A stretch of 64,000 nucleotides of DNA from Alphaproteobacteria bacterium (lineage in GTDB: Bacteria > Pseudomonadota > Alphaproteobacteria > Rhizobiales > Rhizobiaceae): contig JAHJHT010000002.1 in assembly GCA_018823835.1 (NCBI GenBank), positions 744,001-808,000 of the forward strand. The letters are read 5' to 3'. The notes beneath the pieces were generated by a model, which was given only the letters and a program-made list of their open reading frames with translations, ran no database searches and had not been told where the DNA came from. The position numbers were made by a program, and so were the translations under genes. Shown here piece after piece: positions 1 through 64,000 of this stretch (the stretch's first letter is position 1; each line of letters starts with the position of its first letter).

Positions 1-1
1 G

Positions 2-769
2 CTCGGCGGCCTGGCGGCATTCCTGCTGGCCGTTCCAACCGCCTTCTTCGCCTTTCGCCTGCAGGGAGCCTATTTCGCCATCGGCACCTGGGTGATCGCC
101 GAGGTGACGCGCCTGCTGGTTGCTCAGTGGAAGGCGCTGGGCGGCGGCACCGGCACCTCGCTGCCGCGCGAGGCGACGCGAAACATCATCGGAACCGATG
201 CGATCCAGGCGCTGTTCGGCGTCCGCGACGCCGCAGCCCGCGACATCCTCGCCTATTGGCTGGCACTGGTGCTGGTCGTCCTCGCCACGGCCGGCATCTA
301 CTGGCTGTTGCGCAGCCGGCTCGGCCTGGCACTCGCCGCCGTGCGCGACAATGTCGATGCGGCCCAGTCGGTCGGCGTCGATGCGGGAAAGCTCAAATGG
401 GCCGTGTTCCTGATCGCCGCAGCGGCGACCGGTCTGACCGGCGCGCTGATCTTCATGCAAACGGCCCGGATTTCGCCGGACGCCGCTTTCGCCGTCACGG
501 ACTGGACCGCGTACGTGATCTTCATCGTCGTCATCGGCGGCATCGGCACCATCGAGGGGCCGATCCTGGGCGTGCTGGTCTTTTACATGCTGCGCTCGGT
601 GCTGGCCGACTACGGCAGCTGGTACCTGATGACGCTCGGCGTCCTGGCCATCGTCATCATGCTGTTTGCGCCGACGGGACTGTGGGGACTGATTTCGACC
701 CGCAGCGGGCTGCATCTATTTCCGGTTCGCCGCAGGCTGACCGGCGCGAAGATCGAGGGAGAGAATTGA
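2..769 (+). CDS. livM: Branched-chain amino acid-type ABC permease (LivM family), 5' end cut by window
   Basis: The reading frame is open from the first bases of the window, so the N-terminus is missing. About 255 residues are visible, against roughly 300-350 for complete LivM proteins. A GAYFAIGTW segment near the visible start and a VIGGIGTIEGPILG segment about two thirds along are hallmarks of the BPD_transp_2 family, and several hydrophobic membrane segments are present. LivM is one of two inner-membrane permeases of an ATP-driven importer for branched-chain amino acids or, in many catabolic operons, aromatic acids. Its stop overlaps the start of the next gene (TGATG), so it is co-transcribed with the hydroxylase and dioxygenase. 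An aromatic-compound substrate is therefore my inference. LivH, the ATPases and the binding protein should lie upstream, outside the window. Confidence 0.9.
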   Translation, partial: LGGLAAFLLAVPTAFFAFRLQGAYFAIGTWVIAEVTRLLVAQWKALGGGTGTSLPREATRNIIGTDAIQALFGVRDAAARDILAYWLALVLVVLATAGIYWLLRSRLGLALAAVRDNVDAAQSVGVDAGKLKWAVFLIAAAATGLTGALIFMQTARISPDAAFAVTDWTAYVIFIVVIGGIGTIEGPILGVLVFYMLRSVLADYGSWYLMTLGVLAIVIMLFAPTGLWGLISTRSGLHLFPVRRRLTGAKIEGEN

Positions 770-2523
770 TGACCGATATCCAAACCGAGGTACTGGTCGT
801 CGGGACCGGCCCGGCCGGTTCCGCCACGGCGGCGCTGTTGTCGAGCTACGGCGTCGCCAACATGGTGGTCAACCGCTACCGCTGGCTGTCGAACACGCCG
901 CGTGCCCACATCACCAACCAGCGCACGATGGAGGTGCTTCGCGACCTCGGACCAGATGTCGAGGCCGAAGCCATGATGCATGCCTCGCCGCAGGAACTGA
1001 TGGGCGAGAACGTGTTCTGCGAGAGCCTGGCGGGCGAAGAGATCGGCCGCATGAAGAGCTGGGGCACCCACCCGAATTCCAAGGCCGAGCACCTGCTGTC
1101 GTCGCCGTCCTTTATGAACGACCTGCCCCAGACCTTCATGGAGCCGATCCTGTTCAAGACGGCCTGTTCGCGCGGCACGCAGGCGCGCATGAGCACGGAA
1201 TATCTGAGCCACGAACAGGATGACGACGGCGTGACGACGACCTGCCGCGATCGCCTGACGGGCAAGGAATTCACCGTCCGTTCGAAATTCCTCGTCGGCG
1301 CGGACGGCGGCAATTCGCTGGTGGCCGAGCATCTCGGCGTACCGCTCGAGGGCAAGATGGGCGTCGGCGGATCGATGAATATCCTGTTCCGCGCCGACCT
1401 GTCGAAATACGTCGCCCACCGGCCGAGCGTCCTCTACTGGGTGATGCAGCCGGGCGCCGATGTCGGCGGTATCGGCATGGGCCTGGTGCGCATGGTTCGG
1501 CCCTGGAACGAATGGCTGATCGTGTGGGGCTACGACATCAACCAGCCGCCGCCCGAGGTGACGCCGGAACTGGCGACCGAGGTTGCGCGCCAGCTTGTCG
1601 GAGACCCGGAGCTGGAGATCGAGCTTCTGGGCGCCAATACCTGGACCGTGAACAACTGCTTCGCGACACATATGCAAAAGGGGCGGGTGTTCATCATGGG
1701 CGATGCCGCGCATCGGCACCCGCCGTCGAACGGTCTCGGCTCGAACACCTCGATTCAGGACGGCTTCAACCTCGCCTGGAAACTCGCCAAGGTCGTGCAG
1801 GGGCAGGCGGGCATGGGCCTTCTGGAAAGCTACTCGCAAGAGCGTGCGCCGATCGCACGCCAGATCGTGACGCGCGCGAACCAGTCCATCGGCGAGTTCG
1901 GCCCGATCTTCGAAGCGCTTGGCATGGATGGCGGCGTCGACCACGAGAAGATCCAGCGCAACATGGAAGCGCGCTGCGACGCCACCCCCGCCGCCGAGGC
2001 GCAGCGCGAGGCGCTGCGCAAGGCGATTTCCTTCAAGAACTACGAGTTCGATGCGCATGGCGTCGAGATGAACCAGCGCTACGCTTCCTCCGCGATCGTG
2101 GCCGATGGCCAGCCGGAGCCTGCCTTCGAGAAGGATCGCGAGCTGCATTATGCACCCACGACCTGGCCCGGTGCGCGCTTGCCGCATGTCTGGGTGTTCG
2201 AGCGCTCCGGCAGGAACGTCTCGACGCTCGACCTTTGCGGCCATGGCGAGTTCACGCTGCTGACCGGCATTGGCGGCGACGCCTGGGTTGCGGCAGCCGA
2301 GGCCGTTGGCGCCGAGCTCGGTCTGCCAATCCGCACGCATGTGATCGGCCCGCGCCGCGCCATCGAGGATCATACGGGGGACTGGGCGCGCGCCCGGGAA
2401 ATACGCGACGCCGGCTGCCTGATCGTCAGGCCCGATCACCACGTGGCCTGGCGCGCCGAAACGCTGGCCGCCGACCCGGCGGCCGAACTGCGTCGCGTCT
2501 TCCAATCTGTTCTCGCGCGTTGA
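769..2523 (+). CDS. FAD-dependent aromatic monooxygenase (TfdB/phenol hydroxylase-like)
   Basis: A 584-residue flavoprotein. The ATG overlaps the stop of the upstream permease. The N-terminal Rossmann motif VVGTGPAGSATAALLSSYG (about residues 9-27) binds FAD. The DG motif appears as LVGADGGNSLV in mid-protein, and the second FAD motif is FIMGDAAHRHPP, followed by a GLGSNTSIQDGFNLAWKLA helix. This is the PHBH-fold, FAD_binding_3 architecture. Length and the C-terminal thioredoxin-like region agree with 2,4-dichlorophenol 6-monooxygenase and phenol 2-monooxygenase relatives. Such enzymes use NAD(P)H and O2 to hydroxylate a phenolic ring ortho to the hydroxyl. The next gene is an intradiol dioxygenase, so the likely job is to make a catechol or hydroxyquinol for cleavage. 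The exact substrate cannot be read from sequence. Confidence 0.88.
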   Translation: MTDIQTEVLVVGTGPAGSATAALLSSYGVANMVVNRYRWLSNTPRAHITNQRTMEVLRDLGPDVEAEAMMHASPQELMGENVFCESLAGEEIGRMKSWGTHPNSKAEHLLSSPSFMNDLPQTFMEPILFKTACSRGTQARMSTEYLSHEQDDDGVTTTCRDRLTGKEFTVRSKFLVGADGGNSLVAEHLGVPLEGKMGVGGSMNILFRADLSKYVAHRPSVLYWVMQPGADVGGIGMGLVRMVRPWNEWLIVWGYDINQPPPEVTPELATEVARQLVGDPELEIELLGANTWTVNNCFATHMQKGRVFIMGDAAHRHPPSNGLGSNTSIQDGFNLAWKLAKVVQGQAGMGLLESYSQERAPIARQIVTRANQSIGEFGPIFEALGMDGGVDHEKIQRNMEARCDATPAAEAQREALRKAISFKNYEFDAHGVEMNQRYASSAIVADGQPEPAFEKDRELHYAPTTWPGARLPHVWVFERSGRNVSTLDLCGHGEFTLLTGIGGDAWVAAAEAVGAELGLPIRTHVIGPRRAIEDHTGDWARAREIRDAGCLIVRPDHHVAWRAETLAADPAAELRRVFQSVLAR

Positions 2524-2532
2524 GGAGATCCC

Positions 2533-3420
2533 ATGATCGACGAACATGAATCCGGCTATTTCACCGAGGCGAACTCGGCCGAAGTCGTCGTCGCCCGTAA
2601 CAAGAATGCCAAGGACGCTCGGCTTCGCGAAGTGATGGAAGTCGTCACGCGAAAACTGCACGAGGCGGTGAAGGAGATCGAGCCCACCCAGGACGAGTGG
2701 TTCGCAGCGATCATGTTCCTTACCCAGACCGGGCAAATCAGCAACGAGTGGCGGCAGGAGTACATCCTGCTGTCGGACGTTCTCGGCGTCTCGATGCTGG
2801 TGGACGCGATCAACAACCGCAAGCCGTCTGGCGCCTCGGAATCGACTGTCCTTGGTCCCTTCCATGTCGCCGACGCGCCCGAACTGCCGATGGGCTCGAA
2901 CATCTGCCTCGACCAGAAGGGCGAGCCGATGTTCGTGCACGGCCGCATCCTCGATACCGAGGGTCGCCCGGTCGCGGGAGCCAAGATCGACGTCTGGCAG
3001 GCCAATGACGAGGGCTTCTACGACGTCCAGCAGAAGGGCATCCAGCCCGACTTCAACCTGCGCGGCGTCTTCCGCACCGGCGCGGACGGCCGCTACTGGT
3101 TTCGCGGCGTGAAGCCGAAATACTACCCGATCCCGGATGACGGTCCGGTGGGCAAGTTGCTCGGCGCGCTTGGGCGCCACCCCAATCGCCCGGCCCACCT
3201 GCATTACATCGTCGAGGCAGAGGGCTTCGAAGCGCTGACGACGCACATCTTCGACCCGGACGACCCGTACATCGATTCCGATGCCGTCTTCGGCGTCAAG
3301 AAGAGCCTGCTCGCCGAATTCCGCAAGGTCGAGGATGCCGGGGCCGCCGCCAAGGTCGATGTGGAGGCGCCGTTCTACGACGTGGAGTTCGACTTCGTGC
3401 TGTCGCCAAGGAAGGAGTGA
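2533..3420 (+). CDS. Intradiol ring-cleavage dioxygenase, hydroxyquinol 1,2-dioxygenase type
   Basis: A 295-residue protein with the catechol-dioxygenase N-terminal helical domain (about residues 20-100) followed by the beta-sandwich catalytic domain. The four non-haem Fe(III) ligands can be placed by motif. Tyr163 lies in DVWQANDEGFYDVQ, Tyr197 in KPKYYPIPDDGPVG, and His222 and His224 in RPAHLHYIV. Ligand spacing and length agree with hydroxyquinol 1,2-dioxygenases, which cleave 1,2,4-trihydroxybenzene to maleylacetate. Catechol and chlorocatechol dioxygenases are the close alternatives. The gene is 9 bases downstream of the monooxygenase and completes a hydroxylate-then-cleave module. No maleylacetate reductase is in the window, as the operon ends here. 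Confidence 0.88.
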   Translation: MIDEHESGYFTEANSAEVVVARNKNAKDARLREVMEVVTRKLHEAVKEIEPTQDEWFAAIMFLTQTGQISNEWRQEYILLSDVLGVSMLVDAINNRKPSGASESTVLGPFHVADAPELPMGSNICLDQKGEPMFVHGRILDTEGRPVAGAKIDVWQANDEGFYDVQQKGIQPDFNLRGVFRTGADGRYWFRGVKPKYYPIPDDGPVGKLLGALGRHPNRPAHLHYIVEAEGFEALTTHIFDPDDPYIDSDAVFGVKKSLLAEFRKVEDAGAAAKVDVEAPFYDVEFDFVLSPRKE

Positions 3421-3574
3421 CAGGGGCTGCTCCAGCATTTTTCGGCGGCTCCATACGCCGGCGGCCATTCACCTCGGTCGCGGTCGTTGGGATCGGGTGG
3501 ATTGGCCGGAAAGTCGGCACAGCTTCTTCCGCCGTCCTCCCGGAAGGCGAATGCGCCTTGCCGGTGCGACGCTT

Positions 3575-4336
3575 CTAGCCGAGGCACTCTCCGCCATCGA
3601 CCACCAGTGCCTGGCCTGTCATGAATGACGAGCGGTCGGAGGCGAGGAACAGAACCGCCTCGGCGACCTCCTCGACGGTCGCCCAGCGACCCATCGGGAT
3701 CTTGTTGCGTACATAGCCCTCGAGAGCGTCGCGGCCGCCCATCTGGCGCATGAACGGCTCGTTGAACGGCGTGTCGACCCAGCCCGGGCAGAACGCGTTG
3801 ACGCGGATGTTGAAGCGCGCGTAGTCGAGCGCGATCTGCTTGGCCATCGCCACCACCGCATGCTTGGTCGTCGCGTAGGCGATCATTTCGCGGTCGTAGA
3901 GCACCCCCGAATTCGACGCCGTGATGACGATCGAGCCGCCCTGGCGGGCTTTCATGTGCGGCACCGCAAGTTGCGCAAGCCGGAAATGCTGCCGCACGTT
4001 CATCTGCCAGGACCGGTCCATGCCTTCGGTGCTCGCCTGTTCGAGCGTCCCCTCGACCTGGATGCCGACATGGGAATGCACGATGTCGAGGCCGCCAAAC
4101 GCCGCCACGCAGGTCTCGACGAGTGTCTCAAGCTGGCCGTCGTCGGTGACGTCGGTGGCTATCGCCTGCGCGCGCCCGCCCCTGGCCGCGATGGCGCCGA
4201 CGGTTTCGCTGGCCGAGGCGAGGTCGCGGTCCGCCACGACGACCATGGCGCCCTCGCGGCCGATGATCTCGGCACTCGCCCGACCGATGCCCGAGCCGGC
4301 GCCGGTCACGATCGCCACCCTGTCCTGCAAGATCAT
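3575..4336 (-). CDS. Short-chain dehydrogenase/reductase (SDR)
   Basis: A 253-residue classical SDR. The start chosen is ATG at 4336, which begins MILQDRVAIVTGAGSGIG. A longer open frame upstream is just the overlapping permease gene in another frame. The cofactor motif TGAGSGIG is near residue 11, and the catalytic Ser/Tyr/Lys set appears as ITASNSG and YATTKHAV. The usual NNAG structural motif reads HSHVG, a modest deviation. The protein ends with the common FMTGQALVVDGG segment. It overlaps the PotC-like permease by 4 bases (ATGA) and is the last gene of the minus-strand importer operon, so it probably oxidises the imported compound or a product of it. The substrate is unknown. Confidence 0.85.
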   Translation of the reverse strand: MILQDRVAIVTGAGSGIGRASAEIIGREGAMVVVADRDLASASETVGAIAARGGRAQAIATDVTDDGQLETLVETCVAAFGGLDIVHSHVGIQVEGTLEQASTEGMDRSWQMNVRQHFRLAQLAVPHMKARQGGSIVITASNSGVLYDREMIAYATTKHAVVAMAKQIALDYARFNIRVNAFCPGWVDTPFNEPFMRQMGGRDALEGYVRNKIPMGRWATVEEVAEAVLFLASDRSSFMTGQALVVDGGECLG

Positions 4337-5163
4337 GCCTGGTCTCCCCTCGCTCCTCTCGAGCCCGTTCTGTCGCGCAGCAGGAACTGCGCCATGATCA
4401 GCAGGGTCAGCGATACGGCGAGGACTACCGAGCCGATCGCGTTGACCTCTGGCGTGATGCCGCGGCGGATCGACGAGAAGATGTAGATCGGCAGCGTGCT
4501 GTCGGGACCGGAGACGAAGAAGGCGATGATGAAGTCCTCGAAGCTGAAGGTGAAGCTGAGCAGGAAGCTGGCCAGGATCGCCGGCGCCAGCATCGGCAGA
4601 ACGACCTGCCGGAATGTGCCGAGCGGCGTCGCATAAAGATCCTCTGACGCCTCGATCAGGCTGCGGTCGAGACCGGCGAGCCGCGAGCGCACGATCAGGA
4701 TGACCACGGCGAGGTTGAACAGCACATGCGCGCCGATCACCGTCGGCAGGCCCATGGCGAGGCGCGGCGCGGCGTCCCCGAAGAGACCTTCCAGGAAAGG
4801 ATTGGCCAGGTTGAAGGCGGTGACGAAGGCGATCAGCGTGGCGATGCCGATGACGACGCCCGGCACCATGATGGCGATGTAGATGAGCCCGTCGCTGGCG
4901 CGCCGCGGCCAACCGCTCATCCGTTCCAGCCCGAGTGCCGCGAGCGTGCCGAGGGAGGTCGCCAGAACGGCGGTCCACAGGCCGACGACGAGGCTGGTGC
5001 GCAGCGCCTTGAGCGCGAAGGGGTTGGCGAAGGCCTTGAAGTACCACTCGACGGAAAAGCCCTGCCAGTCCATCGCGTACTTGCCGGCGTTGAAGCTGAA
5101 GATCACGATCAGCGCTATCGGCAGGTAGAGAAACACGTATATCGCAGCAGCATACCAGCGCAT
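4333..5163 (-). CDS. ABC transporter permease, PotC-like (spermidine/putrescine family)
   Basis: A 276-residue inner-membrane permease with six predicted hydrophobic segments. The binding-protein-dependent transport motif falls at EASEDLYATPLGTFRQVVLPMLAPAI (EAA loop), which contacts the ATPase. Size and order are typical of PotC. It pairs with the PotB-like gene 7 bases upstream and overlaps the SDR downstream. The family imports polyamines and similar small cations (putrescine, spermidine, some amines and amino alcohols). The actual ligand is set by the binding protein and is not known here. Confidence 0.88.
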   Translation of the reverse strand: MRWYAAAIYVFLYLPIALIVIFSFNAGKYAMDWQGFSVEWYFKAFANPFALKALRTSLVVGLWTAVLATSLGTLAALGLERMSGWPRRASDGLIYIAIMVPGVVIGIATLIAFVTAFNLANPFLEGLFGDAAPRLAMGLPTVIGAHVLFNLAVVILIVRSRLAGLDRSLIEASEDLYATPLGTFRQVVLPMLAPAILASFLLSFTFSFEDFIIAFFVSGPDSTLPIYIFSSIRRGITPEVNAIGSVVLAVSLTLLIMAQFLLRDRTGSRGARGDQA

Positions 5164-5170
5164 CAGAACC

Positions 5171-6028
5171 TCAGATCAGCGCTTCTTGGCGCAACTGGTT
5201 CCTGCCGAGCAGGAAGCGCATGTAGACCGCGATCGTGGCCAGCATGATCGCGACGATCGATACCGCGACCGCGGCGCCGAAGGGCCAGTTGCGCGACTGC
5301 AGGAACAGGTCGACCAGGGCATTGCCGATGAAGAAGACCTTGCCGCCGCCGAGCAGCGCGGGGATGATGAATTCGCCCATCAGCAGTATGAACACCAGCA
5401 GCGAGCCGGTCGCCACGCCCGGCAGCGACAGCGGAAGCGTGACTTGCCGGAAAGTCCTCCACGCGCCCGCACCGAGATCGGCCGAGGCCTCCAGCAGCCG
5501 CTTGTCGAGCTTCTCGAGGCTGACATAAATCGGAAAGATCATCAGCGGCAGGTAGCCGTAGACCATGCCAAGCAGTACGGCGAAGCGGGTGTTGACCAAC
5601 CGCACATCCTCCAGCCCGACCAGTTCCAGGAGCGAGGGGATGCCGCGGTTGCCCAGGATCAGCAGCCAGGCGTAGATGCGCAGCAGTTGGCTGGCCCAGA
5701 ACGGCACGATGATCAGCACGAGCAACATCACGCGCCAGCGCGCCGGCGCCTTTACGGCCAGGTAGTAGGCCATCGGGTAGGCGACCAGCGCGCACAGCAG
5801 GGTGCCCAGCGGCGCCATCATCAGCGTGTTGAGGAAGGCCTGTCCGCGCGAGGCGATATTGAGATAGTTGTCGAAGGTGAAAGCGGGGGTATAGCCACCG
5901 GCCGGCCCCCGCTCCCCGAAGCTGTAGATCACGACGACGACGAGCGGCAGCACGAGAAGCAACAGGAAGAACGCCGCCGCCGGTCCCACCAGCAGCGCCG
6001 TTACGCCCTTTTGCCGTCGCAGTGCCAT
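5171..6028 (-). CDS. ABC transporter permease, PotB-like
   Basis: A 285-residue inner-membrane permease. A long N-terminal hydrophobic segment (about residues 10-37) follows a short basic head, and the EAA loop reads EASADLGAGAWRTFRQVTLPLSLPG. PotB and PotC form the heterodimeric channel of a type I importer. It lies 19 bases after the binding protein and 7 bases before PotC, so it is part of one five-gene minus-strand operon (ATPase, binding protein, PotB, PotC, SDR). This is the opposite order to the second polyamine-type cluster at 21.6-26.4 kb, where the binding protein comes first. Confidence 0.88.
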   Translation of the reverse strand: MALRRQKGVTALLVGPAAAFFLLLLVLPLVVVVIYSFGERGPAGGYTPAFTFDNYLNIASRGQAFLNTLMMAPLGTLLCALVAYPMAYYLAVKAPARWRVMLLVLIIVPFWASQLLRIYAWLLILGNRGIPSLLELVGLEDVRLVNTRFAVLLGMVYGYLPLMIFPIYVSLEKLDKRLLEASADLGAGAWRTFRQVTLPLSLPGVATGSLLVFILLMGEFIIPALLGGGKVFFIGNALVDLFLQSRNWPFGAAVAVSIVAIMLATIAVYMRFLLGRNQLRQEALI

Positions 6029-6047
6029 GCCCGTCGCCCGCGCTCCG

Positions 6048-7205
6048 TCAGGCCGACTTGAAGCGGGCCATGAGTTCCGCCCGCAGCGGATCGGTCAGCG
6101 TCGCCGCGGCGCCGAACTCGAGTGCGCTCAGCAGTTCCTGCGCCGGGTAAAGGATCGGGTCGGTCAGCACCTCTTGCGGCAGCAGGGCGTTGGTCTTGGA
6201 GTCCGTGCTCGGATAGCCGTGCGCCAAGACCTCGCGCGCGTTCACCTCGGGATCCAGCATGTAGTTGATGAAGGCATAGGCGGCCGGACGGTTCTGCGCG
6301 CCCTTCGGGATGGCGTAGAAATCGGTCCAGATCTCGCCGCCCTCGGTGCCGAGCACATAGTCGATCTCGGGCATGTCGCGCTTCAGCTGGGAGGCGTCGC
6401 CGGTCCAGGCGACCGACAGCCAGGCATCGCCCGCGCGCATGCCGGGCTGGTAGTCCGAGTTGATGGCGAACAGATGCGGCTTGGCTTCGATCAGCAGCTT
6501 CTCGGCCTCGGCCAGTTCGTTCGGATCGACCGAATTGAACGAATAGCCGAAATATTTCAGCGCGTTGCCGATGGTCGTCAGCTGGTAGTCGTGCACCATC
6601 ACCCGGCCCGAGAGGTCGTCGCGGGTGCGGTCCCAGAAATGGCGCCAGCTGGTCATCTCGCCCTTCACCTTGTCGGTGTTGACGACGTAGCCTGTGGTTC
6701 CCCAGTCCTTTGGCACCGCATAGATCTGGCCGCCGATCTTGGCCTCGCCGATGAAGCGCGCCTCCTGCGTGCTCTCGTCGAAATTGGGCACCTGCGCCAG
6801 ATCGAGCGGCTCGATCAGGTCGAGGGACTGATAGGTCGAGATCGTGTAGTTGGTCGGCACGAAAACGTCCCAGCCGGTGCCGCCGGCCTGCAGCTTGGCC
6901 AGCATTTCCTCGTTGGAGCCGAACACCGCGACGTTGATGTTGACCCCGGTATCCTTGGTGAACTGGTCGAGATTGGCCTGCGCGAAGTAGTTCGGCCAGG
7001 TCGTGAAATTGAGCGTGTCGCCGAGCTCGCCGGCAGCGTAAGCGGGGCGCGGACGGAGTCCGGGCATGGCGGTGCCCAGCACCGCCGTCGCCAGTCCGAG
7101 GCCGGTGACGCCCAGGAAATGGCGCCGCGACACCGAACCCTTCCGGTAGCGCAGCAGTTCCTCGATGAATTTCTCACGTGAGATGGGTTTCGTATCCTTC
7201 GACAT
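6048..7205 (-). CDS. Periplasmic binding protein, PotD-like, Tat-type signal
   Basis: A 385-residue solute-binding protein. The N-terminus carries a twin-arginine motif, SVSRRHFLGVTGLGLATA, followed by a hydrophobic stretch, so it is probably exported folded through Tat. The mature part begins with the family's LNFTTWPNYF segment and contains GWDVFVPTNYTI, which are hallmarks of PotD/PotF (SBP_bac_8 type). It captures a small cationic ligand in the periplasm and delivers it to the PotBC-like permease. It sits between the ATPase and permease genes on the minus strand. Confidence 0.88.
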   Translation of the reverse strand: MSKDTKPISREKFIEELLRYRKGSVSRRHFLGVTGLGLATAVLGTAMPGLRPRPAYAAGELGDTLNFTTWPNYFAQANLDQFTKDTGVNINVAVFGSNEEMLAKLQAGGTGWDVFVPTNYTISTYQSLDLIEPLDLAQVPNFDESTQEARFIGEAKIGGQIYAVPKDWGTTGYVVNTDKVKGEMTSWRHFWDRTRDDLSGRVMVHDYQLTTIGNALKYFGYSFNSVDPNELAEAEKLLIEAKPHLFAINSDYQPGMRAGDAWLSVAWTGDASQLKRDMPEIDYVLGTEGGEIWTDFYAIPKGAQNRPAAYAFINYMLDPEVNAREVLAHGYPSTDSKTNALLPQEVLTDPILYPAQELLSALEFGAAATLTDPLRAELMARFKSA

Positions 7206-7250
7206 GGTCTTCCCCTTTGTTTGAGTGCACGCCTTGTTTCCGTCTGCTAG

Positions 7251-8381
7251 TCAGTCGGCGGCAAGCGCCTGCGCCGCCTCCGCCCGAAAGCCCGCCGTGA
7301 CAATCTCTCCCGTCTCGAACGGACTTTCGACAAGTTCGCTCTGGCGCGGTGCCAGTGCCGCGAATTCGCCGAGCCCTTCACTGCTCAGCAGATATTCGGT
7401 GTGTTCGCCCAGAAAGATGCGGTTCAGCACACGGCTTTCGACCCTGACCACGCTGTCCTGCGGCAACGACTCCGCGCTTCTGGTGAGCAGGATCTGTTCC
7501 GGCCGCACGGCCAGCACGACGCTGTCGCCTTTCGCGAGCTGCATGTTCTCGCCGAACCTGTTGACCGGCAGGCTGACTCCGCTCGCCACCGTCACCTGGG
7601 CGCTATCGGCAGCAACCTCGCCGACGGTGCCGGGAAAGAAGTTCGATTTGCCGACGAAATCGGCGACGTAACGGCTGGCGGGCCGGTCGTAGAGATCGGT
7701 TGGCTTTCCGATCTGGACGATCCTGCCCTGCCGCATGATGCAGACCCGGTCGCTCATCGACAGCGCCTCTTCCTGGTCGTGGGTGACCAGGATGAAGGTG
7801 ATGCCGACCCGCCGCTGCAGGTTCTGCAGCTCGATCTGCATCTCGCGGCGCAGCTTGCGGTCGAGCGCGGCCAGAGGCTCGTCGAGCAGCAGCACCTTCG
7901 GCTCGTTGATCAGCGCCCGCGCCAGGGCGACGCGCTGCTGCTGGCCGCCCGACATTTCCCAAGTCCGGCGCGTCTCGAAGCCGTTCAGCTGGACGAGGTC
8001 GAGCACGCGCGCCACGCTGCGGTCGATGTCGGCGCGCGACGGCCGCGGCGAACGCTGCAGCAGGCCGTAGGCCACGTTGCGCCAGACATTGAGGTGCGGG
8101 AACAGCGCGTAGCTCTGGAACACCATGTTGACCGGTCGCCGGTAGGCGGGGATGTCGTTCACCCGCACGCCGTCGAGGAAGACGTCGCCCTCGCTCGGCT
8201 GCTCGAAGCCTGCGATCATGCGCAGCGCCGTCGTCTTGCCGCAGCCGGACGGTCCGAGAAAGGACAGGAATTCGCCGGCCGCAACTTCGAGCGAGATGTC
8301 GCTCGCGGCGGCCACTTCGCCGAAAAACTTGCTGACGCCCCGGAAAACGACAATGGGCTTGCGGGCTGCGTCTTCCGCCAT
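7251..8381 (-). CDS. ABC transporter ATP-binding protein, PotA-like
   Basis: The start taken is ATG at 8381 (MAEDAARKPIVV), giving 376 residues. A longer open frame would run through the divergent promoter and is not supported. It has Walker A GPSGCGKTT, signature MSGGQQQRVALARAL, Walker B VLLLDEPLAALD and the switch histidine in LVTHDQEEA. A C-terminal TOBE-type regulatory domain follows (from about residue 285). It energises the PotBC-like permease. It is the first gene of the minus-strand operon and is divergent from a LuxR-type gene across a 112-base spacer. Confidence 0.9.
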   Translation of the reverse strand: MAEDAARKPIVVFRGVSKFFGEVAAASDISLEVAAGEFLSFLGPSGCGKTTALRMIAGFEQPSEGDVFLDGVRVNDIPAYRRPVNMVFQSYALFPHLNVWRNVAYGLLQRSPRPSRADIDRSVARVLDLVQLNGFETRRTWEMSGGQQQRVALARALINEPKVLLLDEPLAALDRKLRREMQIELQNLQRRVGITFILVTHDQEEALSMSDRVCIMRQGRIVQIGKPTDLYDRPASRYVADFVGKSNFFPGTVGEVAADSAQVTVASGVSLPVNRFGENMQLAKGDSVVLAVRPEQILLTRSAESLPQDSVVRVESRVLNRIFLGEHTEYLLSSEGLGEFAALAPRQSELVESPFETGEIVTAGFRAEAAQALAAD

Positions 8382-8430
8382 CTGCACTGGTTCCCCGTCG
8401 ATCCTGCAACAGTCGGAGCGGCGAGCCCGC

Positions 8431-8446
8431 CTATACCGACCGATAG
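8431..8446. promoter_or_regulatory. Candidate LuxR-type operator CTAT-N7-GATAG between potA-like and luxR genes
   Basis: The 16-base element CTATACCGACCGATAG lies in the spacer between the divergent PotA-like gene and the LuxR-type gene, about 55 bases from each start. It overlaps a larger imperfect dyad (ACCGAC at 8435-8440 with GTCGGT at 8459-8464, and ATAG with CTAT inside). The same CTAT-N7-GATAG pattern recurs at 15479 and 16302 near the other LuxR gene. Function is inferred from recurrence and position only. Confidence 0.5.
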
Positions 8447-8493
8447 CAAATCTATTCAGTCGGTCGCTTTTCTGTATATAGGACGCAAGGCAT

Positions 8494-9336
8494 ATGCATT
8501 TTGGGATAGGCGGCCGTGCGGAGGGCCTGGCGGGCATGACGGCCGAATGGAATACGGCGATTGGCAGGCTGGTCGGCGAGCTCGACACCGACGCCTTTGC
8601 GGGCGCGCTGGTCGCCGCCCTCAGGACCCTGGCCGACTTCGACTATTCGGTGACCTTCGCCTATCGGGGCGAGGCGCGGCCGATCGACCTGCATGACGAT
8701 TTTCCGGCCGGCAAGCGACGGGTCATGGTCGATATCTACCAGGACGGCCCCTACCTGCTCGATCCGCTCTATCTCGCCTGTGCCCGCCGGGTGCAGCCGG
8801 ATCTCTACCGGTTGCGCAGCCTGGCGCCAGACCGCTTCTTCCAGGGCGAGTATTTCAGATCCTATTATGCGCAGACCGGCCTGTCCGAGGAGATCGGCTA
8901 CATTGCCGCGCTGCCCGGCTCGGTCATGGTGGTCGTCTCGCTGATGCGCTCGAGCCGGCACCCGGCCTTCTCGGCGAAGGAATTCCGCCAGTTGCGCGAC
9001 GCCCACCCGGTCGTCAGTTCCTTCGTCACGCGCCACTGGAGGGACCTGCACCAAAGCTTCGATGCGACGCCCGGGCCGGGCCTCTCCATCATCCAGAGCA
9101 CGATCGACAGCGCCTTCAGCAGCTTCGGCAGGTCGGTGCTGACCCGGCGCGAGCGCGACGTCGTTGAATATGTTCTGAAGGGCCATTCCTCGGCGGCCAT
9201 CGGGCACATCCTCGGCATAGCGCCGGGCACCGTGCGTATTCACCGCAAGAACATCTACACCAAGCTTGGCATCAATTCGCAGGGCGAGCTGTTCGCGCAG
9301 TTCATCCGCTCGCTGTCGGACCTGCGCGCGGTTTGA
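8494..9336 (+). CDS. LuxR-family transcriptional regulator, divergent from the polyamine-type importer
   Basis: A 280-residue regulator with a ligand-sensing-like N-terminal region (about 1-205) and a C-terminal LuxR helix-turn-helix beginning at LTRRERDVVEYVLKGHSSAA, with the recognition helix around APGTVRIHRKNIYTKL. The N-domain lacks the clear autoinducer-binding Trp/Tyr/Asp/Trp set seen in acyl-homoserine-lactone receptors, so it is probably a sensor of another small molecule. ATG at 8494 follows AGGA and AAGG elements. A second in-frame ATG at 8536 is possible. The divergent arrangement and the dyad in the spacer suggest it controls the PotABCD-SDR operon and perhaps itself. Confidence 0.82.
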   Translation: MHFGIGGRAEGLAGMTAEWNTAIGRLVGELDTDAFAGALVAALRTLADFDYSVTFAYRGEARPIDLHDDFPAGKRRVMVDIYQDGPYLLDPLYLACARRVQPDLYRLRSLAPDRFFQGEYFRSYYAQTGLSEEIGYIAALPGSVMVVVSLMRSSRHPAFSAKEFRQLRDAHPVVSSFVTRHWRDLHQSFDATPGPGLSIIQSTIDSAFSSFGRSVLTRRERDVVEYVLKGHSSAAIGHILGIAPGTVRIHRKNIYTKLGINSQGELFAQFIRSLSDLRAV

Positions 9337-9380
9337 ACCGCGCCTCCGGGCAAGAGCGGTCCCGGCTCCGCGACAATGGT

Positions 9381-9415
9381 GCCGACGGGCGCCGCATGAC
9401 GCGACGCCCGTCGGC
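9381..9415. terminator. Bidirectional hairpin terminator
   Basis: A perfect 11-base inverted repeat, GCCGACGGGCG at 9381-9391 and its complement at 9405-9415, with a 13-base loop. It lies between the convergent LuxR gene (ends 9336) and peptide-binding protein gene (ends 9424). No strong T-run follows in either direction, so its efficiency is uncertain. Confidence 0.6.
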
Positions 9416-9423
9416 CATATCCC

Positions 9424-10938
9424 CTAGTTTTTGACAGTATCCTCGAGGAAGAAGCGACCAAGCGGGTTCTGGTCGAAATTCTCGATGTTGGAACGCGATA
9501 CGTTGATGAACGGGCTGTAGTAGAGGTCGATCCAGTTGACGTCGTCCTTGGCCATCTTCTGGATGTCTACATACATTGCCTCGCGCTTGGCCGGATCCAT
9601 TTCGATACGGGCCGCGGCGACAAGGTCCTTCACCGTGTCGTTCTTATAGCGCGTCATGTAGTTCATGTTGGTGTCGTGCCCGACCACGAAGGTGGTCTTC
9701 TGGTCGGGGTCGAGAATGTCGTTCGTCCAGTAATTGACGCCGACATCATAATTGCCATCGACAAGCATGTCCCATTCCTGGCTGGGATCGACCTTCTGGA
9801 TGTTGACGGTAACGCCGGCCTTGGCCAGCTGCTGCTGCAGCAGGACCGCGGTCTGTTCGACGATTTCGTCACCGGCACGAACGACATAGTTCAGCGTCAG
9901 GTCGGAGGCGCCGGCGTCAGCCAGCATCTGCTTGGCCTTCTCCGGATCGTAGGGACGCCGCAGGTTGTCGGCATGGTAGTAGAGAGCGCCCTTGGGGACG
10001 AAGGAATTGGCGACTTCGCCAAGGCCGAAGGTCACGGTGTCGATGATGGCCTGCTTGTCGATCGCCATGTCGAGCGCCTGCCGGACTTCCTTTTTGCCCA
10101 GCGCACCCTTCTCGTGGTTGATCAGCAGGTGATCTTCGCGCGTCGAGGGATCGGTGTGGACGATGAGGTTGGGGTCCTTCTTCAACTCCGCGACCCGCGA
10201 GAACGGCACGAAGATCGCCGCGTCGAGTTCGCCGGCCTGGACGTTGAGCATGCGGGTGTTGTCGTCGGGGACCGAAATCCACTCCACCCCATCGAGTTGC
10301 ACGCGATCAGCTTCCCAGAAGTTCGGGTTCTTCGCCAGGATGACACGATCACCGCGACGCCATTCCTTGAGCGTGAAGGCGCCCGATGCGATCGGGTTTT
10401 CCGCGTAGGCCTCGGCCCCGAGGGACTCCATGCCCGCTTTTGACAGGATGGATGCTCCCGGCATGGCCAGGGTGGAAAGAAACGGAGCTGAAGGTGTCTT
10501 CAGCTTGATCACCAGCGTGCGGTCGTCGGTGGCCTCGGCGGTGTCGATGACGGTGTAGGAATCGCTCCACAGCGAGCCTTCGTCGTCGCGGATGCGCAGC
10601 AGGCTGAAAGCAGCGTCGGCAGCGGTCAACGGCGAACCGTCCGAAAACTTCGCATCGCGAATCTTCAGCGTATAGGTCAGGCCGTCCTCGGAAACCGTCC
10701 AGCTTTCGGCTAGGCCGGGTTCCAGCTTGGAGCCGCTCTTGTCGACGCGCACGAGCACGTCATAGACATTCGAGAAAACCCAGAAGTCGATGTTCTGGGC
10801 TGTCTTGATCGGGTCGAACGTCGTCGAATCTTCACGCCGGCCGATCGTCAGCACGCCGGCTGCTTCGGCAATGCTGGCGCCGACCGTAAGGCTGGCCATG
10901 GCGCTGACCAGGCCGATTCTCATCCATTTCTTTAGCAT
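9424..10938 (-). CDS. Peptide ABC transporter substrate-binding protein (DppA/OppA family)
   Basis: A 504-residue SBP_bac_5 protein with a Sec signal peptide (MLKKWMRIGLVSAMASL, cleavage after SIAEA). The family segment LTIGRREDSTTFDPIKTAQN starts the mature protein, and PGLAESWTVSEDGLTYTLKIRDAKFSDG is the conserved domain-I signature. It binds di- or oligopeptides or similar ligands in the periplasm. It is the last gene of a minus-strand operon running iminopeptidase, DppB, DppC, fused ATPase, binding protein. The binding protein usually comes first in such operons. Confidence 0.9.
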   Translation of the reverse strand: MLKKWMRIGLVSAMASLTVGASIAEAAGVLTIGRREDSTTFDPIKTAQNIDFWVFSNVYDVLVRVDKSGSKLEPGLAESWTVSEDGLTYTLKIRDAKFSDGSPLTAADAAFSLLRIRDDEGSLWSDSYTVIDTAEATDDRTLVIKLKTPSAPFLSTLAMPGASILSKAGMESLGAEAYAENPIASGAFTLKEWRRGDRVILAKNPNFWEADRVQLDGVEWISVPDDNTRMLNVQAGELDAAIFVPFSRVAELKKDPNLIVHTDPSTREDHLLINHEKGALGKKEVRQALDMAIDKQAIIDTVTFGLGEVANSFVPKGALYYHADNLRRPYDPEKAKQMLADAGASDLTLNYVVRAGDEIVEQTAVLLQQQLAKAGVTVNIQKVDPSQEWDMLVDGNYDVGVNYWTNDILDPDQKTTFVVGHDTNMNYMTRYKNDTVKDLVAAARIEMDPAKREAMYVDIQKMAKDDVNWIDLYYSPFINVSRSNIENFDQNPLGRFFLEDTVKN

Positions 10939-10960
10939 CGTATGTTCCCTTCTTCTTTTG

Positions 10961-12688
10961 CTACTGGTTGACTGCGGTAAGTGGTTGGCCTGACGAATGG
11001 CCTTGCTGCGTCACGGCATCGAGTTCCAACGCCGCTCCTCCTCCCAATGGCTTGTCGGGGTCGATGTCGGGGATGGCCTGTATGAGGGCCGCCGTGTAGG
11101 CGTGCCTGGGGCGCGCGAAGACGTCCGCACAGAGCCCCTCCTCGACGATCTCGCCGCGATACATCACGACCACGCGCTCACACAGATTGCGCACGATCGC
11201 GAGGTCGTGCGCAATGAAGAGCAGGGTCAGCGACATGCTGGCCGTCAGTTCACGAAACAGATCGATGATCTGCGCCTGGATTGTGACATCGAGAGCGGCG
11301 ACACATTCGTCTGCGATGATCATGCGCGGATCGACAGCCAGCGCCCTTGCTATGCCGGCGCGCTGGCATTGGCCGCCGCTCATGCTGCGCGGCTTGCGGC
11401 TGGCGAATTCCCGCTCCAGCCCGACCAGATCGAGAAGCTCGCCGACGCGCGTGGCGATGTCGGTGTCACTCGCCTTGCCTTGCACGCGCAGCACTTCGGA
11501 TAGCATGTCGCCGATGGTGAGCCGCGGATTGAGTGCGTTGTAGGGATCCTGGAAGACCATCGCTGCTTCGCCATGCAGCTTTGCCAGGGCGGCGGCACGG
11601 TCCGTTGTCAGATCGGAACCATCGAAGCTGACGCGGCCCGACGAGAGCGGCGTGAGGCCGAGGATGGCGCGGGCCAGCGTGCTCTTGCCACTGCCGGACT
11701 CGCCAACGATGCCAACGGTCTCGCCAGGCATGACGCGCAGGCTGACGCCCTTGACCGCGGCAACTGTCTGCGCGCCCCTGCCGAACAGGCCACCCCCTCC
11801 CGTGAAGCGGACATGCAGATCGTCGATCTCGAGCAATGGCCGGGACGACGACGGTTCAGCCACCGCAGCGTCCGGAAGCTCGCTCGCCGCCTCGCCCGGC
11901 ATCGACGGATGGCTCTGGATCAGCGACCTTGTGTAGGGATGCGTCGGCGCCTCGAGCAACGCGCGCTTCTCGCCCTGCTCGACCAGCTTGCCGTCGCGCA
12001 TGACGGCGATGCGGTCGCAGGTCTGCGCCACGACGCCAAGATCGTGGCTGATCAGGATGATCGACAGGCCGCGCTTGTCGCGAATATCCATCAGGAGCCG
12101 CAGGATCTGCGCCTGGATGGTGACGTCGAGCGCGGTGGTCGGCTCGTCGGCGACGAGGATCTTCGGATTGCTGGACAGCGCCACACCGATCATGGCGCGC
12201 TGGCGCATGCCGCCGGAGAATTCATGCGGATAGCCGTCATATTGGCGGTCGGGATTCGGGAAGCCGACCTGCGCCAGTATCTCGACGGCGGCGGCGCGAG
12301 CGTCGCGCCGGTTGAGACCCTGGTGATAGCGGATGCCCTCGGCGATCTGGTCGCCGACGGACATGACCGGGTCGAGATGACTGGTCGGATTCTGGAAGAT
12401 CATGCCGATGGAGCCGCCGCGAACCTTGAGCATTTCGGTCTCATCGGCGGTTACGAGGTCGCGGCCTTCGAGCAGTATCGAGCCATGGATGATCGAGAGT
12501 TTGGTGGACGGCAGCAGACGCATCAGCGCCCTGCAGAACAGGCTCTTGCCCGAACCGCTTTCACCGACAAGCCCCAGGATCTCGCCGGTGCCGAGATCGA
12601 GCGAAACCCGATCGAGCAGCAGCCTTTGGCCAGGCCCGTCTTCGACGGCCACGCTCAGGTCCCGGACCGAAAGCTGCGGCGCGCTCAT
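10961..12688 (-). CDS. Peptide ABC transporter ATPase, fused DppD-DppF type
   Basis: The start taken is ATG at 12688, which overlaps the DppC-like stop by 4 bases, giving 575 residues. Two complete nucleotide-binding domains are fused. The first has Walker A GESGSGKS near residue 39 and signature FSGGMRQRAMIG. The second has GESGSGKSTLARAILG and signature MSGGQCQRAGIARAL. Each half ends with the peptide-importer extension (HPYTRSLIQSHP and HAYTAALIQAIP). The first Walker A reads GKSLF rather than GKST; the essential Lys and Ser are kept. One chain replaces the usual DppD/DppF pair. Confidence 0.9.
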   Translation of the reverse strand: MSAPQLSVRDLSVAVEDGPGQRLLLDRVSLDLGTGEILGLVGESGSGKSLFCRALMRLLPSTKLSIIHGSILLEGRDLVTADETEMLKVRGGSIGMIFQNPTSHLDPVMSVGDQIAEGIRYHQGLNRRDARAAAVEILAQVGFPNPDRQYDGYPHEFSGGMRQRAMIGVALSSNPKILVADEPTTALDVTIQAQILRLLMDIRDKRGLSIILISHDLGVVAQTCDRIAVMRDGKLVEQGEKRALLEAPTHPYTRSLIQSHPSMPGEAASELPDAAVAEPSSSRPLLEIDDLHVRFTGGGGLFGRGAQTVAAVKGVSLRVMPGETVGIVGESGSGKSTLARAILGLTPLSSGRVSFDGSDLTTDRAAALAKLHGEAAMVFQDPYNALNPRLTIGDMLSEVLRVQGKASDTDIATRVGELLDLVGLEREFASRKPRSMSGGQCQRAGIARALAVDPRMIIADECVAALDVTIQAQIIDLFRELTASMSLTLLFIAHDLAIVRNLCERVVVMYRGEIVEEGLCADVFARPRHAYTAALIQAIPDIDPDKPLGGGAALELDAVTQQGHSSGQPLTAVNQ

Positions 12689-13536
12689 TCCGTGACACCC
12701 AGAACGTCGCTGACCGCATCGCCGAGCAGGCTGAAGCCGAATGCGAGCAAAACGATCGACAGACCCGGAAACAGCGTGATCCACCAGGCGGTGGTAATGA
12801 AGGACTGGCCTTCGGCGACCATGATGCCCCATTCGGCGAGCGGGGGCTGCACGCCCAGCCCGAGATAGCTGATCGCCGCGCCGTTCAGCAGCACCAGCAC
12901 GGCGTCGGACATGACAAAGACCACGGAACCGGCCACCGCGTTGGGCAGCAGATGCCGGAACATAATGCGGGTCCGGCTGAATCCGAGGCTGACGGCAGCG
13001 ACAGCGTAGTCGGCGTTCTTCAGGACCAGGATCTGGGCCCGTATCAGCCGGGCATAGGAGACCCATCCGACAAGGGCCATGGCAATGTAGAAGCTGCTCA
13101 GCCCCGGCCCGAGAATGGCGATGATCGACAGCATCAGGACCAGGAAAGGAAAGGCCAGCACGACATCGACAAGCCGCATGAAGATGATGTCGACGATGCC
13201 CCCGAAGAAGCCGGCGATGGTGCCAAGAGTCGTGCCGATGATGAAGGGGAAGGCAACGCCGATCACCGCAATCTGCAGGTCGATGCGGGCACCCCAGATC
13301 ACCCGCGAGAAAACGTCGCGTCCGAAATTGTCGGTGCCGAAGGGGTGCAGCCAGGACGGCGCCACAAGGCGCGCCGTCGTGTCCTGGAAGATCGGATCAT
13401 AGGGCGCGACCAGCGGCGCGAATATCGCCATGCCGACGAACAGGCCGAGGACGAGGACCCCGGCGACGAGCGTAGCCCGACCGCCGAAGATCCGGCGCCA
13501 TGGAAGCTGGAATGTGCGGGTGGCCTGCCGGATCAC
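12685..13536 (-). CDS. Peptide ABC transporter permease, DppC-like
   Basis: A 283-residue inner-membrane permease with an N-terminal transmembrane segment (about residues 24-46), a periplasmic stretch with HPFGTDNFGRDVFSRVIWGAR, and the EAA loop around SLGFSRTRIMFRHLLPNAVAG. This is the DppC/OppC family layout. It overlaps the neighbouring genes by 4 bases on each side (ATGA junctions), so translation is coupled with DppB upstream and the fused ATPase downstream. Confidence 0.9.
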   Translation of the reverse strand: MIRQATRTFQLPWRRIFGGRATLVAGVLVLGLFVGMAIFAPLVAPYDPIFQDTTARLVAPSWLHPFGTDNFGRDVFSRVIWGARIDLQIAVIGVAFPFIIGTTLGTIAGFFGGIVDIIFMRLVDVVLAFPFLVLMLSIIAILGPGLSSFYIAMALVGWVSYARLIRAQILVLKNADYAVAAVSLGFSRTRIMFRHLLPNAVAGSVVFVMSDAVLVLLNGAAISYLGLGVQPPLAEWGIMVAEGQSFITTAWWITLFPGLSIVLLAFGFSLLGDAVSDVLGVTE

Positions 13537-14471
13537 TGCTTTACCCTCGGATCCAGGGCAACGGTGACGATATCTGCCAGGAAGTTCACGAGGACGGTGG
13601 AGCAGGCAAAGACCATCGCCACACCCTGGACCACCATGTAGTCACGCGAGAAGATTGCCCGCACCAGCAGCTGCCCCATGCCCGGCAGCGCAAACACGCT
13701 TTCCACCACAACCGTGCCGCCGATCAGCCAGCCGATGTTGACGGCGAGCAGATTGACTGTCGGCACCAGCGAGTTGGGCAGGACATGGCGCCAGAAAACG
13801 ATGCTTTCCGGCATGCCACGCGCTCTCGCTGCCGTAGCGACGTCCGACCTCAACGCCTGCACCATTGCCCCGCGCAGGCTTCTGGTCAGAACCGCCGAGA
13901 GCGACAGCGCAACCGTGAGGCTGGGCAAGGCCAGATGGTAGAGCTTGTCGCCGAGGCTGTTGCCGTATCCGGACACCGGGAAGATGTCGAGCCTGACGCT
14001 GAACAGGATGATCAGCATCAGCGCCAGCCAGAAGGCCGGGAAGCCGATGCCGAGGGTGGAGACGATGCGAACGATCTGGTCGGGCGCACGGCCCTGGTTG
14101 CGCGCGGCAATGGCCGACAGCGGCACGGCGATGAGAACCGACAGGAGCACGCTCGACAGCACAAGCGCCAAGGTCGGCTCCAGCCTTGTCGCGATGAGCC
14201 GCAGCACGTCGATCTTGTAGAGGATGGACTTGCCCATCTCGCCCTGGCCGAGATTGGCAATGAAGTAGAAATACTGCGTCCAGATCGGCTCATCGAGCCC
14301 GTATTGGGCACGGATGTTGGCGATGGCGGTGGGCGTCGCGCGTGAGCCGAGCAGGACGCGGGCAGGATCGCCTGGAATGAGGCGCACGAGTACGAAGGTG
14401 ATGATGCTGATGCCGAACAGCACCGGCAGGAATTGCAGCGGCCGATAGAGGACGAACTTATACCGGTGCAT
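13533..14471 (-). CDS. Peptide ABC transporter permease, DppB-like
   Basis: A 312-residue inner-membrane permease that starts with the family's basic head and first membrane segment (PLQFLPVLFGISIITFVLVRLIPGDPA). It contains the DppB-typical LGSRATPTAIANIRAQYGLDEP region and the EAA loop ARARGMPESIVFWRHVLPNSL. It forms the transport channel with the DppC-like protein. It follows the iminopeptidase gene by 52 bases and overlaps the next gene by 4. Confidence 0.9.
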   Translation of the reverse strand: MHRYKFVLYRPLQFLPVLFGISIITFVLVRLIPGDPARVLLGSRATPTAIANIRAQYGLDEPIWTQYFYFIANLGQGEMGKSILYKIDVLRLIATRLEPTLALVLSSVLLSVLIAVPLSAIAARNQGRAPDQIVRIVSTLGIGFPAFWLALMLIILFSVRLDIFPVSGYGNSLGDKLYHLALPSLTVALSLSAVLTRSLRGAMVQALRSDVATAARARGMPESIVFWRHVLPNSLVPTVNLLAVNIGWLIGGTVVVESVFALPGMGQLLVRAIFSRDYMVVQGVAMVFACSTVLVNFLADIVTVALDPRVKQ

Positions 14472-14522
14472 GACGATCCGGGGCTCGTCGCGAAGTGTCG
14501 AGCAGCGGCGTTCGCATGGGCA

Positions 14523-15419
14523 TCAGCCGGCCCTGTGCCTCGACAGGAAGTCTGTCAGGATTGGATAGTATTCGGATGGGTTCTCATAAAAGGGCATGTG
14601 GCTGGCGTTCGAGATGATCCTGATTTCGGCATTCGGCAGGCCAAGCTTCATCCGAAGTCCGCAGGCCGGCGTCAACTCGTCGTGCTCGCCATGGGTGATC
14701 AGAACGGGGACCTTGATCCTTGGCAGGTCCGGCACCCGGTTCCAGTCCTTGAGATTGCCGACATAGAGGAACTCGTTGGGGCCCTGCATGGTCGTGTAGG
14801 GTCCCATGTTCCAGTCATTGAGCGAGCGATTGACCGGGGCCGGCCATTCCTGCAGCCGGCAAACGTGACGGTAGTTGAGAATGGTTACGGCAGCGGCGTA
14901 TTCGGGATGGTCGAACGTGCCTTCTGCCTCGTGCTTCTGCATCATCGCCACCGTATCCGGCCCGAGCGCGGCGCGCAGCCGTTCAAGTTCCAAGATGAGA
15001 TGCGGCATGTCGGCAACGGTGTCCTCGAGGATCAGCGTCTGCAGATTTTCCTGATAGGTCAGGGCATAGTCGATGGCGAGCCAGCCACCCCAGGAGTGGC
15101 CGAGCATATGGACCTTGCCGAGACCCAGGGCCTTGCGGACCGTTTCGGTTTCCTCGACATAGCGGGCAATCGTCCACAGCCCCTTGTCCGTGGGCCGGTC
15201 AGACGCGCCGGTCCCAAGCTGATCGAAGGCGACGACGCGATAGCCCTGGTCGACCAGGCAGGAATGGGATTCACGCAGATAGTCGCATGGCAGGCCGGGT
15301 CCGCCATTCAGGCAGAATACGGTCTCGCTGCCGCTGCCAAAGCTATAGGCAACGACCTTGAACCCATCGACCTTGACCTCGACGCGGTCGTCGGCTTGCA
15401 TCTCACGCCACACGGGCAA
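14523..15419 (-). CDS. Proline iminopeptidase-like alpha/beta hydrolase (first copy)
   Basis: A 298-residue alpha/beta hydrolase. The oxyanion region reads NGGPG (residues 38-42), in place of the usual HGGPG. The nucleophile is Ser109 in GHSWGG, an Asp occurs in HGEHDELTP, and the catalytic His is in NASHMPFYE. Cap-domain features (RHVCRLQEWP, YTTMQGPNEF) match the S33 prolyl-aminopeptidase family, which removes N-terminal proline or acts on small amides. It is first in the peptide-importer operon and divergent from a LuxR solo. A linked pip, peptide importer and LuxR solo is the known plant-responsive arrangement. Its true substrate may be an amide rather than a peptide. Confidence 0.85.
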   Translation of the reverse strand: MPVWREMQADDRVEVKVDGFKVVAYSFGSGSETVFCLNGGPGLPCDYLRESHSCLVDQGYRVVAFDQLGTGASDRPTDKGLWTIARYVEETETVRKALGLGKVHMLGHSWGGWLAIDYALTYQENLQTLILEDTVADMPHLILELERLRAALGPDTVAMMQKHEAEGTFDHPEYAAAVTILNYRHVCRLQEWPAPVNRSLNDWNMGPYTTMQGPNEFLYVGNLKDWNRVPDLPRIKVPVLITHGEHDELTPACGLRMKLGLPNAEIRIISNASHMPFYENPSEYYPILTDFLSRHRAG

Positions 15420-15478
15420 ACTCCATCAGCCGGGTAATCGGGCTCCGGCATATTAACGGACCACGCCGGCTATGTTAG

Positions 15479-15494
15479 CTATAAGAAGTGATAG
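15479..15494. promoter_or_regulatory. Candidate LuxR-type operator CTAT-N7-GATAG between pip-like and luxR genes
   Basis: CTATAAGAAGTGATAG sits in the 108-base divergent spacer, centred about 41 bases before the LuxR start and 67 from the iminopeptidase start. It is embedded in a longer GCTA/TAGC dyad. It shares CTAT-N7-GATAG with the elements at 8431 and 16302. Confidence 0.55.
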
Positions 15495-15527
15495 GGTAGC
15501 GTTTTTCGACACCTTGGGAGTAGGGGC

Positions 15528-16289
15528 ATGATGGACAGGGTTGACGCCATCAGAGACTGTTTCGCGTCTCACAAGACGCTGGACGCCTGCGTCGACGAGG
15601 CCTTCGCCCTGCTGCGGTCACTCGGCTTCGACGCGCTCGTCTACGACTACACTCCCGTGCCGTTCGACCTCGATGGATCGATCATGGTGCCATCGCTGCT
15701 GATGTCGCGGAACATGGCCGACGACATGCACGAATACTGGTGCGAGCGAGGCTATGGGCGCATCGATCCCATCCAGAAGGCGGCCGCGCGCACGTCGGTC
15801 CCGTTCTTCTGGAAGTTCGACAAGGAGGCCGATACGCAGATCAGGGAATTCCTTACCGAGGATTCCGAACCGGTCGTCCGCTACATGCGCAAATGCGACC
15901 GGACCAACGGGGTTACCATTCCGATCCATCTGCCGGGGGGCGGTTACGCGACCCTAAACGGCATAGGCTTTGGCCCGGAGGTGGAGTTCGCACGCGAAGC
16001 GCGCTACCTGGCCGACTTCGGGTTCCTTGCCCAGATTTTCCACGAGTGTGCCTTCGAGCATTTCGACCAGTCGGCGCTGCGGCCCAACGTTGCGCCACTG
16101 ACAGAGCGCGAGCGTGAGTGCCTGCGCCTGTCGTCGCAGGGTCTGTCGGCCAAGGAGATATCCCGCGTCATTGACCGTTCCGTTCCGACCGTCGTCATGC
16201 ATCTGGCTGCGGCGACGCGCAAACTCGGCGCGAAGAATCGTACCCAGGCCGCGGTCTCGGCGACGCACTACCGCCTGCTTGAAGGGTAG
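15528..16289 (+). CDS. LuxR solo regulator of the plant-responsive PipR/OryR type
   Basis: A 253-residue protein with an N-terminal autoinducer-binding domain and a C-terminal LuxR helix-turn-helix (from [20 protein letters not shown]). Aligned to TraR numbering with a constant offset of 10, the ligand-pocket residues are Met67 for Trp57 and Trp71 for Tyr61, while Asp80, Pro81 and Trp95 are kept. The Met/Trp pair is the recognised signature of LuxR solos that do not bind acyl-homoserine lactones but respond to plant-derived compounds. No luxI gene is in the window. It lies between two pip-like genes and next to a peptide importer, as in known pipR loci. GGGAG seven bases before ATG 15528 supports the start; ATG 15531 is an alternative. 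Confidence 0.88.
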
Positions 16290-16301
16290 AGCCAGGCTCA
16301 C

Positions 16302-16317
16302 CTATGATTTTTGATAG
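16302..16317. promoter_or_regulatory. Candidate LuxR-type operator CTAT-N7-GATAG upstream of second pip-like gene
   Basis: CTATGATTTTTGATAG starts 13 bases after the LuxR stop and is centred about 66 bases before the second iminopeptidase start. It matches the elements at 8431 and 15479. Its presence between two same-strand genes suggests the second pip gene has its own LuxR-controlled promoter. Confidence 0.55.
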
Positions 16318-16375
16318 GATGCGGCGTGATTGCCTGCGCCCTATGCTGCCGGATGTCCCTGGGAAGGAGATGTCC

Positions 16376-17293
16376 ATGCCGCTTACGAAAGAAGGCTTCG
16401 CCCCGTTCCGGGATTACCAGACCTGGTACCGCATCACAGGGACGCTCCAGTCGGGCAAACTGCCCCTGGTCGTCGTGCATGGCGGCCCGGGCTGCACCCA
16501 CGACTACGTCGATTCATTCAAGGACATTGCCGCTCTCGATGGGCGCGCCGTCATCCACTACGACCAGCTTGGCAACGGCAACTCGACGCGGCTGCCTGAC
16601 AAGGGTGCAGACTTCTGGACAGTGTCGCTGTTTCTGGCCGAGCTGGACAATTTGCTCGAGCACCTCGGCATCGGGGACAGATATGCGCTTCTCGGCCAGT
16701 CATGGGGCGGGATGCTTGGCTCGGAACATGCCGTTCGCCGCCCATCCGGGCTGAAGGCGCTGGTCATCGCCAACTCGCCTGCCAACATGCTGACCTGGGT
16801 GGCGGAGGCCAACCGCCTGCGGCGCGAGCTGCCGCAGGCCGTTCAGGACACGCTGCTGCGGCACGAGAATGCCGGCACCATCACCGATCCCGAATACATT
16901 GCCGCGTCCCGCGTGTTCTACGACCGGCATGTCTGCCGCGTCGTGCCCTGGCCGCCGGAGGTGGCGAGGACTTTTGCGATCATGGACGAGGACAACACTG
17001 TCTATCGCAACATGAACGGACCGACGGAATTTCACGTGATCGGAACGCTGAGAGACTGGACGATCGAGGACCGGCTGCCGCTTGTCGAAGCGCCGACGCT
17101 CCTGATCTCCGGCAGGTTCGACGAGGCGACGCCCGAGGTCATCCGGCCATATGCAGAGCGCGTGCCCGGCTGCCGTGCAGTGGTGTTCGAGAGTTCGAGC
17201 CACATGCCGCATGTCGAGGAGAGGGCAGCCTGCATGTCGGTGGTGTCAGACTTTCTGAAGGGTATCGAGGCAGGCTCCGGCGGACCGGGTTGA
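16376..17293 (+). CDS. Proline iminopeptidase-like alpha/beta hydrolase (second copy)
   Basis: The start is set at ATG 16376 because GGAAGGAG lies 6 bases before it; upstream in-frame ATGs lack a suitable site. The product has 305 residues. HGGPG is at residues 35-39, the nucleophile is Ser109 in GQSWGG, the acid lies in SGRFDEATP and the His in SSSHMPHVE. It is a proline-iminopeptidase family (S33) hydrolase, homologous to but clearly diverged from the copy at 14523. It follows the LuxR solo with its own operator-like element. By analogy with PipA it may hydrolyse a plant-derived amide or peptide signal. The natural substrate is not readable from sequence. Confidence 0.86.
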
Positions 17294-17311
17294 GTTGGCC
17301 CGTCGGCAGAT

Positions 17312-18352
17312 CTAGCCGCCAATGACGCTGCGATAACCGCGCGGTGAGGTTCCGGCCCATCGGCTGAAGGCGCGGGTGAAGGCCGACAGTTCGGAATAGC
17401 CGAGCAGCAGGGCGATTTCGCTGAGCGGCAGATGGCGCTGCGCCAGATAATGCCGCGCCATGTCGAAGCGTATCGCGTCGATCGCCTGGCGAAATCCCAA
17501 GCCCTCGTCTGCAAGTGCCCGGCGGATGGCGCTTGGGGCGAGATGCAGATCATCGGCGACCTTCTCCAGCGTTGGCGCCCCGTCGGGCAGACGCCGGCGC
17601 ACTGCGCCGTGCACACGGTCGACCAGCGACTCGGCCCGTTCCGGAGAACCGAGCAGTTCGAGACAGGTCTGCATCATCGTCAGCAGCTTGAGGTCGCGCC
17701 CCGGCATCGGCCTGTCCAGGAGCGCGGGATCGAATACGATCGAATTGCTGTCGCAGCCGAAGAAAACCGGAGCGCCGAACGCAGTCTCATGCTGGCGCCA
17801 CTCGACGGGCTGCGGATGTTCGAACTGGATTTCGATGGGCGCCCAGGTCCGGCCGCAGCATTCCCTGATCAGGTTGACGAACTGTCCGAGCGACAGCTCG
17901 GCATCCTGTCGTCTCGCAACGATTGCAGGCGTGTGAATCTGGTAATCGAGCCTGACGCGCCGCGCATCCTCGCGCACGATGCACATGGTCGAGGAACTCT
18001 GCTGGTAGCGGAACAGGCCGACGAGGTTTTCCAGCGCCGAGCCTAGCGTCGGCGACGACAGAGCCGCATAGCCCCACATGCCAAGGTCGCGCGGCTGGAA
18101 CTGTTGTCCGAACCACAGGCCGAAGTTGTCGCAGCCTGTGTCGCGCGCGGCCTCCTCGAACAGCGCGCAGAAAGTGGCGAGCGGCAGTTGCAGGGTCGGC
18201 GCGACTGTCATTTCGGGTGCGACCCCGCAACGGCCGAAAACCGCGTCAACGTCGCCGCCCTGAGCCCTGACAAACTCGGTGAGCCCGGCTGCCGCGGCCA
18301 TCAGGACCACGGGCGTATCGATTTGCGACGTTAGCTGGCCAGCTTGGCCCAT
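17312..18352 (-). CDS. AraC-family transcriptional regulator (first of two paralogues)
   Basis: A 346-residue regulator with an Arabinose_bd-type N-terminal domain (about 1-210, including FGLWFGQQFQPRDLGMWGYA) and a C-terminal AraC DNA-binding domain with two helix-turn-helix motifs (LPLSEIALLLGYSELSAFTRAFSRW). It is divergent from the fused diol dehydratase gene, with a CTGTCAAG direct repeat in the spacer. The paralogue at 26456 shares the same architecture and nearly identical recognition segments. It is probably the activator of the dehydratase and microcompartment regulon, with an amino alcohol or diol as inducer (inference). Confidence 0.88.
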   Translation of the reverse strand: MGQAGQLTSQIDTPVVLMAAAAGLTEFVRAQGGDVDAVFGRCGVAPEMTVAPTLQLPLATFCALFEEAARDTGCDNFGLWFGQQFQPRDLGMWGYAALSSPTLGSALENLVGLFRYQQSSSTMCIVREDARRVRLDYQIHTPAIVARRQDAELSLGQFVNLIRECCGRTWAPIEIQFEHPQPVEWRQHETAFGAPVFFGCDSNSIVFDPALLDRPMPGRDLKLLTMMQTCLELLGSPERAESLVDRVHGAVRRRLPDGAPTLEKVADDLHLAPSAIRRALADEGLGFRQAIDAIRFDMARHYLAQRHLPLSEIALLLGYSELSAFTRAFSRWAGTSPRGYRSVIGG

Positions 18353-18457
18353 TCAGTTCGACCCCTTCTTATCGTTCCGGAAAATGCCTCTGCGGAATGA
18401 CAAGCGACAAAATCATGGCACGTGCCCCATTATGCTGCAAGGCAACATGCCACGATC

Positions 18458-18511
18458 TGTCAAGCTTGGCCCGCTTTCGGTCAAGCCGGACGGAATGCGG
18501 CTCTGTAGGGT
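18458..18511 (+). promoter_or_regulatory. AraC-type promoter: 21-base phased direct repeat plus -10-like box (diol dehydratase)
   Basis: TGTCAAG at 18458-18464 (preceded by C) and GGTCAAG at 18479-18485 are exactly 21 bases apart, two helical turns. A -10-like TAGGGT lies at 18506-18511, 20 bases after the second repeat, so the proximal repeat would touch the -35 position. This is the layout of class II AraC activation. The start codon of the dehydratase is at 18606. The same arrangement occurs at 21364 and 27661. Confidence 0.65.
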
Positions 18512-18605
18512 GTGTCTGTCGGTTTGCAACGATCCGCCCCTGTGGTGGCACAAGACATCGATTGCCCGAACACCGACGGTCAGACAGCCTGACGGAGGAA
18601 TGGCA

Positions 18606-20900
18606 ATGACCGATCAGCCCGAGATTGACGCCGTTAGCGGTGCAAATCGCTGGCGCCGTTTCGCCGATTGGGATGAGCGGCCGCTCAGGCTCGACAGGTT
18701 CGCCGTCGAGGATCCCGAGAACGGCTTTGCCGCCTTCAAGGGCGCGCGCGATCCCGCTCCCGGCCTGCAGATCGAGAAGGGACGTATCGTCTCGATGGAT
18801 GGTACGGCGCTGGCCGACTTCGACATGATCGATGCCTTCGTGGCCGAGCATCACCTCGATCTCGAGATGGCCGAGACCGCCATGGCGATCCCTTCCGAGC
18901 GGCTTGCCCGAATGCTTGTCGACGTCGCGGTGCCGCGCACCGAGCTGACGCGCCTTGCACACGGTTTGACGCCGGCCAAGCTCGCCGAGGTCGTGGCGCA
19001 GCTCTCTTCCATCGAACTGGCCTTTGCCTTTTCCAAGATGCGTACCCGCAAGACGCCCGGAAACCAGGGGCACGTCACCAACGCCAAGGACGACCCGCTG
19101 CAACTGGCAGCGGATGCAGCGATCGCGGTGGCCTTCGGCTTCGACGAGGTCGAGACCACGATGCGCGTGGCGCGCAACGCCTGGTCCAACGCGCTAGCCT
19201 GCGCGGTGGGCGTGTCGGTCGGGCGCTGGGGCACGCTGTTCCAGTGCGCCAGCGAAGAGGCCGAAGAGCTGCAGATCGGCATGGCGGGCTTTACCTCCTA
19301 TGCCGAGACCGTCTCCGTCTACGGCACCGAGCGCGCCTTCACCGACGGCGACGACACGCCCTGGTCCAAGGCCTTCCTGGCAGCCGCCTATGCATCGCGC
19401 GGTATCAAGATGCGCTGCACCTCGGGTGCCGCTTCGGAATTGCTGATGGGATTCCACGAATCCAAGTCGTTGCTCTATCTCGAGGCCCGCTGCCTCTGCC
19501 TGCAAAGGGCCATGGGCGTGCAGGGAACGCAGAATGGCGGCATCGACGGTGCACCGCTGGCGGCGTCCATGCCGGGCGGCGTGCGGGAGTTGATGGCCGA
19601 GAACCTGATCGCCGCCTGGCTCGACCTCGAATGCGCGACCGGCAACGACGCGCGCCACTCGGAATCCGAGATCCGGGTCGGTGCGAAAATCCTGCCCTTT
19701 CTGATCGCCGGGTCGGATCTCGTCTGTTCCGGCATGGGCTCGATCCTCAAATACGACAACTCCTTCAACCCCTCCTCGTTCAACGGCGAGGAGATGGAGG
19801 ACTTTCTGGTGCTGCAGCGCGATTTCGAAGCCGATGGCGGCTTGACGTCGGTCGAGGAAGCGACCGCGCTCGACGTGCGGCGCCGCGCCATCGAGGCCCT
19901 TGCGGCGGTTCTCGACGAACTCGGCCTCGGCACGCCGACGGCTGCGATGAAGCGCAGTGTCGCGGTGGCCTCCGGCTCGAACGACACCGACAGCTATCTG
20001 CCCCGCGATGTCGCGCTGATCAGCGACAGGATCAAGGCGCAGGGCATCAACGTGCTGGACGTCATCAAGGCCCTGGCGGCGAGAGGGTTTCGCGAGGAGG
20101 CACAGAACCTGCTGAACGTCGTGCGTCTCCGCGTTTCCGGCGATTATCTCCAGACGGCGGCCGTCGTGCGCGACGGCCATGTGGTCAGTGCGGTCAACGA
20201 TCCGAACGATTATGTCGGCCCCGGCACCGGCTATCGCCTCTCGGATGCGCGGCGCCGGGAACTCGCCGCCATCCGCGACGTCCTGACGCGCGAGGAAGTG
20301 CTGCGCACCGAGGCTGCCTTCGCGCCGGCCGAGGCCGCGCGGATCTCCTACAAGACGCTGGGCCCCGCGGCCTCGAAAGGACCAGCCAGCGAGATCGTCA
20401 TCGGCATCAGTCCGGCCTTCGGCATCAAGCTCTTCCAGACGCTTGCAGGGCATCCTCTTTCGGCGGTGCTGCGGGCGCTTTCGGAAGGCATCAGGGCCAA
20501 AGGCGGCACGGTCAGGGTGGTGCGCATGCGCCATACCGCCGACACCTCGTTTCTGGGTCTGTCCGCGGCGAGGCTTGCAGGATCGGGCGTCGGAATCGGA
20601 CTGCAGGCCAAGGGCACCGCCGTCATTCATCAGGCGGACCGGCTGCCGCACCATAACCTGGAACTGTTTTCCAATGCGCCGATCACCTCGCTGGCTCACT
20701 ACCGATCGTTTGGCGAGAACGCTGCTGTCTATGCCGCAGGCGAGATGCCGGAGCCGGTGGTGGTGCCTACCGGAGGCATGGCGCTTGGCGCCCGCTACCA
20801 TGCCCAGGTCGCGCTGATCTATGCCATCGAGACGGCGCTGGCCGAGGATGGTGCGCAGCCCGAGGATCTAGAGGTTGCAGACCTGGAGGCCACGTCATGA
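18606..20900 (+). CDS. B12-dependent diol/glycerol dehydratase, large and medium subunits fused (PduC-PduD fusion)
   Basis: The start is ATG 18606, 7 bases after GGAGG. The 764-residue chain joins a complete large subunit (about 1-580) to a medium subunit (about 595-755), normally separate PduC (about 554) and PduD (about 224) proteins. With an offset of 13 from Klebsiella PduC numbering, catalytic and metal residues are kept: Gln154, His156, Glu183, Glu234, Gln309, Asp348 and Ser375. Two substrate-pocket positions differ: Ser301 is Asp314 and Gln336 is Ala349. The enzyme would convert a 1,2-diol to an aldehyde through adenosylcobalamin radicals. The small-subunit gene overlaps by 4 bases. 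No encapsulation-type N-terminal helix is apparent, and no reactivase gene is in the window. Confidence 0.9.
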   Translation: MTDQPEIDAVSGANRWRRFADWDERPLRLDRFAVEDPENGFAAFKGARDPAPGLQIEKGRIVSMDGTALADFDMIDAFVAEHHLDLEMAETAMAIPSERLARMLVDVAVPRTELTRLAHGLTPAKLAEVVAQLSSIELAFAFSKMRTRKTPGNQGHVTNAKDDPLQLAADAAIAVAFGFDEVETTMRVARNAWSNALACAVGVSVGRWGTLFQCASEEAEELQIGMAGFTSYAETVSVYGTERAFTDGDDTPWSKAFLAAAYASRGIKMRCTSGAASELLMGFHESKSLLYLEARCLCLQRAMGVQGTQNGGIDGAPLAASMPGGVRELMAENLIAAWLDLECATGNDARHSESEIRVGAKILPFLIAGSDLVCSGMGSILKYDNSFNPSSFNGEEMEDFLVLQRDFEADGGLTSVEEATALDVRRRAIEALAAVLDELGLGTPTAAMKRSVAVASGSNDTDSYLPRDVALISDRIKAQGINVLDVIKALAARGFREEAQNLLNVVRLRVSGDYLQTAAVVRDGHVVSAVNDPNDYVGPGTGYRLSDARRRELAAIRDVLTREEVLRTEAAFAPAEAARISYKTLGPAASKGPASEIVIGISPAFGIKLFQTLAGHPLSAVLRALSEGIRAKGGTVRVVRMRHTADTSFLGLSAARLAGSGVGIGLQAKGTAVIHQADRLPHHNLELFSNAPITSLAHYRSFGENAAVYAAGEMPEPVVVPTGGMALGARYHAQVALIYAIETALAEDGAQPEDLEVADLEATS

Positions 20901-21331
20901 GAGACCCGGGACGCCGCCTTGGCATTGCCGACTATCCACTCGCGGAAAAGTGTCCCGCCGATGTCACGACGGCGAGCGGCAAGACCCTCGACGACCTGAC
21001 GCTGGCAGCGGTCGAGGCCGGCGAGGTGACGCTCGAGGATCTTCGCATCACACCCAAGGCCCTGTCCGATCAGGCACAGGTGGCAGTCGCGGCAGGCCGG
21101 CCCACACTGGCCCGCAACTTCGAGCGCGCGGCCGAACTTGTCGACGTGCCCCAGGACTTCCTGCTCGAGGTCTACGAACTTCTGCGTCCCGGCCGGGCCA
21201 AGTCAAAAGCGCAATTGCTGGAAGCCGCCGCCACGCTGCGTGCAGGCCATGGCGCCGAGCGGATGGCGGCCTTCGTCGAGGAGGCTGCCGAAGTCTACGA
21301 GCGGCGCGGTCTTTTCGGGTACCGATTCTGA
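20897..21331 (+). CDS. Diol dehydratase small subunit (PduE-like)
   Basis: A 144-residue protein. The core DYPLAEKCPADV, KTLDDLTLAAV, LRITPKALSDQA and LARNFERAAELVDVP segments are diagnostic of the dehydratase small subunit. Salmonella and Klebsiella PduE are about 173 residues; the missing part is the N-terminal extension that acts as a targeting or low-solubility region in those enzymes. ATG 20897 overlaps the stop of the fused large-medium gene (ATGA), so all subunits are made in a coupled way. With the fused chain it should form the alpha-beta-gamma holoenzyme. Confidence 0.92.
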   Translation: MRDPGRRLGIADYPLAEKCPADVTTASGKTLDDLTLAAVEAGEVTLEDLRITPKALSDQAQVAVAAGRPTLARNFERAAELVDVPQDFLLEVYELLRPGRAKSKAQLLEAAATLRAGHGAERMAAFVEEAAEVYERRGLFGYRF

Positions 21332-21363
21332 CACGGCGCCGCGCCGGGGCTGGCGTCCAACTC

Positions 21364-21417
21364 TGTCAAGTTTGAGGGTCTTACTGTCAAGACCGGCTGG
21401 CGAGCCTTGCCTAACGT
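21364..21417 (+). promoter_or_regulatory. AraC-type promoter: 21-base phased direct repeat plus -10-like box (importer/SDR operon)
   Basis: TGTCAAG at 21364-21370 (preceded by C) and TGTCAAG at 21385-21391 are exactly 21 bases apart, and a -10-like TAACGT sits at 21412-21417, 20 bases after the second repeat. The following gene starts at 21592, leaving an untranslated leader of about 170 bases. Two isolated half-sites follow at 21424 (CGTCAAG) and 21525 (GGTCAAG). Nothing resembling a B12-box is visible in the leader. Confidence 0.6.
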
Positions 21418-21591
21418 CCGTAGCGTCAAGGCAAAGCACGATACGAGCTCGTGCAACAGCACGCGCCGCGAGGCAGACATGATGACGCGTCACCGAGTGC
21501 GCAGACGGTGGTGCGGCCGAGCTTGGTCAAGCGCATAGCGGTTCATGGGACACGAAGATGGTTCCGGGGCCGCGCCAACGGAGTGGAACCG

Positions 21592-22755
21592 ATGAGCAAA
21601 TTCAACCAGACACGACGCGACTTTCTACAGAATTCAGCACTGATGGCGGGTGGACTTGCGGCCGGCAGTATGGCCGGGGTGCTCCCGGCGGCCGCAGACC
21701 GGTCCAAGGAACTCAACATCCTGTGCTGGGAGGGCTACAACTCGGCGCAGGTGCTCGACCCGTTCCGGACGTCGACCGGCGCAACGGTGCGGGCCGAGTC
21801 CCTCACCAACGATCCGACCATGATCAACCGGCTGCGTGCCGGCGAGACCAACATCTGGGACCTGATCAACGTCAACAACCCCTGGGCCCGCAAGGTGATG
21901 AATCCGGAAGGCCTGATCAAGCCGATCGACAAGGCCCGGTTCGAGCCCTATTTCGACAAGATGCTGCCGGCCTTCAAGGCGCCTTACAAGTGGGCGATGG
22001 ACGATGCCGGCGATCAGCTGCTGGGCATGGCCCAGCGCTTCGGACCATACAGCTTCGTCGTCAACACCGACAAGATCAGCCGCGCTACCGCAGAGGACCA
22101 GGGCTGGGATCTGTGGAACGATGCCGCGAATGACAAGAAGTATGGCGTCCAGGCGTCCGACGACTGGAACGTCTTCGATCTCTGCTGCATCGCCGGCTTC
22201 GATCCCTTCCGCGAGCATACGGACGAAGAGGTGGCCAAGTACACCGACGCCGCGAAGCGGGTCTTCAAGGGTGCAAGAATGGTCGGCGACCTGGCCACGA
22301 TGAACCAGGCGCTGGTTTCAGGCGAGATCGACTTCTACCTGACGGGCGGTACCTACTCGTGCTCCCCGGCGCGCGCAGACGGCAACCTCAACATCCGGGC
22401 GATCACCCCGCTGCGCGGTCCTTTCGAAGGCGGCAAGGGCGGCATCTCGTGGATCGAGATCACCTCGGTCGTCAACAATCCGGACGTTTCGCCGCTGGCA
22501 GAGGACTTCCTCGAATACGTCCAGTCTCCCGAAATGTCCCACACCGTGGCCTTCGCCGAGGGCACGTTCAATCCCGTCACGCAGATGGGCAACTCCGCGT
22601 GCTTCGACCTGTTCTCCAAGGAAGAACTCGACGTCATCCAGTGGGACAGCCTCGAGGAAGAAATGGCGCGTTCGGCCGAGTATGATATCGTGCCGGACTA
22701 CGACAAGCTGCTGGACATCATGACCGCAGTAAAGCGCGAAACATCGGGCGGCTGA
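21592..22755 (+). CDS. Periplasmic binding protein, PotD-like, Tat-type signal (second cluster)
   Basis: The start is ATG 21592, with GGAG 8 bases before it; a longer open frame upstream lacks support. The product has 387 residues. The N-terminus carries a twin-arginine motif, TRRDFLQNSALMAGGLAAG, and the mature protein starts ELNILCWEGYN, the spermidine/putrescine-binding family signature. It probably binds the small amine or amino alcohol that feeds the microcompartment pathway (inference from regulon membership). A strong hairpin follows the gene, a common way to keep binding-protein mRNA more abundant than the downstream transporter mRNA. Confidence 0.88.
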   Translation: MSKFNQTRRDFLQNSALMAGGLAAGSMAGVLPAAADRSKELNILCWEGYNSAQVLDPFRTSTGATVRAESLTNDPTMINRLRAGETNIWDLINVNNPWARKVMNPEGLIKPIDKARFEPYFDKMLPAFKAPYKWAMDDAGDQLLGMAQRFGPYSFVVNTDKISRATAEDQGWDLWNDAANDKKYGVQASDDWNVFDLCCIAGFDPFREHTDEEVAKYTDAAKRVFKGARMVGDLATMNQALVSGEIDFYLTGGTYSCSPARADGNLNIRAITPLRGPFEGGKGGISWIEITSVVNNPDVSPLAEDFLEYVQSPEMSHTVAFAEGTFNPVTQMGNSACFDLFSKEELDVIQWDSLEEEMARSAEYDIVPDYDKLLDIMTAVKRETSGG

Positions 22756-22779
22756 CGAGGCCTGCCTGCTCCCGTTCTT

Positions 22780-22814
22780 GGAAGTCGTCCAGCATTTTCG
22801 GCTGGGCGACTTCC
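22780..22814 (+). terminator. Stem-loop after the binding-protein gene (attenuator or mRNA-stabilising)
   Basis: A 14-base stem with one G-U type mismatch, GGAAGTCGTCCAGC at 22780-22793 pairing with 22801-22814, a 7-base loop, then GGGTTTT. It lies between the binding protein and the PotA-like ATPase in the same operon. Partial termination or 3'-end protection of the upstream message is the likely role. Confidence 0.7.
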
Positions 22815-22853
22815 GGGTTTTCCGTGTCGCACCATCACCGGATTCCGTAATTC

Positions 22854-23918
22854 ATGACTGGCGTACCAATTTTGCAGCTGCGCAGCCTGACCAAGACGTT
22901 TGGCTCCCTGGCTGCGGTGGACAAGATAGACCTGGATTTCGACGAGGGTGAATTCTTCACCATCGTCGGGCCTTCTGGTAGTGGAAAGACCACTCTCCTG
23001 CGCATGTTGACCGGCATGGAAACGCCAACGAGTGGCGAGATCCTGCTGCGCGGCAAGCGCATCAACGACCTGCCCGCCAACAAGCGGCCGACCTGCATGG
23101 TCTTCCAGTCGCTGGCGCTGTTCCCGCATCGGTCGGTCGGACAGAACATCGAGTTTTCCCTGAAGATGAAGGGCGTCGATCCGGCGACGCGCAAGGCCCG
23201 CGCGCTTGAGCTCATGTCGCAATTGCGGCTACCCGAATCCTACTATTCAAAGAACGTCACCAAGTGCTCCGGCGGCGAACGGCAGCGCGTGGCACTGGCC
23301 CGCGCCCTCGCTTACGAGCCTGACATCCTATTCTTCGACGAGCCGCTGTCGGCCATCGACTACAAGCTCCGGAAGACGCTGGAGAAGGAACTCAAGGACA
23401 TTCACCGGGAGACCGGGAAAACCTTCATCTACATCACCCACAGCCTTGAAGAGGCTATGGTGATGAGTGACCGTATCGGCGTCATGCGGGGCGGCAAGCT
23501 GATCCAGGTGGGATCGCCACAGGAAATCTACTCCGCGCCGCACACCAAGTTCGTTTCCGAATTCATCGGCGACGTGAATATCATCGGCGTCACGGCCGAC
23601 GGCACTGCGCAGGTGAAGGCAAAGGAATTCGGCGCCAGCCTCAAGACGCCCGCCGTGCCGGAGGGCTTCGGTGCCGGCTACCTGGTGGTCCGGCCGGAAT
23701 CGCTGCGCTTCCTGTCCAAGGCCGACGAGGCGCAGAATTGCCTCGAGGGGCGTCTGTACAATGAATACGTTCTGGGCTCTCGCGTGCAGTACCAGGTGCG
23801 GGTCGGCGACCACGTCTTCATCGTCGAGAAGCTGCGCCAGCAGGCCTTTGGCGGACACCGGGACGACAAGGTTCTGATCGGCTGGGACGCCGACGACAGC
23901 ATCCTTGTGACGGACTGA
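22854..23918 (+). CDS. ABC transporter ATP-binding protein, PotA-like (second cluster)
   Basis: A 354-residue ATPase with Walker A GPSGSGKTTLLR near residue 39, signature CSGGERQRVALARAL, Walker B ILFFDEPLSAID and the switch His in YITHSLEEA. A C-terminal TOBE-like domain follows. The signature begins Cys-Ser rather than Leu-Ser, a tolerated variation. It energises the PotB/PotC-like pair directly downstream. The ribosome-binding site before ATG 22854 is weak, in line with lower expression than the binding protein. Confidence 0.9.
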   Translation: MTGVPILQLRSLTKTFGSLAAVDKIDLDFDEGEFFTIVGPSGSGKTTLLRMLTGMETPTSGEILLRGKRINDLPANKRPTCMVFQSLALFPHRSVGQNIEFSLKMKGVDPATRKARALELMSQLRLPESYYSKNVTKCSGGERQRVALARALAYEPDILFFDEPLSAIDYKLRKTLEKELKDIHRETGKTFIYITHSLEEAMVMSDRIGVMRGGKLIQVGSPQEIYSAPHTKFVSEFIGDVNIIGVTADGTAQVKAKEFGASLKTPAVPEGFGAGYLVVRPESLRFLSKADEAQNCLEGRLYNEYVLGSRVQYQVRVGDHVFIVEKLRQQAFGGHRDDKVLIGWDADDSILVTD

Positions 23919-23930
23919 GCGGAATCGGTG

Positions 23931-24788
23931 ATGGACAGGCTCGCAAAGATTTTCCGGCCCGGCCCGCGGCACGCAATTCCGGTGATGCTGTTCCTGTTGC
24001 TGGGTTTCGTCGCCCCGCTCGTCACGGTCGTCATGTACAGCTTCGTTCCGTCGCGCACCTTCGACCTGTGGCAGGACTGGAACCTCGACAACTACGCCGA
24101 GATCTTCAACTCATCGAGCTACATACCGTTCGTCTGGTCGCTCGGGCTTGCGGCCGCGACAGTGCTGATACTGGCCGTGATCTGCTATCCGGTAGCCTTC
24201 GGGATAACCAGGGTGTTCGGCAAGTACGCGACCTTCATCACGCTGCTTTTCACCTTGCCGCTGTTCGTCTCCGAGAATGTTCGCATCTACGGGTGGATCC
24301 TCTTTTTCATCAAGAACGGCGTGCTGCTCGGCTCGCTGAAATCGATGTTCGGCTACGAGCCCGAAAGCATCCTGTTCACGACAGGCCTGACCCTGATGGG
24401 CATGGTCTATGTCTACCTGCCTTTCATGCTGTTTCCGATGACGCTCGGCGTCTCGATGGTGCCGCAGCAGACCCGCGACGCCGCGTTCGATCTCGGCGCC
24501 ACGCGCTGGCAGGTGTTCAAGGAGGTCGACCTGCCGCTGGCGATGCCGGGCATCGTCATCGGCTTTCTGCTGACCTTCGTGCTGGCGGTCGGCGCGATCG
24601 CCGAAGCCAAGGTGCTCGGCGGCCAGCGCATCATTCCGATCACCCAGGACATCGAAACAGCCTTCACCTACGCCCAGAACTGGCCGCTGGGAGCGGCCCT
24701 CTCCGTGCTGTTGATGCTGGTCGTGGGCACTCTCGTTCTCGTCGTCCTGAGGCGCTTCGATCTCGACACCATCCTGGGGAAGAAGTGA
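23931..24788 (+). CDS. ABC transporter permease, PotB-like (second cluster)
   Basis: A 285-residue inner-membrane protein from ATG 23931, chosen because GCGGA lies 7 bases upstream (GTG 23928 is the alternative). Six hydrophobic segments are apparent, and the EAA loop is FDLGATRWQVFKEVDLPLAM. It pairs with the PotC-like gene that starts 2 bases after its stop. It belongs to the importer linked by a shared promoter element to the microcompartment operon. Confidence 0.88.
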   Translation: MDRLAKIFRPGPRHAIPVMLFLLLGFVAPLVTVVMYSFVPSRTFDLWQDWNLDNYAEIFNSSSYIPFVWSLGLAAATVLILAVICYPVAFGITRVFGKYATFITLLFTLPLFVSENVRIYGWILFFIKNGVLLGSLKSMFGYEPESILFTTGLTLMGMVYVYLPFMLFPMTLGVSMVPQQTRDAAFDLGATRWQVFKEVDLPLAMPGIVIGFLLTFVLAVGAIAEAKVLGGQRIIPITQDIETAFTYAQNWPLGAALSVLLMLVVGTLVLVVLRRFDLDTILGKK

Positions 24789-24790
24789 GC

Positions 24791-25609
24791 ATGGACGGTT
24801 CCGGAGATCGCATGCGCCGCGCACTGATCTGGTCCTGGACTGGGGCGGTCATCATATTCATGTACCTGCCGGCGCTGAGCCTGTTCCTCGCGTCGAGCAC
24901 GTCGAGCCGCTACTTCGGCTTCCCCATCACGAAGTGGGGCTTCGTCTGGTGGCAGAAGACGTTCGACTCGCTGGAGGTGCATCAGCTTTTCAGGACGTCG
25001 CTGGCGATTGCGCTCTGCGTGACCGTGATTGCGGTCGTCATCGCCCTGTTCGGTGCGCTGGCCTTTGCCCGCTATGAGTGGAAGGGCCGGTCGATCTACC
25101 AGAAGCTGGTCTTGCTGCCGATCTTCTTTCCGCAGACCGTGCTCGGGCTGGCGCTGCTTCTCTACTTCAATGCGCTCGGCTTCACGATGTCCTGGCAGAC
25201 GGCGGTATTCGCGCATCTCGTCTGGATCATTCCCGTCTGCACGCTCGTGATCTCGATCCAGGTCTACTCGTTCGACCCGGCGCTGGAAGAGGCGGCCTTC
25301 GATCTCGGCGCGACCCGCTGGCAGGTATTTCGCGAAGTGACATTGCCGGTACTCTTCCCGGGCATCTTCTCCGGCGCGCTGTTCGCGTTTCTTCTGTCAT
25401 GGGGAAATTTCCCGCTGTCGCTCTATACGACCGGCGCCGATACCACGCTGCCGGAATATCTCTACGCCAAGATGATAGCCGGCTACACGCCGGGCGTTCC
25501 GGTGCTCGGCACCGTCTCGACCTTCGGCGCCGCTCTGCTGATGCTGGTCGGCTACCTGATGATCGTCATCCTTCGTCGCCGCCGAACGGCCGACGTCGAC
25601 TCGAACTGA
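24791..25609 (+). CDS. ABC transporter permease, PotC-like (second cluster)
   Basis: The start is ATG 24791; an extended open frame upstream only shadows the PotB gene. The product has 272 residues with a membrane segment at about 9-32, the PotC-type ASSTSSRYFGFPITKWGF segment, and the EAA loop FDLGATRWQVFREVTLPVLF. The EAA sequence is almost the same as in the partner permease, as expected for two halves that dock on one ATPase dimer. Confidence 0.88.
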   Translation: MDGSGDRMRRALIWSWTGAVIIFMYLPALSLFLASSTSSRYFGFPITKWGFVWWQKTFDSLEVHQLFRTSLAIALCVTVIAVVIALFGALAFARYEWKGRSIYQKLVLLPIFFPQTVLGLALLLYFNALGFTMSWQTAVFAHLVWIIPVCTLVISIQVYSFDPALEEAAFDLGATRWQVFREVTLPVLFPGIFSGALFAFLLSWGNFPLSLYTTGADTTLPEYLYAKMIAGYTPGVPVLGTVSTFGAALLMLVGYLMIVILRRRRTADVDSN

Positions 25610-25633
25610 CACCGCGCAACGGGAGGACTAAAG

Positions 25634-26416
25634 ATGCTGGCGGAATCCTTGAAGGGTAAATCGGTAATCGTCACGGGCGCCAGCAAGGGCATAGGCAAGG
25701 GCATTGCGACCGTATTCGCCAAACATGGCGCCAAGGTCATGATCGTCGGACGCGACCTGGCCTCGGCCAACGCCGTTGCCAAGGAGTTCACAGATCAGGG
25801 CTATACGGCCAGCGGCTTCTCGGCCGACGTCACCAAGCTGGAAGACATGGAAGCCATGGCCAAGGCTGCGGCCGACCGCTACGGCGGCGTCGATGTGCTG
25901 TGCGCGAATGCAGGCATGTTTCCGCAGGTGACCATCGAAAAGATGAGCCCCGAGGAATGGGACGAGGTGCAGGCAACGAACCTCAAGGGCACGTTCCTGT
26001 CGGTCAAGGCCTGCGTCCCCTACCTCAAGAAATCCGGTGCGGGCCGCATCGTCATCACCTCGTCGATCACCGGACCCAACACCGCCTTCCCGGGCTGGAG
26101 CCACTACGGCGCCTCCAAGGCCGGACAGCTCGGTTTCATGCGCACCGCCTGCATGGAGCTGGCCAAGTACGGCATCACGGTCAATGCCGTCCTGCCCGGC
26201 AACGTGGTGACGGAGGGGCTGAAGGATCTCGGCCCGGAATACATGAAGACCATGGCCGCATCGGTTCCGCTCGGCATGCTGGGCGATGTCGAGGACATCG
26301 GCCACGCGGCACTGTTCCTCGCCAGCCAGGAGGCGCGGTACATCACCGGCCAGACGATCATTGTCGACGGCGGTCAGATTCTGCCTGAATCGTCGGACGC
26401 TCTGTCGCAGATGTGA
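25634..26416 (+). CDS. Short-chain dehydrogenase/reductase of the microcompartment regulon
   Basis: A 260-residue classical SDR. TGASKGIG is at residues 14-21, NAG at 92-94, and the catalytic set is Ser143, Tyr158 and Lys162 (YGASK). It follows the PotC-like gene by 24 bases in the same operon. An SDR is a regular member of the aminopropanol-type (RMM) microcompartment loci known from mycobacteria. There it is thought to interconvert an amino alcohol and the amino ketone (for example 1-amino-2-propanol and aminoacetone). That role is transferred by context, not shown by sequence. No extra N- or C-terminal helix for shell targeting is visible. Confidence 0.86.
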   Translation: MLAESLKGKSVIVTGASKGIGKGIATVFAKHGAKVMIVGRDLASANAVAKEFTDQGYTASGFSADVTKLEDMEAMAKAAADRYGGVDVLCANAGMFPQVTIEKMSPEEWDEVQATNLKGTFLSVKACVPYLKKSGAGRIVITSSITGPNTAFPGWSHYGASKAGQLGFMRTACMELAKYGITVNAVLPGNVVTEGLKDLGPEYMKTMAASVPLGMLGDVEDIGHAALFLASQEARYITGQTIIVDGGQILPESSDALSQM

Positions 26417-26440
26417 CCGACGCTTATTCTGATCGGGGTT

Positions 26441-26460
26441 CGTGACGCGCTGGCGTCACG
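26441..26460. terminator. Bidirectional hairpin between convergent SDR and araC genes
   Basis: A perfect 8-base stem, CGTGACGC at 26441-26448 and its complement at 26453-26460, with loop GCTG. It starts 25 bases after the SDR stop and overlaps the stop codon of the minus-strand AraC gene. Probably a shared terminator or insulator. Confidence 0.5.
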
Positions 26461-27523
26461 CGCCGTCCTTGCGCCAGGCCCGCGGGCTGACACCGGTCCA
26501 GCGCGTGAAGGCACGCGTAAACGCAGACAGTTCGGAGTAGCCGAGCAGCAGGGCGATCTCGGTCAGTGGCAGCTGCCGCTGGTCGAGATACATCTGCGCC
26601 AGGTTCTGCCGCGTCTGCTCGACGGCATCCTTGTAGGTCATGCCTTCCTCGGCCAGGTCGCGCTGGATACTCGCCGGCGTCACGCGCAGTTCGTGCGCGA
26701 TCCTGTCCATGCGCGGATAGCCATTCGGAAGGCCGACGCGAATGGCCGTCTTGACCCGGTCGACCAGCCCCTCGTCCCCGGTGCGATGCGAACCGAGCGA
26801 CTCCAGGCAAGTCTGCATCATGCTCATCAGTTGCAGGTCGCTGCCCGGCATCGGGCGGTCGAGAAGTTCCGGCCGGAAGACCAGGGCGTTGGTCGGCTGG
26901 CTGAAATAGACCGGCGCGTCAAATGCGGTTTCGTGCTCGCGCCAGAACTGCGGACGGGCATGTTCGAAATGCACCTCGACCGGCGCCCATCTCGAGCCGC
27001 CGCAGTCGCGGATGACATTGGCGAACATTCCCAGCGAGAGCTCCGCATCCTGGCGGCGCTCGACGATTTCGGAGGAGTATATCTGGTACTCCAGCCGCAT
27101 CATGCCGCTGTCACTCCTGACCAGCCGCATCCATGACGATTCCTGATGGTAGTGGAAAAGCCGCACGAGATTGTCGAGCGCCTGACCAAGCGTCGGCGCC
27201 GAGACCGCCGCATAACCCCACATGCCGAGATCGCGGGGCTGGAACTGCTGGCCGAACCAGAGGCCGAAATTGCCCTCGCTGAAATGACCGGACCGGATCT
27301 GGCGCGCGGCCTCCTCGAACAGGCGGCAGTAGGACGACAGCTTGACCTTGAGCGTTGGCGCACCGGCCATGTCCGGCGCGATGCCGGAATTGCCGAAGAT
27401 GGAATCCACGTCGCCGCCCTGCGCCTCGATGAAGTCGACCAGGCCGGTCGCCGCTGCTGCCAAGACGACGGGCGCGCCGTCAGGCGCGATCGTCGAGTTG
27501 GGTTGCAGCAGAGCGAACGTCAT
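26456..27523 (-). CDS. AraC-family transcriptional regulator (second of two paralogues)
   Basis: A 355-residue paralogue of the regulator at 17312. It has the same N-terminal Arabinose_bd-type domain (FGLWFGQQFQPRDLGMWGYAA is shared word for word) and a nearly identical C-terminal recognition segment (LPLTEIALLLGYSELSAFTRAFTRW). It is divergent from the kinase-to-shell operon, with a CTGTCAAG direct repeat in the 281-base spacer. Because the recognition helices match, both paralogues probably read the same sites, while their sensing domains differ enough to respond to different inducers (inference). Confidence 0.88.
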   Translation of the reverse strand: MTFALLQPNSTIAPDGAPVVLAAAATGLVDFIEAQGGDVDSIFGNSGIAPDMAGAPTLKVKLSSYCRLFEEAARQIRSGHFSEGNFGLWFGQQFQPRDLGMWGYAAVSAPTLGQALDNLVRLFHYHQESSWMRLVRSDSGMMRLEYQIYSSEIVERRQDAELSLGMFANVIRDCGGSRWAPVEVHFEHARPQFWREHETAFDAPVYFSQPTNALVFRPELLDRPMPGSDLQLMSMMQTCLESLGSHRTGDEGLVDRVKTAIRVGLPNGYPRMDRIAHELRVTPASIQRDLAEEGMTYKDAVEQTRQNLAQMYLDQRQLPLTEIALLLGYSELSAFTRAFTRWTGVSPRAWRKDGA

Positions 27524-27660
27524 TGCCGATATCCAATCCAGCCAGGGAATGCCGTGAATGATTGCATGCCTGCGGCCACCGCTTCAAGCGGAACCGGTCG
27601 GCGGGACAATCGTGTGCCGGCGAGAAGGGCCCCTGCCCGGCGCCGCATCGACCATCCAGC

Positions 27661-27715
27661 TGTCAAGATCGCCGCATCACGGGTCAAGCGGTGGGGGTGA
27701 TGCCGGGGCTAGGGT
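27661..27715 (+). promoter_or_regulatory. AraC-type promoter: 21-base phased direct repeat plus -10-like box (microcompartment operon)
   Basis: TGTCAAG at 27661-27667 (preceded by C) and GGTCAAG at 27682-27688 are 21 bases apart; a -10-like TAGGGT lies at 27710-27715, 21 bases after the second repeat. The operon's first start codon is at 27805. This is the third copy of the element found upstream of the dehydratase (18458) and importer (21364) operons. Confidence 0.65.
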
Positions 27716-27804
27716 GAGGATCAAATGAGGCTGTTCAAGCAAAGCAGCGAAGCAACGGGCCACCAGCAGAAGCCCAACTTTTCGTCCAGGGAGAATGACA
27801 GCGC

Positions 27805-28803
27805 ATGGGCATGGAGCTAGCCGAGGATACATCGTTGCGTGCAATCGATGGGCTGGCCATGGCTGCATTGCCGCGCTGGGGTCTCGAGGGCGCCAGCGCT
27901 ACGCTGATCAACCATTCCGAAAACTGGACCTATCGCGTGACGCCGGCCGGTGGCGGACGGCCGGTCATCCTGCGCATCCATCGTAGCGACTATCACACCA
28001 CCGACGGCATCCGCAGCGAACTGGACTGGATGCGCGCGCTGCAGGCGGAGGCGGCCGTCAAGACACCGCAGGCAATCCCGGGATTGGACGGCGCCGACAT
28101 ACAGTTTGTCGAGACGAAGCAGATCCCGTCCGGGCACAATTGCGTGCTGTTCGAGTTCATCGACGGTGCCGAGCCGGCGCAGGACGAGTTGATGGCGCCA
28201 TTCCGGCAACTGGGCGAGGTCACTGCGCGCTGCCATACGCACAGCCAGACCTGGGAGCGGCCACCCTATTTCGAGCGGCTGTGCTGGGATTTCGAGCATT
28301 CTTTCGGCGCCACTGCCAACTGGGGCCAATGGAAAGACGGGCCAGATTGCACGCCAGAGCGTCAGCGGCTGCTGCAGCGCGCGGTTGACCTGATGGAACG
28401 CCGGCTCGCCCGCTTCGGCAAGGGAAGCGACCGCTACGGCCTGATCCACGCCGACTTCCGCCTCGCCAATCTACTCGTGCATGAGGGCGATGTCCGGGTC
28501 ATCGATTTCGACGATTGCGGCCTTGGCTGGTTCCTCTACGACGCCGCGACGGCGGTCAGCTTTTTCGAGGACCGGGCCGACGTGCCGGACCTGATGGAGG
28601 CCTGGAAGGAGGGCTATCGCCGCCAGCGTGTCCTTCCCAAGGAGGACGAAGACGAGCTGTGGACCTTCATCCTGATGCGCCGCATGACGCTGTTCGCCTG
28701 GATGGGCTCGCACAGCGAAACCGATCTCGCGCGCACGGAAGGCCCCGGCTACAGCACCGGGACCTGCGAATTGGCCGAGCGCTATCTGAGCCAATACGGC
28801 TAG
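27805..28803 (+). CDS. APH-fold small-molecule kinase (predicted amino-alcohol kinase)
   Basis: A 332-residue aminoglycoside-phosphotransferase-fold protein. The catalytic loop HADFRLANLL puts the base at Asp217 and the metal-binding Asn at 222. The following VIDFDDCGLGWFLYD gives the second metal Asp at 234 (DFD). In aminopropanol (RMM-type) microcompartment loci, a kinase of this family phosphorylates 1-amino-2-propanol so that the next enzyme can eliminate phosphate and ammonia. Homoserine or choline kinase activity is an alternative for the fold. It is first in the shell operon, 22 bases before the aminotransferase-fold gene. Antibiotic-resistance activity is unlikely given the context. 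Confidence 0.85.
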   Translation: MGMELAEDTSLRAIDGLAMAALPRWGLEGASATLINHSENWTYRVTPAGGGRPVILRIHRSDYHTTDGIRSELDWMRALQAEAAVKTPQAIPGLDGADIQFVETKQIPSGHNCVLFEFIDGAEPAQDELMAPFRQLGEVTARCHTHSQTWERPPYFERLCWDFEHSFGATANWGQWKDGPDCTPERQRLLQRAVDLMERRLARFGKGSDRYGLIHADFRLANLLVHEGDVRVIDFDDCGLGWFLYDAATAVSFFEDRADVPDLMEAWKEGYRRQRVLPKEDEDELWTFILMRRMTLFAWMGSHSETDLARTEGPGYSTGTCELAERYLSQYG

Positions 28804-28825
28804 CCGAAGGACCTGGAGCCTGAAC

Positions 28826-30118
28826 ATGTCGGACGTAAAGCCGCAGAGCCCGGAAAAGCGCGAATTCATCGCCAAGTCGAAGACGTTCTGGAACCCCGGC
28901 AAGACCCAGGCGTGGCAGGACATGGGCGTCGATCTGGTGATCGACCGGCGCGAGGGTTACTTCATCTGGGACATGGATGGTCGGCGGCTGATCGACCTGC
29001 ATCTCAACGGCGGCACCTACAATATCGGGCATCGCCATCCCGAACTGATCGAGATCCTCAATCGGGGCACGCAGCGCTTCGACATGGGCAACCATCACTT
29101 TCCGTCGCAGGCGCGCACTGCCTTGGCGGAAAGGCTTGCCGAAATCTGCGGCGGCGACCTGCACTACACGATGTATGCATCGGGCGGCGCCGAAGCGATC
29201 GACATCGCCCTGAAGACGGCAAGGCACGCGACCCAGCGGCGCAAGATCGTCTCCATCGTCAACGCCTATCACGGTCATACCGGCCTGGCGGTCGCCGCCG
29301 GTGCCGACCGCTTCAAGAAGATCTTCCTGTCCGATCAGCCGGAGGATTTCGTCCATGTGCCGTTCAACGACCTGACCGCCATGGAAGACGCCCTGAAGGG
29401 CAACGACGTCGCGGCGCTGATCATGGAGACGATCCCCGCCACCTATGGCTTTCCGATGCCGCTTCCGGGCTATCTCAAGGACGTCAAGAAGCTCTGCGAG
29501 CACTACGGCGCACTCTACGTCGCCGACGAGGTGCAGACCGGCCTGATGCGCTGCGGCGAGATGTGGGGCTACCAGCGCTATGGCATCGTCCCGGACATGG
29601 TCGTCACCGGCAAGGGCATTTCGGGCGGCATGTATCCGATCGCCTGCGTGGTGGTGCGCGAGCCCTATGCCGGCTGGCTGACCCAGGACGGCTTTGCGCA
29701 CATGTCGACCATGGGCGGCGCGGAACTCGGTTGCCTCGTCGCCATGAAGACCCTTGAAATCCTGCAGCGCCCGCCGGTGAAGCCGATGGTGAACTACATC
29801 TCGGAGACGTTCCGCAACGGGCTGCACGAGATCATGAAGCTCTATCCCGACTTCTTTGTCGGCATCCGCCAGTGCGGCGTCGTCATGGGGCTCGAGTTCG
29901 ATTTTCCCGAGGGCGCCAAGCCGGTGATGCGGCATCTGTACGAGAACGGTGTCTGGGCAATCTTTTCCACGCTCGATCCACGCGTGCTGCAATTCAAGCC
30001 CGGCGTGCTGATGACGGCCGATCTCTGTCAAGAGGTGCTTGAGCGTGTCGAGCGCAGCGTCGGCCTTGCCTATGCCGAGTGCATGGGGCGCGGACGCGGC
30101 AAAGCCCGCGCGGCCTGA
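28826..30118 (+). CDS. Class III aminotransferase-fold PLP enzyme (predicted aminopropanol-phosphate phospho-lyase)
   Basis: A 430-residue fold-type I PLP enzyme. ASGGAEAIDIALKTAR (about 118-133) is the phosphate-binding turn, Asp234 in YVADEVQTG pairs with the pyridine nitrogen, and Lys263 in VVTGKGISGG forms the Schiff base. Class III members include true aminotransferases and also phospho-lyases acting on ethanolamine phosphate. Directly after an APH-fold kinase and before an acylating aldehyde dehydrogenase, the phospho-lyase role fits best: aminopropanol phosphate to propionaldehyde, phosphate and ammonia. An ordinary aminotransferase activity cannot be excluded. Confidence 0.87.
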   Translation: MSDVKPQSPEKREFIAKSKTFWNPGKTQAWQDMGVDLVIDRREGYFIWDMDGRRLIDLHLNGGTYNIGHRHPELIEILNRGTQRFDMGNHHFPSQARTALAERLAEICGGDLHYTMYASGGAEAIDIALKTARHATQRRKIVSIVNAYHGHTGLAVAAGADRFKKIFLSDQPEDFVHVPFNDLTAMEDALKGNDVAALIMETIPATYGFPMPLPGYLKDVKKLCEHYGALYVADEVQTGLMRCGEMWGYQRYGIVPDMVVTGKGISGGMYPIACVVVREPYAGWLTQDGFAHMSTMGGAELGCLVAMKTLEILQRPPVKPMVNYISETFRNGLHEIMKLYPDFFVGIRQCGVVMGLEFDFPEGAKPVMRHLYENGVWAIFSTLDPRVLQFKPGVLMTADLCQEVLERVERSVGLAYAECMGRGRGKARAA

Positions 30119-30132
30119 AGGAAAAAGTCGAA

Positions 30133-31734
30133 ATGACCGCGATAGTCGAAGAAATCCTGGCCGGTGAAAAGCGCCCAACCGGCGCAGCCGACCTGATGCT
30201 GCAGGTGGCCGAATGGGCGGCCTCCGCCTATGCACGATTTGGCCGGGCAAAGGTGGAAGAGATCGCCCGCGCCGCGGCCGAGACAGCGCACGCCCACGCA
30301 GGCGAACTGGCCGAGGCTGCGGTCGCCGAGACCGGTTTCGGCGTTGCCGAGCACAAGAAGATCAAGAACGAACTCACGTCGCGCGCGCTGTTCGAGCTCT
30401 ATTCCCGCGAGGACTTCTGTTCCGCCCGGATCAGACCCGACCTGAAGATGGTGGAACTGCCGCGGCCGGCCGGCGTCGTCTTTGGCCTGACGCCTTCCAC
30501 CAATCCCGTCTGCAGCGTCTTCTACAAGATCCTGATGGCGCTGGTGACGCGCAACGCCATCATCATCTCGCCGCATCCGATGGCCAAGGCCTGCTCGGCG
30601 CGGGCCGCGAAGCTGATGGCCGAGGCAGCCGAGAAGGCCGGCGCCCCTGCCGGCATCATCCAGGTCATCGAGCACCCGAACCTGCCGCTGATCGAGCATG
30701 TGATGAAGTCGCCACGGGTCGGCGTGATCCTGGCGACCGGCGGCACGCCGATGGTGCGTGCTGCCTACAGCTCCGGCAATCCGGCCATCGGCGTCGGCCC
30801 GGGCAATGCGCCGGTTCTGGTGGACGAAAGTGCCGACCTCAACGAAGCCGCCAAGCGCATCGTCGCCTCGAAGAGCTTCGACAACTCGATCCTCTGCACC
30901 AATGAGAGCGTGGTGCTGGCCGTGGAGAGCGTCGCCGACCGGCTGGTGCAGTCGATGCGCTCGGCCGGCGCGCATGTCGCCAAGCCGGAGGAAGTCGCGG
31001 CGCTGCGCGAACTGCTGTTCGGGCGTGGAACCTTCAATGTCGAGGTGCTGGGCAAATCGGCCGTCGAGATCGGCGCCATGATCGGCCTGCGCCTGCCGCC
31101 GCACACCAAGATCATTCTCGCCGAAATCGACCGCGTCGGCATCGACGAGCCGCTATCGAAGGAAAAGCTCTGCCCCGTGCTCGGGTTCCTGCGCGTGCCG
31201 CATGCCCAGGCCGGCATCAACCAGGCCAAGGCCCTGATCCGGCTTTCGGGTGCCGGCCATTCCGCCGCAATACACAGCCACCATTCAGCGACGATCCTCG
31301 CCTATGGCGCCGCCGTGAAGGCGCTGCGGGTCGTCGTCAACGCTCCCTGCAGCATGGGAGCGGCCGGATACGGCACCCACCTGGCTCCCGCCTTCACGAT
31401 CGGCACGGGCTATTTCGGCTCGTCGTCGGTCGGCGAGAATGTCGGCCCCCAGCACCTCATCAACTGGACCCGGATCGCCTACAATGACGACCCGTCGGAA
31501 GCCTTCGGCGACTTTGCCGGCCTCGACGCATGGTCCGGCGGCCCAGCCCTTGCGCTCGGCCTCGAAGCGCCGATCTCGCTCGGGCGCTTGCAGGAAGGTG
31601 CGCCGAAACTCGGCGATCCCGCACCCTCGAACGCAGCGGGCGGCGCCGATGAGCTTGCGCTGATGCGCGAGGAAATCCGCAAGATGGTGCTTGAAGAACT
31701 GCGTGGGGCCTTGGCTGCCGGGAAGAAGACCTGA
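30133..31734 (+). CDS. CoA-acylating aldehyde dehydrogenase with C-terminal encapsulation-type helix (PduP/EutE family)
   Basis: The start is ATG 30133 with AAGGA 10 bases upstream, giving 533 residues. The catalytic Cys255 lies in NSILCTNESV and the cofactor segment ATGGTPMVRAAYSSG is near 201. It would oxidise propionaldehyde or acetaldehyde to the acyl-CoA. Beyond the catalytic domain, a Gly/Pro/Ala-rich linker (about 485-505) leads to a final amphipathic helix (about 508-530, DELALMREEIRKMVLEELRG). This is the layout of encapsulation peptides that dock enzymes to BMC shells, here at the C-terminus rather than the N-terminus used by Salmonella PduP. Four bases later the shell genes start. 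Confidence 0.92.
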   Translation: MTAIVEEILAGEKRPTGAADLMLQVAEWAASAYARFGRAKVEEIARAAAETAHAHAGELAEAAVAETGFGVAEHKKIKNELTSRALFELYSREDFCSARIRPDLKMVELPRPAGVVFGLTPSTNPVCSVFYKILMALVTRNAIIISPHPMAKACSARAAKLMAEAAEKAGAPAGIIQVIEHPNLPLIEHVMKSPRVGVILATGGTPMVRAAYSSGNPAIGVGPGNAPVLVDESADLNEAAKRIVASKSFDNSILCTNESVVLAVESVADRLVQSMRSAGAHVAKPEEVAALRELLFGRGTFNVEVLGKSAVEIGAMIGLRLPPHTKIILAEIDRVGIDEPLSKEKLCPVLGFLRVPHAQAGINQAKALIRLSGAGHSAAIHSHHSATILAYGAAVKALRVVVNAPCSMGAAGYGTHLAPAFTIGTGYFGSSSVGENVGPQHLINWTRIAYNDDPSEAFGDFAGLDAWSGGPALALGLEAPISLGRLQEGAPKLGDPAPSNAAGGADELALMREEIRKMVLEELRGALAAGKKT

Positions 31735-31737
31735 TCC

Positions 31738-32349
31738 ATGGCCGAGCTTCGCTCATTCATATTCATCGACCAGTTGCAGCCGCAGACGCTCTGCTACATG
31801 GCAAGCGGCATGCGTGGCCGCCTGCCACGCACCAACATGGCGGCACAGATCATCGAGGTCGCACCGGGCCTGGACATCGAGGCGCTGACCGACGTGGCGC
31901 TGAAACATGCCGATGTCAGCGGCGGCATGCTCGTGGTCGAGCGGCAGTTCGGCTACCTCGAGTTCCATTCGCGCTCGACCTCGTCGGTGAAGTCTGCGGC
32001 GGAAGCTGTGCTCGAGGTGCTGGATGCCCGCACCGACCAGGCGATCCCGCCGAAGATTCTGGCGTCGAAGATCGTCACGCGCATCGACAATGGTCACGCC
32101 TTCCTGATCAACCGCAACAAGTCGGGCTCGATGATCCTGCCGGGCGAGTCGCTCTTCGTGCTCGAGATGCAGCCGGCGTCCTACGCCATCCTCGCCACCA
32201 ACGAGGCGGAGAAGAACGCCGACATCAAGGTCATCGATTACCGCATGTTCGGCGCCACCGGCCGCGTCTATCTTTCCGGCGAGGAGTCGGATGTGCGCAT
32301 GGGCGCCGAGGCCGCGCTGGCGGCACTGAAGGACGGTGCACATGCTTGA
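31738..32349 (+). CDS. BMC-T (tandem-domain) microcompartment shell protein, first copy
   Basis: A 203-residue protein built of two BMC domains. The first spans about 1-100 and carries AAQIIEVAPGLDIEALTDVALKH. The second spans about 105-200, with SMILPGESLFVLEMQPASYAILATNEAEKNA and the repeated strand GRVYLSGEE. Such tandem proteins form pseudohexameric trimers in the shell facets, often with larger, gated pores for bulky cofactors or substrates. It is 3 bases after the aldehyde dehydrogenase and overlaps the next gene by 8 bases. A second BMC-T of the same type is at 33466. Confidence 0.9.
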   Translation: MAELRSFIFIDQLQPQTLCYMASGMRGRLPRTNMAAQIIEVAPGLDIEALTDVALKHADVSGGMLVVERQFGYLEFHSRSTSSVKSAAEAVLEVLDARTDQAIPPKILASKIVTRIDNGHAFLINRNKSGSMILPGESLFVLEMQPASYAILATNEAEKNADIKVIDYRMFGATGRVYLSGEESDVRMGAEAALAALKDGAHA

Positions 32350-32764
32350 CAAGAACGCAATCCGGACCCTGATCCGCGACGTCATCGCGGAGGAGGTTCG
32401 ACATCTGAAGGGCGGTCAAGCAGCCCCCGCTGCGCCTTCCGCCGTGATGATCGCCAGCGACGCGGACCTGGCCGCCTTCGCAAGGCAGGTCCTCGCCCTG
32501 GCGGAAGATCCGGGCGTGCGCGCCGCCATCATGGGCGGTCGCCATCCCTTCTCGCTGGCGCGGCAAGGCTCCGCGGCGCCGACCGCCTCGGTCGCGGCCG
32601 CTTTCGACCATCGCATCGACAAGGGCGTCGTAACCGAAACCGCCATAGCCAAGCTGCCGAAGGGCGTCTCGCGCCTGCTGCTCGGCGCCGGCGTCAGCAT
32701 CACCCCCTTGGCCCGAGACAAGGCCAGGTCGCGCAACATCAGCATCGAAAGGGTCGAACAATGA
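32342..32764 (+). CDS. Microcompartment-associated protein of unknown function with N-terminal encapsulation-like helix
   Basis: A 140-residue product from ATG 32342, with AAGGA 8 bases upstream. The first 23 residues (LDKNAIRTLIRDVIAEEV) form an amphipathic helix like the encapsulation peptides of BMC cargo. An Ala/Pro-rich linker (about 26-36) follows, then a compact domain. Near the C-terminus GAGVSITPLARDKARSRNISIE resembles the ITP-x-A-x-D-x-A-R motif found at domain borders in several BMC proteins such as EutQ and PduL. Overlaps with BMC-T (8 bases) and BMC-P (4 bases) show tight coupling to the shell. I do not recognise the function. It may be a scaffold linking enzymes to the shell or a small enzyme. 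Confidence 0.82.
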   Translation: MLDKNAIRTLIRDVIAEEVRHLKGGQAAPAAPSAVMIASDADLAAFARQVLALAEDPGVRAAIMGGRHPFSLARQGSAAPTASVAAAFDHRIDKGVVTETAIAKLPKGVSRLLLGAGVSITPLARDKARSRNISIERVEQ

Positions 32765-33018
32765 TTCGAGGTCGCGTGGTGGGCCGATACTGGGCCACAA
32801 AACGTATCGAACACATTCCTTCCGGGGCCTTTCTGGAAGTCGAGAGCGCCGGCGGCGGACGCATCATCGCGCTCGACGTACTCGGCTGCGGCGACGGCGA
32901 GGACGTGCTCGTTGTTACCGGGTCCACGGCTGCCACATGGCTCGGCGGCGGCAAGATTCCAATCGACGCGCTGATTATCGGGTCGCTCGACGAGACACCA
33001 AAACAGAAATCCAAATAG
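32761..33018 (+). CDS. BMC-P pentameric shell vertex protein (EutN/CcmL family)
   Basis: An 85-residue protein with the EutN/CcmL beta-barrel pattern: N-terminal GRVVGRYWATKRIEHIPSGAFLEVE, a central ALDVLGCGDGEDVLVVTGSTA, and the vertex motif DALIIGSLDE. Pentamers of this family cap the 12 vertices of a closed microcompartment. One copy in the operon is enough in principle to close the shell. The start overlaps the stop of the unknown protein gene (ATGA). Confidence 0.93.
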   Translation: MIRGRVVGRYWATKRIEHIPSGAFLEVESAGGGRIIALDVLGCGDGEDVLVVTGSTAATWLGGGKIPIDALIIGSLDETPKQKSK

Positions 33019-33042
33019 CCAATCTGCAAACAGGAGAGAACC

Positions 33043-33324
33043 ATGTCGAATGCAATAGGAATGATCGAAACCAAGGGCTTCGTTGCCGCGCTCGCCGCCG
33101 CTGACGCGATGGTCAAGGCGGCCAACGTGGTTGTCGTGGGCCGCGAGCAGGTCGGTGACGGGCTCGTCGCCGTCATCGTCAATGGCGATGTCGGCGCCGT
33201 GAAGGCCGCGACCGAGGCAGGCGCGGAAGCTGCGTCCAGCGTCGGCACGCTGGTCTCGGTGCATGTCATTCCGCGTCCGCATCCGGACCTTGGCAAGCAT
33301 TTCTCCACCACGACCGGCAAGTGA
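33043..33324 (+). CDS. BMC-H hexameric shell protein (PduA/CcmK-like) with an Asp in the pore loop
   Basis: A 93-residue canonical BMC-domain protein ([24 protein letters not shown], then [14 protein letters not shown] and VHVIPRPH). Hexamers form the main shell facets. The pore loop reads QVGDGL where Salmonella PduA has KIGSGL, so Ser40 of PduA is replaced by Asp39. A ring of six acidic side chains at the narrowest point would favour cations over anions. A clear ribosome-binding site (AGGAGAG) precedes ATG 33043 and a perfect 10-base hairpin follows, both in line with high expression of the major facet protein. Confidence 0.95.
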
Positions 33325-33332
33325 CGCCTCGC

Positions 33333-33356
33333 CAGGCGACACGCTCGTGTCGCCTG
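33333..33356 (+). terminator. Hairpin after the BMC-H gene
   Basis: A perfect 10-base stem, CAGGCGACAC at 33333-33342 and its complement at 33347-33356, with loop GCTC, begins 9 bases after the BMC-H stop. There is no T-run. It is likely to stabilise the 3' end of the BMC-H message or to reduce read-through to the last shell gene. Confidence 0.6.
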
Positions 33357-33465
33357 CCTTGGACGGTGCGGGCAGCTGCGCGGCCGAGGCCGGGGCGTGG
33401 CCCCCGGCGTCTTGTGACCTTCCTCCGTGCCGGAGGGGGATGGAGCGCGTGCGACGGATGAGAAC

Positions 33466-34101
33466 ATGACAGAACTACGGGTCTATCTGCTGGTGAAGGA
33501 TCTCGGCCGACAGTTCGCGGCCTACATGTCGACGCCGACCCGTGCACGCGGCTACCCGCCGATGCAGGGCGAACACTCGCTCATCATCGAGATTGCGCCC
33601 GCACTTGCCATTCACCGCATCTGCGACCTTGCGCTGAAGAAGATGCCGGACATGGAGCCGGGGCTGCTCTACACCGAGCGGCAATATGGCATCCTGGAAC
33701 TCCATTCCGCCGATCTCGGGCAACTCGACGAGGCCGGCAAGGCGATCCTCGACGGCATCGGCCACAAGGCAGACGACCAGCTGAGGCCGCGCACCCTCTA
33801 TGCCGACATCATCGAGGACGTCTCGGACCAGCACGCCATCATCCTCAACCGCACGCGCGAAGCCTCGATGCTGCTGCCGGGCAAGTCGCTGCTGGTCTAC
33901 GAGCTGGAGCCGGCGCTGTTTGCGACCGTCGCGGCCAACGAGGCCGAGCGGGTGGCGCCCGGCATCACGCTCGTCGATGTCCAGATGATCGGCGCGAGCG
34001 GACGGCTCTTCCTGGCCGGGACGCGGGCCGAGTGCGAGCGGGCACGCGACCGCATCGACGAGGTGCTGGGAAGCATCGTCGGCCGACCGGGCCGCTCCTG
34101 A
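33466..34101 (+). CDS. BMC-T (tandem-domain) microcompartment shell protein, second copy
   Basis: A 211-residue protein with two BMC domains, paralogous to the one at 31738. Shared landmarks are MTELRVYLLVKDL at the start, LIIEIAPALAIHRICDLALK, ASMLLPGKSLLVYELEPALFATVAANEAERVA and GRLFLAGTRAE. It adds a slightly longer first domain. The start is ATG 33466; upstream ATGs near 33440 and 33458 are out of frame. It ends the shell operon. Two different BMC-T proteins with a single BMC-H and BMC-P give a four-protein shell, the same count as I recall for the mycobacterial aminopropanol compartment. Confidence 0.9.
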   Translation: MTELRVYLLVKDLGRQFAAYMSTPTRARGYPPMQGEHSLIIEIAPALAIHRICDLALKKMPDMEPGLLYTERQYGILELHSADLGQLDEAGKAILDGIGHKADDQLRPRTLYADIIEDVSDQHAIILNRTREASMLLPGKSLLVYELEPALFATVAANEAERVAPGITLVDVQMIGASGRLFLAGTRAECERARDRIDEVLGSIVGRPGRS

Positions 34102-34786
34102 TCGCTGCCAAGGCGGTCCGCCGCGACGGCGCTTGCTCCGACGAGCCATTCTGCGCCTGTTCGGGCGACGTCTGGTTGCATGAGCAACGATGGTCACAAG
34201 GCCACCGCGGCGACTTCTCGACGGTCACCGAGCCATCCACTCCACTTTGTTCGCCTAAGAGCGGCGGTGCAATTCAATCCCGGTAGCCGGCGAGGCTAAC
34301 CGGGCGCATCCGTTCCTGCTCCCGAAACCCGCCGCTGCGCCGGCTTTCGCGTCCCGGCCTTGTCGGGGTCGCCCGATGCCGCATCGTCCAGGGCAATGCG
34401 CTGCCGAAATCTCGACAGCGCGTCCTCGCCCCTTACGGCCCGGCCCTCGGACGCACGCCTCAGGCGGCGCCGGTGCCATGCCGGAAGGAGTTCTGCCGCG
34501 AGACTTCTCAACCATTTCATCATCCGGCTGAAACTGCCGAACGCCGCAGCGGTTCCCGCGGGTACGCCTGACCGACCGCGACATCGAGGACCTAGCCGCA
34601 TATTTCGCCGCTCGCGGCAGTGCTGCCCTGCATGGCGGCAGGGCGCGCTGCGATCGCAAGCGGGCCAATCGAACACTGCCAGGCCTCTCGATCGTCTAGC
34701 GTTCCGGATGGAACCAGCGTTGCGGGATTGAGTTACAGGGCGCGGGGTTCTGCATTGGCTGGGAGCATGAACAGGAGCAGCACGTC
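34102..34786. other. 685-base non-coding stretch with a possible cytochrome c remnant
   Basis: No convincing intact gene. On the plus strand, the frame at 34532-34699 contains RLTDRDIEDLAAYFAARG, which looks like the C-terminal helix of a class I cytochrome c. It is closed by a stop at 34529-34531 upstream and has no haem motif, so it would be a decayed fragment. On the minus strand a short Arg/Leu-rich frame of about 75 codons (34296-34523) has no recognisable relative. The stretch separates the microcompartment operon from the signalling genes. Confidence 0.35.
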
Positions 34787-35107
34787 GTGACCATGCAATT
34801 CGCTAGACCGGTTTTCGTACTCGTTGGACTTGGCTACCGGCGGGAAATCCGCAACGTCCTGGAAGCCCTGGAGTTCCTGAACGACTGGCCGGGTGACGCG
34901 CGCGAGAAGAATGCCGCCCTGGCAGCCTGCCGGGCGGCGCTCGATGGAAAGACCTCGGCCGATACGGCTCGCTTTGCCTTCATCGCGTTCGCTCTCAAGC
35001 TGGACATCCTGCTGGAAGACGGCGGACCGGGAGGCTGGAAGGCTGATGGCGCCGGGACTGCCGGCACGACAATTCCGAGGGTGTCGGTTCCGGGCAGCGG
35101 CGTCTGA
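34787..35107 (+). CDS. DUF982 family protein
   Basis: A 106-residue protein. The central pattern VLEALEFLNDWPGDAREKNAALAACRAALDGKTSADTARFAFIAFA matches the DUF982 family, small proteins common in Rhizobiales and of unknown function. The start is GTG 34787, because AGGAG lies 9 bases before it, while ATG 34793 would be 15 bases away. It is a single-gene unit just before two minus-strand sensor kinases, and its 3' end is 55 bases from the end of the first kinase gene. It is useful mainly as a taxonomic marker. Confidence 0.75.
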   Translation: MTMQFARPVFVLVGLGYRREIRNVLEALEFLNDWPGDAREKNAALAACRAALDGKTSADTARFAFIAFALKLDILLEDGGPGGWKADGAGTAGTTIPRVSVPGSGV

Positions 35108-35162
35108 CGGCACGCCGCGCATAGACAAGACTGCGGCCGCCTCACGGCCGCAGTCGGCGCGG

Positions 35163-36566
35163 CTATACGAGCAGCTTGATCCTGCACCTCAAGCCCGGCT
35201 CCGCGGCCGAGAGTTCGACCGCTCCCAGCTCGACCGATAGGATTTCGGAGATCAGCCTCAGGCCGAATCCCTTGGCTGGCTGCCCCTCTATGGGCGGTCC
35301 GCCCTGTTCGACCCAAAGCAGGTCGATTTCTCCTTCTCCCGACTTCTCCCACCTGACGCTCAACTTGCCGGCCGGGCTGGAGAGAGCGCCATACTTCGAC
35401 GCGTTGGTGCAGAGCTCATGCAGGGTAAGCGCAAGTGGAACGTTCAGGCGAGCGGGGAGATCGAGATCCGGGCCCGAAACCTCGATGCGATCATGCGGGT
35501 CGCGATAGGGCGCGACGATGCGGTCGACCAGCTCGCGCAGCCGGAACCCGCTCCAGTCCTTGTTCAGCAGCACCTCGTTTGCGTCGGCCAGCGCGACAAG
35601 CCGGTTGCGGAAGGTGTTCAGCGCGGCAGGGTCGGCACGGCCGCCTCGGAAGGACTGGGTTGCGATCGACTGGACCACGCTGAGCGAGTTCTTCACCCGG
35701 TGCGCAAGCTCGCGCATCAGAATCTTCTGGCTCTCCTCGCTTCGCTTGCGTTCGTCGATGTCCATGACGACGCCGATCACACGGGTCATGCGCCCGTCTT
35801 CGTCCGATACGACTTCCGCGCGAAGCAGCAACCACACGATCTTGCCGTCAGGCCGCCGGATGCGATACTCGGCCTCGAAATCCGACCGGCCCTCGGCGAT
35901 CGCCCTCATGCCGATTTCCTGAATCCGCTCGCGCTCTCCCGGCGCGTAAAAATTGCGCAGTTCCTCTACTGTGGGATGGCTATCGGCGGGAAGCCCGTAG
36001 ATCCGGTTGAGCTCGGCAGAACTGGTCAGGGCGTCGGTCGCGAGATCGAGTTCCCAGACCGCCATGCGCGCGCCCTCGAGCGCCAGTCGCTTACGGCGCT
36101 CGCTTTCCTGCAGGGCCAGTTCGGTGGCCTTGCGACTGGTGATGTCCTCGATCGTCCCCAGGTAACGCGTCGCCCGGGTAACGCCCTCGATCTCCTCGAA
36201 GATGGCTTCGCCATGCGCCAGCAACCAGCGCTCCTGGCCGTTGTCGGCCCTCAACACGCGGTATTCGTATGGCTCCCTGGAACGGATCGATGGATTGAGC
36301 GCCAGCTTCGCGAGCGCCGACGTTCTGGGAAGGTCTTCGGGGTGCGTTGCGCCGCGAACCTTGTCGATGGTCACGGCTTCGTCCGGCGTGAATCCGTAGA
36401 TTTCCCGCGCGCGCGGCGAATAATTCATTTCGCCGGTATCGATCGTCCAGTCCCACACGCCCATCCGAGCGGCGCGAAGGGCCAGGCGCAGCTTGAGGCT
36501 GCTCTCCTCCAGCCGATTATCCGTCAGTCGACGCAATCCGCTTCCCCCAATGGCGCAAACCGCCAA
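35163..36566 (-). CDS. Soluble PAS-PAS HWE-family sensor histidine kinase
   Basis: A 467-residue protein without membrane segments. Two PAS/PAC units lie at about 24-145 and 155-272. The phosphoacceptor is His289 in RELAHRVKNSLSVVQS, and the ATP domain shows LHELCTNASKYGAL and the WVEQGGPP variant of the HWE signature. HWE kinases are typical of rhizobia and relatives and often act on stand-alone receivers or PhyR-type regulators. No response regulator is adjacent. The N-terminal start is uncertain; the first PAS domain begins close to it. The next gene upstream on the same strand is another HWE kinase. Confidence 0.87.
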   Translation of the reverse strand: MAVCAIGGSGLRRLTDNRLEESSLKLRLALRAARMGVWDWTIDTGEMNYSPRAREIYGFTPDEAVTIDKVRGATHPEDLPRTSALAKLALNPSIRSREPYEYRVLRADNGQERWLLAHGEAIFEEIEGVTRATRYLGTIEDITSRKATELALQESERRKRLALEGARMAVWELDLATDALTSSAELNRIYGLPADSHPTVEELRNFYAPGERERIQEIGMRAIAEGRSDFEAEYRIRRPDGKIVWLLLRAEVVSDEDGRMTRVIGVVMDIDERKRSEESQKILMRELAHRVKNSLSVVQSIATQSFRGGRADPAALNTFRNRLVALADANEVLLNKDWSGFRLRELVDRIVAPYRDPHDRIEVSGPDLDLPARLNVPLALTLHELCTNASKYGALSSPAGKLSVRWEKSGEGEIDLLWVEQGGPPIEGQPAKGFGLRLISEILSVELGAVELSAAEPGLRCRIKLLV

Positions 36567-36611
36567 TCCATGAATGCCGCGAGCGGCTTCCGGTTCCAGC
36601 GCCGGTCGGGG

Positions 36612-38621
36612 TCAGGCGGGCCGCCAGGGCAGGCGCAGGACGCAGACCAGCCCGGAGGGACCGAATGTGCGCTCGGCCGAGCCGCCCTCGCTTTGGGTCA
36701 TGCGCTCGAGCAGCCGCGAGCCGAATCCCAGCCTGCTCGGCTTCGACACCGGGGGCCCGCCGGCCTCCTGCCAACGCACAACCAGTTCGGCATCCGGTCC
36801 CTCGGTGACCTGCCAGGAGATCTCGATCCGCCCGTCGCCGATCGACAGCGCACCGTATTTGACGGCGTTGGTCATCAGTTCATGCATGGCGAGCGAGATG
36901 GTCATCACGAAGCCCGGGGGGAGCATCAGTTCCGGCCCCGTCAGCCTGACGCGGCTGCCCTTCGCCTCGGCCTGGACCGCAGCCGCAATCGTCGTATGCA
37001 GGTCGCCCTCGAGCCAGGCGTTGCGCGCCAGGACGTCATGCGCCTGGGCAAGCGCCGACAGCCGGTCGCGCACGACGCTTCTTGCCTCCTCGAGGTCCTT
37101 CGCGTTGCGCAATGTCTGCTGTACCAGCGACTGGACGATGGCGAGGTTGTTCTTGACCCGGTGGTCGAGTTCCCGGGTGAGCAGCTTGCGCTGGTCCTCG
37201 GCGCGTTTGCGTTCGGTGACGTCGAGGCTGATCTGCACGGCGCCCACGACCTTGCCGTCCTCGCCACGGATGGCGCGAGCGCTGCTCGACAGCACAAACT
37301 CGCGCCCGGTCGGAAGCCGGTAGAGGAACTCCTCGTGGTCGGTTTCCTGGCCGCGCATGGCGCGCGTCAGCGGACGGTCCTCCCGGCTCACCACTTCGCC
37401 ATCCTTGAAGGCCACGGTCTCGATCACCGGATCGGGCGCTCCGAACGGGTGTTCGTGGTCGTCGGGCACGTTCATCAGTTCGGCAGCCAGCCGGTTGCGG
37501 ATGACCTGCCGGCCGGTCGGATCGTAGGTGAACCACACGGCCACCGGCACCGTGTCGAGCACGGCCTGCAGTTCGGAGGTGCGCTTGCGGATATCGGCAT
37601 CGGCATCGGCTAGGGCAGCGCTGACCAGTTCGAACTCGCGCAGTCTCGTCGGCAGGCGCTCGACAGGCTTGCCGGCTCCGAGCATCAAGGCCTGGCGCGC
37701 GAGGCTGGACGTGTCGCCGGTCAGCACCTTGCCGACAGCCAGGGCAAGCACCAGCGAAACCGCAAGGGCCAACGCGCCGATCGCCAGGATGCTGAACAGG
37801 GATCGCCAGAGCGGTGCCTCGACCAGCGAAAGATCGACATTGGCCGCATGAAGCCAACCCGAGAAATCCGATCGGACGTAGCCAGCAAGCAGCGTGTCGC
37901 CGAACTGGTTGTCGGCGGTGAAGCTGCCCGAACTGCCGAGCGCACGACTGAGATAGGTCGCAACTCCCGGCGTGCCGGTGACTTCGTCGTGGCGCTCCGA
38001 GCGGGTGACGTAGACGCCGGTGCGGTCGCCGACGCCGATGACCCACGGCTTCGGCGCCAGAACCTTGAGGATGCGGTGAAGTGCGGCGGTCGGCGTAGTG
38101 ATGACCAGCAGAACCGGTGAACCGTCCTTGAGCTGGAGTCTGCGCATCACCGAGACGCTCGGCGCACCCGACGCCGCATCGGCATGCACGTCCGATACGC
38201 GAGGCTGACCGGCGGCAAGGCCTTCGAGCTCCACGGCTGAAAGGGCCGGCAGCGACGGCATGGGCTGTCCCGGCCCCAGGCCGGTGTTCAGGAGCTGCCG
38301 TCCGGCCTCCGTGCGCAGGATGATCGTCTGGTTGCTCCCGCTGACCAGGCGCTGCGCCTCGGCATGCAACTTTGCGAAGTCACCCTCCGCGAATGCCGCC
38401 GAGCGAGCCAGCGCGTCGATGCGCAGGAGCATGCCATTCAGCTCGCTGTCGACGATTGCCGCGGCCTGTCGCGCCATCTCGATGGCGCGGTCGCGGAATC
38501 CCTCCTGCTGGGACAGCGCAAAGGAAACCAGTACATAGGCTGCAAACAGCCAGACCGGCACGACTGCCGCGGCGATCAGTCCCATCAGATAGGTACGGGC
38601 CGAACGGCGAGTCCCTGTCAA
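36612..38621 (-). CDS. Membrane-bound HWE-family sensor histidine kinase with Cache-like periplasmic domain
   Basis: A 669-residue protein. Membrane segments at about 11-36 and 273-299 flank a periplasmic sensor of about 235 residues of the double-Cache type. A linker and PAS domain follow (about 350-470), then the HWE kinase core with His487 in RELDHRVKNNLAIVQS, MHELMTNAVKYGAL and WQEAGGPPV. It should sense an extracellular small molecule and autophosphorylate in the cytoplasm. It lies 45 bases upstream of the soluble HWE kinase, so the two are probably co-transcribed; neither has a receiver gene beside it. Confidence 0.88.
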   Translation of the reverse strand: MTGTRRSARTYLMGLIAAAVVPVWLFAAYVLVSFALSQQEGFRDRAIEMARQAAAIVDSELNGMLLRIDALARSAAFAEGDFAKLHAEAQRLVSGSNQTIILRTEAGRQLLNTGLGPGQPMPSLPALSAVELEGLAAGQPRVSDVHADAASGAPSVSVMRRLQLKDGSPVLLVITTPTAALHRILKVLAPKPWVIGVGDRTGVYVTRSERHDEVTGTPGVATYLSRALGSSGSFTADNQFGDTLLAGYVRSDFSGWLHAANVDLSLVEAPLWRSLFSILAIGALALAVSLVLALAVGKVLTGDTSSLARQALMLGAGKPVERLPTRLREFELVSAALADADADIRKRTSELQAVLDTVPVAVWFTYDPTGRQVIRNRLAAELMNVPDDHEHPFGAPDPVIETVAFKDGEVVSREDRPLTRAMRGQETDHEEFLYRLPTGREFVLSSSARAIRGEDGKVVGAVQISLDVTERKRAEDQRKLLTRELDHRVKNNLAIVQSLVQQTLRNAKDLEEARSVVRDRLSALAQAHDVLARNAWLEGDLHTTIAAAVQAEAKGSRVRLTGPELMLPPGFVMTISLAMHELMTNAVKYGALSIGDGRIEISWQVTEGPDAELVVRWQEAGGPPVSKPSRLGFGSRLLERMTQSEGGSAERTFGPSGLVCVLRLPWRPA

Positions 38622-39044
38622 TCATCCTCCCAGGCACCGGTCACTGCCACACCGATGGAAGATCAGCTAACGCGAAATTTTCCAGGAAGGAAAGTGGGGC
38701 GCTGCGGCTAGCGGACGATGAACTGGCCGGCAATCTCCCGCACCCTCTCGCGGTGCCCCTCGACAGCCCCTTGAGCGCGCCGGGCGAGGCCCTGCCATGC
38801 GATGTTGAACCCTCCGTGCCTGCCTTCCGGCGCGTGTCCGCGGATGGCCGGCGAGACCGGGCGAGAGCCGGGAAATCCGCGAACCGATCGGCTTTGCGCT
38901 CCGGCTGCCCCTTGACTCTCGATTGCCGTACAGTACGCTTCAGCCAACATATCGGACATTTTCCGTTGGCATTCGCGCCCCGACATCGCACCGTTTGACC
39001 GGTCGCTGATTGCGGGGCGTTTTGCGTTTTGGGGTGGTTGGCGT
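38622..39044. other. 423-base intergenic region with hairpin and weak promoter signals
   Basis: It separates the divergent HWE kinase and AmiC-like genes. A TTGACT at 38912 with TACGCT 16 bases further (38934-38939) could be a promoter for the amiC operon. A two-part hairpin at 38943-38970 (GCCAA with TTGGC, and CGGA with TCCG inside) lies in the presumed leader. A minus-strand open frame of 92 codons (38708-38986) has no recognisable similarity and I do not call it a gene. Confidence 0.4.
38943..38970 (+). promoter_or_regulatory. Leader hairpin upstream of amiC-like gene
   Basis: GCCAA (38943-38947) pairs with TTGGC (38966-38970), and CGGA pairs with TCCG inside, leaving a bulge on the 5' side. 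Because the operon encodes an ANTAR-domain protein, a leader RNA target is expected. However, the loop lacks the A-x-x-G hexaloop pattern of known ANTAR targets, so the assignment is weak. Confidence 0.3.
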
Positions 39045-40169
39045 TTGAAGCAGCGGGTCGAAGTCGGACTTCTATACTCCCGGTCGGGTGGCTACGTGCT
39101 GCTGTCGAACGCCTGCCGCGACGGCGCGCTGGCGGCGATCGAGGACATCAATGCCGACCCGGCTTCTCCGATCGAGATCATCGCGGTCGAACGCGACCCG
39201 CAAGGCAATATCGATCGCTACGCCCCGCTCTGCGAAGACATCCTCACCAACAGTTCGGCCTGCCATGTCGTCGGCTGCATCACCTCGTGGAGCCGTAAGG
39301 AGGCCATTCCGGTCGTCGAGAAGCATAGCGGCACGCTCTGGTACACATGCCCCTATGAAGGCTTCGAGGCAAATGACCGCGTCGTCTACACCCATGCCTG
39401 TCCCAACCAGCACCTGGTGCCGCTGATCGGCTGGGTGGCGCGCCGCTACGGCCCGAACGGCTTCCTGCTCGGCTCCAACTACATCTGGGGCTGGGAAACC
39501 AACCGCGTCGCGCGCGACCTCATCGCCGACGCCGGCGGCGAGGTGCTCGGAGAACGCTACCTGGCGCTCGGCGACACCGACGTGGCGCGCCTGATCGACG
39601 AGATCCGCGCCACGCGGCCATCCTTCATCCTCAACAATTTGATCGGCCCATCCTCCTATGCGTTTCTCGAGGCCTATGCGGCGCTCGGCCGGGAGGACCG
39701 CTTCTTCACGCCCGAATCCTGCCCGTTGCTCTCCTGCAACCTGACCGAAGCAGAGCTCCCGGCACTGAATGGCGTCGCCGACGGCCATCTCGTCGTCGGT
39801 CCCTATTTCCGCAAGGCGGCCGAGGCCAATGGCTGGCCGCTTGCCGGCAAGCGGCGTTGCGCCTCTTCCTTCGAGGCCGCCGCCTACACTGCCGTCGCCA
39901 TCCTCGCCGACGTTCTCGCGACCGCACATGGCTCGCGCCAGGCGGACCTGCAGGCGGCCTTCTCCGGACGCCGATTTGCTTCGCCCTACGGCACCGTCAG
40001 CGTCGATCCGCGTACCCAGCACATGGCCCTTCCCGTGGTCATCGGCCGGATCGCCGGACCGGACGTCGAAGCGCTCGAGATCACGCCGAGCGTCGCACCC
40101 GACCCCTATCTCTCGCGCTACGACCGCACGCTGACCTTCGGACGCCAGACCCTGAGGGTCGTGTCATGA
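39045..40169 (+). CDS. amiC: AmiC-like amide/ligand-binding sensor protein, TTG start
   Basis: A 374-residue type I periplasmic-binding-fold protein without a signal peptide, as in Pseudomonas AmiC, which acts in the cytoplasm as ligand sensor. The family segments VEVGLLYSRSGGYVL, HVVGCITSWSRKEAIPVVEKH, LWYTCPYEGFE and GSNYIWGWETNRVARD are clear. The frame opens with TTG at 39045 after a G-rich stretch, and no ATG fits nearby. AmiC holds the antiterminator AmiR inactive until an amide binds. The AmiR gene overlaps by 4 bases. An acetamidase and a transporter downstream support an amide-responsive system. Confidence 0.88.
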   Translation: MKQRVEVGLLYSRSGGYVLLSNACRDGALAAIEDINADPASPIEIIAVERDPQGNIDRYAPLCEDILTNSSACHVVGCITSWSRKEAIPVVEKHSGTLWYTCPYEGFEANDRVVYTHACPNQHLVPLIGWVARRYGPNGFLLGSNYIWGWETNRVARDLIADAGGEVLGERYLALGDTDVARLIDEIRATRPSFILNNLIGPSSYAFLEAYAALGREDRFFTPESCPLLSCNLTEAELPALNGVADGHLVVGPYFRKAAEANGWPLAGKRRCASSFEAAAYTAVAILADVLATAHGSRQADLQAAFSGRRFASPYGTVSVDPRTQHMALPVVIGRIAGPDVEALEITPSVAPDPYLSRYDRTLTFGRQTLRVVS

Positions 40170-40771
40170 AGCGCGGCTTCCGCATCCCCAATCTCGGCGG
40201 CGCCACTGCGCTGATCGTGCACCGTCCGCACGGCGTGGTCGCTGCCATCGCGCGGCAACTGACGGCGATCGGCGTCAACGCCGTCGATTGCTGGCCGGAC
40301 CTTCCCTCCGACGCACTGGCCGCAGACTTCCTGTTCTTCGACGCCGACCTCGGCCACGACGCCCAGTTTCCCTGGGCTCCCGGCGCCGCGCCGATGCCGG
40401 CCATCGCGCTGATCGGTTCGGAGGCGCCGGGGCGCATCGAATGGGCGCTCAATCAGAATGCCGACGCGCATCTCCTGAAGCCGGTCGGCAATGCCGGTGT
40501 CTATAGCGCGCTGCTGATTGCCCGACGCGCCTTCGACGCCCGAAAGCGCCTCGACGCCGAAATCGTCGATCTTCGCAACCGCGTCGCCGAGCGCCACACC
40601 ATCGTGCAGGCCGTCACGCTGCTCGCATCGCGCGGTCTCGATGACGAGCAGGCCTATGCCCAGCTTCGGGCGCTTGCCATGAGCTGGCAGATCAGCATGG
40701 AGGATGCCGCCAGACGTGTCGTTGCCTGGTCGAAGGAAGGAACTGCCGGTGACCGCACCGACATCGCCTGA
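40166..40771 (+). CDS. amiR: AmiR-like ANTAR-domain antiterminator
   Basis: A 201-residue protein with a degenerate receiver-like N-terminal domain (about 12-130). It has no clear phosphorylatable Asp pattern, as expected for AmiR. A coiled-coil and C-terminal ANTAR domain follow (AEIVDLRNRVAERHTIVQAVTLLASRGLDDEQAYAQLRALAM). It would bind leader RNA and prevent termination when released by AmiC. It overlaps amiC by 4 bases. It is the second gene in an operon that continues with permeases rather than directly with an amidase. Confidence 0.87.
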   Translation: MKRGFRIPNLGGATALIVHRPHGVVAAIARQLTAIGVNAVDCWPDLPSDALAADFLFFDADLGHDAQFPWAPGAAPMPAIALIGSEAPGRIEWALNQNADAHLLKPVGNAGVYSALLIARRAFDARKRLDAEIVDLRNRVAERHTIVQAVTLLASRGLDDEQAYAQLRALAMSWQISMEDAARRVVAWSKEGTAGDRTDIA

Positions 40772-41654
40772 CATCGCCGTGGCAAACGTAGCGCCACCCG
40801 TCCGCGCCGGCGTCTGGCGCCGCCTGCTCGGTCGCCCGCTGGCGCTCATCGGCCTGTTCTTCATCGCCATCACGCTCGCCGGCGCGCTGTTCGCACCCTG
40901 GCTCACCCCCTTCGATCCCAATGACCAGATGTTCGATGGGCTGACCATCGAAGGCGCGCCGATGCCGCCGGGCGGTCAATTCCTGCTCGGCACCGATCTG
41001 CTCGGCCGCGATCTCCTGACCCGCATTCTCTATGGCGCACGCACCTCGCTGATCATCGGCATCGCGGCCAACGGGACGGCATTGATCATCGGCACGCTGG
41101 TCGGCGTCGTCGCCGGCTTTTTCCGCGGCTGGATCGGCGCCATTCTGATGCGCTTCACCGACCTGATGATGGCGTTTCCGGCACTCCTGCTCGCCATCTG
41201 CCTTGCCGCCGTGTTCCAGCCGAGCCTTTGGATCGTGGCCATGGTCATCGCGCTGGTGAACTGGGTGCAGACAGCGCGCGTCATCTTCACCGAGACCAGC
41301 TCTCTCGCCGAACGCGAATTCATCGCGGCAGAGCGCACGCTCGGCGCCGGCACCGGCCGCATCCTGTTTCGCCACATCCTGCCGCACCTGGTGCCGACCA
41401 TCATCGTCTGGGGAACACTGGGCATCTCGACGACGGTACTGCTCGAAGCGACGCTCTCCTATCTCGGCGTCGGCGTGCAGCCGCCCACCCCCTCCTGGGG
41501 CAACATCATCTTCGAGAACCAGACCTACTTCCAGGCGGCACCCTGGCTGGTGTTCTTTCCCGGCATGGCGATCCTGGCGCTGGCCCTCGGCTTCAACCTG
41601 GTCGGCGACGCCTTGCGCGACATTCTTGACCCGACACAGCGGGGCAGGGACTGA
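40749..41654 (+). CDS. Peptide/amide-type ABC permease, DppC-like
   Basis: The start is GTG 40749, with AAGGAAGGAA 6 bases before it, and overlaps amiR by 23 bases; 301 residues. A membrane segment lies at about 30-52, with a periplasmic FLLGTDLLGRDLLTRILYGAR region and the EAA loop AERTLGAGTGRILFRHILPHL. The DppC-like permease precedes the DppB-like one, the reverse of the usual order. Linked to AmiC/AmiR and an acetamidase, it probably imports an amide or short peptide derivative. Confidence 0.88.
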   Translation: MTAPTSPDIAVANVAPPVRAGVWRRLLGRPLALIGLFFIAITLAGALFAPWLTPFDPNDQMFDGLTIEGAPMPPGGQFLLGTDLLGRDLLTRILYGARTSLIIGIAANGTALIIGTLVGVVAGFFRGWIGAILMRFTDLMMAFPALLLAICLAAVFQPSLWIVAMVIALVNWVQTARVIFTETSSLAEREFIAAERTLGAGTGRILFRHILPHLVPTIIVWGTLGISTTVLLEATLSYLGVGVQPPTPSWGNIIFENQTYFQAAPWLVFFPGMAILALALGFNLVGDALRDILDPTQRGRD

Positions 41655-42574
41655 TGGCCGCCTATCTCGTCCGCCGCCTGTTGCAGACCGCGCTGATCCT
41701 GCTCGGCGTCTCGGTCATCACCTTCGCCCTGCTCTATCTGCTGCCGGCCGATCCGGTGCGCCAGATTGCCGGGCGCAGCGCCACGCCCGAAACCGTCGAG
41801 AACATCCGCCGCCAGCTCGGGCTCGACCAGCCCTTCATCGTGCAGTACTGGCGCTATCTGTCGGGACTGTTGCAGGGCGACCTCGGCCGCTCCTACCTGC
41901 AGCGCTCCGAGGTCAGCACACTGATTGCGGCGCGCCTGCCGGCCAGCCTCCTCCTGATGGTCGGCGCAATCGGCTGCGAGCTGCTGCTCGGCCTGACCAT
42001 GGGCATCGTCGCCGCCGTACGGCGCGGCAGCGTCGCCGACCAGACCATGATGATCGCCTCCTTCGTCGGCGTCTCGGCGCCGCAGTTCGTGGTCGGCCTG
42101 CTGCTCCTCTATTTCTTCTCGGTGCGCCTCGGCTGGTTCCCGATCGGGGGCTACGGGACATGGAAGCACATGGTGCTGCCCTCGGTGGCGCTCGGTATCC
42201 TCGGCGCCGGCTGGTATTCGCGCATGATGCGCTCGTCGATGATCGACGTTCTGCGCCAGGACTATGTGCGCACCGCCCGCGCCAAGGGGCTGGCGCGCGG
42301 CACCATCCTGTTTCGGCACGCCCTGCCCAATGCCGTGCTGCCGATCATCGCGATGATCGGCATCGACATCGGGCTCTTCATGAGCGGCATCGTCGTCATC
42401 GAAAGCGTTTTCGGCTGGCCCGGTATCGGTCAGCTCGCCTGGCAGGCCATCCAGCGCATAGACATCCCCATCATCATGGGTGTCACGCTGGTCTCGGCCT
42501 GCGCCATCGTGATCGGCAACCTGCTTGCCGATCTTGTTACCCCGTTCATCGATCCGCGCATTCGGTTGAGATGA
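41654..42574 (+). CDS. Peptide/amide-type ABC permease, DppB-like
   Basis: A 306-residue inner-membrane permease, starting with LVRRLLQTALILLGVSVI and the ATPETVENIRRQLGLDQPF segment typical of DppB. The EAA loop is ARAKGLARGTILFRHALPNA. Its ATG overlaps the preceding stop (TGATG). It forms the channel with the DppC-like partner. Confidence 0.9.
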   Translation: MAAYLVRRLLQTALILLGVSVITFALLYLLPADPVRQIAGRSATPETVENIRRQLGLDQPFIVQYWRYLSGLLQGDLGRSYLQRSEVSTLIAARLPASLLLMVGAIGCELLLGLTMGIVAAVRRGSVADQTMMIASFVGVSAPQFVVGLLLLYFFSVRLGWFPIGGYGTWKHMVLPSVALGILGAGWYSRMMRSSMIDVLRQDYVRTARAKGLARGTILFRHALPNAVLPIIAMIGIDIGLFMSGIVVIESVFGWPGIGQLAWQAIQRIDIPIIMGVTLVSACAIVIGNLLADLVTPFIDPRIRLR

Positions 42575-42611
42575 CCGGGCACCAGCAGCAAAACCAAGAA
42601 AGGGAACACTC

Positions 42612-44258
42612 ATGAAAAACTGGCTTCGCACTACCGTATCGGCATCGGCACTTGCCGTGCTGATGGCAGGCGCTCCGGCGCTCGCGCAGGAAGAGATGCT
42701 CGATCCGGCCGCCAAGCAGGGCGGCAGCATCGTCATCACCTACAAGGACGATGTCGCCACGCTCGATCCGGCGATCGGCTACGACTGGCAGAACTGGTCG
42801 ATGATCAAGAGCATCTTCGACGGGCTGATGGACTACAAGCCGGGAACCACCGAGCTGCGTCCGGGCCTGGCCGAGAGCTACGAGATTTCCGAGGAAGGTC
42901 AGACCTTCACCTTCAAGCTCCGCTCGGGCGTGAAATTTCACAATGGCCGCGAAATGACGGCCGACGACGTGAAATATTCGCTCGACCGCGTCACCAACCC
43001 CAAGACCCAGAGCCCCGGCGCCGGCTTCTTCGGCTCGATCAAGGGCTTTGACGAAATTACCGCCGGCTCGACCGAGACGCTGTCGGGCGTCACCGTCGTC
43101 GATCCGATGACCGTGAAGATCGAACTCTCGCGTCCCGACGCCACCTTCCTGCATGTCATGGCGCTCAACTTCGCCTCCGTCGTCCCGCAGGAGGCCGTCG
43201 CGGAAGCCGGCGCCGACTTCGGCAAGAAGCCGGTTGGCACGGGCGCCTTCAAGCTCGGCGAATGGACCATCGGCCAGCGCCTGGTGTTCGCACGCAACGA
43301 GGACTACTGGCGCAAGGGCCTGCCCTATCTCGACCAGATCACCTTCGAGGTCGGGCAGGAGCCGATCGTCGCCCTGCTTCGTCTGCAGAAGGGCGAGGTC
43401 GACGTGCCGGGCGACGGCATCCCGCCGGCCAAGTTCCAGGAAGTCATGGCCGATCCCGAGCAGAAGGCGCGCGTCGTCGAAGGCGGCCAGCTGCACACCG
43501 GCTACATCACGATGAATGTTGAGATGGCGCCCTTCGACAAGAAGGAAGTGCGCCAGGCCGTCAACATGGCGATCAACAAGGACCGCGTGGTCCAGATCAT
43601 CAACAACCGGGCGATCCCGGCCAACCAGCCGCTGCCGCCCTCGATGCCCGGCTACGACAATGCCTATGAGGGCTACGCCTACGATCCGGAGAAGGCCAAG
43701 GCCATGCTCGCGGAAGCCGGACTTGCCGACGGTTTCGAAACCGAACTCTTCGTCATGAACACCGACCCCAACCCGCGCATCGCCCAGGCGATCCAGCAGG
43801 ATCTCTCGGCTGTCGGCATCAAGGCCTCGATCCAGTCGCTGGCCCAGGCCAACGTGATCGCCGCCGGCGGCGAAAAGGACCAGGCGCCGATGATCTGGTC
43901 GGGCGGCATGGCATGGATCGCCGACTTCCCGGACCCGTCGAACTTCTATGGCCCGATCCTCGGCTGCGCCGGTGCCGTGGAAGGCGGCTGGAACTGGTCG
44001 TGGTACTGCAACGAGGACCTCGACAAGATGGCGACCGAAGCCGACTCGGTCACCGATCCGGCCAAGGCCGACGAGCGCTCGAAGATGTGGAGCGAGATCT
44101 ACGGCAAGATCATGGAAGACGCGCCGTGGGTTCCGGTCTTCAACGAACAGCGCTTCACCATGAAGTCGCCCCGCATGGGCGGCGCCGACGCGCTCTACGT
44201 CGACCCGGTCTCGATCCCCGTCAACTACGATTACGTGTTCGTCACCGATGTGCAGTAA
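42612..44258 (+). CDS. Peptide/amide-type ABC substrate-binding protein (SBP_bac_5 family)
   Basis: A 548-residue exported protein with a Sec signal peptide ending PALAQ. The family signature ELRPGLAESYEISEEGQTFTFKLRSGVKFHNG is near residues 80-110. AAAGGGAA precedes ATG 42612. In this context the ligand may be an amide- or formamide-bearing compound that AmiC senses in the cytoplasm and the acetamidase homologue hydrolyses. The last 11 bases overlap the next gene. Confidence 0.9.
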   Translation: MKNWLRTTVSASALAVLMAGAPALAQEEMLDPAAKQGGSIVITYKDDVATLDPAIGYDWQNWSMIKSIFDGLMDYKPGTTELRPGLAESYEISEEGQTFTFKLRSGVKFHNGREMTADDVKYSLDRVTNPKTQSPGAGFFGSIKGFDEITAGSTETLSGVTVVDPMTVKIELSRPDATFLHVMALNFASVVPQEAVAEAGADFGKKPVGTGAFKLGEWTIGQRLVFARNEDYWRKGLPYLDQITFEVGQEPIVALLRLQKGEVDVPGDGIPPAKFQEVMADPEQKARVVEGGQLHTGYITMNVEMAPFDKKEVRQAVNMAINKDRVVQIINNRAIPANQPLPPSMPGYDNAYEGYAYDPEKAKAMLAEAGLADGFETELFVMNTDPNPRIAQAIQQDLSAVGIKASIQSLAQANVIAAGGEKDQAPMIWSGGMAWIADFPDPSNFYGPILGCAGAVEGGWNWSWYCNEDLDKMATEADSVTDPAKADERSKMWSEIYGKIMEDAPWVPVFNEQRFTMKSPRMGGADALYVDPVSIPVNYDYVFVTDVQ

Positions 44259-45192
44259 GTGCGACTACACGATTCATGGTGCGCAGCATCATTTCGGCTG
44301 GGACAATTCGCTTGCCCCGGCCGAAAGGGTGGCGCCGGGATCGACGATCCTGTTCCATTGCCATGACAGTTCGGCGGGCCAGCTTGGCCCGTCGAGCACC
44401 GTCGCCGATGTCGCAACGCTCGATTTCGGCAAGATCAACCCGGTCAGCGGCCCGATCTTCATCGAGGGGGCCGAGCCCGGCGATGCCGTCAAGGTGACGA
44501 TCGACAGCTTCAAGCCCTCGGGCTTTGGCTGGACTGCCAACATTCCGGGTTTCGGCCTGCTGGCGGACGACTTCAAGGAACCGGCGCTGAACGTCTGGAA
44601 ATACGAGCCCGACACGCTGGAGCCGGCCCTGTTCGGCAAGCATGGCCGGGTGCCGCTGAAGCCGTTTGCCGGCACCATCGGCAATGCTCTCGCCGAACCC
44701 GGCCTGCACTCGGTGGTGCCGCCACGCCGCGTCGGCGGCAATCTCGACATCCGCGATCTGGCGGCAGGCACGACGCTCTATCTGCCCGTCGAGGTTGCCG
44801 GCGCCCTGTTCTCGGTCGGCGACACGCATGCCGCACAGGGCGATGGCGAGGTCTGCGGCACGGCGATCGAAAGCCCGATGGATGTCGTGCTGACGCTCGA
44901 CCTGGTCAAGGATGCGCGGCTGAAGACGCCGCGCTTCACCACGCCCGGCCCGGTGACGCGCCATCTCGACGCCAAGGGGTATGAAGTCACCACCGGCATC
45001 GAGACTGACCTGATGGCCGGGGCGCGCAGCGCCGTCAGCCAGATGGTCGACATGCTGGCCTCGCGCTACAACATGAACGCCGTCGACGCCTACATGCTGG
45101 TTTCGACGTGCGGCGATCTCCGGATCAGCGAGATCGTCGACATGCCGAACTGGGTCGTGTCGTTCTACTTCCCGCGCTGCGTCTTCGAATGA
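44248..45192 (+). CDS. Acetamidase/formamidase family amidohydrolase
   Basis: A 314-residue FmdA_AmdA family enzyme with the family opening HHFGWDNSLAPAERVAPGSTI, then GPIFIEGAEPGDAVKV, GDTHAAQGDGEVCGTAIE (metal- and active-site region) and a C-terminal VSTCGDLRISEIVDMPNWVV. It hydrolyses short amides to the acid and ammonia. ATG 44248 overlaps the binding-protein gene by 11 bases; a later GTG at 44259 is an alternative start. Its presence in an AmiC/AmiR operon, in place of an aliphatic nitrilase-fold amidase, is unusual. Confidence 0.88.
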   Translation: MCSKCDYTIHGAQHHFGWDNSLAPAERVAPGSTILFHCHDSSAGQLGPSSTVADVATLDFGKINPVSGPIFIEGAEPGDAVKVTIDSFKPSGFGWTANIPGFGLLADDFKEPALNVWKYEPDTLEPALFGKHGRVPLKPFAGTIGNALAEPGLHSVVPPRRVGGNLDIRDLAAGTTLYLPVEVAGALFSVGDTHAAQGDGEVCGTAIESPMDVVLTLDLVKDARLKTPRFTTPGPVTRHLDAKGYEVTTGIETDLMAGARSAVSQMVDMLASRYNMNAVDAYMLVSTCGDLRISEIVDMPNWVVSFYFPRCVFE

Positions 45193-46994
45193 ACGCAGCG
45201 CCGGCCGCCAGCATCGTCCCGGACGTGTCGGACCAGCCGTCCGGCGCGCCCGGGGAAAACGTGCTGTCCGTCAACGGCCTCGACGTCGTCGCCCGCACGG
45301 ACGCGGGCGACACGCCGCTGGTCGAGGCGCTGACCTTCGACCTCCGGCGCGGCGAGACCCTGTGCATTGCCGGCGAGTCCGGCTCGGGCAAGTCGATCAC
45401 CTCGCTCGCCATCATGGGCCTGCTGCCGCAACCCGCCGTGCGGATTTCCGGGGGCTCCATCCTGTTCGGCGGCAGGGACCTCGCGACGCTCGACGAGGCC
45501 GCGATGCGGCGCATTCGCGGCGACCGCATCGCCATGATCTTCCAGGAGCCGATGACCTCGCTCAACCCGGTGCTCAGCATCGGCCGGCAGCTGATCGAAG
45601 CCATCGAGGCGCACACCTCGCTGCCGCGCGGCGCGGCGCGCGAACGCGCCATCGAGGCGCTCGACGCGGTGCGCATCCCGCAGGCCCGCACCCGGCTTAA
45701 ACAGTATCCGCACGAGCTTTCCGGCGGCATGCGCCAGCGCGTCATGATCGCCATGGCGCTGGCGTTGCGCCCCGACGTGCTCATCGCCGACGAGCCGACA
45801 ACCGCCCTCGACGTCACCGTGCAGGGAGAGGTGCTTGAACTGCTGCGCGATCTCAAGAACGATTTTGGCACCAGCATCATCCTCATCACCCACGACATGG
45901 GCGTCGTCGCCGAAATGGCCGACAGGGTCATCGTCATGCAGAAGGGGCGGATGATCGAGAGCGGCGCCGTGGGCCCGCTCTTTGCGGCGCCATCTCAGGA
46001 CTACACACGTAGCCTTCTCGACGCCGTTCCCCGCCTCGGCGACGGCATGGCGAGCGGAACGGCGCAACTGGCCGGTGGCGCCGGCAACGTCGTCGATGTC
46101 GAAGGGCTGACGGTCGGCTTCGACATTCGCGGCGGCATTTTTGGCCGCGCCACCCACCGCGTGCATGCCGTCGAGAATGTCAGCTTCACCATCCGCGACC
46201 GGGAGACCTTTTCGCTGGTCGGCGAAAGCGGCTGCGGCAAGTCGACCATCGCCAAGGCGCTGGCCGGACTGGTGCCGTTCACCGGTGACATCCGGCTTGG
46301 CGGCACGTCCATCGCCGGCCTCGACCGCCACGGCCTGAAGCGCGTGCGGCGCGACATCCAGATGATCTTCCAGGACCCCTTCGCCTCGCTCGATCCGCGC
46401 ATGCGCGTCGGCGACCTGGTCGGCGAGCCGCTCATCATCCACGGCATTGCCACGCCTTCCGAACGGCGCGAGCGGGTCGCTGCCCTGTTCGACCGCGTCG
46501 GCCTCAGCCCGGACCAGATGGAGCGCTATCCACACGAGTTTTCCGGCGGCCAGCGCCAGCGCATCTGCATCGCCCGCGCGCTTGCCTTGCGGCCCAAATT
46601 GATCATCGCCGACGAGAGCGTCTCGGCCCTCGATGTCTCGGTGCAGGCGCGGGTGCTTGAGCTGCTGAAGGAACTGCAGGCGGAGTTCGGCATCGCCTAT
46701 CTCTTCATCTCGCACGACATGGCGGTGGTGGAGAACATCTCCGACCGCGTCGCGGTCATGTATCTCGGCCAGATCGTCGAAATGGGCACGCGCGACCAGG
46801 TTTTTTCCAACCCGCAGCATGCCTACACGAGGCGGCTGATCGACGCCGTGCCGATCCCCGACCCGGCAAAGCGCCGGGCCCGCTTTCCACGCATGCAGGG
46901 CGAAGTGCCGAGCCCGGTCCATGCCAGGGGCCGGAGCCCGACAACGGTCACGCTGCGCGATATCGGCGGCGGTCACCTGGTTGCTGGTAACTAG
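45189..46994 (+). CDS. ABC transporter ATPase, fused DppD-DppF type (second fused copy)
   Basis: The start is ATG 45189, overlapping the acetamidase stop by 4 bases; 601 residues. Two nucleotide-binding domains are present. The first has Walker A GESGSGKSITSLAIMG and signature LSGGMRQRVMIAMAL. The second has GESGCGKSTIAKALAG and signature FSGGQRQRICIARAL. It energises the DppB/DppC-like permeases of the amide operon. It is the last gene of the operon and is followed by a hairpin. Confidence 0.9.
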   Translation: MNAAPAASIVPDVSDQPSGAPGENVLSVNGLDVVARTDAGDTPLVEALTFDLRRGETLCIAGESGSGKSITSLAIMGLLPQPAVRISGGSILFGGRDLATLDEAAMRRIRGDRIAMIFQEPMTSLNPVLSIGRQLIEAIEAHTSLPRGAARERAIEALDAVRIPQARTRLKQYPHELSGGMRQRVMIAMALALRPDVLIADEPTTALDVTVQGEVLELLRDLKNDFGTSIILITHDMGVVAEMADRVIVMQKGRMIESGAVGPLFAAPSQDYTRSLLDAVPRLGDGMASGTAQLAGGAGNVVDVEGLTVGFDIRGGIFGRATHRVHAVENVSFTIRDRETFSLVGESGCGKSTIAKALAGLVPFTGDIRLGGTSIAGLDRHGLKRVRRDIQMIFQDPFASLDPRMRVGDLVGEPLIIHGIATPSERRERVAALFDRVGLSPDQMERYPHEFSGGQRQRICIARALALRPKLIIADESVSALDVSVQARVLELLKELQAEFGIAYLFISHDMAVVENISDRVAVMYLGQIVEMGTRDQVFSNPQHAYTRRLIDAVPIPDPAKRRARFPRMQGEVPSPVHARGRSPTTVTLRDIGGGHLVAGN

Positions 46995-47018
46995 CGCGAG
47001 CGTCGCGAGACGTTCGCG
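46995..47018. terminator. Bidirectional hairpin terminator with GCGA loop
   Basis: A 10-base stem with one mismatch (46995-47004 with 47009-47018) closes a GCGA tetraloop and is followed by GCTTT on the plus strand. It begins directly after the stop of the fused ATPase and lies between convergent genes. Confidence 0.6.
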
Positions 47019-47046
47019 GCTTTCCCGGGATGAGTCGAGGCCGATC

Positions 47047-48033
47047 CTATTGCGGGATCCGGCCGCCGAGTTCGTCCTCGACATGCGCCGTGATGATCTC
47101 GTCGAACGACTTTTCAGCCTCGAAGCCGAGTGCCAGGGCGCGGCGCGGGTCGAAGCTCTGCGGCCAGCCGCCAACGATCTTCATGATCGTCGCATCGGGC
47201 TCGCGGCGGATCAGCCCGACCGCCTTTTCGCCGGCCACCCTGCGCAGGGCCTCGATCTCTTCGCCCACGGTTGCGGCCAGGCCCGGCATTGTCAGCGAGC
47301 GACGGCTGCCGAGCGGCGCGGTGTCGAGCTCCGCGGCATGGACCAGGAAGCGCACGGCGGCGCGCGGGCTGGCAAACCAGTGCCGCACGTCTTCGCTGAC
47401 GGGAAGCACCGCCTCCATGCCGGCCAGCGGTTCGCGCAGGATCCCCGAGAAGAAGCCCGACGCCGCCTTGTTCGGCTTGCCCGGCCGGATGGTGATGGTG
47501 GGCAGGCGGATGCCGATGCCGTCGAAGAAGCCGCGACGCGAGTAGTCGGCAAGCAGCAATTCGCCGATCGCCTTCTGGGTGCCGTAGCTGGTCAGCGGCG
47601 TGAGGCCATGATTGTCGTCGATGACGGCCGGCAGCGGTTCGCCGAAGACGGCGATGGATGAGGTGAAGACGAGCTTGGGGCAGTATCGGCCCTTGGCGCT
47701 TTCGAGGCGGATCGCCTCGAACAGCTCACGCGTGCCGTCGAGATTGACCCTGTAGCCCTTCTCGAAATCGGCCTCGGCCTCGCCCGAGACGATGGCAGCC
47801 AGATGGAAGATCATGTCGGGACGCGTGGCGACGAGGCCGGCCGCAGCGCCGTCGACCGAGAGGTCGATGGCAAGGCAATCGACCTTGCCGGAAAACGCCG
47901 GCGCCTCGGGCTTGACGATGTCGGCCAAAGTCAGCTGCTCAATGTCGCGCCCTGCGAGGGCTTTCCTGCCGGTCAGCGCCGCAACCAGTTTGCGGCCGAT
48001 CATGCCGGCCGCGCCGATTACCAGAACATGCAT
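47047..48033 (-). CDS. NAD-dependent epimerase/dehydratase-fold protein, D-erythronate dehydrogenase (DenD)-like
   Basis: A 328-residue extended-SDR protein. The N-terminal VIGAAGMIGRKL binds NAD, the catalytic set appears as SSIAVFGEPLP and YGTQKAIGELL, and IGIRLPTITIRPGKPNKAASGFFSGILREPLAG is characteristic of the DenD branch. DenD oxidises D-erythronate at C2 in four-carbon sugar-acid catabolism. The partner kinase and isomerase genes are not nearby, so the substrate is an assignment by similarity only. It appears to be a single-gene unit, with 170 bases to the next upstream minus-strand gene's stop. Confidence 0.8.
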   Translation of the reverse strand: MHVLVIGAAGMIGRKLVAALTGRKALAGRDIEQLTLADIVKPEAPAFSGKVDCLAIDLSVDGAAAGLVATRPDMIFHLAAIVSGEAEADFEKGYRVNLDGTRELFEAIRLESAKGRYCPKLVFTSSIAVFGEPLPAVIDDNHGLTPLTSYGTQKAIGELLLADYSRRGFFDGIGIRLPTITIRPGKPNKAASGFFSGILREPLAGMEAVLPVSEDVRHWFASPRAAVRFLVHAAELDTAPLGSRRSLTMPGLAATVGEEIEALRRVAGEKAVGLIRREPDATIMKIVGGWPQSFDPRRALALGFEAEKSFDEIITAHVEDELGGRIPQ

Positions 48034-48203
48034 CTCAGGTTACCATCCTTCTGTCGCCCGGAGGTTGGGGCTGCGCCATCGCTCGCGCCGCCGCCGCATG
48101 CTCCCGGCCTGTTTCGGAGATTCGCAATATGTGCCGGGCAGCAGCCGCTGTCACTAGCCGCGGCAACCGATCGGACCGGCTTCGGCTGGAGATGCCGTGC
48201 CGG

Positions 48204-49985
48204 CTAGAGCGGCGGCGCGTAGACCGGCGTGTCGATGCCTTCCATGCGCGCCTTGATCTGCAGGGCGACGAATTTCGAGAAGAAGCGAGACAGCGCCAGA
48301 TTGCCGCCCTGAAACCACAGGTTCTCCTGCGCCACGGGCTTGTACATGTTGCGCAGTTCGCCGTGCCACGGACCCGGATCATGGCGCGTCCCGGAACCCA
48401 GCCCCCAGCAGGTGCCGATCGAATCGGCAACCTCGCGCGACACGATCTTCGCCACCACCTCATGCATCGACTGGAAGCCGGTCGACTGGATGATAGCATC
48501 CGCCGCGATCTCGCTGCCGTCGGAAAAGCGCAGCCCGGTTGGCGTCAGCCGCTCGATCTCGCTGCCCGCCTTGATGCCGATTTCGCCGTCGATGATCAGC
48601 TGGGAGGCGCCGACATCGACATAGTAGCCCGAGCCCGTCCGGTAGGCCTTCATCAAAAGCCCGGTGTCATCAGGTCCGAAGTCGAGCAGGAAACCGGTCG
48701 CCTCGAGCTTGCGGTAGAACTCGGCATCGCGGGCGCGGATGCGCTCGTAGAGCGCCCGCTGGATGGGCGGCTGCAGCGCGAAGGGCGTCGAGGCCGCGAT
48801 CAGGTCCGCCTTGTCGACGTCGATGCCGTTCTCGACCGCCGTCTCGGAGTAGATGTCGAAGGCAAGCTCCATCAGCGTCTCGGACCTCACCACCGTCGTC
48901 GGCGACCGCTGCACCATGGTGACGTCAGCGCCGGCCTCCCAGAGGTCGACCGCAACATCGTGGGCGGAGCTGGCCGCACCGATGACGGCGACCTTTTTGC
49001 CCTTGTAGGGAGCACCGTCGGAATACTGGCTGGAGTGGATCACCTCGCCGGCGAACTCATCCGAACCGGCCAGGTCGATCATCTTCGGCGGACCGTAGGC
49101 GCCGGTTGCGAAGACCAGTTGCGTGGGGTGCAGGGTCATCGGCCGGCCGTCCCGCAGCAACTCCACGGTCCAGCGTTTTTCCGAGGGGTCGAAGCGCGCC
49201 GAAACGCACTCGGTGCCGCCCCAGTAGGTCAGCTCCATCACCTTCACATACATCTCGAGCCAGTCGCCCATCTTGTCCTTGGGCGTGAAGACCGGCCAGT
49301 TGTCGGGGAAGGGCATGTAGGGCAGGTGATCGTACCAGACCGGGTCGTGCAGGACGAGGGAGCGGTAGCGGTTGCGCCAGGAATCGCCGGCATTCATGTT
49401 CTTCTCGACGATCACCGTCGGCACGCCGAGCTGTCTCAGCCGGGCGCCGAGCATGATGCCGCCCTGGCCACCGCCGATGATCAGGCAGTAGGGCTGCGCC
49501 GTGCCGGTCGCGAGTGCCTCAGCCTCGCGGGCCCTGTCTTCGGACCAGGTCGTGCGGTTGCGGTCTGCGCCGTGGCGCACGCCCATCGGCCGGGTTCGCC
49601 CGGACGCTTCCTCGTGGCCATCGAGCGACTGCAGCGTGGTGAGGATGGTGCGGCAGCTTCCGCCCTCGAGGCGGAGGATGCCGTTGCCCTTGCCGGCAGC
49701 GGTCGAGAAGGTGAACCAGGCCTCGACCGGTTCACCGCGCGAACCTGACGCGGTGGTGACCTGCCAGTCAGACGGTCTGGCGGCGGCGAGCGTCGCCCGC
49801 AGCATGTCGGCGATTGCCGGCTTACCCTCCATCGTCTTGACGTTCCAGGTGAAGGCCACGAAATCGCGCCAGTAGCAGTCGTCGGCAAACAGCGCGAGCG
49901 TCGCGTCCACGTCGCCCGATGCGAGCGTGTCGCCGAACGTCGCGAGCCAGGCCGCCGCCTCTGCCGCGGGTGCAGTGTCATGCAT
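48204..49985 (-). CDS. Flavin-containing monooxygenase with N-terminal NTF2/SnoaL-like domain
   Basis: The start is ATG 49985 (MHDTAPAAEAA), with GGAG 7 bases upstream; 593 residues. Residues 1-120 form an NTF2/SnoaL-like cone domain (ALFADDCYWRDFVAFTWNV). Residues 165-593 form a class B flavin monooxygenase: FAD motif IIGGGQGGIMLGARL, then the NADPH Rossmann motif VIGAASSAHDVAVDLWEAG and a C-terminal ATG-like segment IQSTGFQSM. It would oxygenate a ketone, amine or sulfide with NADPH and O2. The fused cone domain could help select or hold the substrate. It lies 43 bases downstream of the RpiR gene on the same strand, so they may be co-transcribed. Confidence 0.83.
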   Translation of the reverse strand: MHDTAPAAEAAAWLATFGDTLASGDVDATLALFADDCYWRDFVAFTWNVKTMEGKPAIADMLRATLAAARPSDWQVTTASGSRGEPVEAWFTFSTAAGKGNGILRLEGGSCRTILTTLQSLDGHEEASGRTRPMGVRHGADRNRTTWSEDRAREAEALATGTAQPYCLIIGGGQGGIMLGARLRQLGVPTVIVEKNMNAGDSWRNRYRSLVLHDPVWYDHLPYMPFPDNWPVFTPKDKMGDWLEMYVKVMELTYWGGTECVSARFDPSEKRWTVELLRDGRPMTLHPTQLVFATGAYGPPKMIDLAGSDEFAGEVIHSSQYSDGAPYKGKKVAVIGAASSAHDVAVDLWEAGADVTMVQRSPTTVVRSETLMELAFDIYSETAVENGIDVDKADLIAASTPFALQPPIQRALYERIRARDAEFYRKLEATGFLLDFGPDDTGLLMKAYRTGSGYYVDVGASQLIIDGEIGIKAGSEIERLTPTGLRFSDGSEIAADAIIQSTGFQSMHEVVAKIVSREVADSIGTCWGLGSGTRHDPGPWHGELRNMYKPVAQENLWFQGGNLALSRFFSKFVALQIKARMEGIDTPVYAPPL

Positions 49986-50028
49986 CAGCATTCTCCGGAT
50001 CTGGGTGGCGACGAGCGCCACGGGAACT

Positions 50029-50994
50029 TCAATCGCCGAGAGGCTCCAGCACCTTCCCTTTGCGGTGGTTGAGCACGGTGTACTTGATCCTGCGCAGCGT
50101 CTCGCGCGCATCGGGTTCGAGGCGGTAGCCGACAGCGGTCGACACCAGATCGATGATGGCGAGGAACGCATAGCGCGAGGCGGTCGGCTTCAGCACGTCC
50201 TGGTATTCCGGTACGTCGACGGTCAGCGCCAGGTCGGCTGCCTCGGCGAGGTCGGTGTCGGGCGCGGTGATGGCAATTGCCTTGGCGCGATAGTGCTTTG
50301 CCAGCACCGTCGCCTCGACCACTTCCTTGGTCCGCCCGGTGCCTGAAATGGCGATCACCAGGTCGTTCGGCTTCAGCGTCGAAGCCACCATCTTCATGAC
50401 GTAGGGGTCCGAATGCGCCGACACGACGACGCCATAGCGGAACAGCCGGTTCTGGGTTTCCTGCGCAAGGGCGGTCGAACTTCCGCCGAGGCCGAAGACC
50501 ACGACCTGGTGCGCGTTCGCCACCATGTCGGCGGCAGCAATGACGTCCTTCGGGTCGATGCTGCGCTCGACGGCGCTCAATGCATTGCGGGCCTCGCCGA
50601 ACACGACGTTCCAGAGCGGCGAACCATTGCCGTTGGGCTCGGATGGCGCAACCGGCGAAAGATAGAGCCGTCCGACCACCACGCTCTGCGCCAGCTTCAG
50701 CTTGAAGTCGCGCACGCCATCACAGCCGATCGCGCGACAGAAGCGCGTGACCGTCGGCTCGCTGACATCGGCGCGCCTGGCGATCTCCGCATTCGATGCA
50801 TCGACCGAGAAGGTGACATCGGCAAGCACCGCGTCGGCGACCCGCCGTTCGGCCGGGCGCAGTTCGGCGTATGAATCCCTGATCTGCGAGAGAATGTCCG
50901 GGATCGGCCTGGCATGGGATTCGCCGGCAGCTTCGTCGGGCTTGCGTCTTTGCATCTTCGGCCTGTCGGCTCCCTGATCGAATTCGACTTCCAT
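50029..50994 (-). CDS. RpiR-family transcriptional regulator
   Basis: A 321-residue protein with an N-terminal HTH_6 domain (ILSQIRDSYAELRPAERRVADAVL, then NAEIARRADVSEPTVTRFCRAIGCDG) and a C-terminal SIS sugar-phosphate-binding domain (about 165-300, VVFGLGGSSTALAQE, AISGTGRTKEVVEA). RpiR regulators respond to phosphosugars or related acids. It is divergent from the NitT/TauT-type importer operon across a 261-base spacer that holds candidate TGTAGGA operator repeats, so it most likely controls that operon. Confidence 0.87.
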   Translation of the reverse strand: MEVEFDQGADRPKMQRRKPDEAAGESHARPIPDILSQIRDSYAELRPAERRVADAVLADVTFSVDASNAEIARRADVSEPTVTRFCRAIGCDGVRDFKLKLAQSVVVGRLYLSPVAPSEPNGNGSPLWNVVFGEARNALSAVERSIDPKDVIAAADMVANAHQVVVFGLGGSSTALAQETQNRLFRYGVVVSAHSDPYVMKMVASTLKPNDLVIAISGTGRTKEVVEATVLAKHYRAKAIAITAPDTDLAEAADLALTVDVPEYQDVLKPTASRYAFLAIIDLVSTAVGYRLEPDARETLRRIKYTVLNHRKGKVLEPLGD

Positions 50995-51056
50995 CTTACT
51001 TGCCGGTCATTTCTCGTCGAAGTATCGCCAATTACCCAAGGTTCGTTTTCACAGAA

Positions 51057-51126
51057 TGTAGGAAACTTACACACCACGCAAGCGTGAAAACCCCGCAGAT
51101 TGTGGATTCGTTCAGAAACTCCTACA
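51057..51126. promoter_or_regulatory. Candidate RpiR operators in the divergent spacer
   Basis: TGTAGGAAACTTACA at 51057-51071 is an inverted repeat (TGTA/TACA). The reverse-strand TGTAGGAGTTTC at 51115-51126 repeats the TGTAGGA half-site. TGTA-type palindromes are typical of some RpiR family regulators such as HexR. Just downstream are two tandem short hairpins (GCGC-GGAAA-GCGC at 51127-51139 and GACT-CGGAA-AGTC at 51144-51156). Confidence 0.45.
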
Positions 51127-51255
51127 GCGCGGAAAGCGCGCTTGACTCGGAAAGTCGGATAGTTACAGACTGGTTTCCCGAACGTCACCGGCTTTGCCGG
51201 GGTCGCCAGTCGGGTAAGCAGCACTGCGTGAGGGACGATGCCGGCAGGAGTTTCC

Positions 51256-52068
51256 ATGCCCCCCAAACTGGGAGTCAAAGGCGCCACCAAGGTGTACAGC
51301 ACCCGTTCCGGTGACCTGCTGGCAATCGACCGCTGTTCGCTCGACATCATGGAAGGCGAGATCGTCTCGATCGTGGGACCGTCCGGCTGCGGCAAGACCA
51401 CACTGCTGTGGTCGATGTCGGGACTGCATGGACTTTCCGCCGGCGAAGTGCAGCTCGACGGCGTGCCGGTGACCGGCCCGAACCCCGATATCAGCATGGT
51501 CTTCCAGGACGCCAACCTGCTGCCCTGGCGCAATCTCGACGCCAACATCAACTTCCCTTTCGAGATCAAGGGCATCAAGCCCGACCGCATCTGGGTCGAC
51601 GAGTTGCTCAACCGTGTCGGCCTCGAGGGTTTTGGCGGCCGCTTCCCGCGCGAGCTTTCCGGCGGCATGCAGCAGCGCGCCGCGCTCGTGCGGGCGCTTT
51701 CCTTCAAGCCTTCCGTGCTCCTGATGGACGAGCCGTTCGGCGCGCTGGACGCCTTCACCCGCGAGGAGATGAACCGGCTGGTCGAGGAAATCTGGCTCGA
51801 CACCAAGATCACCATCGTCCTGATCACCCATTCGATCGAGGAGGCGATCTTCCTGTCGGATCGCGTCGTGGTGCTGAGCCCCCGGCCCGGCCGAGTGGCC
51901 AACATTCACACGGTGCCGTTCGCCCGCCCCCGCTCCCCCGAGATCATGGCCACCAAGGAGGTCTTCGACCTCACCAACGCCATCAAGCAGGAGATCGTCG
52001 GCACGCAGCAGAGCCGCTACGCCGATCGCGACGCTGCGATGGCCGAATCTCTCCCGGCAGCCCAGTGA
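51256..52068 (+). CDS. ABC transporter ATPase, NitT/TauT (SsuB/TauB) family
   Basis: The start is ATG 51256, with AGGAG 5 bases before it (ATG 51238 is possible); 270 residues. Walker A is GPSGCGKTTLLWSMSG, the signature LSGGMQQRAALVRAL, Walker B VLLMDEPFGALDAFTREEM, and the switch His is in LITHSIEEA. This family energises importers of sulfonates, taurine, nitrate, pyrimidine precursors and similar anionic or heterocyclic compounds. It is first in a seven-gene catabolic operon. Confidence 0.9.
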   Translation: MPPKLGVKGATKVYSTRSGDLLAIDRCSLDIMEGEIVSIVGPSGCGKTTLLWSMSGLHGLSAGEVQLDGVPVTGPNPDISMVFQDANLLPWRNLDANINFPFEIKGIKPDRIWVDELLNRVGLEGFGGRFPRELSGGMQQRAALVRALSFKPSVLLMDEPFGALDAFTREEMNRLVEEIWLDTKITIVLITHSIEEAIFLSDRVVVLSPRPGRVANIHTVPFARPRSPEIMATKEVFDLTNAIKQEIVGTQQSRYADRDAAMAESLPAAQ

Positions 52069-52075
52069 GGACGAT

Positions 52076-52921
52076 GTGAGCGAAACCGACGCGATACCGG
52101 TGTTCAAGAGCAAGGCGGACGGCGGCAGCGATGTCGGCATCACCAACATGTCCGCCCTGACCTCGGGTCCCGGCATCAAGTCGGCGGGCGAGGTGTTCGC
52201 GGTGATCCTCGTCGCGGTCATCGTCGTCGGCGGCATGGAGCTCGCCCTCAACATCTTCGACGTGCCGCAATATGTGCTGCCCAAGCCGAGCGAGATCGCC
52301 GTCGCGCTGGTCTACGACTTCCACTTCATCGCGCCGCATCTCGGCCATACGCTGGTCGAACTGTTCGGCGGCTTCGCCATCGGCGCATCGGTCGGCCTCA
52401 TTCTCGCAGCCGTGATCACCCAGTTTCCCTTCGTCGAGAAGATCGTCACGCCCTACATCCTGCTGCTCGTCACGACCCCTATGCTGGCGCTCGTACCGCT
52501 GCTCATCCTGCGCTTCGGCTTCGGCTATGAACCGCGCATCATCGCTGTGGCGCTCGCCTCGGGCCCGATGGTGATGATCAACGCCGCGACCGGCTTCCGC
52601 CGCGTCGACCAGGGCAAGATCGCGCTCGCCCGCTCCTATGGCGCCTCCACGCTGCAGATTTTCTGGAAGATCCGCGCGCCGATGGCGCTGCCGATGATCT
52701 TCGTCGGCCTGATGGTCGGCTCGATCTTCGGGCTGCTGACGGCGGTCGGCGCCGAAATGGTCGGCGGCGGCTTCGGGCTCGGCAACCGGCTGACCTCCTA
52801 CTCGTCGATGATCCAGATGCCGCAGTTCTTCGCGGTCGTCCTGATCCTCTCCATTCTGGGCATTCTCATCTACGTGCTCTTCTTCCTGCTCGGGAAGCGC
52901 TACGCCAGCTGGGAGGCCTGA
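52076..52921 (+). CDS. ABC transporter permease, NitT/TauT (SsuC/TauC) family
   Basis: A 281-residue permease from GTG 52076, with GAGGA 4 bases upstream. Membrane segments start at about residue 40. VPQYVLPKPSEIAVAL is the SsuC-like periplasmic segment, and the EAA loop is ARSYGASTLQIFWKIRAPMALPM. It forms a homodimeric channel with the ATPase upstream and the binding protein downstream. Confidence 0.9.
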   Translation: MSETDAIPVFKSKADGGSDVGITNMSALTSGPGIKSAGEVFAVILVAVIVVGGMELALNIFDVPQYVLPKPSEIAVALVYDFHFIAPHLGHTLVELFGGFAIGASVGLILAAVITQFPFVEKIVTPYILLLVTTPMLALVPLLILRFGFGYEPRIIAVALASGPMVMINAATGFRRVDQGKIALARSYGASTLQIFWKIRAPMALPMIFVGLMVGSIFGLLTAVGAEMVGGGFGLGNRLTSYSSMIQMPQFFAVVLILSILGILIYVLFFLLGKRYASWEA

Positions 52922-52996
52922 TCCAGGACCCGAAGCCTGCTGGAGCCGGCGCCGGGAAAGCAACTATCGGAACGTCCAACATAAAGGGGAAAAGCT

Positions 52997-54157
52997 ATGA
53001 TCAGGAACTTCATGTCGGGCGGCCTCAGCCGCCGCACCTTCCTCCAGGTCTCCGCCGCGGGCGTCGTCAGCGCGACCGCGCTCGGCACGCGCGGCGCGAG
53101 CGCCGAGCCCTATTCCAAGTTCACCTGGATCTCGCCGCGCGGCACGCTCGAAGTGCTCGACGACTACCCCTACTGGATCGGCAAGAAGATGGGCTATTTC
53201 GACGACCTCGGCGTCGAGGCCGACATGCAGCCCGGTCCCTCGGACGGCACGGCGACCGTCAAGTTTGTCGATGTCGGCCAGGCCGACATGGGCTTTCCGT
53301 CGCCCGGCGTGTTCTCGTTCGCGCTGGAGAACGGCATGAAGCTGAAGTCCGCCTTCCACATGGGCGCGCTCGACACGTTCAGCCTTGCCTTCCGCAAGGG
53401 CGAAGGCACCAACGACCTGAAGACCCTCGAGGGCAAGACCATCCTGCTCGGCTCGGCTGCCTGGCAGTCGATCGTCGACCCGATGCTCGCCGTCCAGGGC
53501 GTTGACGTCACGAAGGTCAAGTATGTCGAAGCCGGCTGGCCCACCTGGGCAACCGCGCTGAAGGCCGGCCAGGGCGATGCAGCTCTCGGCTGGGAAGGAC
53601 TGCGCGCCGAATGGATCGGCACCGGGCTCGACTTCGAGTACTGGCTCGGCGTCAAGAAGTCGCCGCTCTTTGCCAACACCTTCGTGGTGCGTGCTGCCGA
53701 CGTTGACGACCCCGAAAGGAAGGCCTTCCTCGACAAGTATCTGCGCGGCTGGGCGATGGGTCTCGAGTTCGGCTACCAGAACCCCCGCGCCGCGGTGGAA
53801 GCCGTGTTCGAGCAGTTCCCGACACTTGCCACCAACATCGGGCCGGAACTCGGCACCACGTCGATCCTGCAGCAGATCGCCGTATTCCGCGGCGACATGG
53901 ACAAGCGCGCCGGCTGGGGCGACCACGACATGACGGCCTGGCAGACCTTCTTCGACCAGATCCACGAGCTCGGCCAGATCTCCAATCCGGTCAAGGCGGA
54001 AGACGTCTGCACCAATGCCTGCATTGCGGCCGCCAACGATTTCGACCATGCCAAGGTCAAGGCCGACGCAGACGGCTACAAGCTCAGCGATGCGTTCGCG
54101 GCGATAGACGTCGATAACGTCAAGGCGCATCTCTACGACCAGGCCGTGCCGGGCTGA
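52997..54157 (+). CDS. ABC transporter substrate-binding protein, NMT1/TauA family, Tat-type signal
   Basis: A 386-residue exported protein. The twin-arginine motif LSRRTFLQVSAAG is followed by a hydrophobic core and a cleavage region near RGASAEP. The fold includes the NMT1-type segments DDYPYWIGKKMGYFDDLGVEADMQP, VDVGQADMGFPSPGV and LKTLEGKTILLGS. The ligand is unknown; enzymes downstream point to a sugar-like or amide-bearing compound. A 24-base perfect palindrome follows the gene. Confidence 0.88.
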   Translation: MIRNFMSGGLSRRTFLQVSAAGVVSATALGTRGASAEPYSKFTWISPRGTLEVLDDYPYWIGKKMGYFDDLGVEADMQPGPSDGTATVKFVDVGQADMGFPSPGVFSFALENGMKLKSAFHMGALDTFSLAFRKGEGTNDLKTLEGKTILLGSAAWQSIVDPMLAVQGVDVTKVKYVEAGWPTWATALKAGQGDAALGWEGLRAEWIGTGLDFEYWLGVKKSPLFANTFVVRAADVDDPERKAFLDKYLRGWAMGLEFGYQNPRAAVEAVFEQFPTLATNIGPELGTTSILQQIAVFRGDMDKRAGWGDHDMTAWQTFFDQIHELGQISNPVKAEDVCTNACIAAANDFDHAKVKADADGYKLSDAFAAIDVDNVKAHLYDQAVPG

Positions 54158-54181
54158 CGGGCCTGCCGGACTAGGGAAAAT

Positions 54182-54205
54182 GCGGGCGGCGCATGCGCCG
54201 CCCGC
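54182..54205 (+). terminator. Perfect 24-base GC palindrome after the binding-protein gene
   Basis: Each 12-base arm (GCGGGCGGCGCA and its complement) is perfectly complementary, 24 bases after the binding-protein stop and 32 before the next start. It probably acts as an attenuator or mRNA 3' protector within the operon. There is no T-run. Confidence 0.6.
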
Positions 54206-54237
54206 CACTGACAGACAAGCATCACAGGGAGGGCATC

Positions 54238-55323
54238 ATGCCTGACAAGGTAAGAGTATTGGTCGTCGGGCTCGGCAACATGGGCGCCTCCCACGCAAGC
54301 GCCTATCACCGCAACCCGGGCTTCGAGATCGTCGGGCTGATGAGCCGTTCGATCAAGTCGAAGCCGATCCCGGACGAGCTCAAGGGATATCCGCTGTTCG
54401 AGGACTATGAAGAGGCGCTCGCGGCCACCAAGCCGGACGCGGTTTCGATCAATTCATGGCCGAACACGCATGCCGAATACGCCATCAAGGCGATCAATGC
54501 CGGCGCGCATGTCTTCATGGAAAAGCCGCTGGCCACCAACATCGCCGATGCTCAGGCAGTGGTGAAGCTGGCGCGGGAAAAGAACAAGAAGCTGGTGCTC
54601 GGCTATATCCTGCGTGTGCACCCGAGCTGGATCAAGTTCATCGAACTCGGGCAGACGCTGGGCAAGCCGCTGGTGATGCGGCTCAACCTGAACCAGCAGA
54701 GCAACGGTCCGGCCTGGGCCTGGCACAAGAACCTGATCGACTCGCTGATCCCGATCGTCGACTGCGGCGTGCATTATGTCGACGTGATGTGCCAGCTGAC
54801 CGGCGCCAAGCCGGTGCGGGTGCACGGCATCGGCGCAAAACTCTGGGCGGAAGCCGACAAGCAGAATTACGGCCACCTCCACGTCACCTTCGACGACGGA
54901 TCGGTCGGCTGGTATGAGGCCGGCTGGGGCCCGATGATGAGCGAGGAAGCCTTCTTCGTGAAGGATGTCGTGGGGCCGAAGGGAGCGGTCTCGATCGTGG
55001 CCGGCCATTCCGAAGGCAAGGACCAGCTCGAGGACATCTCAGACTCCGCCGACATCGACCGCCACACCAAGACCGACGCGATCCGCTACCACCACGCAGA
55101 GGTCGGTCCGGACAAGAACTTCGTCAAGAAGGACGAGATGTTCAACATGACCGACGAGCCGGGGCACCAGGAGCTCTGCGACCGCGAACAGGCGTTCTTC
55201 CTGAAGGCCATAAAGGAGGATCTCGACCTCACCGAGTCCATGGATGCCGCGGTGAACAGCCTGCGCATCGTGCTGGCAGCCGAGCAGTCGATCAACGAAA
55301 AGCGGGTCGTCGAGCTGGACTGA
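54238..55323 (+). CDS. Gfo/Idh/MocA-family oxidoreductase
   Basis: The start is ATG 54238 with AGGGAGG upstream; 361 residues. The N-terminal NAD-binding domain has VLVVGLGNMGASHASAY and the conserved MEKPLATN (Lys-Pro motif), and the C-terminal GFO_IDH_MocA_C domain includes DCGVHYVDVMCQLTGA. Enzymes of this family oxidise or reduce sugars, inositols and related polyols. In this operon it is paired with a metallohydrolase, an unknown protein and an SDR, under an RpiR regulator. This suggests catabolism of a substituted sugar or cyclitol (inference). Confidence 0.88.
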   Translation: MPDKVRVLVVGLGNMGASHASAYHRNPGFEIVGLMSRSIKSKPIPDELKGYPLFEDYEEALAATKPDAVSINSWPNTHAEYAIKAINAGAHVFMEKPLATNIADAQAVVKLAREKNKKLVLGYILRVHPSWIKFIELGQTLGKPLVMRLNLNQQSNGPAWAWHKNLIDSLIPIVDCGVHYVDVMCQLTGAKPVRVHGIGAKLWAEADKQNYGHLHVTFDDGSVGWYEAGWGPMMSEEAFFVKDVVGPKGAVSIVAGHSEGKDQLEDISDSADIDRHTKTDAIRYHHAEVGPDKNFVKKDEMFNMTDEPGHQELCDREQAFFLKAIKEDLDLTESMDAAVNSLRIVLAAEQSINEKRVVELD

Positions 55324-55339
55324 GCGGCCTCGCACCCAG

Positions 55340-55369
55340 CCATGGACGGTCCGACCGGGCCGTCCATGG
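55340..55369 (+). terminator. Intra-operon hairpin between oxidoreductase and metallohydrolase genes
   Basis: A perfect 10-base stem, CCATGGACGG at 55340-55349 and its complement at 55360-55369, with a 10-base loop. It starts 17 bases after the oxidoreductase stop. No T-run is present, so it is more likely an attenuator or stabiliser than a full terminator. Confidence 0.5.
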
Positions 55370-55394
55370 AGACCTGAACAACCGGAGAAATTCG

Positions 55395-56609
55395 ATGAGT
55401 CAGCCGGCAGCCGCACAAGGCTACGATCTGGTCTTGACGGGCGGTCGCGTCCTCGATGAGCGAAACGGCATCGACGCCGTGACGGACGTCGCCATCTCCG
55501 GGGGAAAGATCGCCGCCGTGGGTGCTTCCCTCGCAGCCGCGGGCCGTGTGGTCGAGGACGTTGGCGGGGCCATCGTGGCGCCCGGCCTCATCGACATCCA
55601 CACCCATGTCTATCACAAGGCGACGTCGCTCAGCGTCGATCCGGGCTTCATTGCGCGGCGCTCGGCGCTGACCACCATGGTCGATGCGGGCAGTGCGGGC
55701 GCCGGCAACTTTGACGGCTTCCGCGACTATGTGATGCAGCACTCGCCCTACCGCATATTCGCGTTCCTCAACGTTTCCTTCCCCGGCATATTCGGCTTCG
55801 ACAAGGGCGTTTCGCTGGGCGAGGCGCGGCTGCGCGAAATGCTGCCGGTGGACCGCTGCGTCGCCAAGATCGAGGCCAACCGCGACCGCATCGTGGGCGT
55901 GAAGGTCCGCATCGGCGGACCGGTGACCGGCGACCTCGGGCTGGGCGCGCTCGAGGCTGCGCTGGAGGCGGCCAACGCCGTCGACCTGCCCCTGATGACG
56001 CATATCGGCACCGCGCCGCCGAGCTATGCGGACGTCGTCTCGATGCTGCGTCCGGGCGACATCCTCACCCATTGCTTCCGGCCGGAGCCCAATTCCGCGC
56101 TCGGCGCGGACCGCCGGATCATGAAGGAAGTGCGCGCCGCACGCGAACGCGGCGTCCTGTTCGACATCGCGCACGGCATGGGCGCCTTCGGTTACGAGAC
56201 GACCGAGCAGGCGCTCAGCGAAGGCTTTCAGCCCGACCTGATCTCGTCGGACGTCCATGTGATCGCCGTCGAGGGACCGGGCTATGACCTGCTGCACACG
56301 ATGAGCAAGTTGCTGAATTGCGGCCTGTCCCTGCCCGATGTCGTCGGCATGTCGGCGAACCGCCCGGCACTCGCCATGCGCCATCCCGAACTCGGCCATC
56401 TCGGTGTCGGCGCGCCAGCCGATATCACCGTGCTGCGCCAGGTCGACAGCGACTATGTCTTCGAAGACGTGGTCGGAACAACCCGGCAGGGTTCGACCCT
56501 GTTGCAGCCGGTCGCCGTCTATCTGGACGGCAGGGCGATGGAGGTGAGCCGCCGCCCGTTCGAGGAACCGTTTGTGCTTTCCGGCCATGCCAGCCACGAT
56601 CATCGCTGA
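55395..56609 (+). CDS. Amidohydrolase/deacetylase-type metallohydrolase
   Basis: A 404-residue amidohydrolase-superfamily protein. The first metal motif is IDIHTH (near 70), VGVKVRIGG supplies the probable carboxylated Lys, and further ligands appear as LMTHIG, DILTHCF and ISSDVH. It belongs with the dihydroorotase-like group that includes Agrobacterium Atu3266-type deacetylases and hydrolyses an amide or ester bond. No signal peptide, so it acts in the cytoplasm. It is 71 bases after the oxidoreductase across a hairpin. Confidence 0.85.
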   Translation: MSQPAAAQGYDLVLTGGRVLDERNGIDAVTDVAISGGKIAAVGASLAAAGRVVEDVGGAIVAPGLIDIHTHVYHKATSLSVDPGFIARRSALTTMVDAGSAGAGNFDGFRDYVMQHSPYRIFAFLNVSFPGIFGFDKGVSLGEARLREMLPVDRCVAKIEANRDRIVGVKVRIGGPVTGDLGLGALEAALEAANAVDLPLMTHIGTAPPSYADVVSMLRPGDILTHCFRPEPNSALGADRRIMKEVRAARERGVLFDIAHGMGAFGYETTEQALSEGFQPDLISSDVHVIAVEGPGYDLLHTMSKLLNCGLSLPDVVGMSANRPALAMRHPELGHLGVGAPADITVLRQVDSDYVFEDVVGTTRQGSTLLQPVAVYLDGRAMEVSRRPFEEPFVLSGHASHDHR

Positions 56610-56624
56610 ACCGGGGCAAACCGC

Positions 56625-57803
56625 ATGAGCTACAAGGCCATCTACACCTATGCCTGGGACCTCGCAGAGACAGGGGTCGTCGCTGCCGCGGACGAATTCC
56701 GCGCGCTCGGCCTCGACACGGTGACGATGGCCGGCAGCTACCATGCCGGCAAGTTCATGCGGCCGCACGGCAAGGCCGGCAAGGTCTATTTCCCCGACGA
56801 CGGCACGGTCTATTTCAGGGCCGACCCGTCGCGCTACGGCGCGATCAAGCCGGTCGCCAGCCAACTGGTCGGCGAACGCGACATGATGCAGGAGCTCGTC
56901 GATGCAAGCGGCATGGCCGTAAACGCCTGGCTGGTGCTGCTGCACAATACGCGGCTCGGCATCGCCAACCCCGACGCCGTCGTGCGCAACGCCTTCGGCG
57001 ATCCATACCACTACAGTCTCTGTCCGTCGGCGCCGCAAGCCCGTGCCTATGCCGTCGGACTCGCCCGCGACGTCACCGAGACATACCCGGTCAGCGGCAT
57101 CACGCTGGAATCGCCGGGCTTCGCGCCCTATGCGCACGGCTTCCACCACGAGTTCGCACTGATGAAGTCGAACGCATGGCTGGAAAACCGGCTCGGTCTC
57201 TGCTTCTGCAACCACTGCATCGCCGGTGCGGAAAAAGCCGGCATCGACGCCCGCCGCCTCAAGGCTGAAACCGCCGCTGATATCGAGGCCTATCTCGACA
57301 GCGACATCGACTACCCGGCCGACATGGCCGAGGCCTTCTGGCGCGCCGACGTCGCCGCCGACGGCGACCTGCGCCGCTTCATCGATTTCCGCAGCGGAGT
57401 CGTGACCTCGCTCGTCGGCGAAATCCGCTCGGCCGTCCGCAAGGACGCCAATGTCGCCGTCATCCCGTCGGTCGCGCGACCGACGGCCGGCGCCTGGTAC
57501 GAAGGCAGCGATCTCGCCGCGCTGGCCGGCAGCGCGGGCATCATCGAAGCCTGCTTCTACGAACCCGACGCGATGCGGGTTAAGGCCGACCTCTTCGACA
57601 TCAGCCGTCGGCTGAAGGGTGCCGGCAAATTGCGCGGGATCCTGCGCCCGTCGCACCCCGACCTTTCCAGCAAGCGCGAGTTTCTTGCCGCGGTCGCGGC
57701 ACTGCGCGAGGGCGGCGTGGACGAACTCGCCTTCTACAATTGGGGCCACCTCCGACGCGCCAACCTCGCCTGGATCGGCGAAGCCTTGCGGGGAACCTCA
57801 TGA
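56625..57803 (+). CDS. Uncharacterised protein, TIM-barrel glycosidase-like, with CxxC motif
   Basis: A 392-residue cytoplasmic protein that I do not recognise as a named family. The opening AIYTYAWDLAETGVVAAADEFRALGLDTVTMAGSYHAGKF and alternating strand-helix pattern resemble TIM-barrel proteins related to family 10-type glycosidase-like proteins. A mid-protein LCFCNHCIAGAEKAGID segment holds three cysteines (CFC-x2-C pattern) that could bind metal. An acidic GITLESPGF segment may hold a catalytic Glu. It overlaps the following SDR by 4 bases and follows the metallohydrolase by 15, so it is an integral part of the pathway. A carbohydrate-processing role is a guess. Confidence 0.75.
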   Translation: MSYKAIYTYAWDLAETGVVAAADEFRALGLDTVTMAGSYHAGKFMRPHGKAGKVYFPDDGTVYFRADPSRYGAIKPVASQLVGERDMMQELVDASGMAVNAWLVLLHNTRLGIANPDAVVRNAFGDPYHYSLCPSAPQARAYAVGLARDVTETYPVSGITLESPGFAPYAHGFHHEFALMKSNAWLENRLGLCFCNHCIAGAEKAGIDARRLKAETAADIEAYLDSDIDYPADMAEAFWRADVAADGDLRRFIDFRSGVVTSLVGEIRSAVRKDANVAVIPSVARPTAGAWYEGSDLAALAGSAGIIEACFYEPDAMRVKADLFDISRRLKGAGKLRGILRPSHPDLSSKREFLAAVAALREGGVDELAFYNWGHLRRANLAWIGEALRGTS

Positions 57804-58579
57804 GCGGACAGTTTGCCGGCAAAACGGTAGCCATCACGGGAGCCGCCGGCGGCATTGGCCAATGGCTCTGCCGCTTCTTTGGCGCGGAGGGCGCCACCAT
57901 TGCGGCGCTTGACCGGAGCGACAGGGTGAACGAGCTCGTCGGCCTGCTCGGCAAGGACGGGATCGAGGTAAGGCCCGCCATCGCCGACATTGCCGACGCC
58001 GACCAGGTCAAGGCAGCGTTCGAACGCTTCGGCGAGGTGCATCTCCTGATCAACAATGCCGGCGTCTCCAGCCACCCGACGCTGGCGGCAACCGATCCGG
58101 CGGGCTGGGCCGCCGACGTGGCTGCCAATCTCAACGGCGCCTATGCCTGTGCGCACGCGGTGCTGCCGCAAATGGTGAAACGGCGTTCAGGCAGCATCGT
58201 CAGCGTCGGTTCGGTCAACGGACTGTCGGCGCTCGGCGATCCCGCCTACAGCGCCGCCAAGGCCGGCATCATCGCCATGACCAAGGCCATCGCGCTCGAA
58301 TATGGCCGCTACGGCATCCGCGCCAACTGCGTGCTGCCCGGCACGGTGCGCACGCCGATCTGGGACCAGCGCAAAGCCAAGGATCCCGACGTGCTGAAAC
58401 AGCTCGAGCGGTGGTATCCGCTCGGTCGCATCGTCGAGCCGGACGAGGTCGCGCGGGTCATCGCCTTCCTCGCCTCCGACGCAGCGAGCGCCGTGACGGG
58501 CGTCGCTCTCCCGGTCGATTGCGGGCTGACCGCCGGCAACATCGTCATGGCGCGCGAGCTGACGGTCGAGGATTTCTAG
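57800..58579 (+). CDS. Short-chain dehydrogenase/reductase
   Basis: The start is ATG 57800, overlapping the upstream stop (ATGA); 259 residues. The cofactor motif is TGAAGGIG, then NNAG, and the catalytic set falls at SVGSVNG and YSAAKAG. It ends with VTGVALPVDCGLTAGN. It is the last gene of the RpiR-linked operon and probably oxidises an alcohol intermediate. The substrate is not known. Confidence 0.86.
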   Translation: MSGQFAGKTVAITGAAGGIGQWLCRFFGAEGATIAALDRSDRVNELVGLLGKDGIEVRPAIADIADADQVKAAFERFGEVHLLINNAGVSSHPTLAATDPAGWAADVAANLNGAYACAHAVLPQMVKRRSGSIVSVGSVNGLSALGDPAYSAAKAGIIAMTKAIALEYGRYGIRANCVLPGTVRTPIWDQRKAKDPDVLKQLERWYPLGRIVEPDEVARVIAFLASDAASAVTGVALPVDCGLTAGNIVMARELTVEDF

Positions 58580-58835
58580 TTCCTGAACCGGGCGTGCCGA
58601 ACCATCCGCCTTCCGAACCGCGGACCGGACCGCCCACGCTTGCCGGCCTGCGCGAAAAGGTGGAAGATCGGTGCCGACACCGTGGCACCGAGGCGCCTGG
58701 TGGCGTGCCCGGGCCTGCGGTATTGTCGATCATCGTGCGTTTCCGCAACCGCCGACAGCCCCAAAACTGGACAACCGGGACCAATCCGGCTGTGCGGTGA
58801 CATGCATCTGGTAAGAAGCGGCCGGATACCAGTCG

Positions 58836-61800
58836 ATGGCGGTCAAGGCTCCAGCGGCCTTTCGGTGGGGAACGATGTTGAGGCGAGCGGTCCAAATGTC
58901 GGGCAGTTGGCAGGCTGCGGATCGGCAGCGCCTGTCGATTGGCCTGTGCGGCCTCGCCGTTGTGATCGCCTTCCTGCTTCTCCTCGCCTGCCCTGTACTT
59001 GCCGCTTCGCAGCTGCCGCGCACGGCGCACGTCCTGCCCGACATGAAGACGCTGTCGCTCCTGCCGGCAAACGACGTCCGTTTCCGCAGGCTGTCGCTGG
59101 CCCAGGGCCTGTCGCAGACGCGCGTCGCGCAGATCATGCAGGACGACGAAGGGTTCATCTGGTTCGGAACCCAGCACGGCGTGAACCGCTTCGATGGCTA
59201 CAACTTCCGCGTCTTCAAGCATGATGTCGGCCGTGCCGGCAGCCTGAGCGGCGTGTTCATCTACGCGCTGTTCAACGACAGTTCGGGCCGCGTCTGGGTC
59301 GGCAGCGATCAGGGGCTGGACCGCTTCGAGAAGGAAACGGAAACCTTCCGCCACATCCGGCTCGGCGAGCGCGACCCGATCGTCATCCATATCAGCGAAG
59401 GCCCCAGGGGCAAGCTCTGGCTGGCAACCGGCCAGGGTCTCTACAGGCTCGACCCGGACACCGGCGCGGTCGAGCGCTTCGGCGCCGATCCCGACGATCC
59501 GCGGTCGCTTTCCAGCGACGACATCAAGTCCACCGGCGTGGACCGGACCGGCACCTTCTGGGTCGCAACGAGCGAGGGCCTGGAAGCTTTCGATCCGGAG
59601 ACCGGCGAGGTCTCGATCAGGATACCGCTGCGCGTGGAGGTGCGTGAGTTCTATTTCCACGAAGACCGGCATGGCGTGTTCTGGATCATCTACGGGTCCG
59701 GCAACGGGCTGGCGACCTACGATCGGCAAACCAACGAACTGACGCAGCTTACCTTCAGCGATCCGCAGACCGAAAGCGACGGGCTGACCGGCGTGTTCGC
59801 CATCGTCGAGGCGGCGGACGGCACGATCTATCTCGGCACCATGGGCGCCGGCCTGCTCAAGTACGACCGGACGAACAACCTGTTCCTCAGTTATCGGCAC
59901 GACCAGAGCAACAGCGAAAGCCTCGCCGAAAACCGCGTCATTGCGCTGTTCGAGGATTCGGAAGGCAACATATGGGCCGGCCTCCATGCGACGCCGCCGA
60001 ACTCCTTCCCGGGCGTCGCACCGCTGTTCGAGACCATCCGTCTGCCCGAAGTCCATCCCAGCGCGTCGGGCGAGTTCCTGGTCAACTCGATTTTTGCCGG
60101 GGCCCAGGACGATGTCTGGATCGGTTCGGGCGGCGCACTGACGAGGCTCTTCCGAACGACCCGGAAATCGGAGGTGGTCGAGCTCCTCGGCCCGAATGTT
60201 CCCATGGAGGTCCTGACGACAATTCGGGACCCGCGCGGGAACCTCTGGGTCGGCACGCTCGGAACGGGGCTGTTCAGGATCGACGGGGCGACCGGGGCCG
60301 TGACGAACTTCCGTTACAGGCCCGACGACGACCGCTCGCTCAGCAGCGACATCGTCACGCGCATCTTCTTCGACCGTGGCGGCGCGATGTGGCTGACGAC
60401 ATGGAATGGCCTGCTCAGGTATGACGAAGAAAGCGAAGGGTTCACGACCTTCCGCCGAGACCTGACCGCCGGCGCAGAGCCCTATTTCTCGATTGTCGAG
60501 GACGCTCAGGGCCTGCTGTGGCTGGGCAGCACGTCCGGTCTTTTCCGCTTCGACCCGAAGTCATCGGAATTCGCCTCGTTCACGCATGACCCCGACAACC
60601 GCAAGAGCATCAGCAACAACACGATCAACACGCTGCACCTCGACGCCGACGGCATCCTCTGGATCGGCACGCAGAACGGGCTGAACGCGTTCGACGGCAA
60701 GAGCGGGTCAGTGGTCAGGAGCTATTTTGCGGCCGACGGGCTGCCCGGCGAGGCGGTCAGCTGCATCCTGGCCGACGGGAACGGCGACTTGTGGATGAGC
60801 ACCAACAACGGCGTCTCGCGGTTCCGTCGCTCGACCGGCGTGTTCAGCAATTTCTCTACCGCCGACGGCCTGCCCGGAAACGACCTGACGGGCTGGAATG
60901 CGTGCTCCAGGAACGCGCAGGGCGAGATGTACTTCGGCGGCTTCGCCGGCGCGACGGTGGTGCGGCCCGATGCCCCGGTCGCGCACGGCTTCACCCCGCC
61001 GGTCCTGATCACGGAGCTACGCCTGTCGGGCGAGCCCGTCATGCCAGGCACGCCGCCGCTCGATGGCTCCGTCACCTATGCCAGGAACATCAGCATCGCG
61101 CCCGACGTGACCGAGTTCTCCATCGCTTTCTCGGCGCTCAGCTTCTCCAGCCCGGACACGACCCGCTACCGCTACCGGCTTCGGGGACTGGACAGCGAAT
61201 GGCACGAGGGCAAGCGCCGGCAGGTGAGCTTCACCACATTGCCGCACGGCACCTATCAGCTCGAGGTCCAGGCGGCGACCGCGCGCGGTGCCTGGACAGA
61301 GCCCGGCGCGATGCTCGGCATCACAGTCCTGCCGCCCTGGTGGGCGACATGGTGGTTCCGGTCAGCCGTCATGGCAGCTCTGGCGCTGCTGCTGTTCGGC
61401 GCCTACCGCTACCGAATTGCCCAGATCACGCACCAGTACGAGATCCGCTCGGAGGAGCGGGTGATGGAACGCACGCGCATCGCCCGCGAGCTGCACGACA
61501 CGCTGCTGCAGGGCTTTCACGGAATCATGTTCAGGCTGCAGGCAGCACGCTCGATGCTTCCCCACGACCCTGCCAAGGCGACCGAACACCTCGAGATCGC
61601 CATGGACCGCGGCGACCAGGCGCTGATCGAGGGCCGCGACGCCGTGCACGAACTTCGGGCCACGCCGCTGGTGGACAAGGATTTGCCCGAGGTACTCGGG
61701 GCGCTGGCAAGCGAACTGGCGGCCGCTGAACCCGGAAGACTCAATGTCGAGATCCTGGTGGAAGGACACAGTCGCCTCGTCAATTCGGTCATCCGCGACG

Positions 61801-62126
61801 AGCTCTACAGGCTGGCGCGCGAAGCACTGCGCAACGCGTTCCAGCACTCAAACGGCTCGAAGGTCGAATGCGAGCTTACCTATTCCGACGCGGCGCTGCG
61901 GCTAAGGGTCAGGGACGACGGCCGCGGCATCGACCCGCAGGTGCTCGAGGAGGGCATGAAGGCGGGCCACTGGGGGTTGCCCGGCATGCGCGAAAGGGCC
62001 GAAAGGATTGGCGGAACCTTCACCCTCTGGAGCAAGACGGGCAAGGGCACCGAACTGGAGGTAAGCATCCCGGCCAAACTCGCCTACGTCCGGGCCACCC
62101 AGACTCAGCATGCAGGAAGGTCGTAG
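58836..62126 (+). CDS. Two-component sensor kinase with periplasmic beta-propeller (Reg_prop, Y_Y_Y) and HisKA_3 core
   Basis: A 1096-residue sensor. The order is an N-terminal hydrophobic segment (about 33-57), then many Reg_prop repeats of the type GFIWFGTQHGVNRFDGYNF that form a double beta-propeller (about 80-720). A Y_Y_Y domain (about 750-825, YRYRLRGLDSEWHEGKRRQVSF) precedes a second membrane segment (about 840-860). The core carries His887 in ARELHDTLLQGFHGI and an HATPase domain (DDGRGIDPQ, GLPGMRERAERIGG). Such sensors often detect carbohydrates or other external ligands. Start alternatives exist (ATG 58875). The NarL-type receiver gene follows immediately. Confidence 0.9.
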   Translation: MAVKAPAAFRWGTMLRRAVQMSGSWQAADRQRLSIGLCGLAVVIAFLLLLACPVLAASQLPRTAHVLPDMKTLSLLPANDVRFRRLSLAQGLSQTRVAQIMQDDEGFIWFGTQHGVNRFDGYNFRVFKHDVGRAGSLSGVFIYALFNDSSGRVWVGSDQGLDRFEKETETFRHIRLGERDPIVIHISEGPRGKLWLATGQGLYRLDPDTGAVERFGADPDDPRSLSSDDIKSTGVDRTGTFWVATSEGLEAFDPETGEVSIRIPLRVEVREFYFHEDRHGVFWIIYGSGNGLATYDRQTNELTQLTFSDPQTESDGLTGVFAIVEAADGTIYLGTMGAGLLKYDRTNNLFLSYRHDQSNSESLAENRVIALFEDSEGNIWAGLHATPPNSFPGVAPLFETIRLPEVHPSASGEFLVNSIFAGAQDDVWIGSGGALTRLFRTTRKSEVVELLGPNVPMEVLTTIRDPRGNLWVGTLGTGLFRIDGATGAVTNFRYRPDDDRSLSSDIVTRIFFDRGGAMWLTTWNGLLRYDEESEGFTTFRRDLTAGAEPYFSIVEDAQGLLWLGSTSGLFRFDPKSSEFASFTHDPDNRKSISNNTINTLHLDADGILWIGTQNGLNAFDGKSGSVVRSYFAADGLPGEAVSCILADGNGDLWMSTNNGVSRFRRSTGVFSNFSTADGLPGNDLTGWNACSRNAQGEMYFGGFAGATVVRPDAPVAHGFTPPVLITELRLSGEPVMPGTPPLDGSVTYARNISIAPDVTEFSIAFSALSFSSPDTTRYRYRLRGLDSEWHEGKRRQVSFTTLPHGTYQLEVQAATARGAWTEPGAMLGITVLPPWWATWWFRSAVMAALALLLFGAYRYRIAQITHQYEIRSEERVMERTRIARELHDTLLQGFHGIMFRLQAARSMLPHDPAKATEHLEIAMDRGDQALIEGRDAVHELRATPLVDKDLPEVLGALASELAAAEPGRLNVEILVEGHSRLVNSVIRDELYRLAREALRNAFQHSNGSKVECELTYSDAALRLRVRDDGRGIDPQVLEEGMKAGHWGLPGMRERAERIGGTFTLWSKTGKGTELEVSIPAKLAYVRATQTQHAGRS

Positions 62127-62130
62127 AGCA

Positions 62131-62763
62131 GTGACAGCTGGACAGGAACGGATACGGTTGCTCGCGGTGGACGATCACCCGTTGGTGCGCGAGGGCATCG
62201 CCGCGCTGGTCGCCGGCCAGCCGGACATTGACCTCGTCGCGGAAGCGCGCGACGGGCACGAAGCGCTGGAGAAGTTCCGCCAGCATCGGCCCGACGTCGT
62301 CCTGCTGGACATGCAGATGCCTGGTCTCAGCGGCATCGACACGATCGGCGCGATACGCGGCGAGTTCGCCACTGCGCGGATCATCGTCCTGACCACCTAT
62401 GCGGGCGACGAACTCGCCAAGCGCGCCCTTCGCGCCGGTGCCCAGGCGTATCTGCTCAAGAGCTCGGTCCGCAAGGAACTGCTCGACACGATCAGACTGG
62501 TGCACAAGGGACAGAAGCGGATCGACGTCAATGTCGCCGCCGACATGGCCAACTATCTGGCCGAGGACACGCTCAGCGCCCGCGAGCTGATGGTTCTCGA
62601 CCTCATCGCGGCGGGCAACTCGAACAAGTTGATCGCCTCGCAACTCGGAATCACGGAGGAGACCGTCAAGGGCCACGTGAAGAGCATTCTGGCCAAGTTG
62701 CGCGCCAACGACCGCACGCATGCTGTGACGCTCGGCCTGAAGCGTGGACTGATCTCGCTCTAG
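62131..62763 (+). CDS. NarL/FixJ-type response regulator
   Basis: Receiver plus LuxR-type helix-turn-helix protein. GTG 62131 is preferred because GGAAGG lies 10 bases upstream; ATG 62110, which overlaps the kinase, is the alternative. The receiver has LLAVDDHPLVREG (acidic pair), the phosphorylation Asp in VVLLDMQMPG, the switch Thr in VLTTYAG and Lys in YLLKSS. The DNA-binding domain has LSARELMVLDLIAAGNSNKLIASQLGITEETVKGHVKSIL. It is the evident partner of the beta-propeller kinase. TACCCCT-type 7-2-7 sites just downstream look like its operators. Confidence 0.9.
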   Translation: MTAGQERIRLLAVDDHPLVREGIAALVAGQPDIDLVAEARDGHEALEKFRQHRPDVVLLDMQMPGLSGIDTIGAIRGEFATARIIVLTTYAGDELAKRALRAGAQAYLLKSSVRKELLDTIRLVHKGQKRIDVNVAADMANYLAEDTLSARELMVLDLIAAGNSNKLIASQLGITEETVKGHVKSILAKLRANDRTHAVTLGLKRGLISL

Positions 62764-62778
62764 ATCCGCAACTGTAGG

Positions 62779-62794
62779 TACCCCTAAAGAGGGG
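62779..62794. promoter_or_regulatory. NarL-like 7-2-7 site upstream of the DoxX-like gene
   Basis: TACCCCT (62779-62785), AA, AGAGGGG (62788-62794). The first arm fits the NarL heptamer consensus TACYYMT exactly, and the second is an approximate inverted arm after a 2-base spacer. It lies about 80 bases before the start at 62866 and 16 bases after the NarL-type regulator stop. A near-copy is at 63299. Confidence 0.5.
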
Positions 62795-62865
62795 GCTGCC
62801 AGGGCTTCGAACGAGGCTGCCAATCCCGCCTCACGGGCGTAGCCTTGCCTCGATCGAGGTGACCC

Positions 62866-63237
62866 GTGCAGCGACTGCTTTCCAGATTTCCAGACGCACT
62901 GCCGGGCGCGGGCCTTTTCATCCTGCGGTTCTCGCTGGCAGGCAGCGCGGCAGGCCTGGCCTTGGCCGAGCCGCAAGTCGAGCATCCGATCCTGCTGGTG
63001 GCCCTGGCCGGGATCGTGATTTCCCTGTCGCTTGGCCTGGGAACGTCCTTCGGTGCCTCGGCGCTTTGCCTGCTGCTCGCCTATGAGGGCCTCCATCAGG
63101 GCCACTGGACACTGCCCCTCTGGGGGCTCGTCGGTGCCAGTGTCAGTCTCGCGCTGATCGGGCCCGGCGCCTGGTCCGTGGACGCTGCGGTCTACGGGCG
63201 GCGAAAGATCAGTGTGCGCCGGCGGCCGCCCGAATGA
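62866..63237 (+). CDS. Small DoxX-like integral membrane protein
   Basis: A 123-residue protein from GTG 62866, with GAGG 6 bases upstream. Three to four hydrophobic segments span most of its length (RFSLAGSAAGLALA, ILLVALAGIVISLSLGLG, ALCLLLAYEG, GLVGASVSLALIGPG). It ends with GPGAWSVDAAVYGRRKISV, a segment common in DoxX-family proteins, which are linked to quinone or thiol redox functions but are poorly defined. An upstream NarL-like site suggests control by the preceding two-component system. Confidence 0.7.
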   Translation: MQRLLSRFPDALPGAGLFILRFSLAGSAAGLALAEPQVEHPILLVALAGIVISLSLGLGTSFGASALCLLLAYEGLHQGHWTLPLWGLVGASVSLALIGPGAWSVDAAVYGRRKISVRRRPPE

Positions 63238-63298
63238 GCCCGTCCCCTACGCTACCTGCGGCTGTCTGTTTTATCGGCATCCCGCAAGACGCGAGCAG

Positions 63299-63314
63299 CA
63301 CCCCTAAAGGGGGG
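63299..63314. promoter_or_regulatory. NarL-like 7-2-7 site, second copy
   Basis: CACCCCT (63299-63305), AA, AGGGGGG (63308-63314): the same CCCCT-AA-AG core as at 62779, and the similarity continues beyond it (a TGCC then GGGC pattern follows both). It lies about 165-180 bases before the small kinase-like gene at 63479. Confidence 0.5.
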
Positions 63315-63478
63315 ATGCCCGGGCCCTCGTGGTGGGGTGCCGCGAAACACCCGGCCATGATGAAATGCATTCAAAGACGATCTCTTGCTTGTTCGCGCCA
63401 ACTGGACTGGCATTCACGGAATCGTTTCAGATATCCGCATGGCGGCGCGACGTTTACCGGTAAAGGAAAAGCGCCGTG

Positions 63479-63805
63479 ATGATGTATCTCATGGAAAGTC
63501 CGGACGGTGGATGCGCTGCTTCTGCAACCGACGCAGCCCAGTCGAGCGGCCGGCCCGCCCGCCTGGAGCGGAACGGTGTCTCCAACACGTCGATCGTGCA
63601 TGACATGCAGGATCCCATTACCGCGATCGCCCTGAATTCCGAGGCGTGCCTCAGATGGCTGGACAGGGACCAGCCCGACCTCGCCGAAGCGGTGGAGGCG
63701 ATACGTCGCTCCATCGCGGCGACGCGGCGGGCGGGGCTCGTCATCCAGGGAGCTGCGGCGAGCGGCAGCAGCCGGAATCGTGGCCACGATGTCGATGCCG
63801 GATAG
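63479..63805 (+). CDS. Small protein resembling a lone histidine-kinase dimerisation (DHp) helix pair
   Basis: A 108-residue protein (GTG 63476 is an alternative start; AAAGGA upstream). After a low-complexity head of about 38 residues, VHDMQDPITAIALNSEACLRWLDRDQPDLAEAVEAI and RRSIAATRRAGLVI match the HisKA phosphoacceptor helix hairpin of PAS-type sensor kinases, with the His at about residue 41. No ATPase domain follows: the frame stops soon after. It could be a phosphotransfer remnant or a decayed kinase. It overlaps the next gene by 17 bases. Confidence 0.6.
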   Translation: MMYLMESPDGGCAASATDAAQSSGRPARLERNGVSNTSIVHDMQDPITAIALNSEACLRWLDRDQPDLAEAVEAIRRSIAATRRAGLVIQGAAASGSSRNRGHDVDAG

Positions 63806-64000
63806 CTCGCCTTCTGCCTTTGCGACGAAGACGCAGTTGCTGGCGGCAACAGGCCTTCTGACCGGACTGCTCGCCGCCTTCGCCTCGGGCGTGCCGCTAG
63901 GTGCCACGGCAGGCCCCGGCAGCGAGGCCCTGCTGCCAGCCTATGCGGCCGCCGCGACCGTGCTCGAGACCGTCACCGCGGCACTGCTGCTGTCGCTCTA
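63789..64000 (+). CDS. N-terminus of a MASE4-like membrane sensor protein, cut by window end
   Basis: An open frame from ATG 63789 runs to the last base of the window (about 70 residues visible). It shows a first membrane segment (LLAATGLLTGLLAAFASG) and then LLPAYAAAATVLETVTAALLLSL. This is the pattern of the MASE4 membrane sensor domain, which is usually followed by a histidine kinase or GGDEF domain. The rest lies outside the window, so the output domain is unknown. Confidence 0.6.
   Translation, partial: MSMPDSSPSAFATKTQLLAATGLLTGLLAAFASGVPLGATAGPGSEALLPAYAAAATVLETVTAALLLSL

What the first reader, a model, noticed from the sequence alone, without database searches (positions are those of the whole stretch)
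17312..34101. RMM-like aminopropanol microcompartment locus combined with a B12 diol dehydratase
Seen: APH-fold kinase, class III PLP enzyme, acylating aldehyde dehydrogenase, SDR and four shell proteins (two BMC-T, one BMC-P, one BMC-H). A fused adenosylcobalamin diol dehydratase plus small subunit lies in the same locus. Known: kinase plus phospho-lyase is the aminopropanol route of RMM-type compartments, while B12 diol dehydratase belongs to PDU-type compartments. From memory the two routes are not usually found together. Inference: a two-entry compartment in which amino alcohols (via phosphate) and 1,2-diols (via B12) converge on one aldehyde and one aldehyde dehydrogenase. PduL, PduQ, PduS, PduO, EutT and shell genes beyond these four are absent from the window.
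Basis: partly seen in the sequence, partly recalled or inferred. Interest (0 to 1): 0.93.

Follow-up and report, generated by a model that had tools for sequence, protein, structure and literature searches.

The report
Aminopropanol compartment with outside B12 enzyme
A bacterial locus carries the genes of a protein-shelled compartment of the already described RMM type, predicted to break down aminopropanol, next to a vitamin-B12-type dehydratase that has a changed active site and lacks the shell-targeting tags of PDU relatives, so it likely works outside the shell on another substrate under the same predicted genetic switch; that such loci pair the two is already in print.

Summary
The genes are there as described. 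The shell proteins and the kinase match the Mycobacterium smegmatis RMM set. (1) The fused dehydratase belongs to one clade with Asp where canonical enzymes have Ser301 and without Gln336, both substrate-pocket residues. (2) It lacks the N-terminal extensions that five canonical shell-linked PDU clusters carry. (3) No reactivase match in 31 distinct genomes with the alphaproteobacterial branch. (4) Three perfect 21-bp-spaced direct repeats precede the dehydratase, importer-SDR and kinase-shell units. (5) Dehydratase and kinase also occur together in three genomes without shell genes. Best reading: an RMM2-like aminopropanol compartment plus a co-regulated, probably cytosolic dehydratase with a different substrate. 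Substrate, location and regulation are untested. One Asp301 locus has a sugar-type importer, so an amine substrate is not secured.

The parts
17312..18352 (-). reg1: AraC-type regulator, divergent from the dehydratase genes
   Evidence: Pfam Arabinose_bd + HTH_18; NCBIfam QhpR 328.7 bits; 60% identical to reg2
18458..18486 (+). predicted operator 1: TGTCAAG-N15-GTCAAG direct repeat, 21-bp spacing, before the dehydratase
   Evidence: also upstream of PduCD in G092 and with at most 1 mismatch in 7 of 7 near relatives
18606..20900 (+). fused AdoCbl diol/glycerol-dehydratase large + medium subunit, Asp301 type
   Evidence: Pfam PF02286 + PF02288; active-site alignment; start checked
20897..21331 (+). 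dehydratase small subunit, without a long N-terminal extension
   Evidence: Pfam PF02287; N-terminus compared
21364..21391 (+). predicted operator 2, before the importer genes
21592..22755 (+). PotD-like solute-binding protein with twin-arginine signal
   Evidence: start
22854..23918 (+). PotA-like ABC ATPase
23931..24788 (+). ABC permease (first)
   Evidence: reading frame and synteny with the importer genes of relatives; no family scan of its own
24791..25609 (+). ABC permease (second, PotC-like; start approximate)
25634..26416 (+). SDR of the aminopropanol dehydrogenase type
   Evidence: 6ci8/6ci9 third and fourth among solved relatives (E 3.7e-84, 1.1e-83)
26456..27523 (-). reg2: AraC-type regulator, divergent from the kinase-shell genes
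27661..27689 (+). predicted operator 3, before the kinase-shell genes
27805..28803 (+). APH-fold amino-alcohol kinase
   Evidence: best solved relative 6ef6, E 4.7e-84
28826..30118 (+). class III PLP enzyme, predicted phospho-lyase
   Evidence: fold family only; the lyase role is inferred from context
30133..31734 (+). acylating aldehyde dehydrogenase with a C-terminal targeting-type helix
   Evidence: helix; start
31738..32349 (+). BMC-T, double-layer (MSM0275-like)
32342..32764 (+). protein X: N-terminal targeting-type helix, TIGR02536-like C-terminus (weak)
32761..33018 (+). BMC-P (MSM0273-like)
33043..33324 (+). BMC-H (MSM0272-like)
33466..34101 (+). BMC-T, double-layer (MSM0271-like)

Best explanation
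The locus encodes an RMM2-like microcompartment, predicted to turn 1-amino-2-propanol (from aminoacetone, via the SDR) through its phosphate into propionaldehyde and then propionyl-CoA, beside a fused diol-dehydratase-family enzyme that has Asp in place of Ser301 and lacks the N-terminal extensions of shell-linked PDU dehydratases, and which therefore likely works outside the shell on a diol other than 1,2-propanediol under the same predicted AraC-type control. Shown from sequence: gene identities, shell relationships, conserved synteny, the Asp301/no-Gln336 pocket, the missing extensions, no reactivase match in the genomes searched that hold the alphaproteobacterial branch, and the shared repeats. 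Inferred: import of an amine or amino alcohol; SDR interconverts aminoacetone and 1-amino-2-propanol; kinase makes the O-phosphate; the PLP enzyme eliminates phosphate and ammonia to give propionaldehyde; the aldehyde dehydrogenase, held in the shell by its C-terminal helix, makes propionyl-CoA. Inferred with less certainty: the dehydratase takes a C3-substituted 1,2-diol (3-amino-1,2-propanediol or glycerol are the candidates) in the cytosol, and its aldehyde may or may not enter the shell.
For: RMM identity: BMC-T1, BMC-T2, BMC-P best match MSM0275, MSM0271, MSM0273, and BMC-H matches MSM0272 second only to an engineered fusion; kinase best matches 6ef6. Pocket, K. oxytoca numbering: Asp301 in 51 of 51 readable RMM-genome or order-sample fused rows, duplicates included; 42 of 42 distinct Asp301 sequences form one clade, support 1.0, against 11 Ser301 sequences; Q141, H143, E170, E221, Q296, D335, S362 kept in the window enzyme. 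A review states that the C3-OH of glycerol points to Ser301 in one binding mode, and lists Km for 1,2-propanediol of 0.06 mM in the wild type and 2.4 mM in S301A/Q336A (PMC7674605, passages). Targeting: 5 of 5 canonical clusters with BMC genes (G028, G107, G138, G286, G988) have 40-64 extra residues before the PduE core; 25 of 26 alpha-type Asp301 rows have 6-15, and the PduD start is fused in 26 of 26; helix on the ALDH C-terminus and on X. Reactivase: 0 of 15 and 0 of 16 further distinct genomes with the alpha-type enzyme. Regulation: 3 exact TGTCAAG-N15-GTCAAG sites, none in 100 shuffles; at most 1 mismatch: 8 hits at spacing 21, 0-2 at each other spacing 10-40. Pathway link: kinase in 15 of 15 genomes with the fused dehydratase against 43 of 184 others (Fisher p 2e-9, not corrected for kinship); 3 of those 15 have no BMC gene.
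Against: G950 has an Asp301 dehydratase with a sugar-type ABC importer, and G455 and G608 have Asp301 dehydratases with no RMM gene in the 20-kb stretches fetched, so Asp301 does not by itself mean an amine substrate. In the review's table S301A/Q336A still turns over glycerol with a Km of 0.84 mM, so plain glycerol stays possible. The hydrophobic-moment score does not separate the termini (window PduCD 0.54, X 0.50, ALDH 0.48): the case rests on extension length and sequence pattern, and lack of an extension does not exclude encapsulation by partner binding. The operator precedes PduCD only in the near relatives: 0 of 7 distant loci and 0 of 12 further rows with full upstream sequence at spacing 21 (one row has a two-mismatch site at spacing 20). 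In 22 of 27 RMM genomes with the dehydratase the two lie within 14 kb (by hand), which also fits a shared compartment. The other Asp301 branch keeps a divergent reactivase in 13 of 14 genomes. The PLP enzyme's best solved relatives are aminotransferases; ethanolamine-phosphate phospho-lyase comes far lower.
Confidence: 0.5

Rival explanations
1. Two-entry compartment, as the first reader inferred and as Axen 2014 offers as an alternative: the dehydratase is inside the shell, makes propionaldehyde from 1,2-propanediol, and shares the aldehyde dehydrogenase with the aminopropanol route.
For: Linkage of dehydratase and shell genes in 22 of 27 genomes; catalytic and metal ligands kept; shared predicted operators; the alternative is named in print (PMC4207490, passages).
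Against: No N-terminal extensions of the kind seen in 5 of 5 shell-linked canonical clusters; Ser301 and Gln336 replaced throughout, changes that as alanines raised Km for 1,2-propanediol 40-fold; enzyme clade also in 3 genomes without any BMC gene.
Confidence: 0.27
2. Mere neighbours: the dehydratase serves an unrelated polyol pathway, and the compartment does not use it (the reading Axen 2014 prefers for RMM2).
For: Separate transcription units; 22 of 49 RMM genomes had no dehydratase match (MAGs among them are incomplete), nor had G189 and G181; sugar-type importer beside the enzyme in G950.
Against: Kinase in 15 of 15 dehydratase genomes of the order sample; operators shared in the window and its near relatives; SDR, importer or an amidohydrolase gene stand with it in several loci, also without a shell.
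Confidence: 0.18
3. The changed pocket is an adaptation to avoid suicide inactivation rather than to a new substrate: a glycerol or propanediol dehydratase that needs no reactivase.
For: S301A and Q336A singly lower the glycerol inactivation rate (1.15 to 0.22 and 0.081 per min; PMC7674605 table); reactivase not found in the alpha-type branch.
Against: In the same table both changes raise inactivation with 1,2-propanediol, and the double mutant has a lower kcat/kinact with glycerol (0.006) than the wild type (0.009). The other Asp301 branch mostly keeps a reactivase (13 of 14), so Asp301 and loss of the reactivase are separable.
Confidence: 0.13

Closest known systems
RMM2 microcompartment loci of Rhodococcus and Mycobacterium (Axen 2014; RMM also called AAUM, or Aut)
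   Same: Shell proteins, kinase and SDR close to the M. smegmatis set, class III PLP enzyme, acylating aldehyde dehydrogenase, and diol-dehydratase genes on a separate transcription unit.
   Different: AraC-type regulator pair and PotFGHI-like ABC importer instead of the GntR regulator and amino-acid permease reported for RMM; SDR in the importer unit, while in the actinobacterial loci fetched it follows the kinase; no reactivase, while 13 of 14 genomes of the other Asp301 branch have one.
PDU compartments (1,2-propanediol utilisation)
   Same: Dehydratase superfamily, acylating aldehyde dehydrogenase, BMC-H and BMC-P.
   Different: Fused large and medium subunits, Asp301 and no Gln336, no long N-terminal extensions on the dehydratase, no reactivase found, none of the other PDU genes among the window ORFs scanned (4, 5, 75, 76).
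Fused dhaB1-dhaB2 glycerol dehydratases of Mesorhizobium, Mycobacterium and Hyphomicrobium (PMC4777399, citing Liu 2010)
   Same: Fused subunits, no reactivation factor found by those authors, and an active site that Liu and co-workers called slightly different (passages; Liu 2010 not seen).
   Different: Those authors treat it as a glycerol (dha) enzyme; the word microcompartment does not occur in the main text. Here 13 of 14 genomes of the other Asp301 branch have a divergent reactivase.

Membership tests
RMM-type shell and enzyme core | Two BMC-T(dp), one BMC-H, one BMC-P of the RMM clades | tested here: met
   best match MSM0275, MSM0271, MSM0273; MSM0272 second after an engineered fusion (sequence matches, no tree made)
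RMM-type shell and enzyme core | Phosphotransferase, class III aminotransferase-fold enzyme, AldDH and SDR in the locus | tested here: met
   the SDR lies in the neighbouring importer unit
RMM2 (Axen 2014) | Diol dehydratase genes present (the difference from RMM1) | tested here: met
   definition
RMM2 (Axen 2014) | Amino-acid permease and GntR-family regulator, listed by Axen for RMM1 and said to be shared by RMM2 | tested here: not met
   ABC importer and AraC-type regulators instead. Hence filed as RMM2-like, not as RMM2
RMM / aminoacetone utilisation | Enzyme activities on aminoacetone and 1-amino-2-propanol | not testable with these tools
   Inferred from sequence relatives only
PDU compartment | Dehydratase subunits with N-terminal targeting extensions | tested here: not met
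   5 of 5 shell-linked canonical clusters have them, the window enzyme does not
PDU compartment | Dehydratase reactivase | tested here: not met
   PF08841 no match in the window's assembly (88% complete) or in 30 further distinct genomes with the alpha-type enzyme
Canonical diol/glycerol dehydratase | Ser301 and Gln336 in the substrate pocket | tested here: not met
   Asp301, Ala336
Diol dehydratase superfamily | Metal and catalytic residues Q141, H143, E170, E221, Q296, D335, S362 | tested here: met

The most novel reading that the evidence does not exclude
RMM2-type compartments come with a third kind of AdoCbl dehydratase: an Asp301 enzyme that works outside the shell, without a reactivase in Alphaproteobacteria, on an amino-diol such as 3-amino-1,2-propanediol, so that one AraC regulon opens two chemically different routes, one in the shell and one in the cytosol, for a family of C3 amino alcohols.
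Probability: 0.22. Interest if true: 0.72.

Novelty: new variant of a known kind. Interest (0 to 1): 0.45.

Why it matters
Axen 2014 left open whether RMM2 compartments use their diol dehydratase. The sequence now makes a definite, cheap test possible: substrate profile of an Asp301 dehydratase, its presence or absence in purified shells, and joint induction of three units under one predicted operator. If the enzyme is cytosolic with a new substrate, the presence of a B12 dehydratase in a locus no longer shows that a compartment is a diol metabolosome. If it resists inactivation without a reactivase, it would also be of use to those who make 3-hydroxypropanal or 1,3-propanediol.

Tried and rejected
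Local alignment of the two intergenic regions of the window showed no similarity above shuffles (score 10 against a shuffle mean of 9.7). The shared 21-bp-spaced repeat was seen by eye in that output and then tested, so the motif was chosen after looking. Genome-wide, GTCAAG-N15-GTCAAG has 11 exact matches against 9 for the reversed control, so it means nothing outside its context; 3 of the 11 fall within 9.2 kb here, and of the 8 matches fetched only these 3 begin with T. No site lies near the dehydratase, importer or kinase in G004, G077 and G087.

A salt bridge Asp301-Arg337 was considered, but position 337 is Leu or Gln in the other Asp301 branch. An 'Asp301 means an amine substrate' rule was considered and not kept, because of G950, G455 and G608. 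'Asp301 clade has no reactivase' was considered after and narrowed to the alpha-type branch. 'Small residue at 336' is not strict: it is Asn in L210. The hydrophobic-moment test of targeting helices did not discriminate, so extension lengths were compared instead. There, G484 PduD could not be resolved from its open frame, two rows of the other branch had no start within 70 codons, L186 PduE scored 31 and the PduCD starts chosen for L052, L190 and L233 look too long. Rfam at gathering thresholds found nothing in the window, so no cobalamin riboswitch was identified. The model of protein X is poor (pLDDT 71.6, pTM 0.35) and has no PDB match at E 0.001. A second shared motif, AATSATKGCAYG, has 2 matches against 0.14 expected, but 1 of 100 shuffles reached 2; not followed.

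Rows dropped: G107c and G138c were read on the wrong strand and were redone. In one search, 22 rows were left out as duplicates or fragments, including both rows of G201, so that genome is not in the tree. Position 301 could not be read in the fragments G038a, G038b, L201 and L202.
Full report
WHAT IS THERE. Three units lie in a row: (i) fused dehydratase large+medium subunit and small subunit, with reg1 divergent; (ii) a PotFGHI-like importer and an SDR; (iii) kinase, class III PLP enzyme, acylating aldehyde dehydrogenase, BMC-T, X, BMC-P, BMC-H, BMC-T, with reg2 divergent. The two AraC-type regulators are 60% identical. The BMC domain was found nowhere else in the window's assembly, and a PduO-type adenosyltransferase lies elsewhere on the contig.

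RMM IDENTITY. Among solved structures, the best matches are MSM0275 for the first BMC-T, MSM0271 for the second, MSM0273 for BMC-P, and MSM0272 for BMC-H after an engineered tandem fusion. The kinase best matches 6ef6 at E 4.7e-84; the SDR has 6ci8 and 6ci9 in third and fourth place. That these three entries are the M. smegmatis aminopropanol kinase and dehydrogenase of Mallette and Kimber is recalled; the PDB names printed are generic, and the kinase paper was not held (titles seen in a reference list). A scan of GTDB contigs with an alignment of the first BMC-T gave 311 relatives, of which the best 80 were kept. These lie in Alpha- and Gammaproteobacteria, Actinomycetota and a few other MAGs, and where the contig is long enough ALDH, BMC-T, X, BMC-P, BMC-H and BMC-T come in this order.

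IN PRINT ALREADY. [quoted passage not shown] Sutter 2021 (PMC8217296, passages) mentions RMM2 outliers. A 2019 paper (PMC6620236, passages) predicts an aminopropanol pathway for the cluster. PMC4777399 (passages) reports fused dhaB1-dhaB2, a slightly different active site (citing Liu 2010, not seen) and no reactivation factor in Mesorhizobium, Mycobacterium and Hyphomicrobium; so fusion, a changed site and the missing reactivase are not new in themselves. Searches for RMM2 + microcompartment, aminoacetone or phospho-lyase + microcompartment, and dehydratase + fusion + reactivase (listings with titles and abstract starts) showed nothing else on location, pocket or regulation of the RMM2 dehydratase; most subscription papers are not covered.

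HOW OFTEN TOGETHER. In an even sample of 199 genomes of the order, 18 have a dehydratase match at E 1e-50, 15 of them of the fused type, and 58 have the kinase at E 1e-30. All 15 fused-type genomes have the kinase (two as partial matches at contig ends); of the other 184, 43 have it (Fisher p 2e-9, ignoring kinship). In 10 of the 15 the kinase is within 14 kb, in four it is on another contig, in G004 550 kb away. 12 of the 15 have a BMC gene; G004, G077 and G087 have none. Conversely G189 and G181 have importer, SDR, kinase, PLP enzyme, ALDH and shell and no dehydratase match. Of 49 RMM-shell genomes searched, 27 hold the fused dehydratase, and 22 of these have it within 14 kb of the shell gene (worked out by hand); in the other five it is on another contig. 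So the pairing is common but neither part needs the other.

A CHANGED POCKET. In K. oxytoca numbering the metal and catalytic positions are kept, but Ser301 is Asp in 51 of 51 readable fused rows, duplicates included, and Gln336 is Ala, Ser, Thr or Cys, once Asn. Canonical rows (Klebsiella, G028, G107, G138) have Ser and Gln. A phylum-wide sample by Pfam family (10 of 396 genomes with a match; 6 of 398) adds further Asp301 and Ser301 enzymes and one fused enzyme with Ser301 and Ala336 (L208). In the tree, 42 of 42 distinct Asp301 sequences form one clade with support 1.0 and L208 is its sister. A review (PMC7674605, passages) says that the C3-OH of glycerol faces Ser301 in one binding mode, and its table gives Km for 1,2-propanediol of 0.06 mM in the wild type and 2.4 mM in S301A/Q336A, but 1.2 and 0.84 mM for glycerol. 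Asp at this place suggests a polar or cationic C3 substituent. Against an amine-only reading, G950 pairs an Asp301 enzyme with a sugar-type importer and an SDR, and G455 and G608 have no RMM gene in the stretch fetched.

NO TARGETING EXTENSION ON THE DEHYDRATASE. The aldehyde dehydrogenase ends in an amphipathic helix (REEIRKMVLEEL) that recurs in the 9 relatives printed of 86, and X begins with one. The hydrophobic moment alone does not single these out (window PduCD start 0.54, X 0.50, ALDH end 0.48). The lengths do: in canonical clusters with BMC genes (G028, G107, G138, G286, G988) PduE has 40-64 residues before its core in 5 of 5, and PduD 59-61 in the 4 that could be read. In canonical or Ser301 clusters with no BMC hit in the stretch (G377, G484, G422) PduE has 7-11. 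The alpha-type Asp301 enzymes have 6-15 in 25 of 26 rows, the other branch 4 or fewer in the 13 of 15 rows that could be read, and the PduD start is fused in all 41. By this measure the RMM dehydratase looks like the dehydratases that stand without a shell. Encapsulation through partners is not excluded.

REACTIVASE. PF08841 has no match in 15 of 15 fused-type genomes and none in the 19 alpha-type rows, which are 16 further distinct genomes; it is present in 3 of 3 canonical genomes and 5 of 7 Ser301 genomes. The other Asp301 branch has a divergent match in 13 of 14, in 12 of these within about 3 kb of the dehydratase.

SHARED CONTROL. TGTCAAG-N15-GTCAAG occurs three times exactly in the window, at 18458, 21364 and 27661, each in a gap before one of the three units; 100 shuffles gave none. 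With at most one mismatch, spacing 21 gives 8 hits in the window and every other spacing from 10 to 40 gives 0-2; the five inexact ones of the 8 lie within open frames and are probably coding. G092 has the same three. Seven near relatives (L173-L179) have the repeat upstream of PduCD with at most one mismatch and diverged spacers; seven distant ones do not, nor do 12 rows at that spacing. So joint control of dehydratase and shell is predicted for the window's own branch, not for RMM2 as a whole. In several other shell loci (G006, G013, G015, G061, G126) the repeats precede importer and kinase or shell genes.

AN AMIDOHYDROLASE THAT THE WINDOW LACKS. In 7 related dehydratase loci an isochorismatase-fold hydrolase gene lies between PduE and the importer (G004, G006, G013, G015, G061, G079, G126), and it also follows the shell genes in G189 and several GTDB loci. 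Weak relatives are biuret and ureidoacrylate hydrolases. It suggests that an amide is one entry point; in the window only the gap with operator 2 remains.

MECHANISM AND VERDICT. The aminopropanol route is the best-supported function of the shell unit, by family relationships; the lyase step is the weakest, since the PLP enzyme's best solved relatives are aminotransferases. For the dehydratase I commit to a co-regulated cytosolic enzyme with a substrate other than 1,2-propanediol (0.5 for the whole statement). No activity, location or expression was measured.

Noticed in passing
window 32342-32764: Protein X, found in the RMM loci seen, has an N-terminal targeting-type helix and a weakly TIGR02536-like C-terminus; no fold match. 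A possible cargo or core linker of unknown function.
   Followed up: partly
L060:14467-15294 and relatives: Isochorismatase-fold amidohydrolase conserved in related loci but missing from the window's locus.
   Followed up: partly
window 15528-17293: LuxR-type regulator with autoinducer-binding domain directly followed by a proline-iminopeptidase-like hydrolase; recalled: this pairing is known for plant-responsive LuxR solos.
   Followed up: no
window 9424-15419: Oligopeptide-type ABC genes (binding protein, fused ATPase, permease) and an alpha/beta hydrolase gene, next to the LuxR gene.
   Followed up: no
window 40704-46994: Oligopeptide-type ABC genes that include an acetamidase/formamidase-family gene (44248-45192).
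   Followed up: no
window 35163-38621: Two HWE-family histidine kinases side by side, shortly after the shell genes.
   Followed up: no
L125, L127: Contigs labelled Bifidobacterium breve MAG carry RMM loci; the label looks like a mis-assignment or contamination.
   Followed up: no
G203:C54:232537-234777 (L200): A second Asp301 dehydratase in a genome that already has one beside its RMM genes.
   Followed up: no
L070:12362-13687 and G001, G004: In loci without shells the kinase stands near another class III PLP enzyme, about 26% identical to the window's; the G004 and G001 copies are 62% and 55% identical to that of G077.
   Followed up: partly
G422, G425: Ser301 dehydratases without a reactivase match in the genome; G422 is fused and sister to the Asp301 clade.
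   Followed up: no
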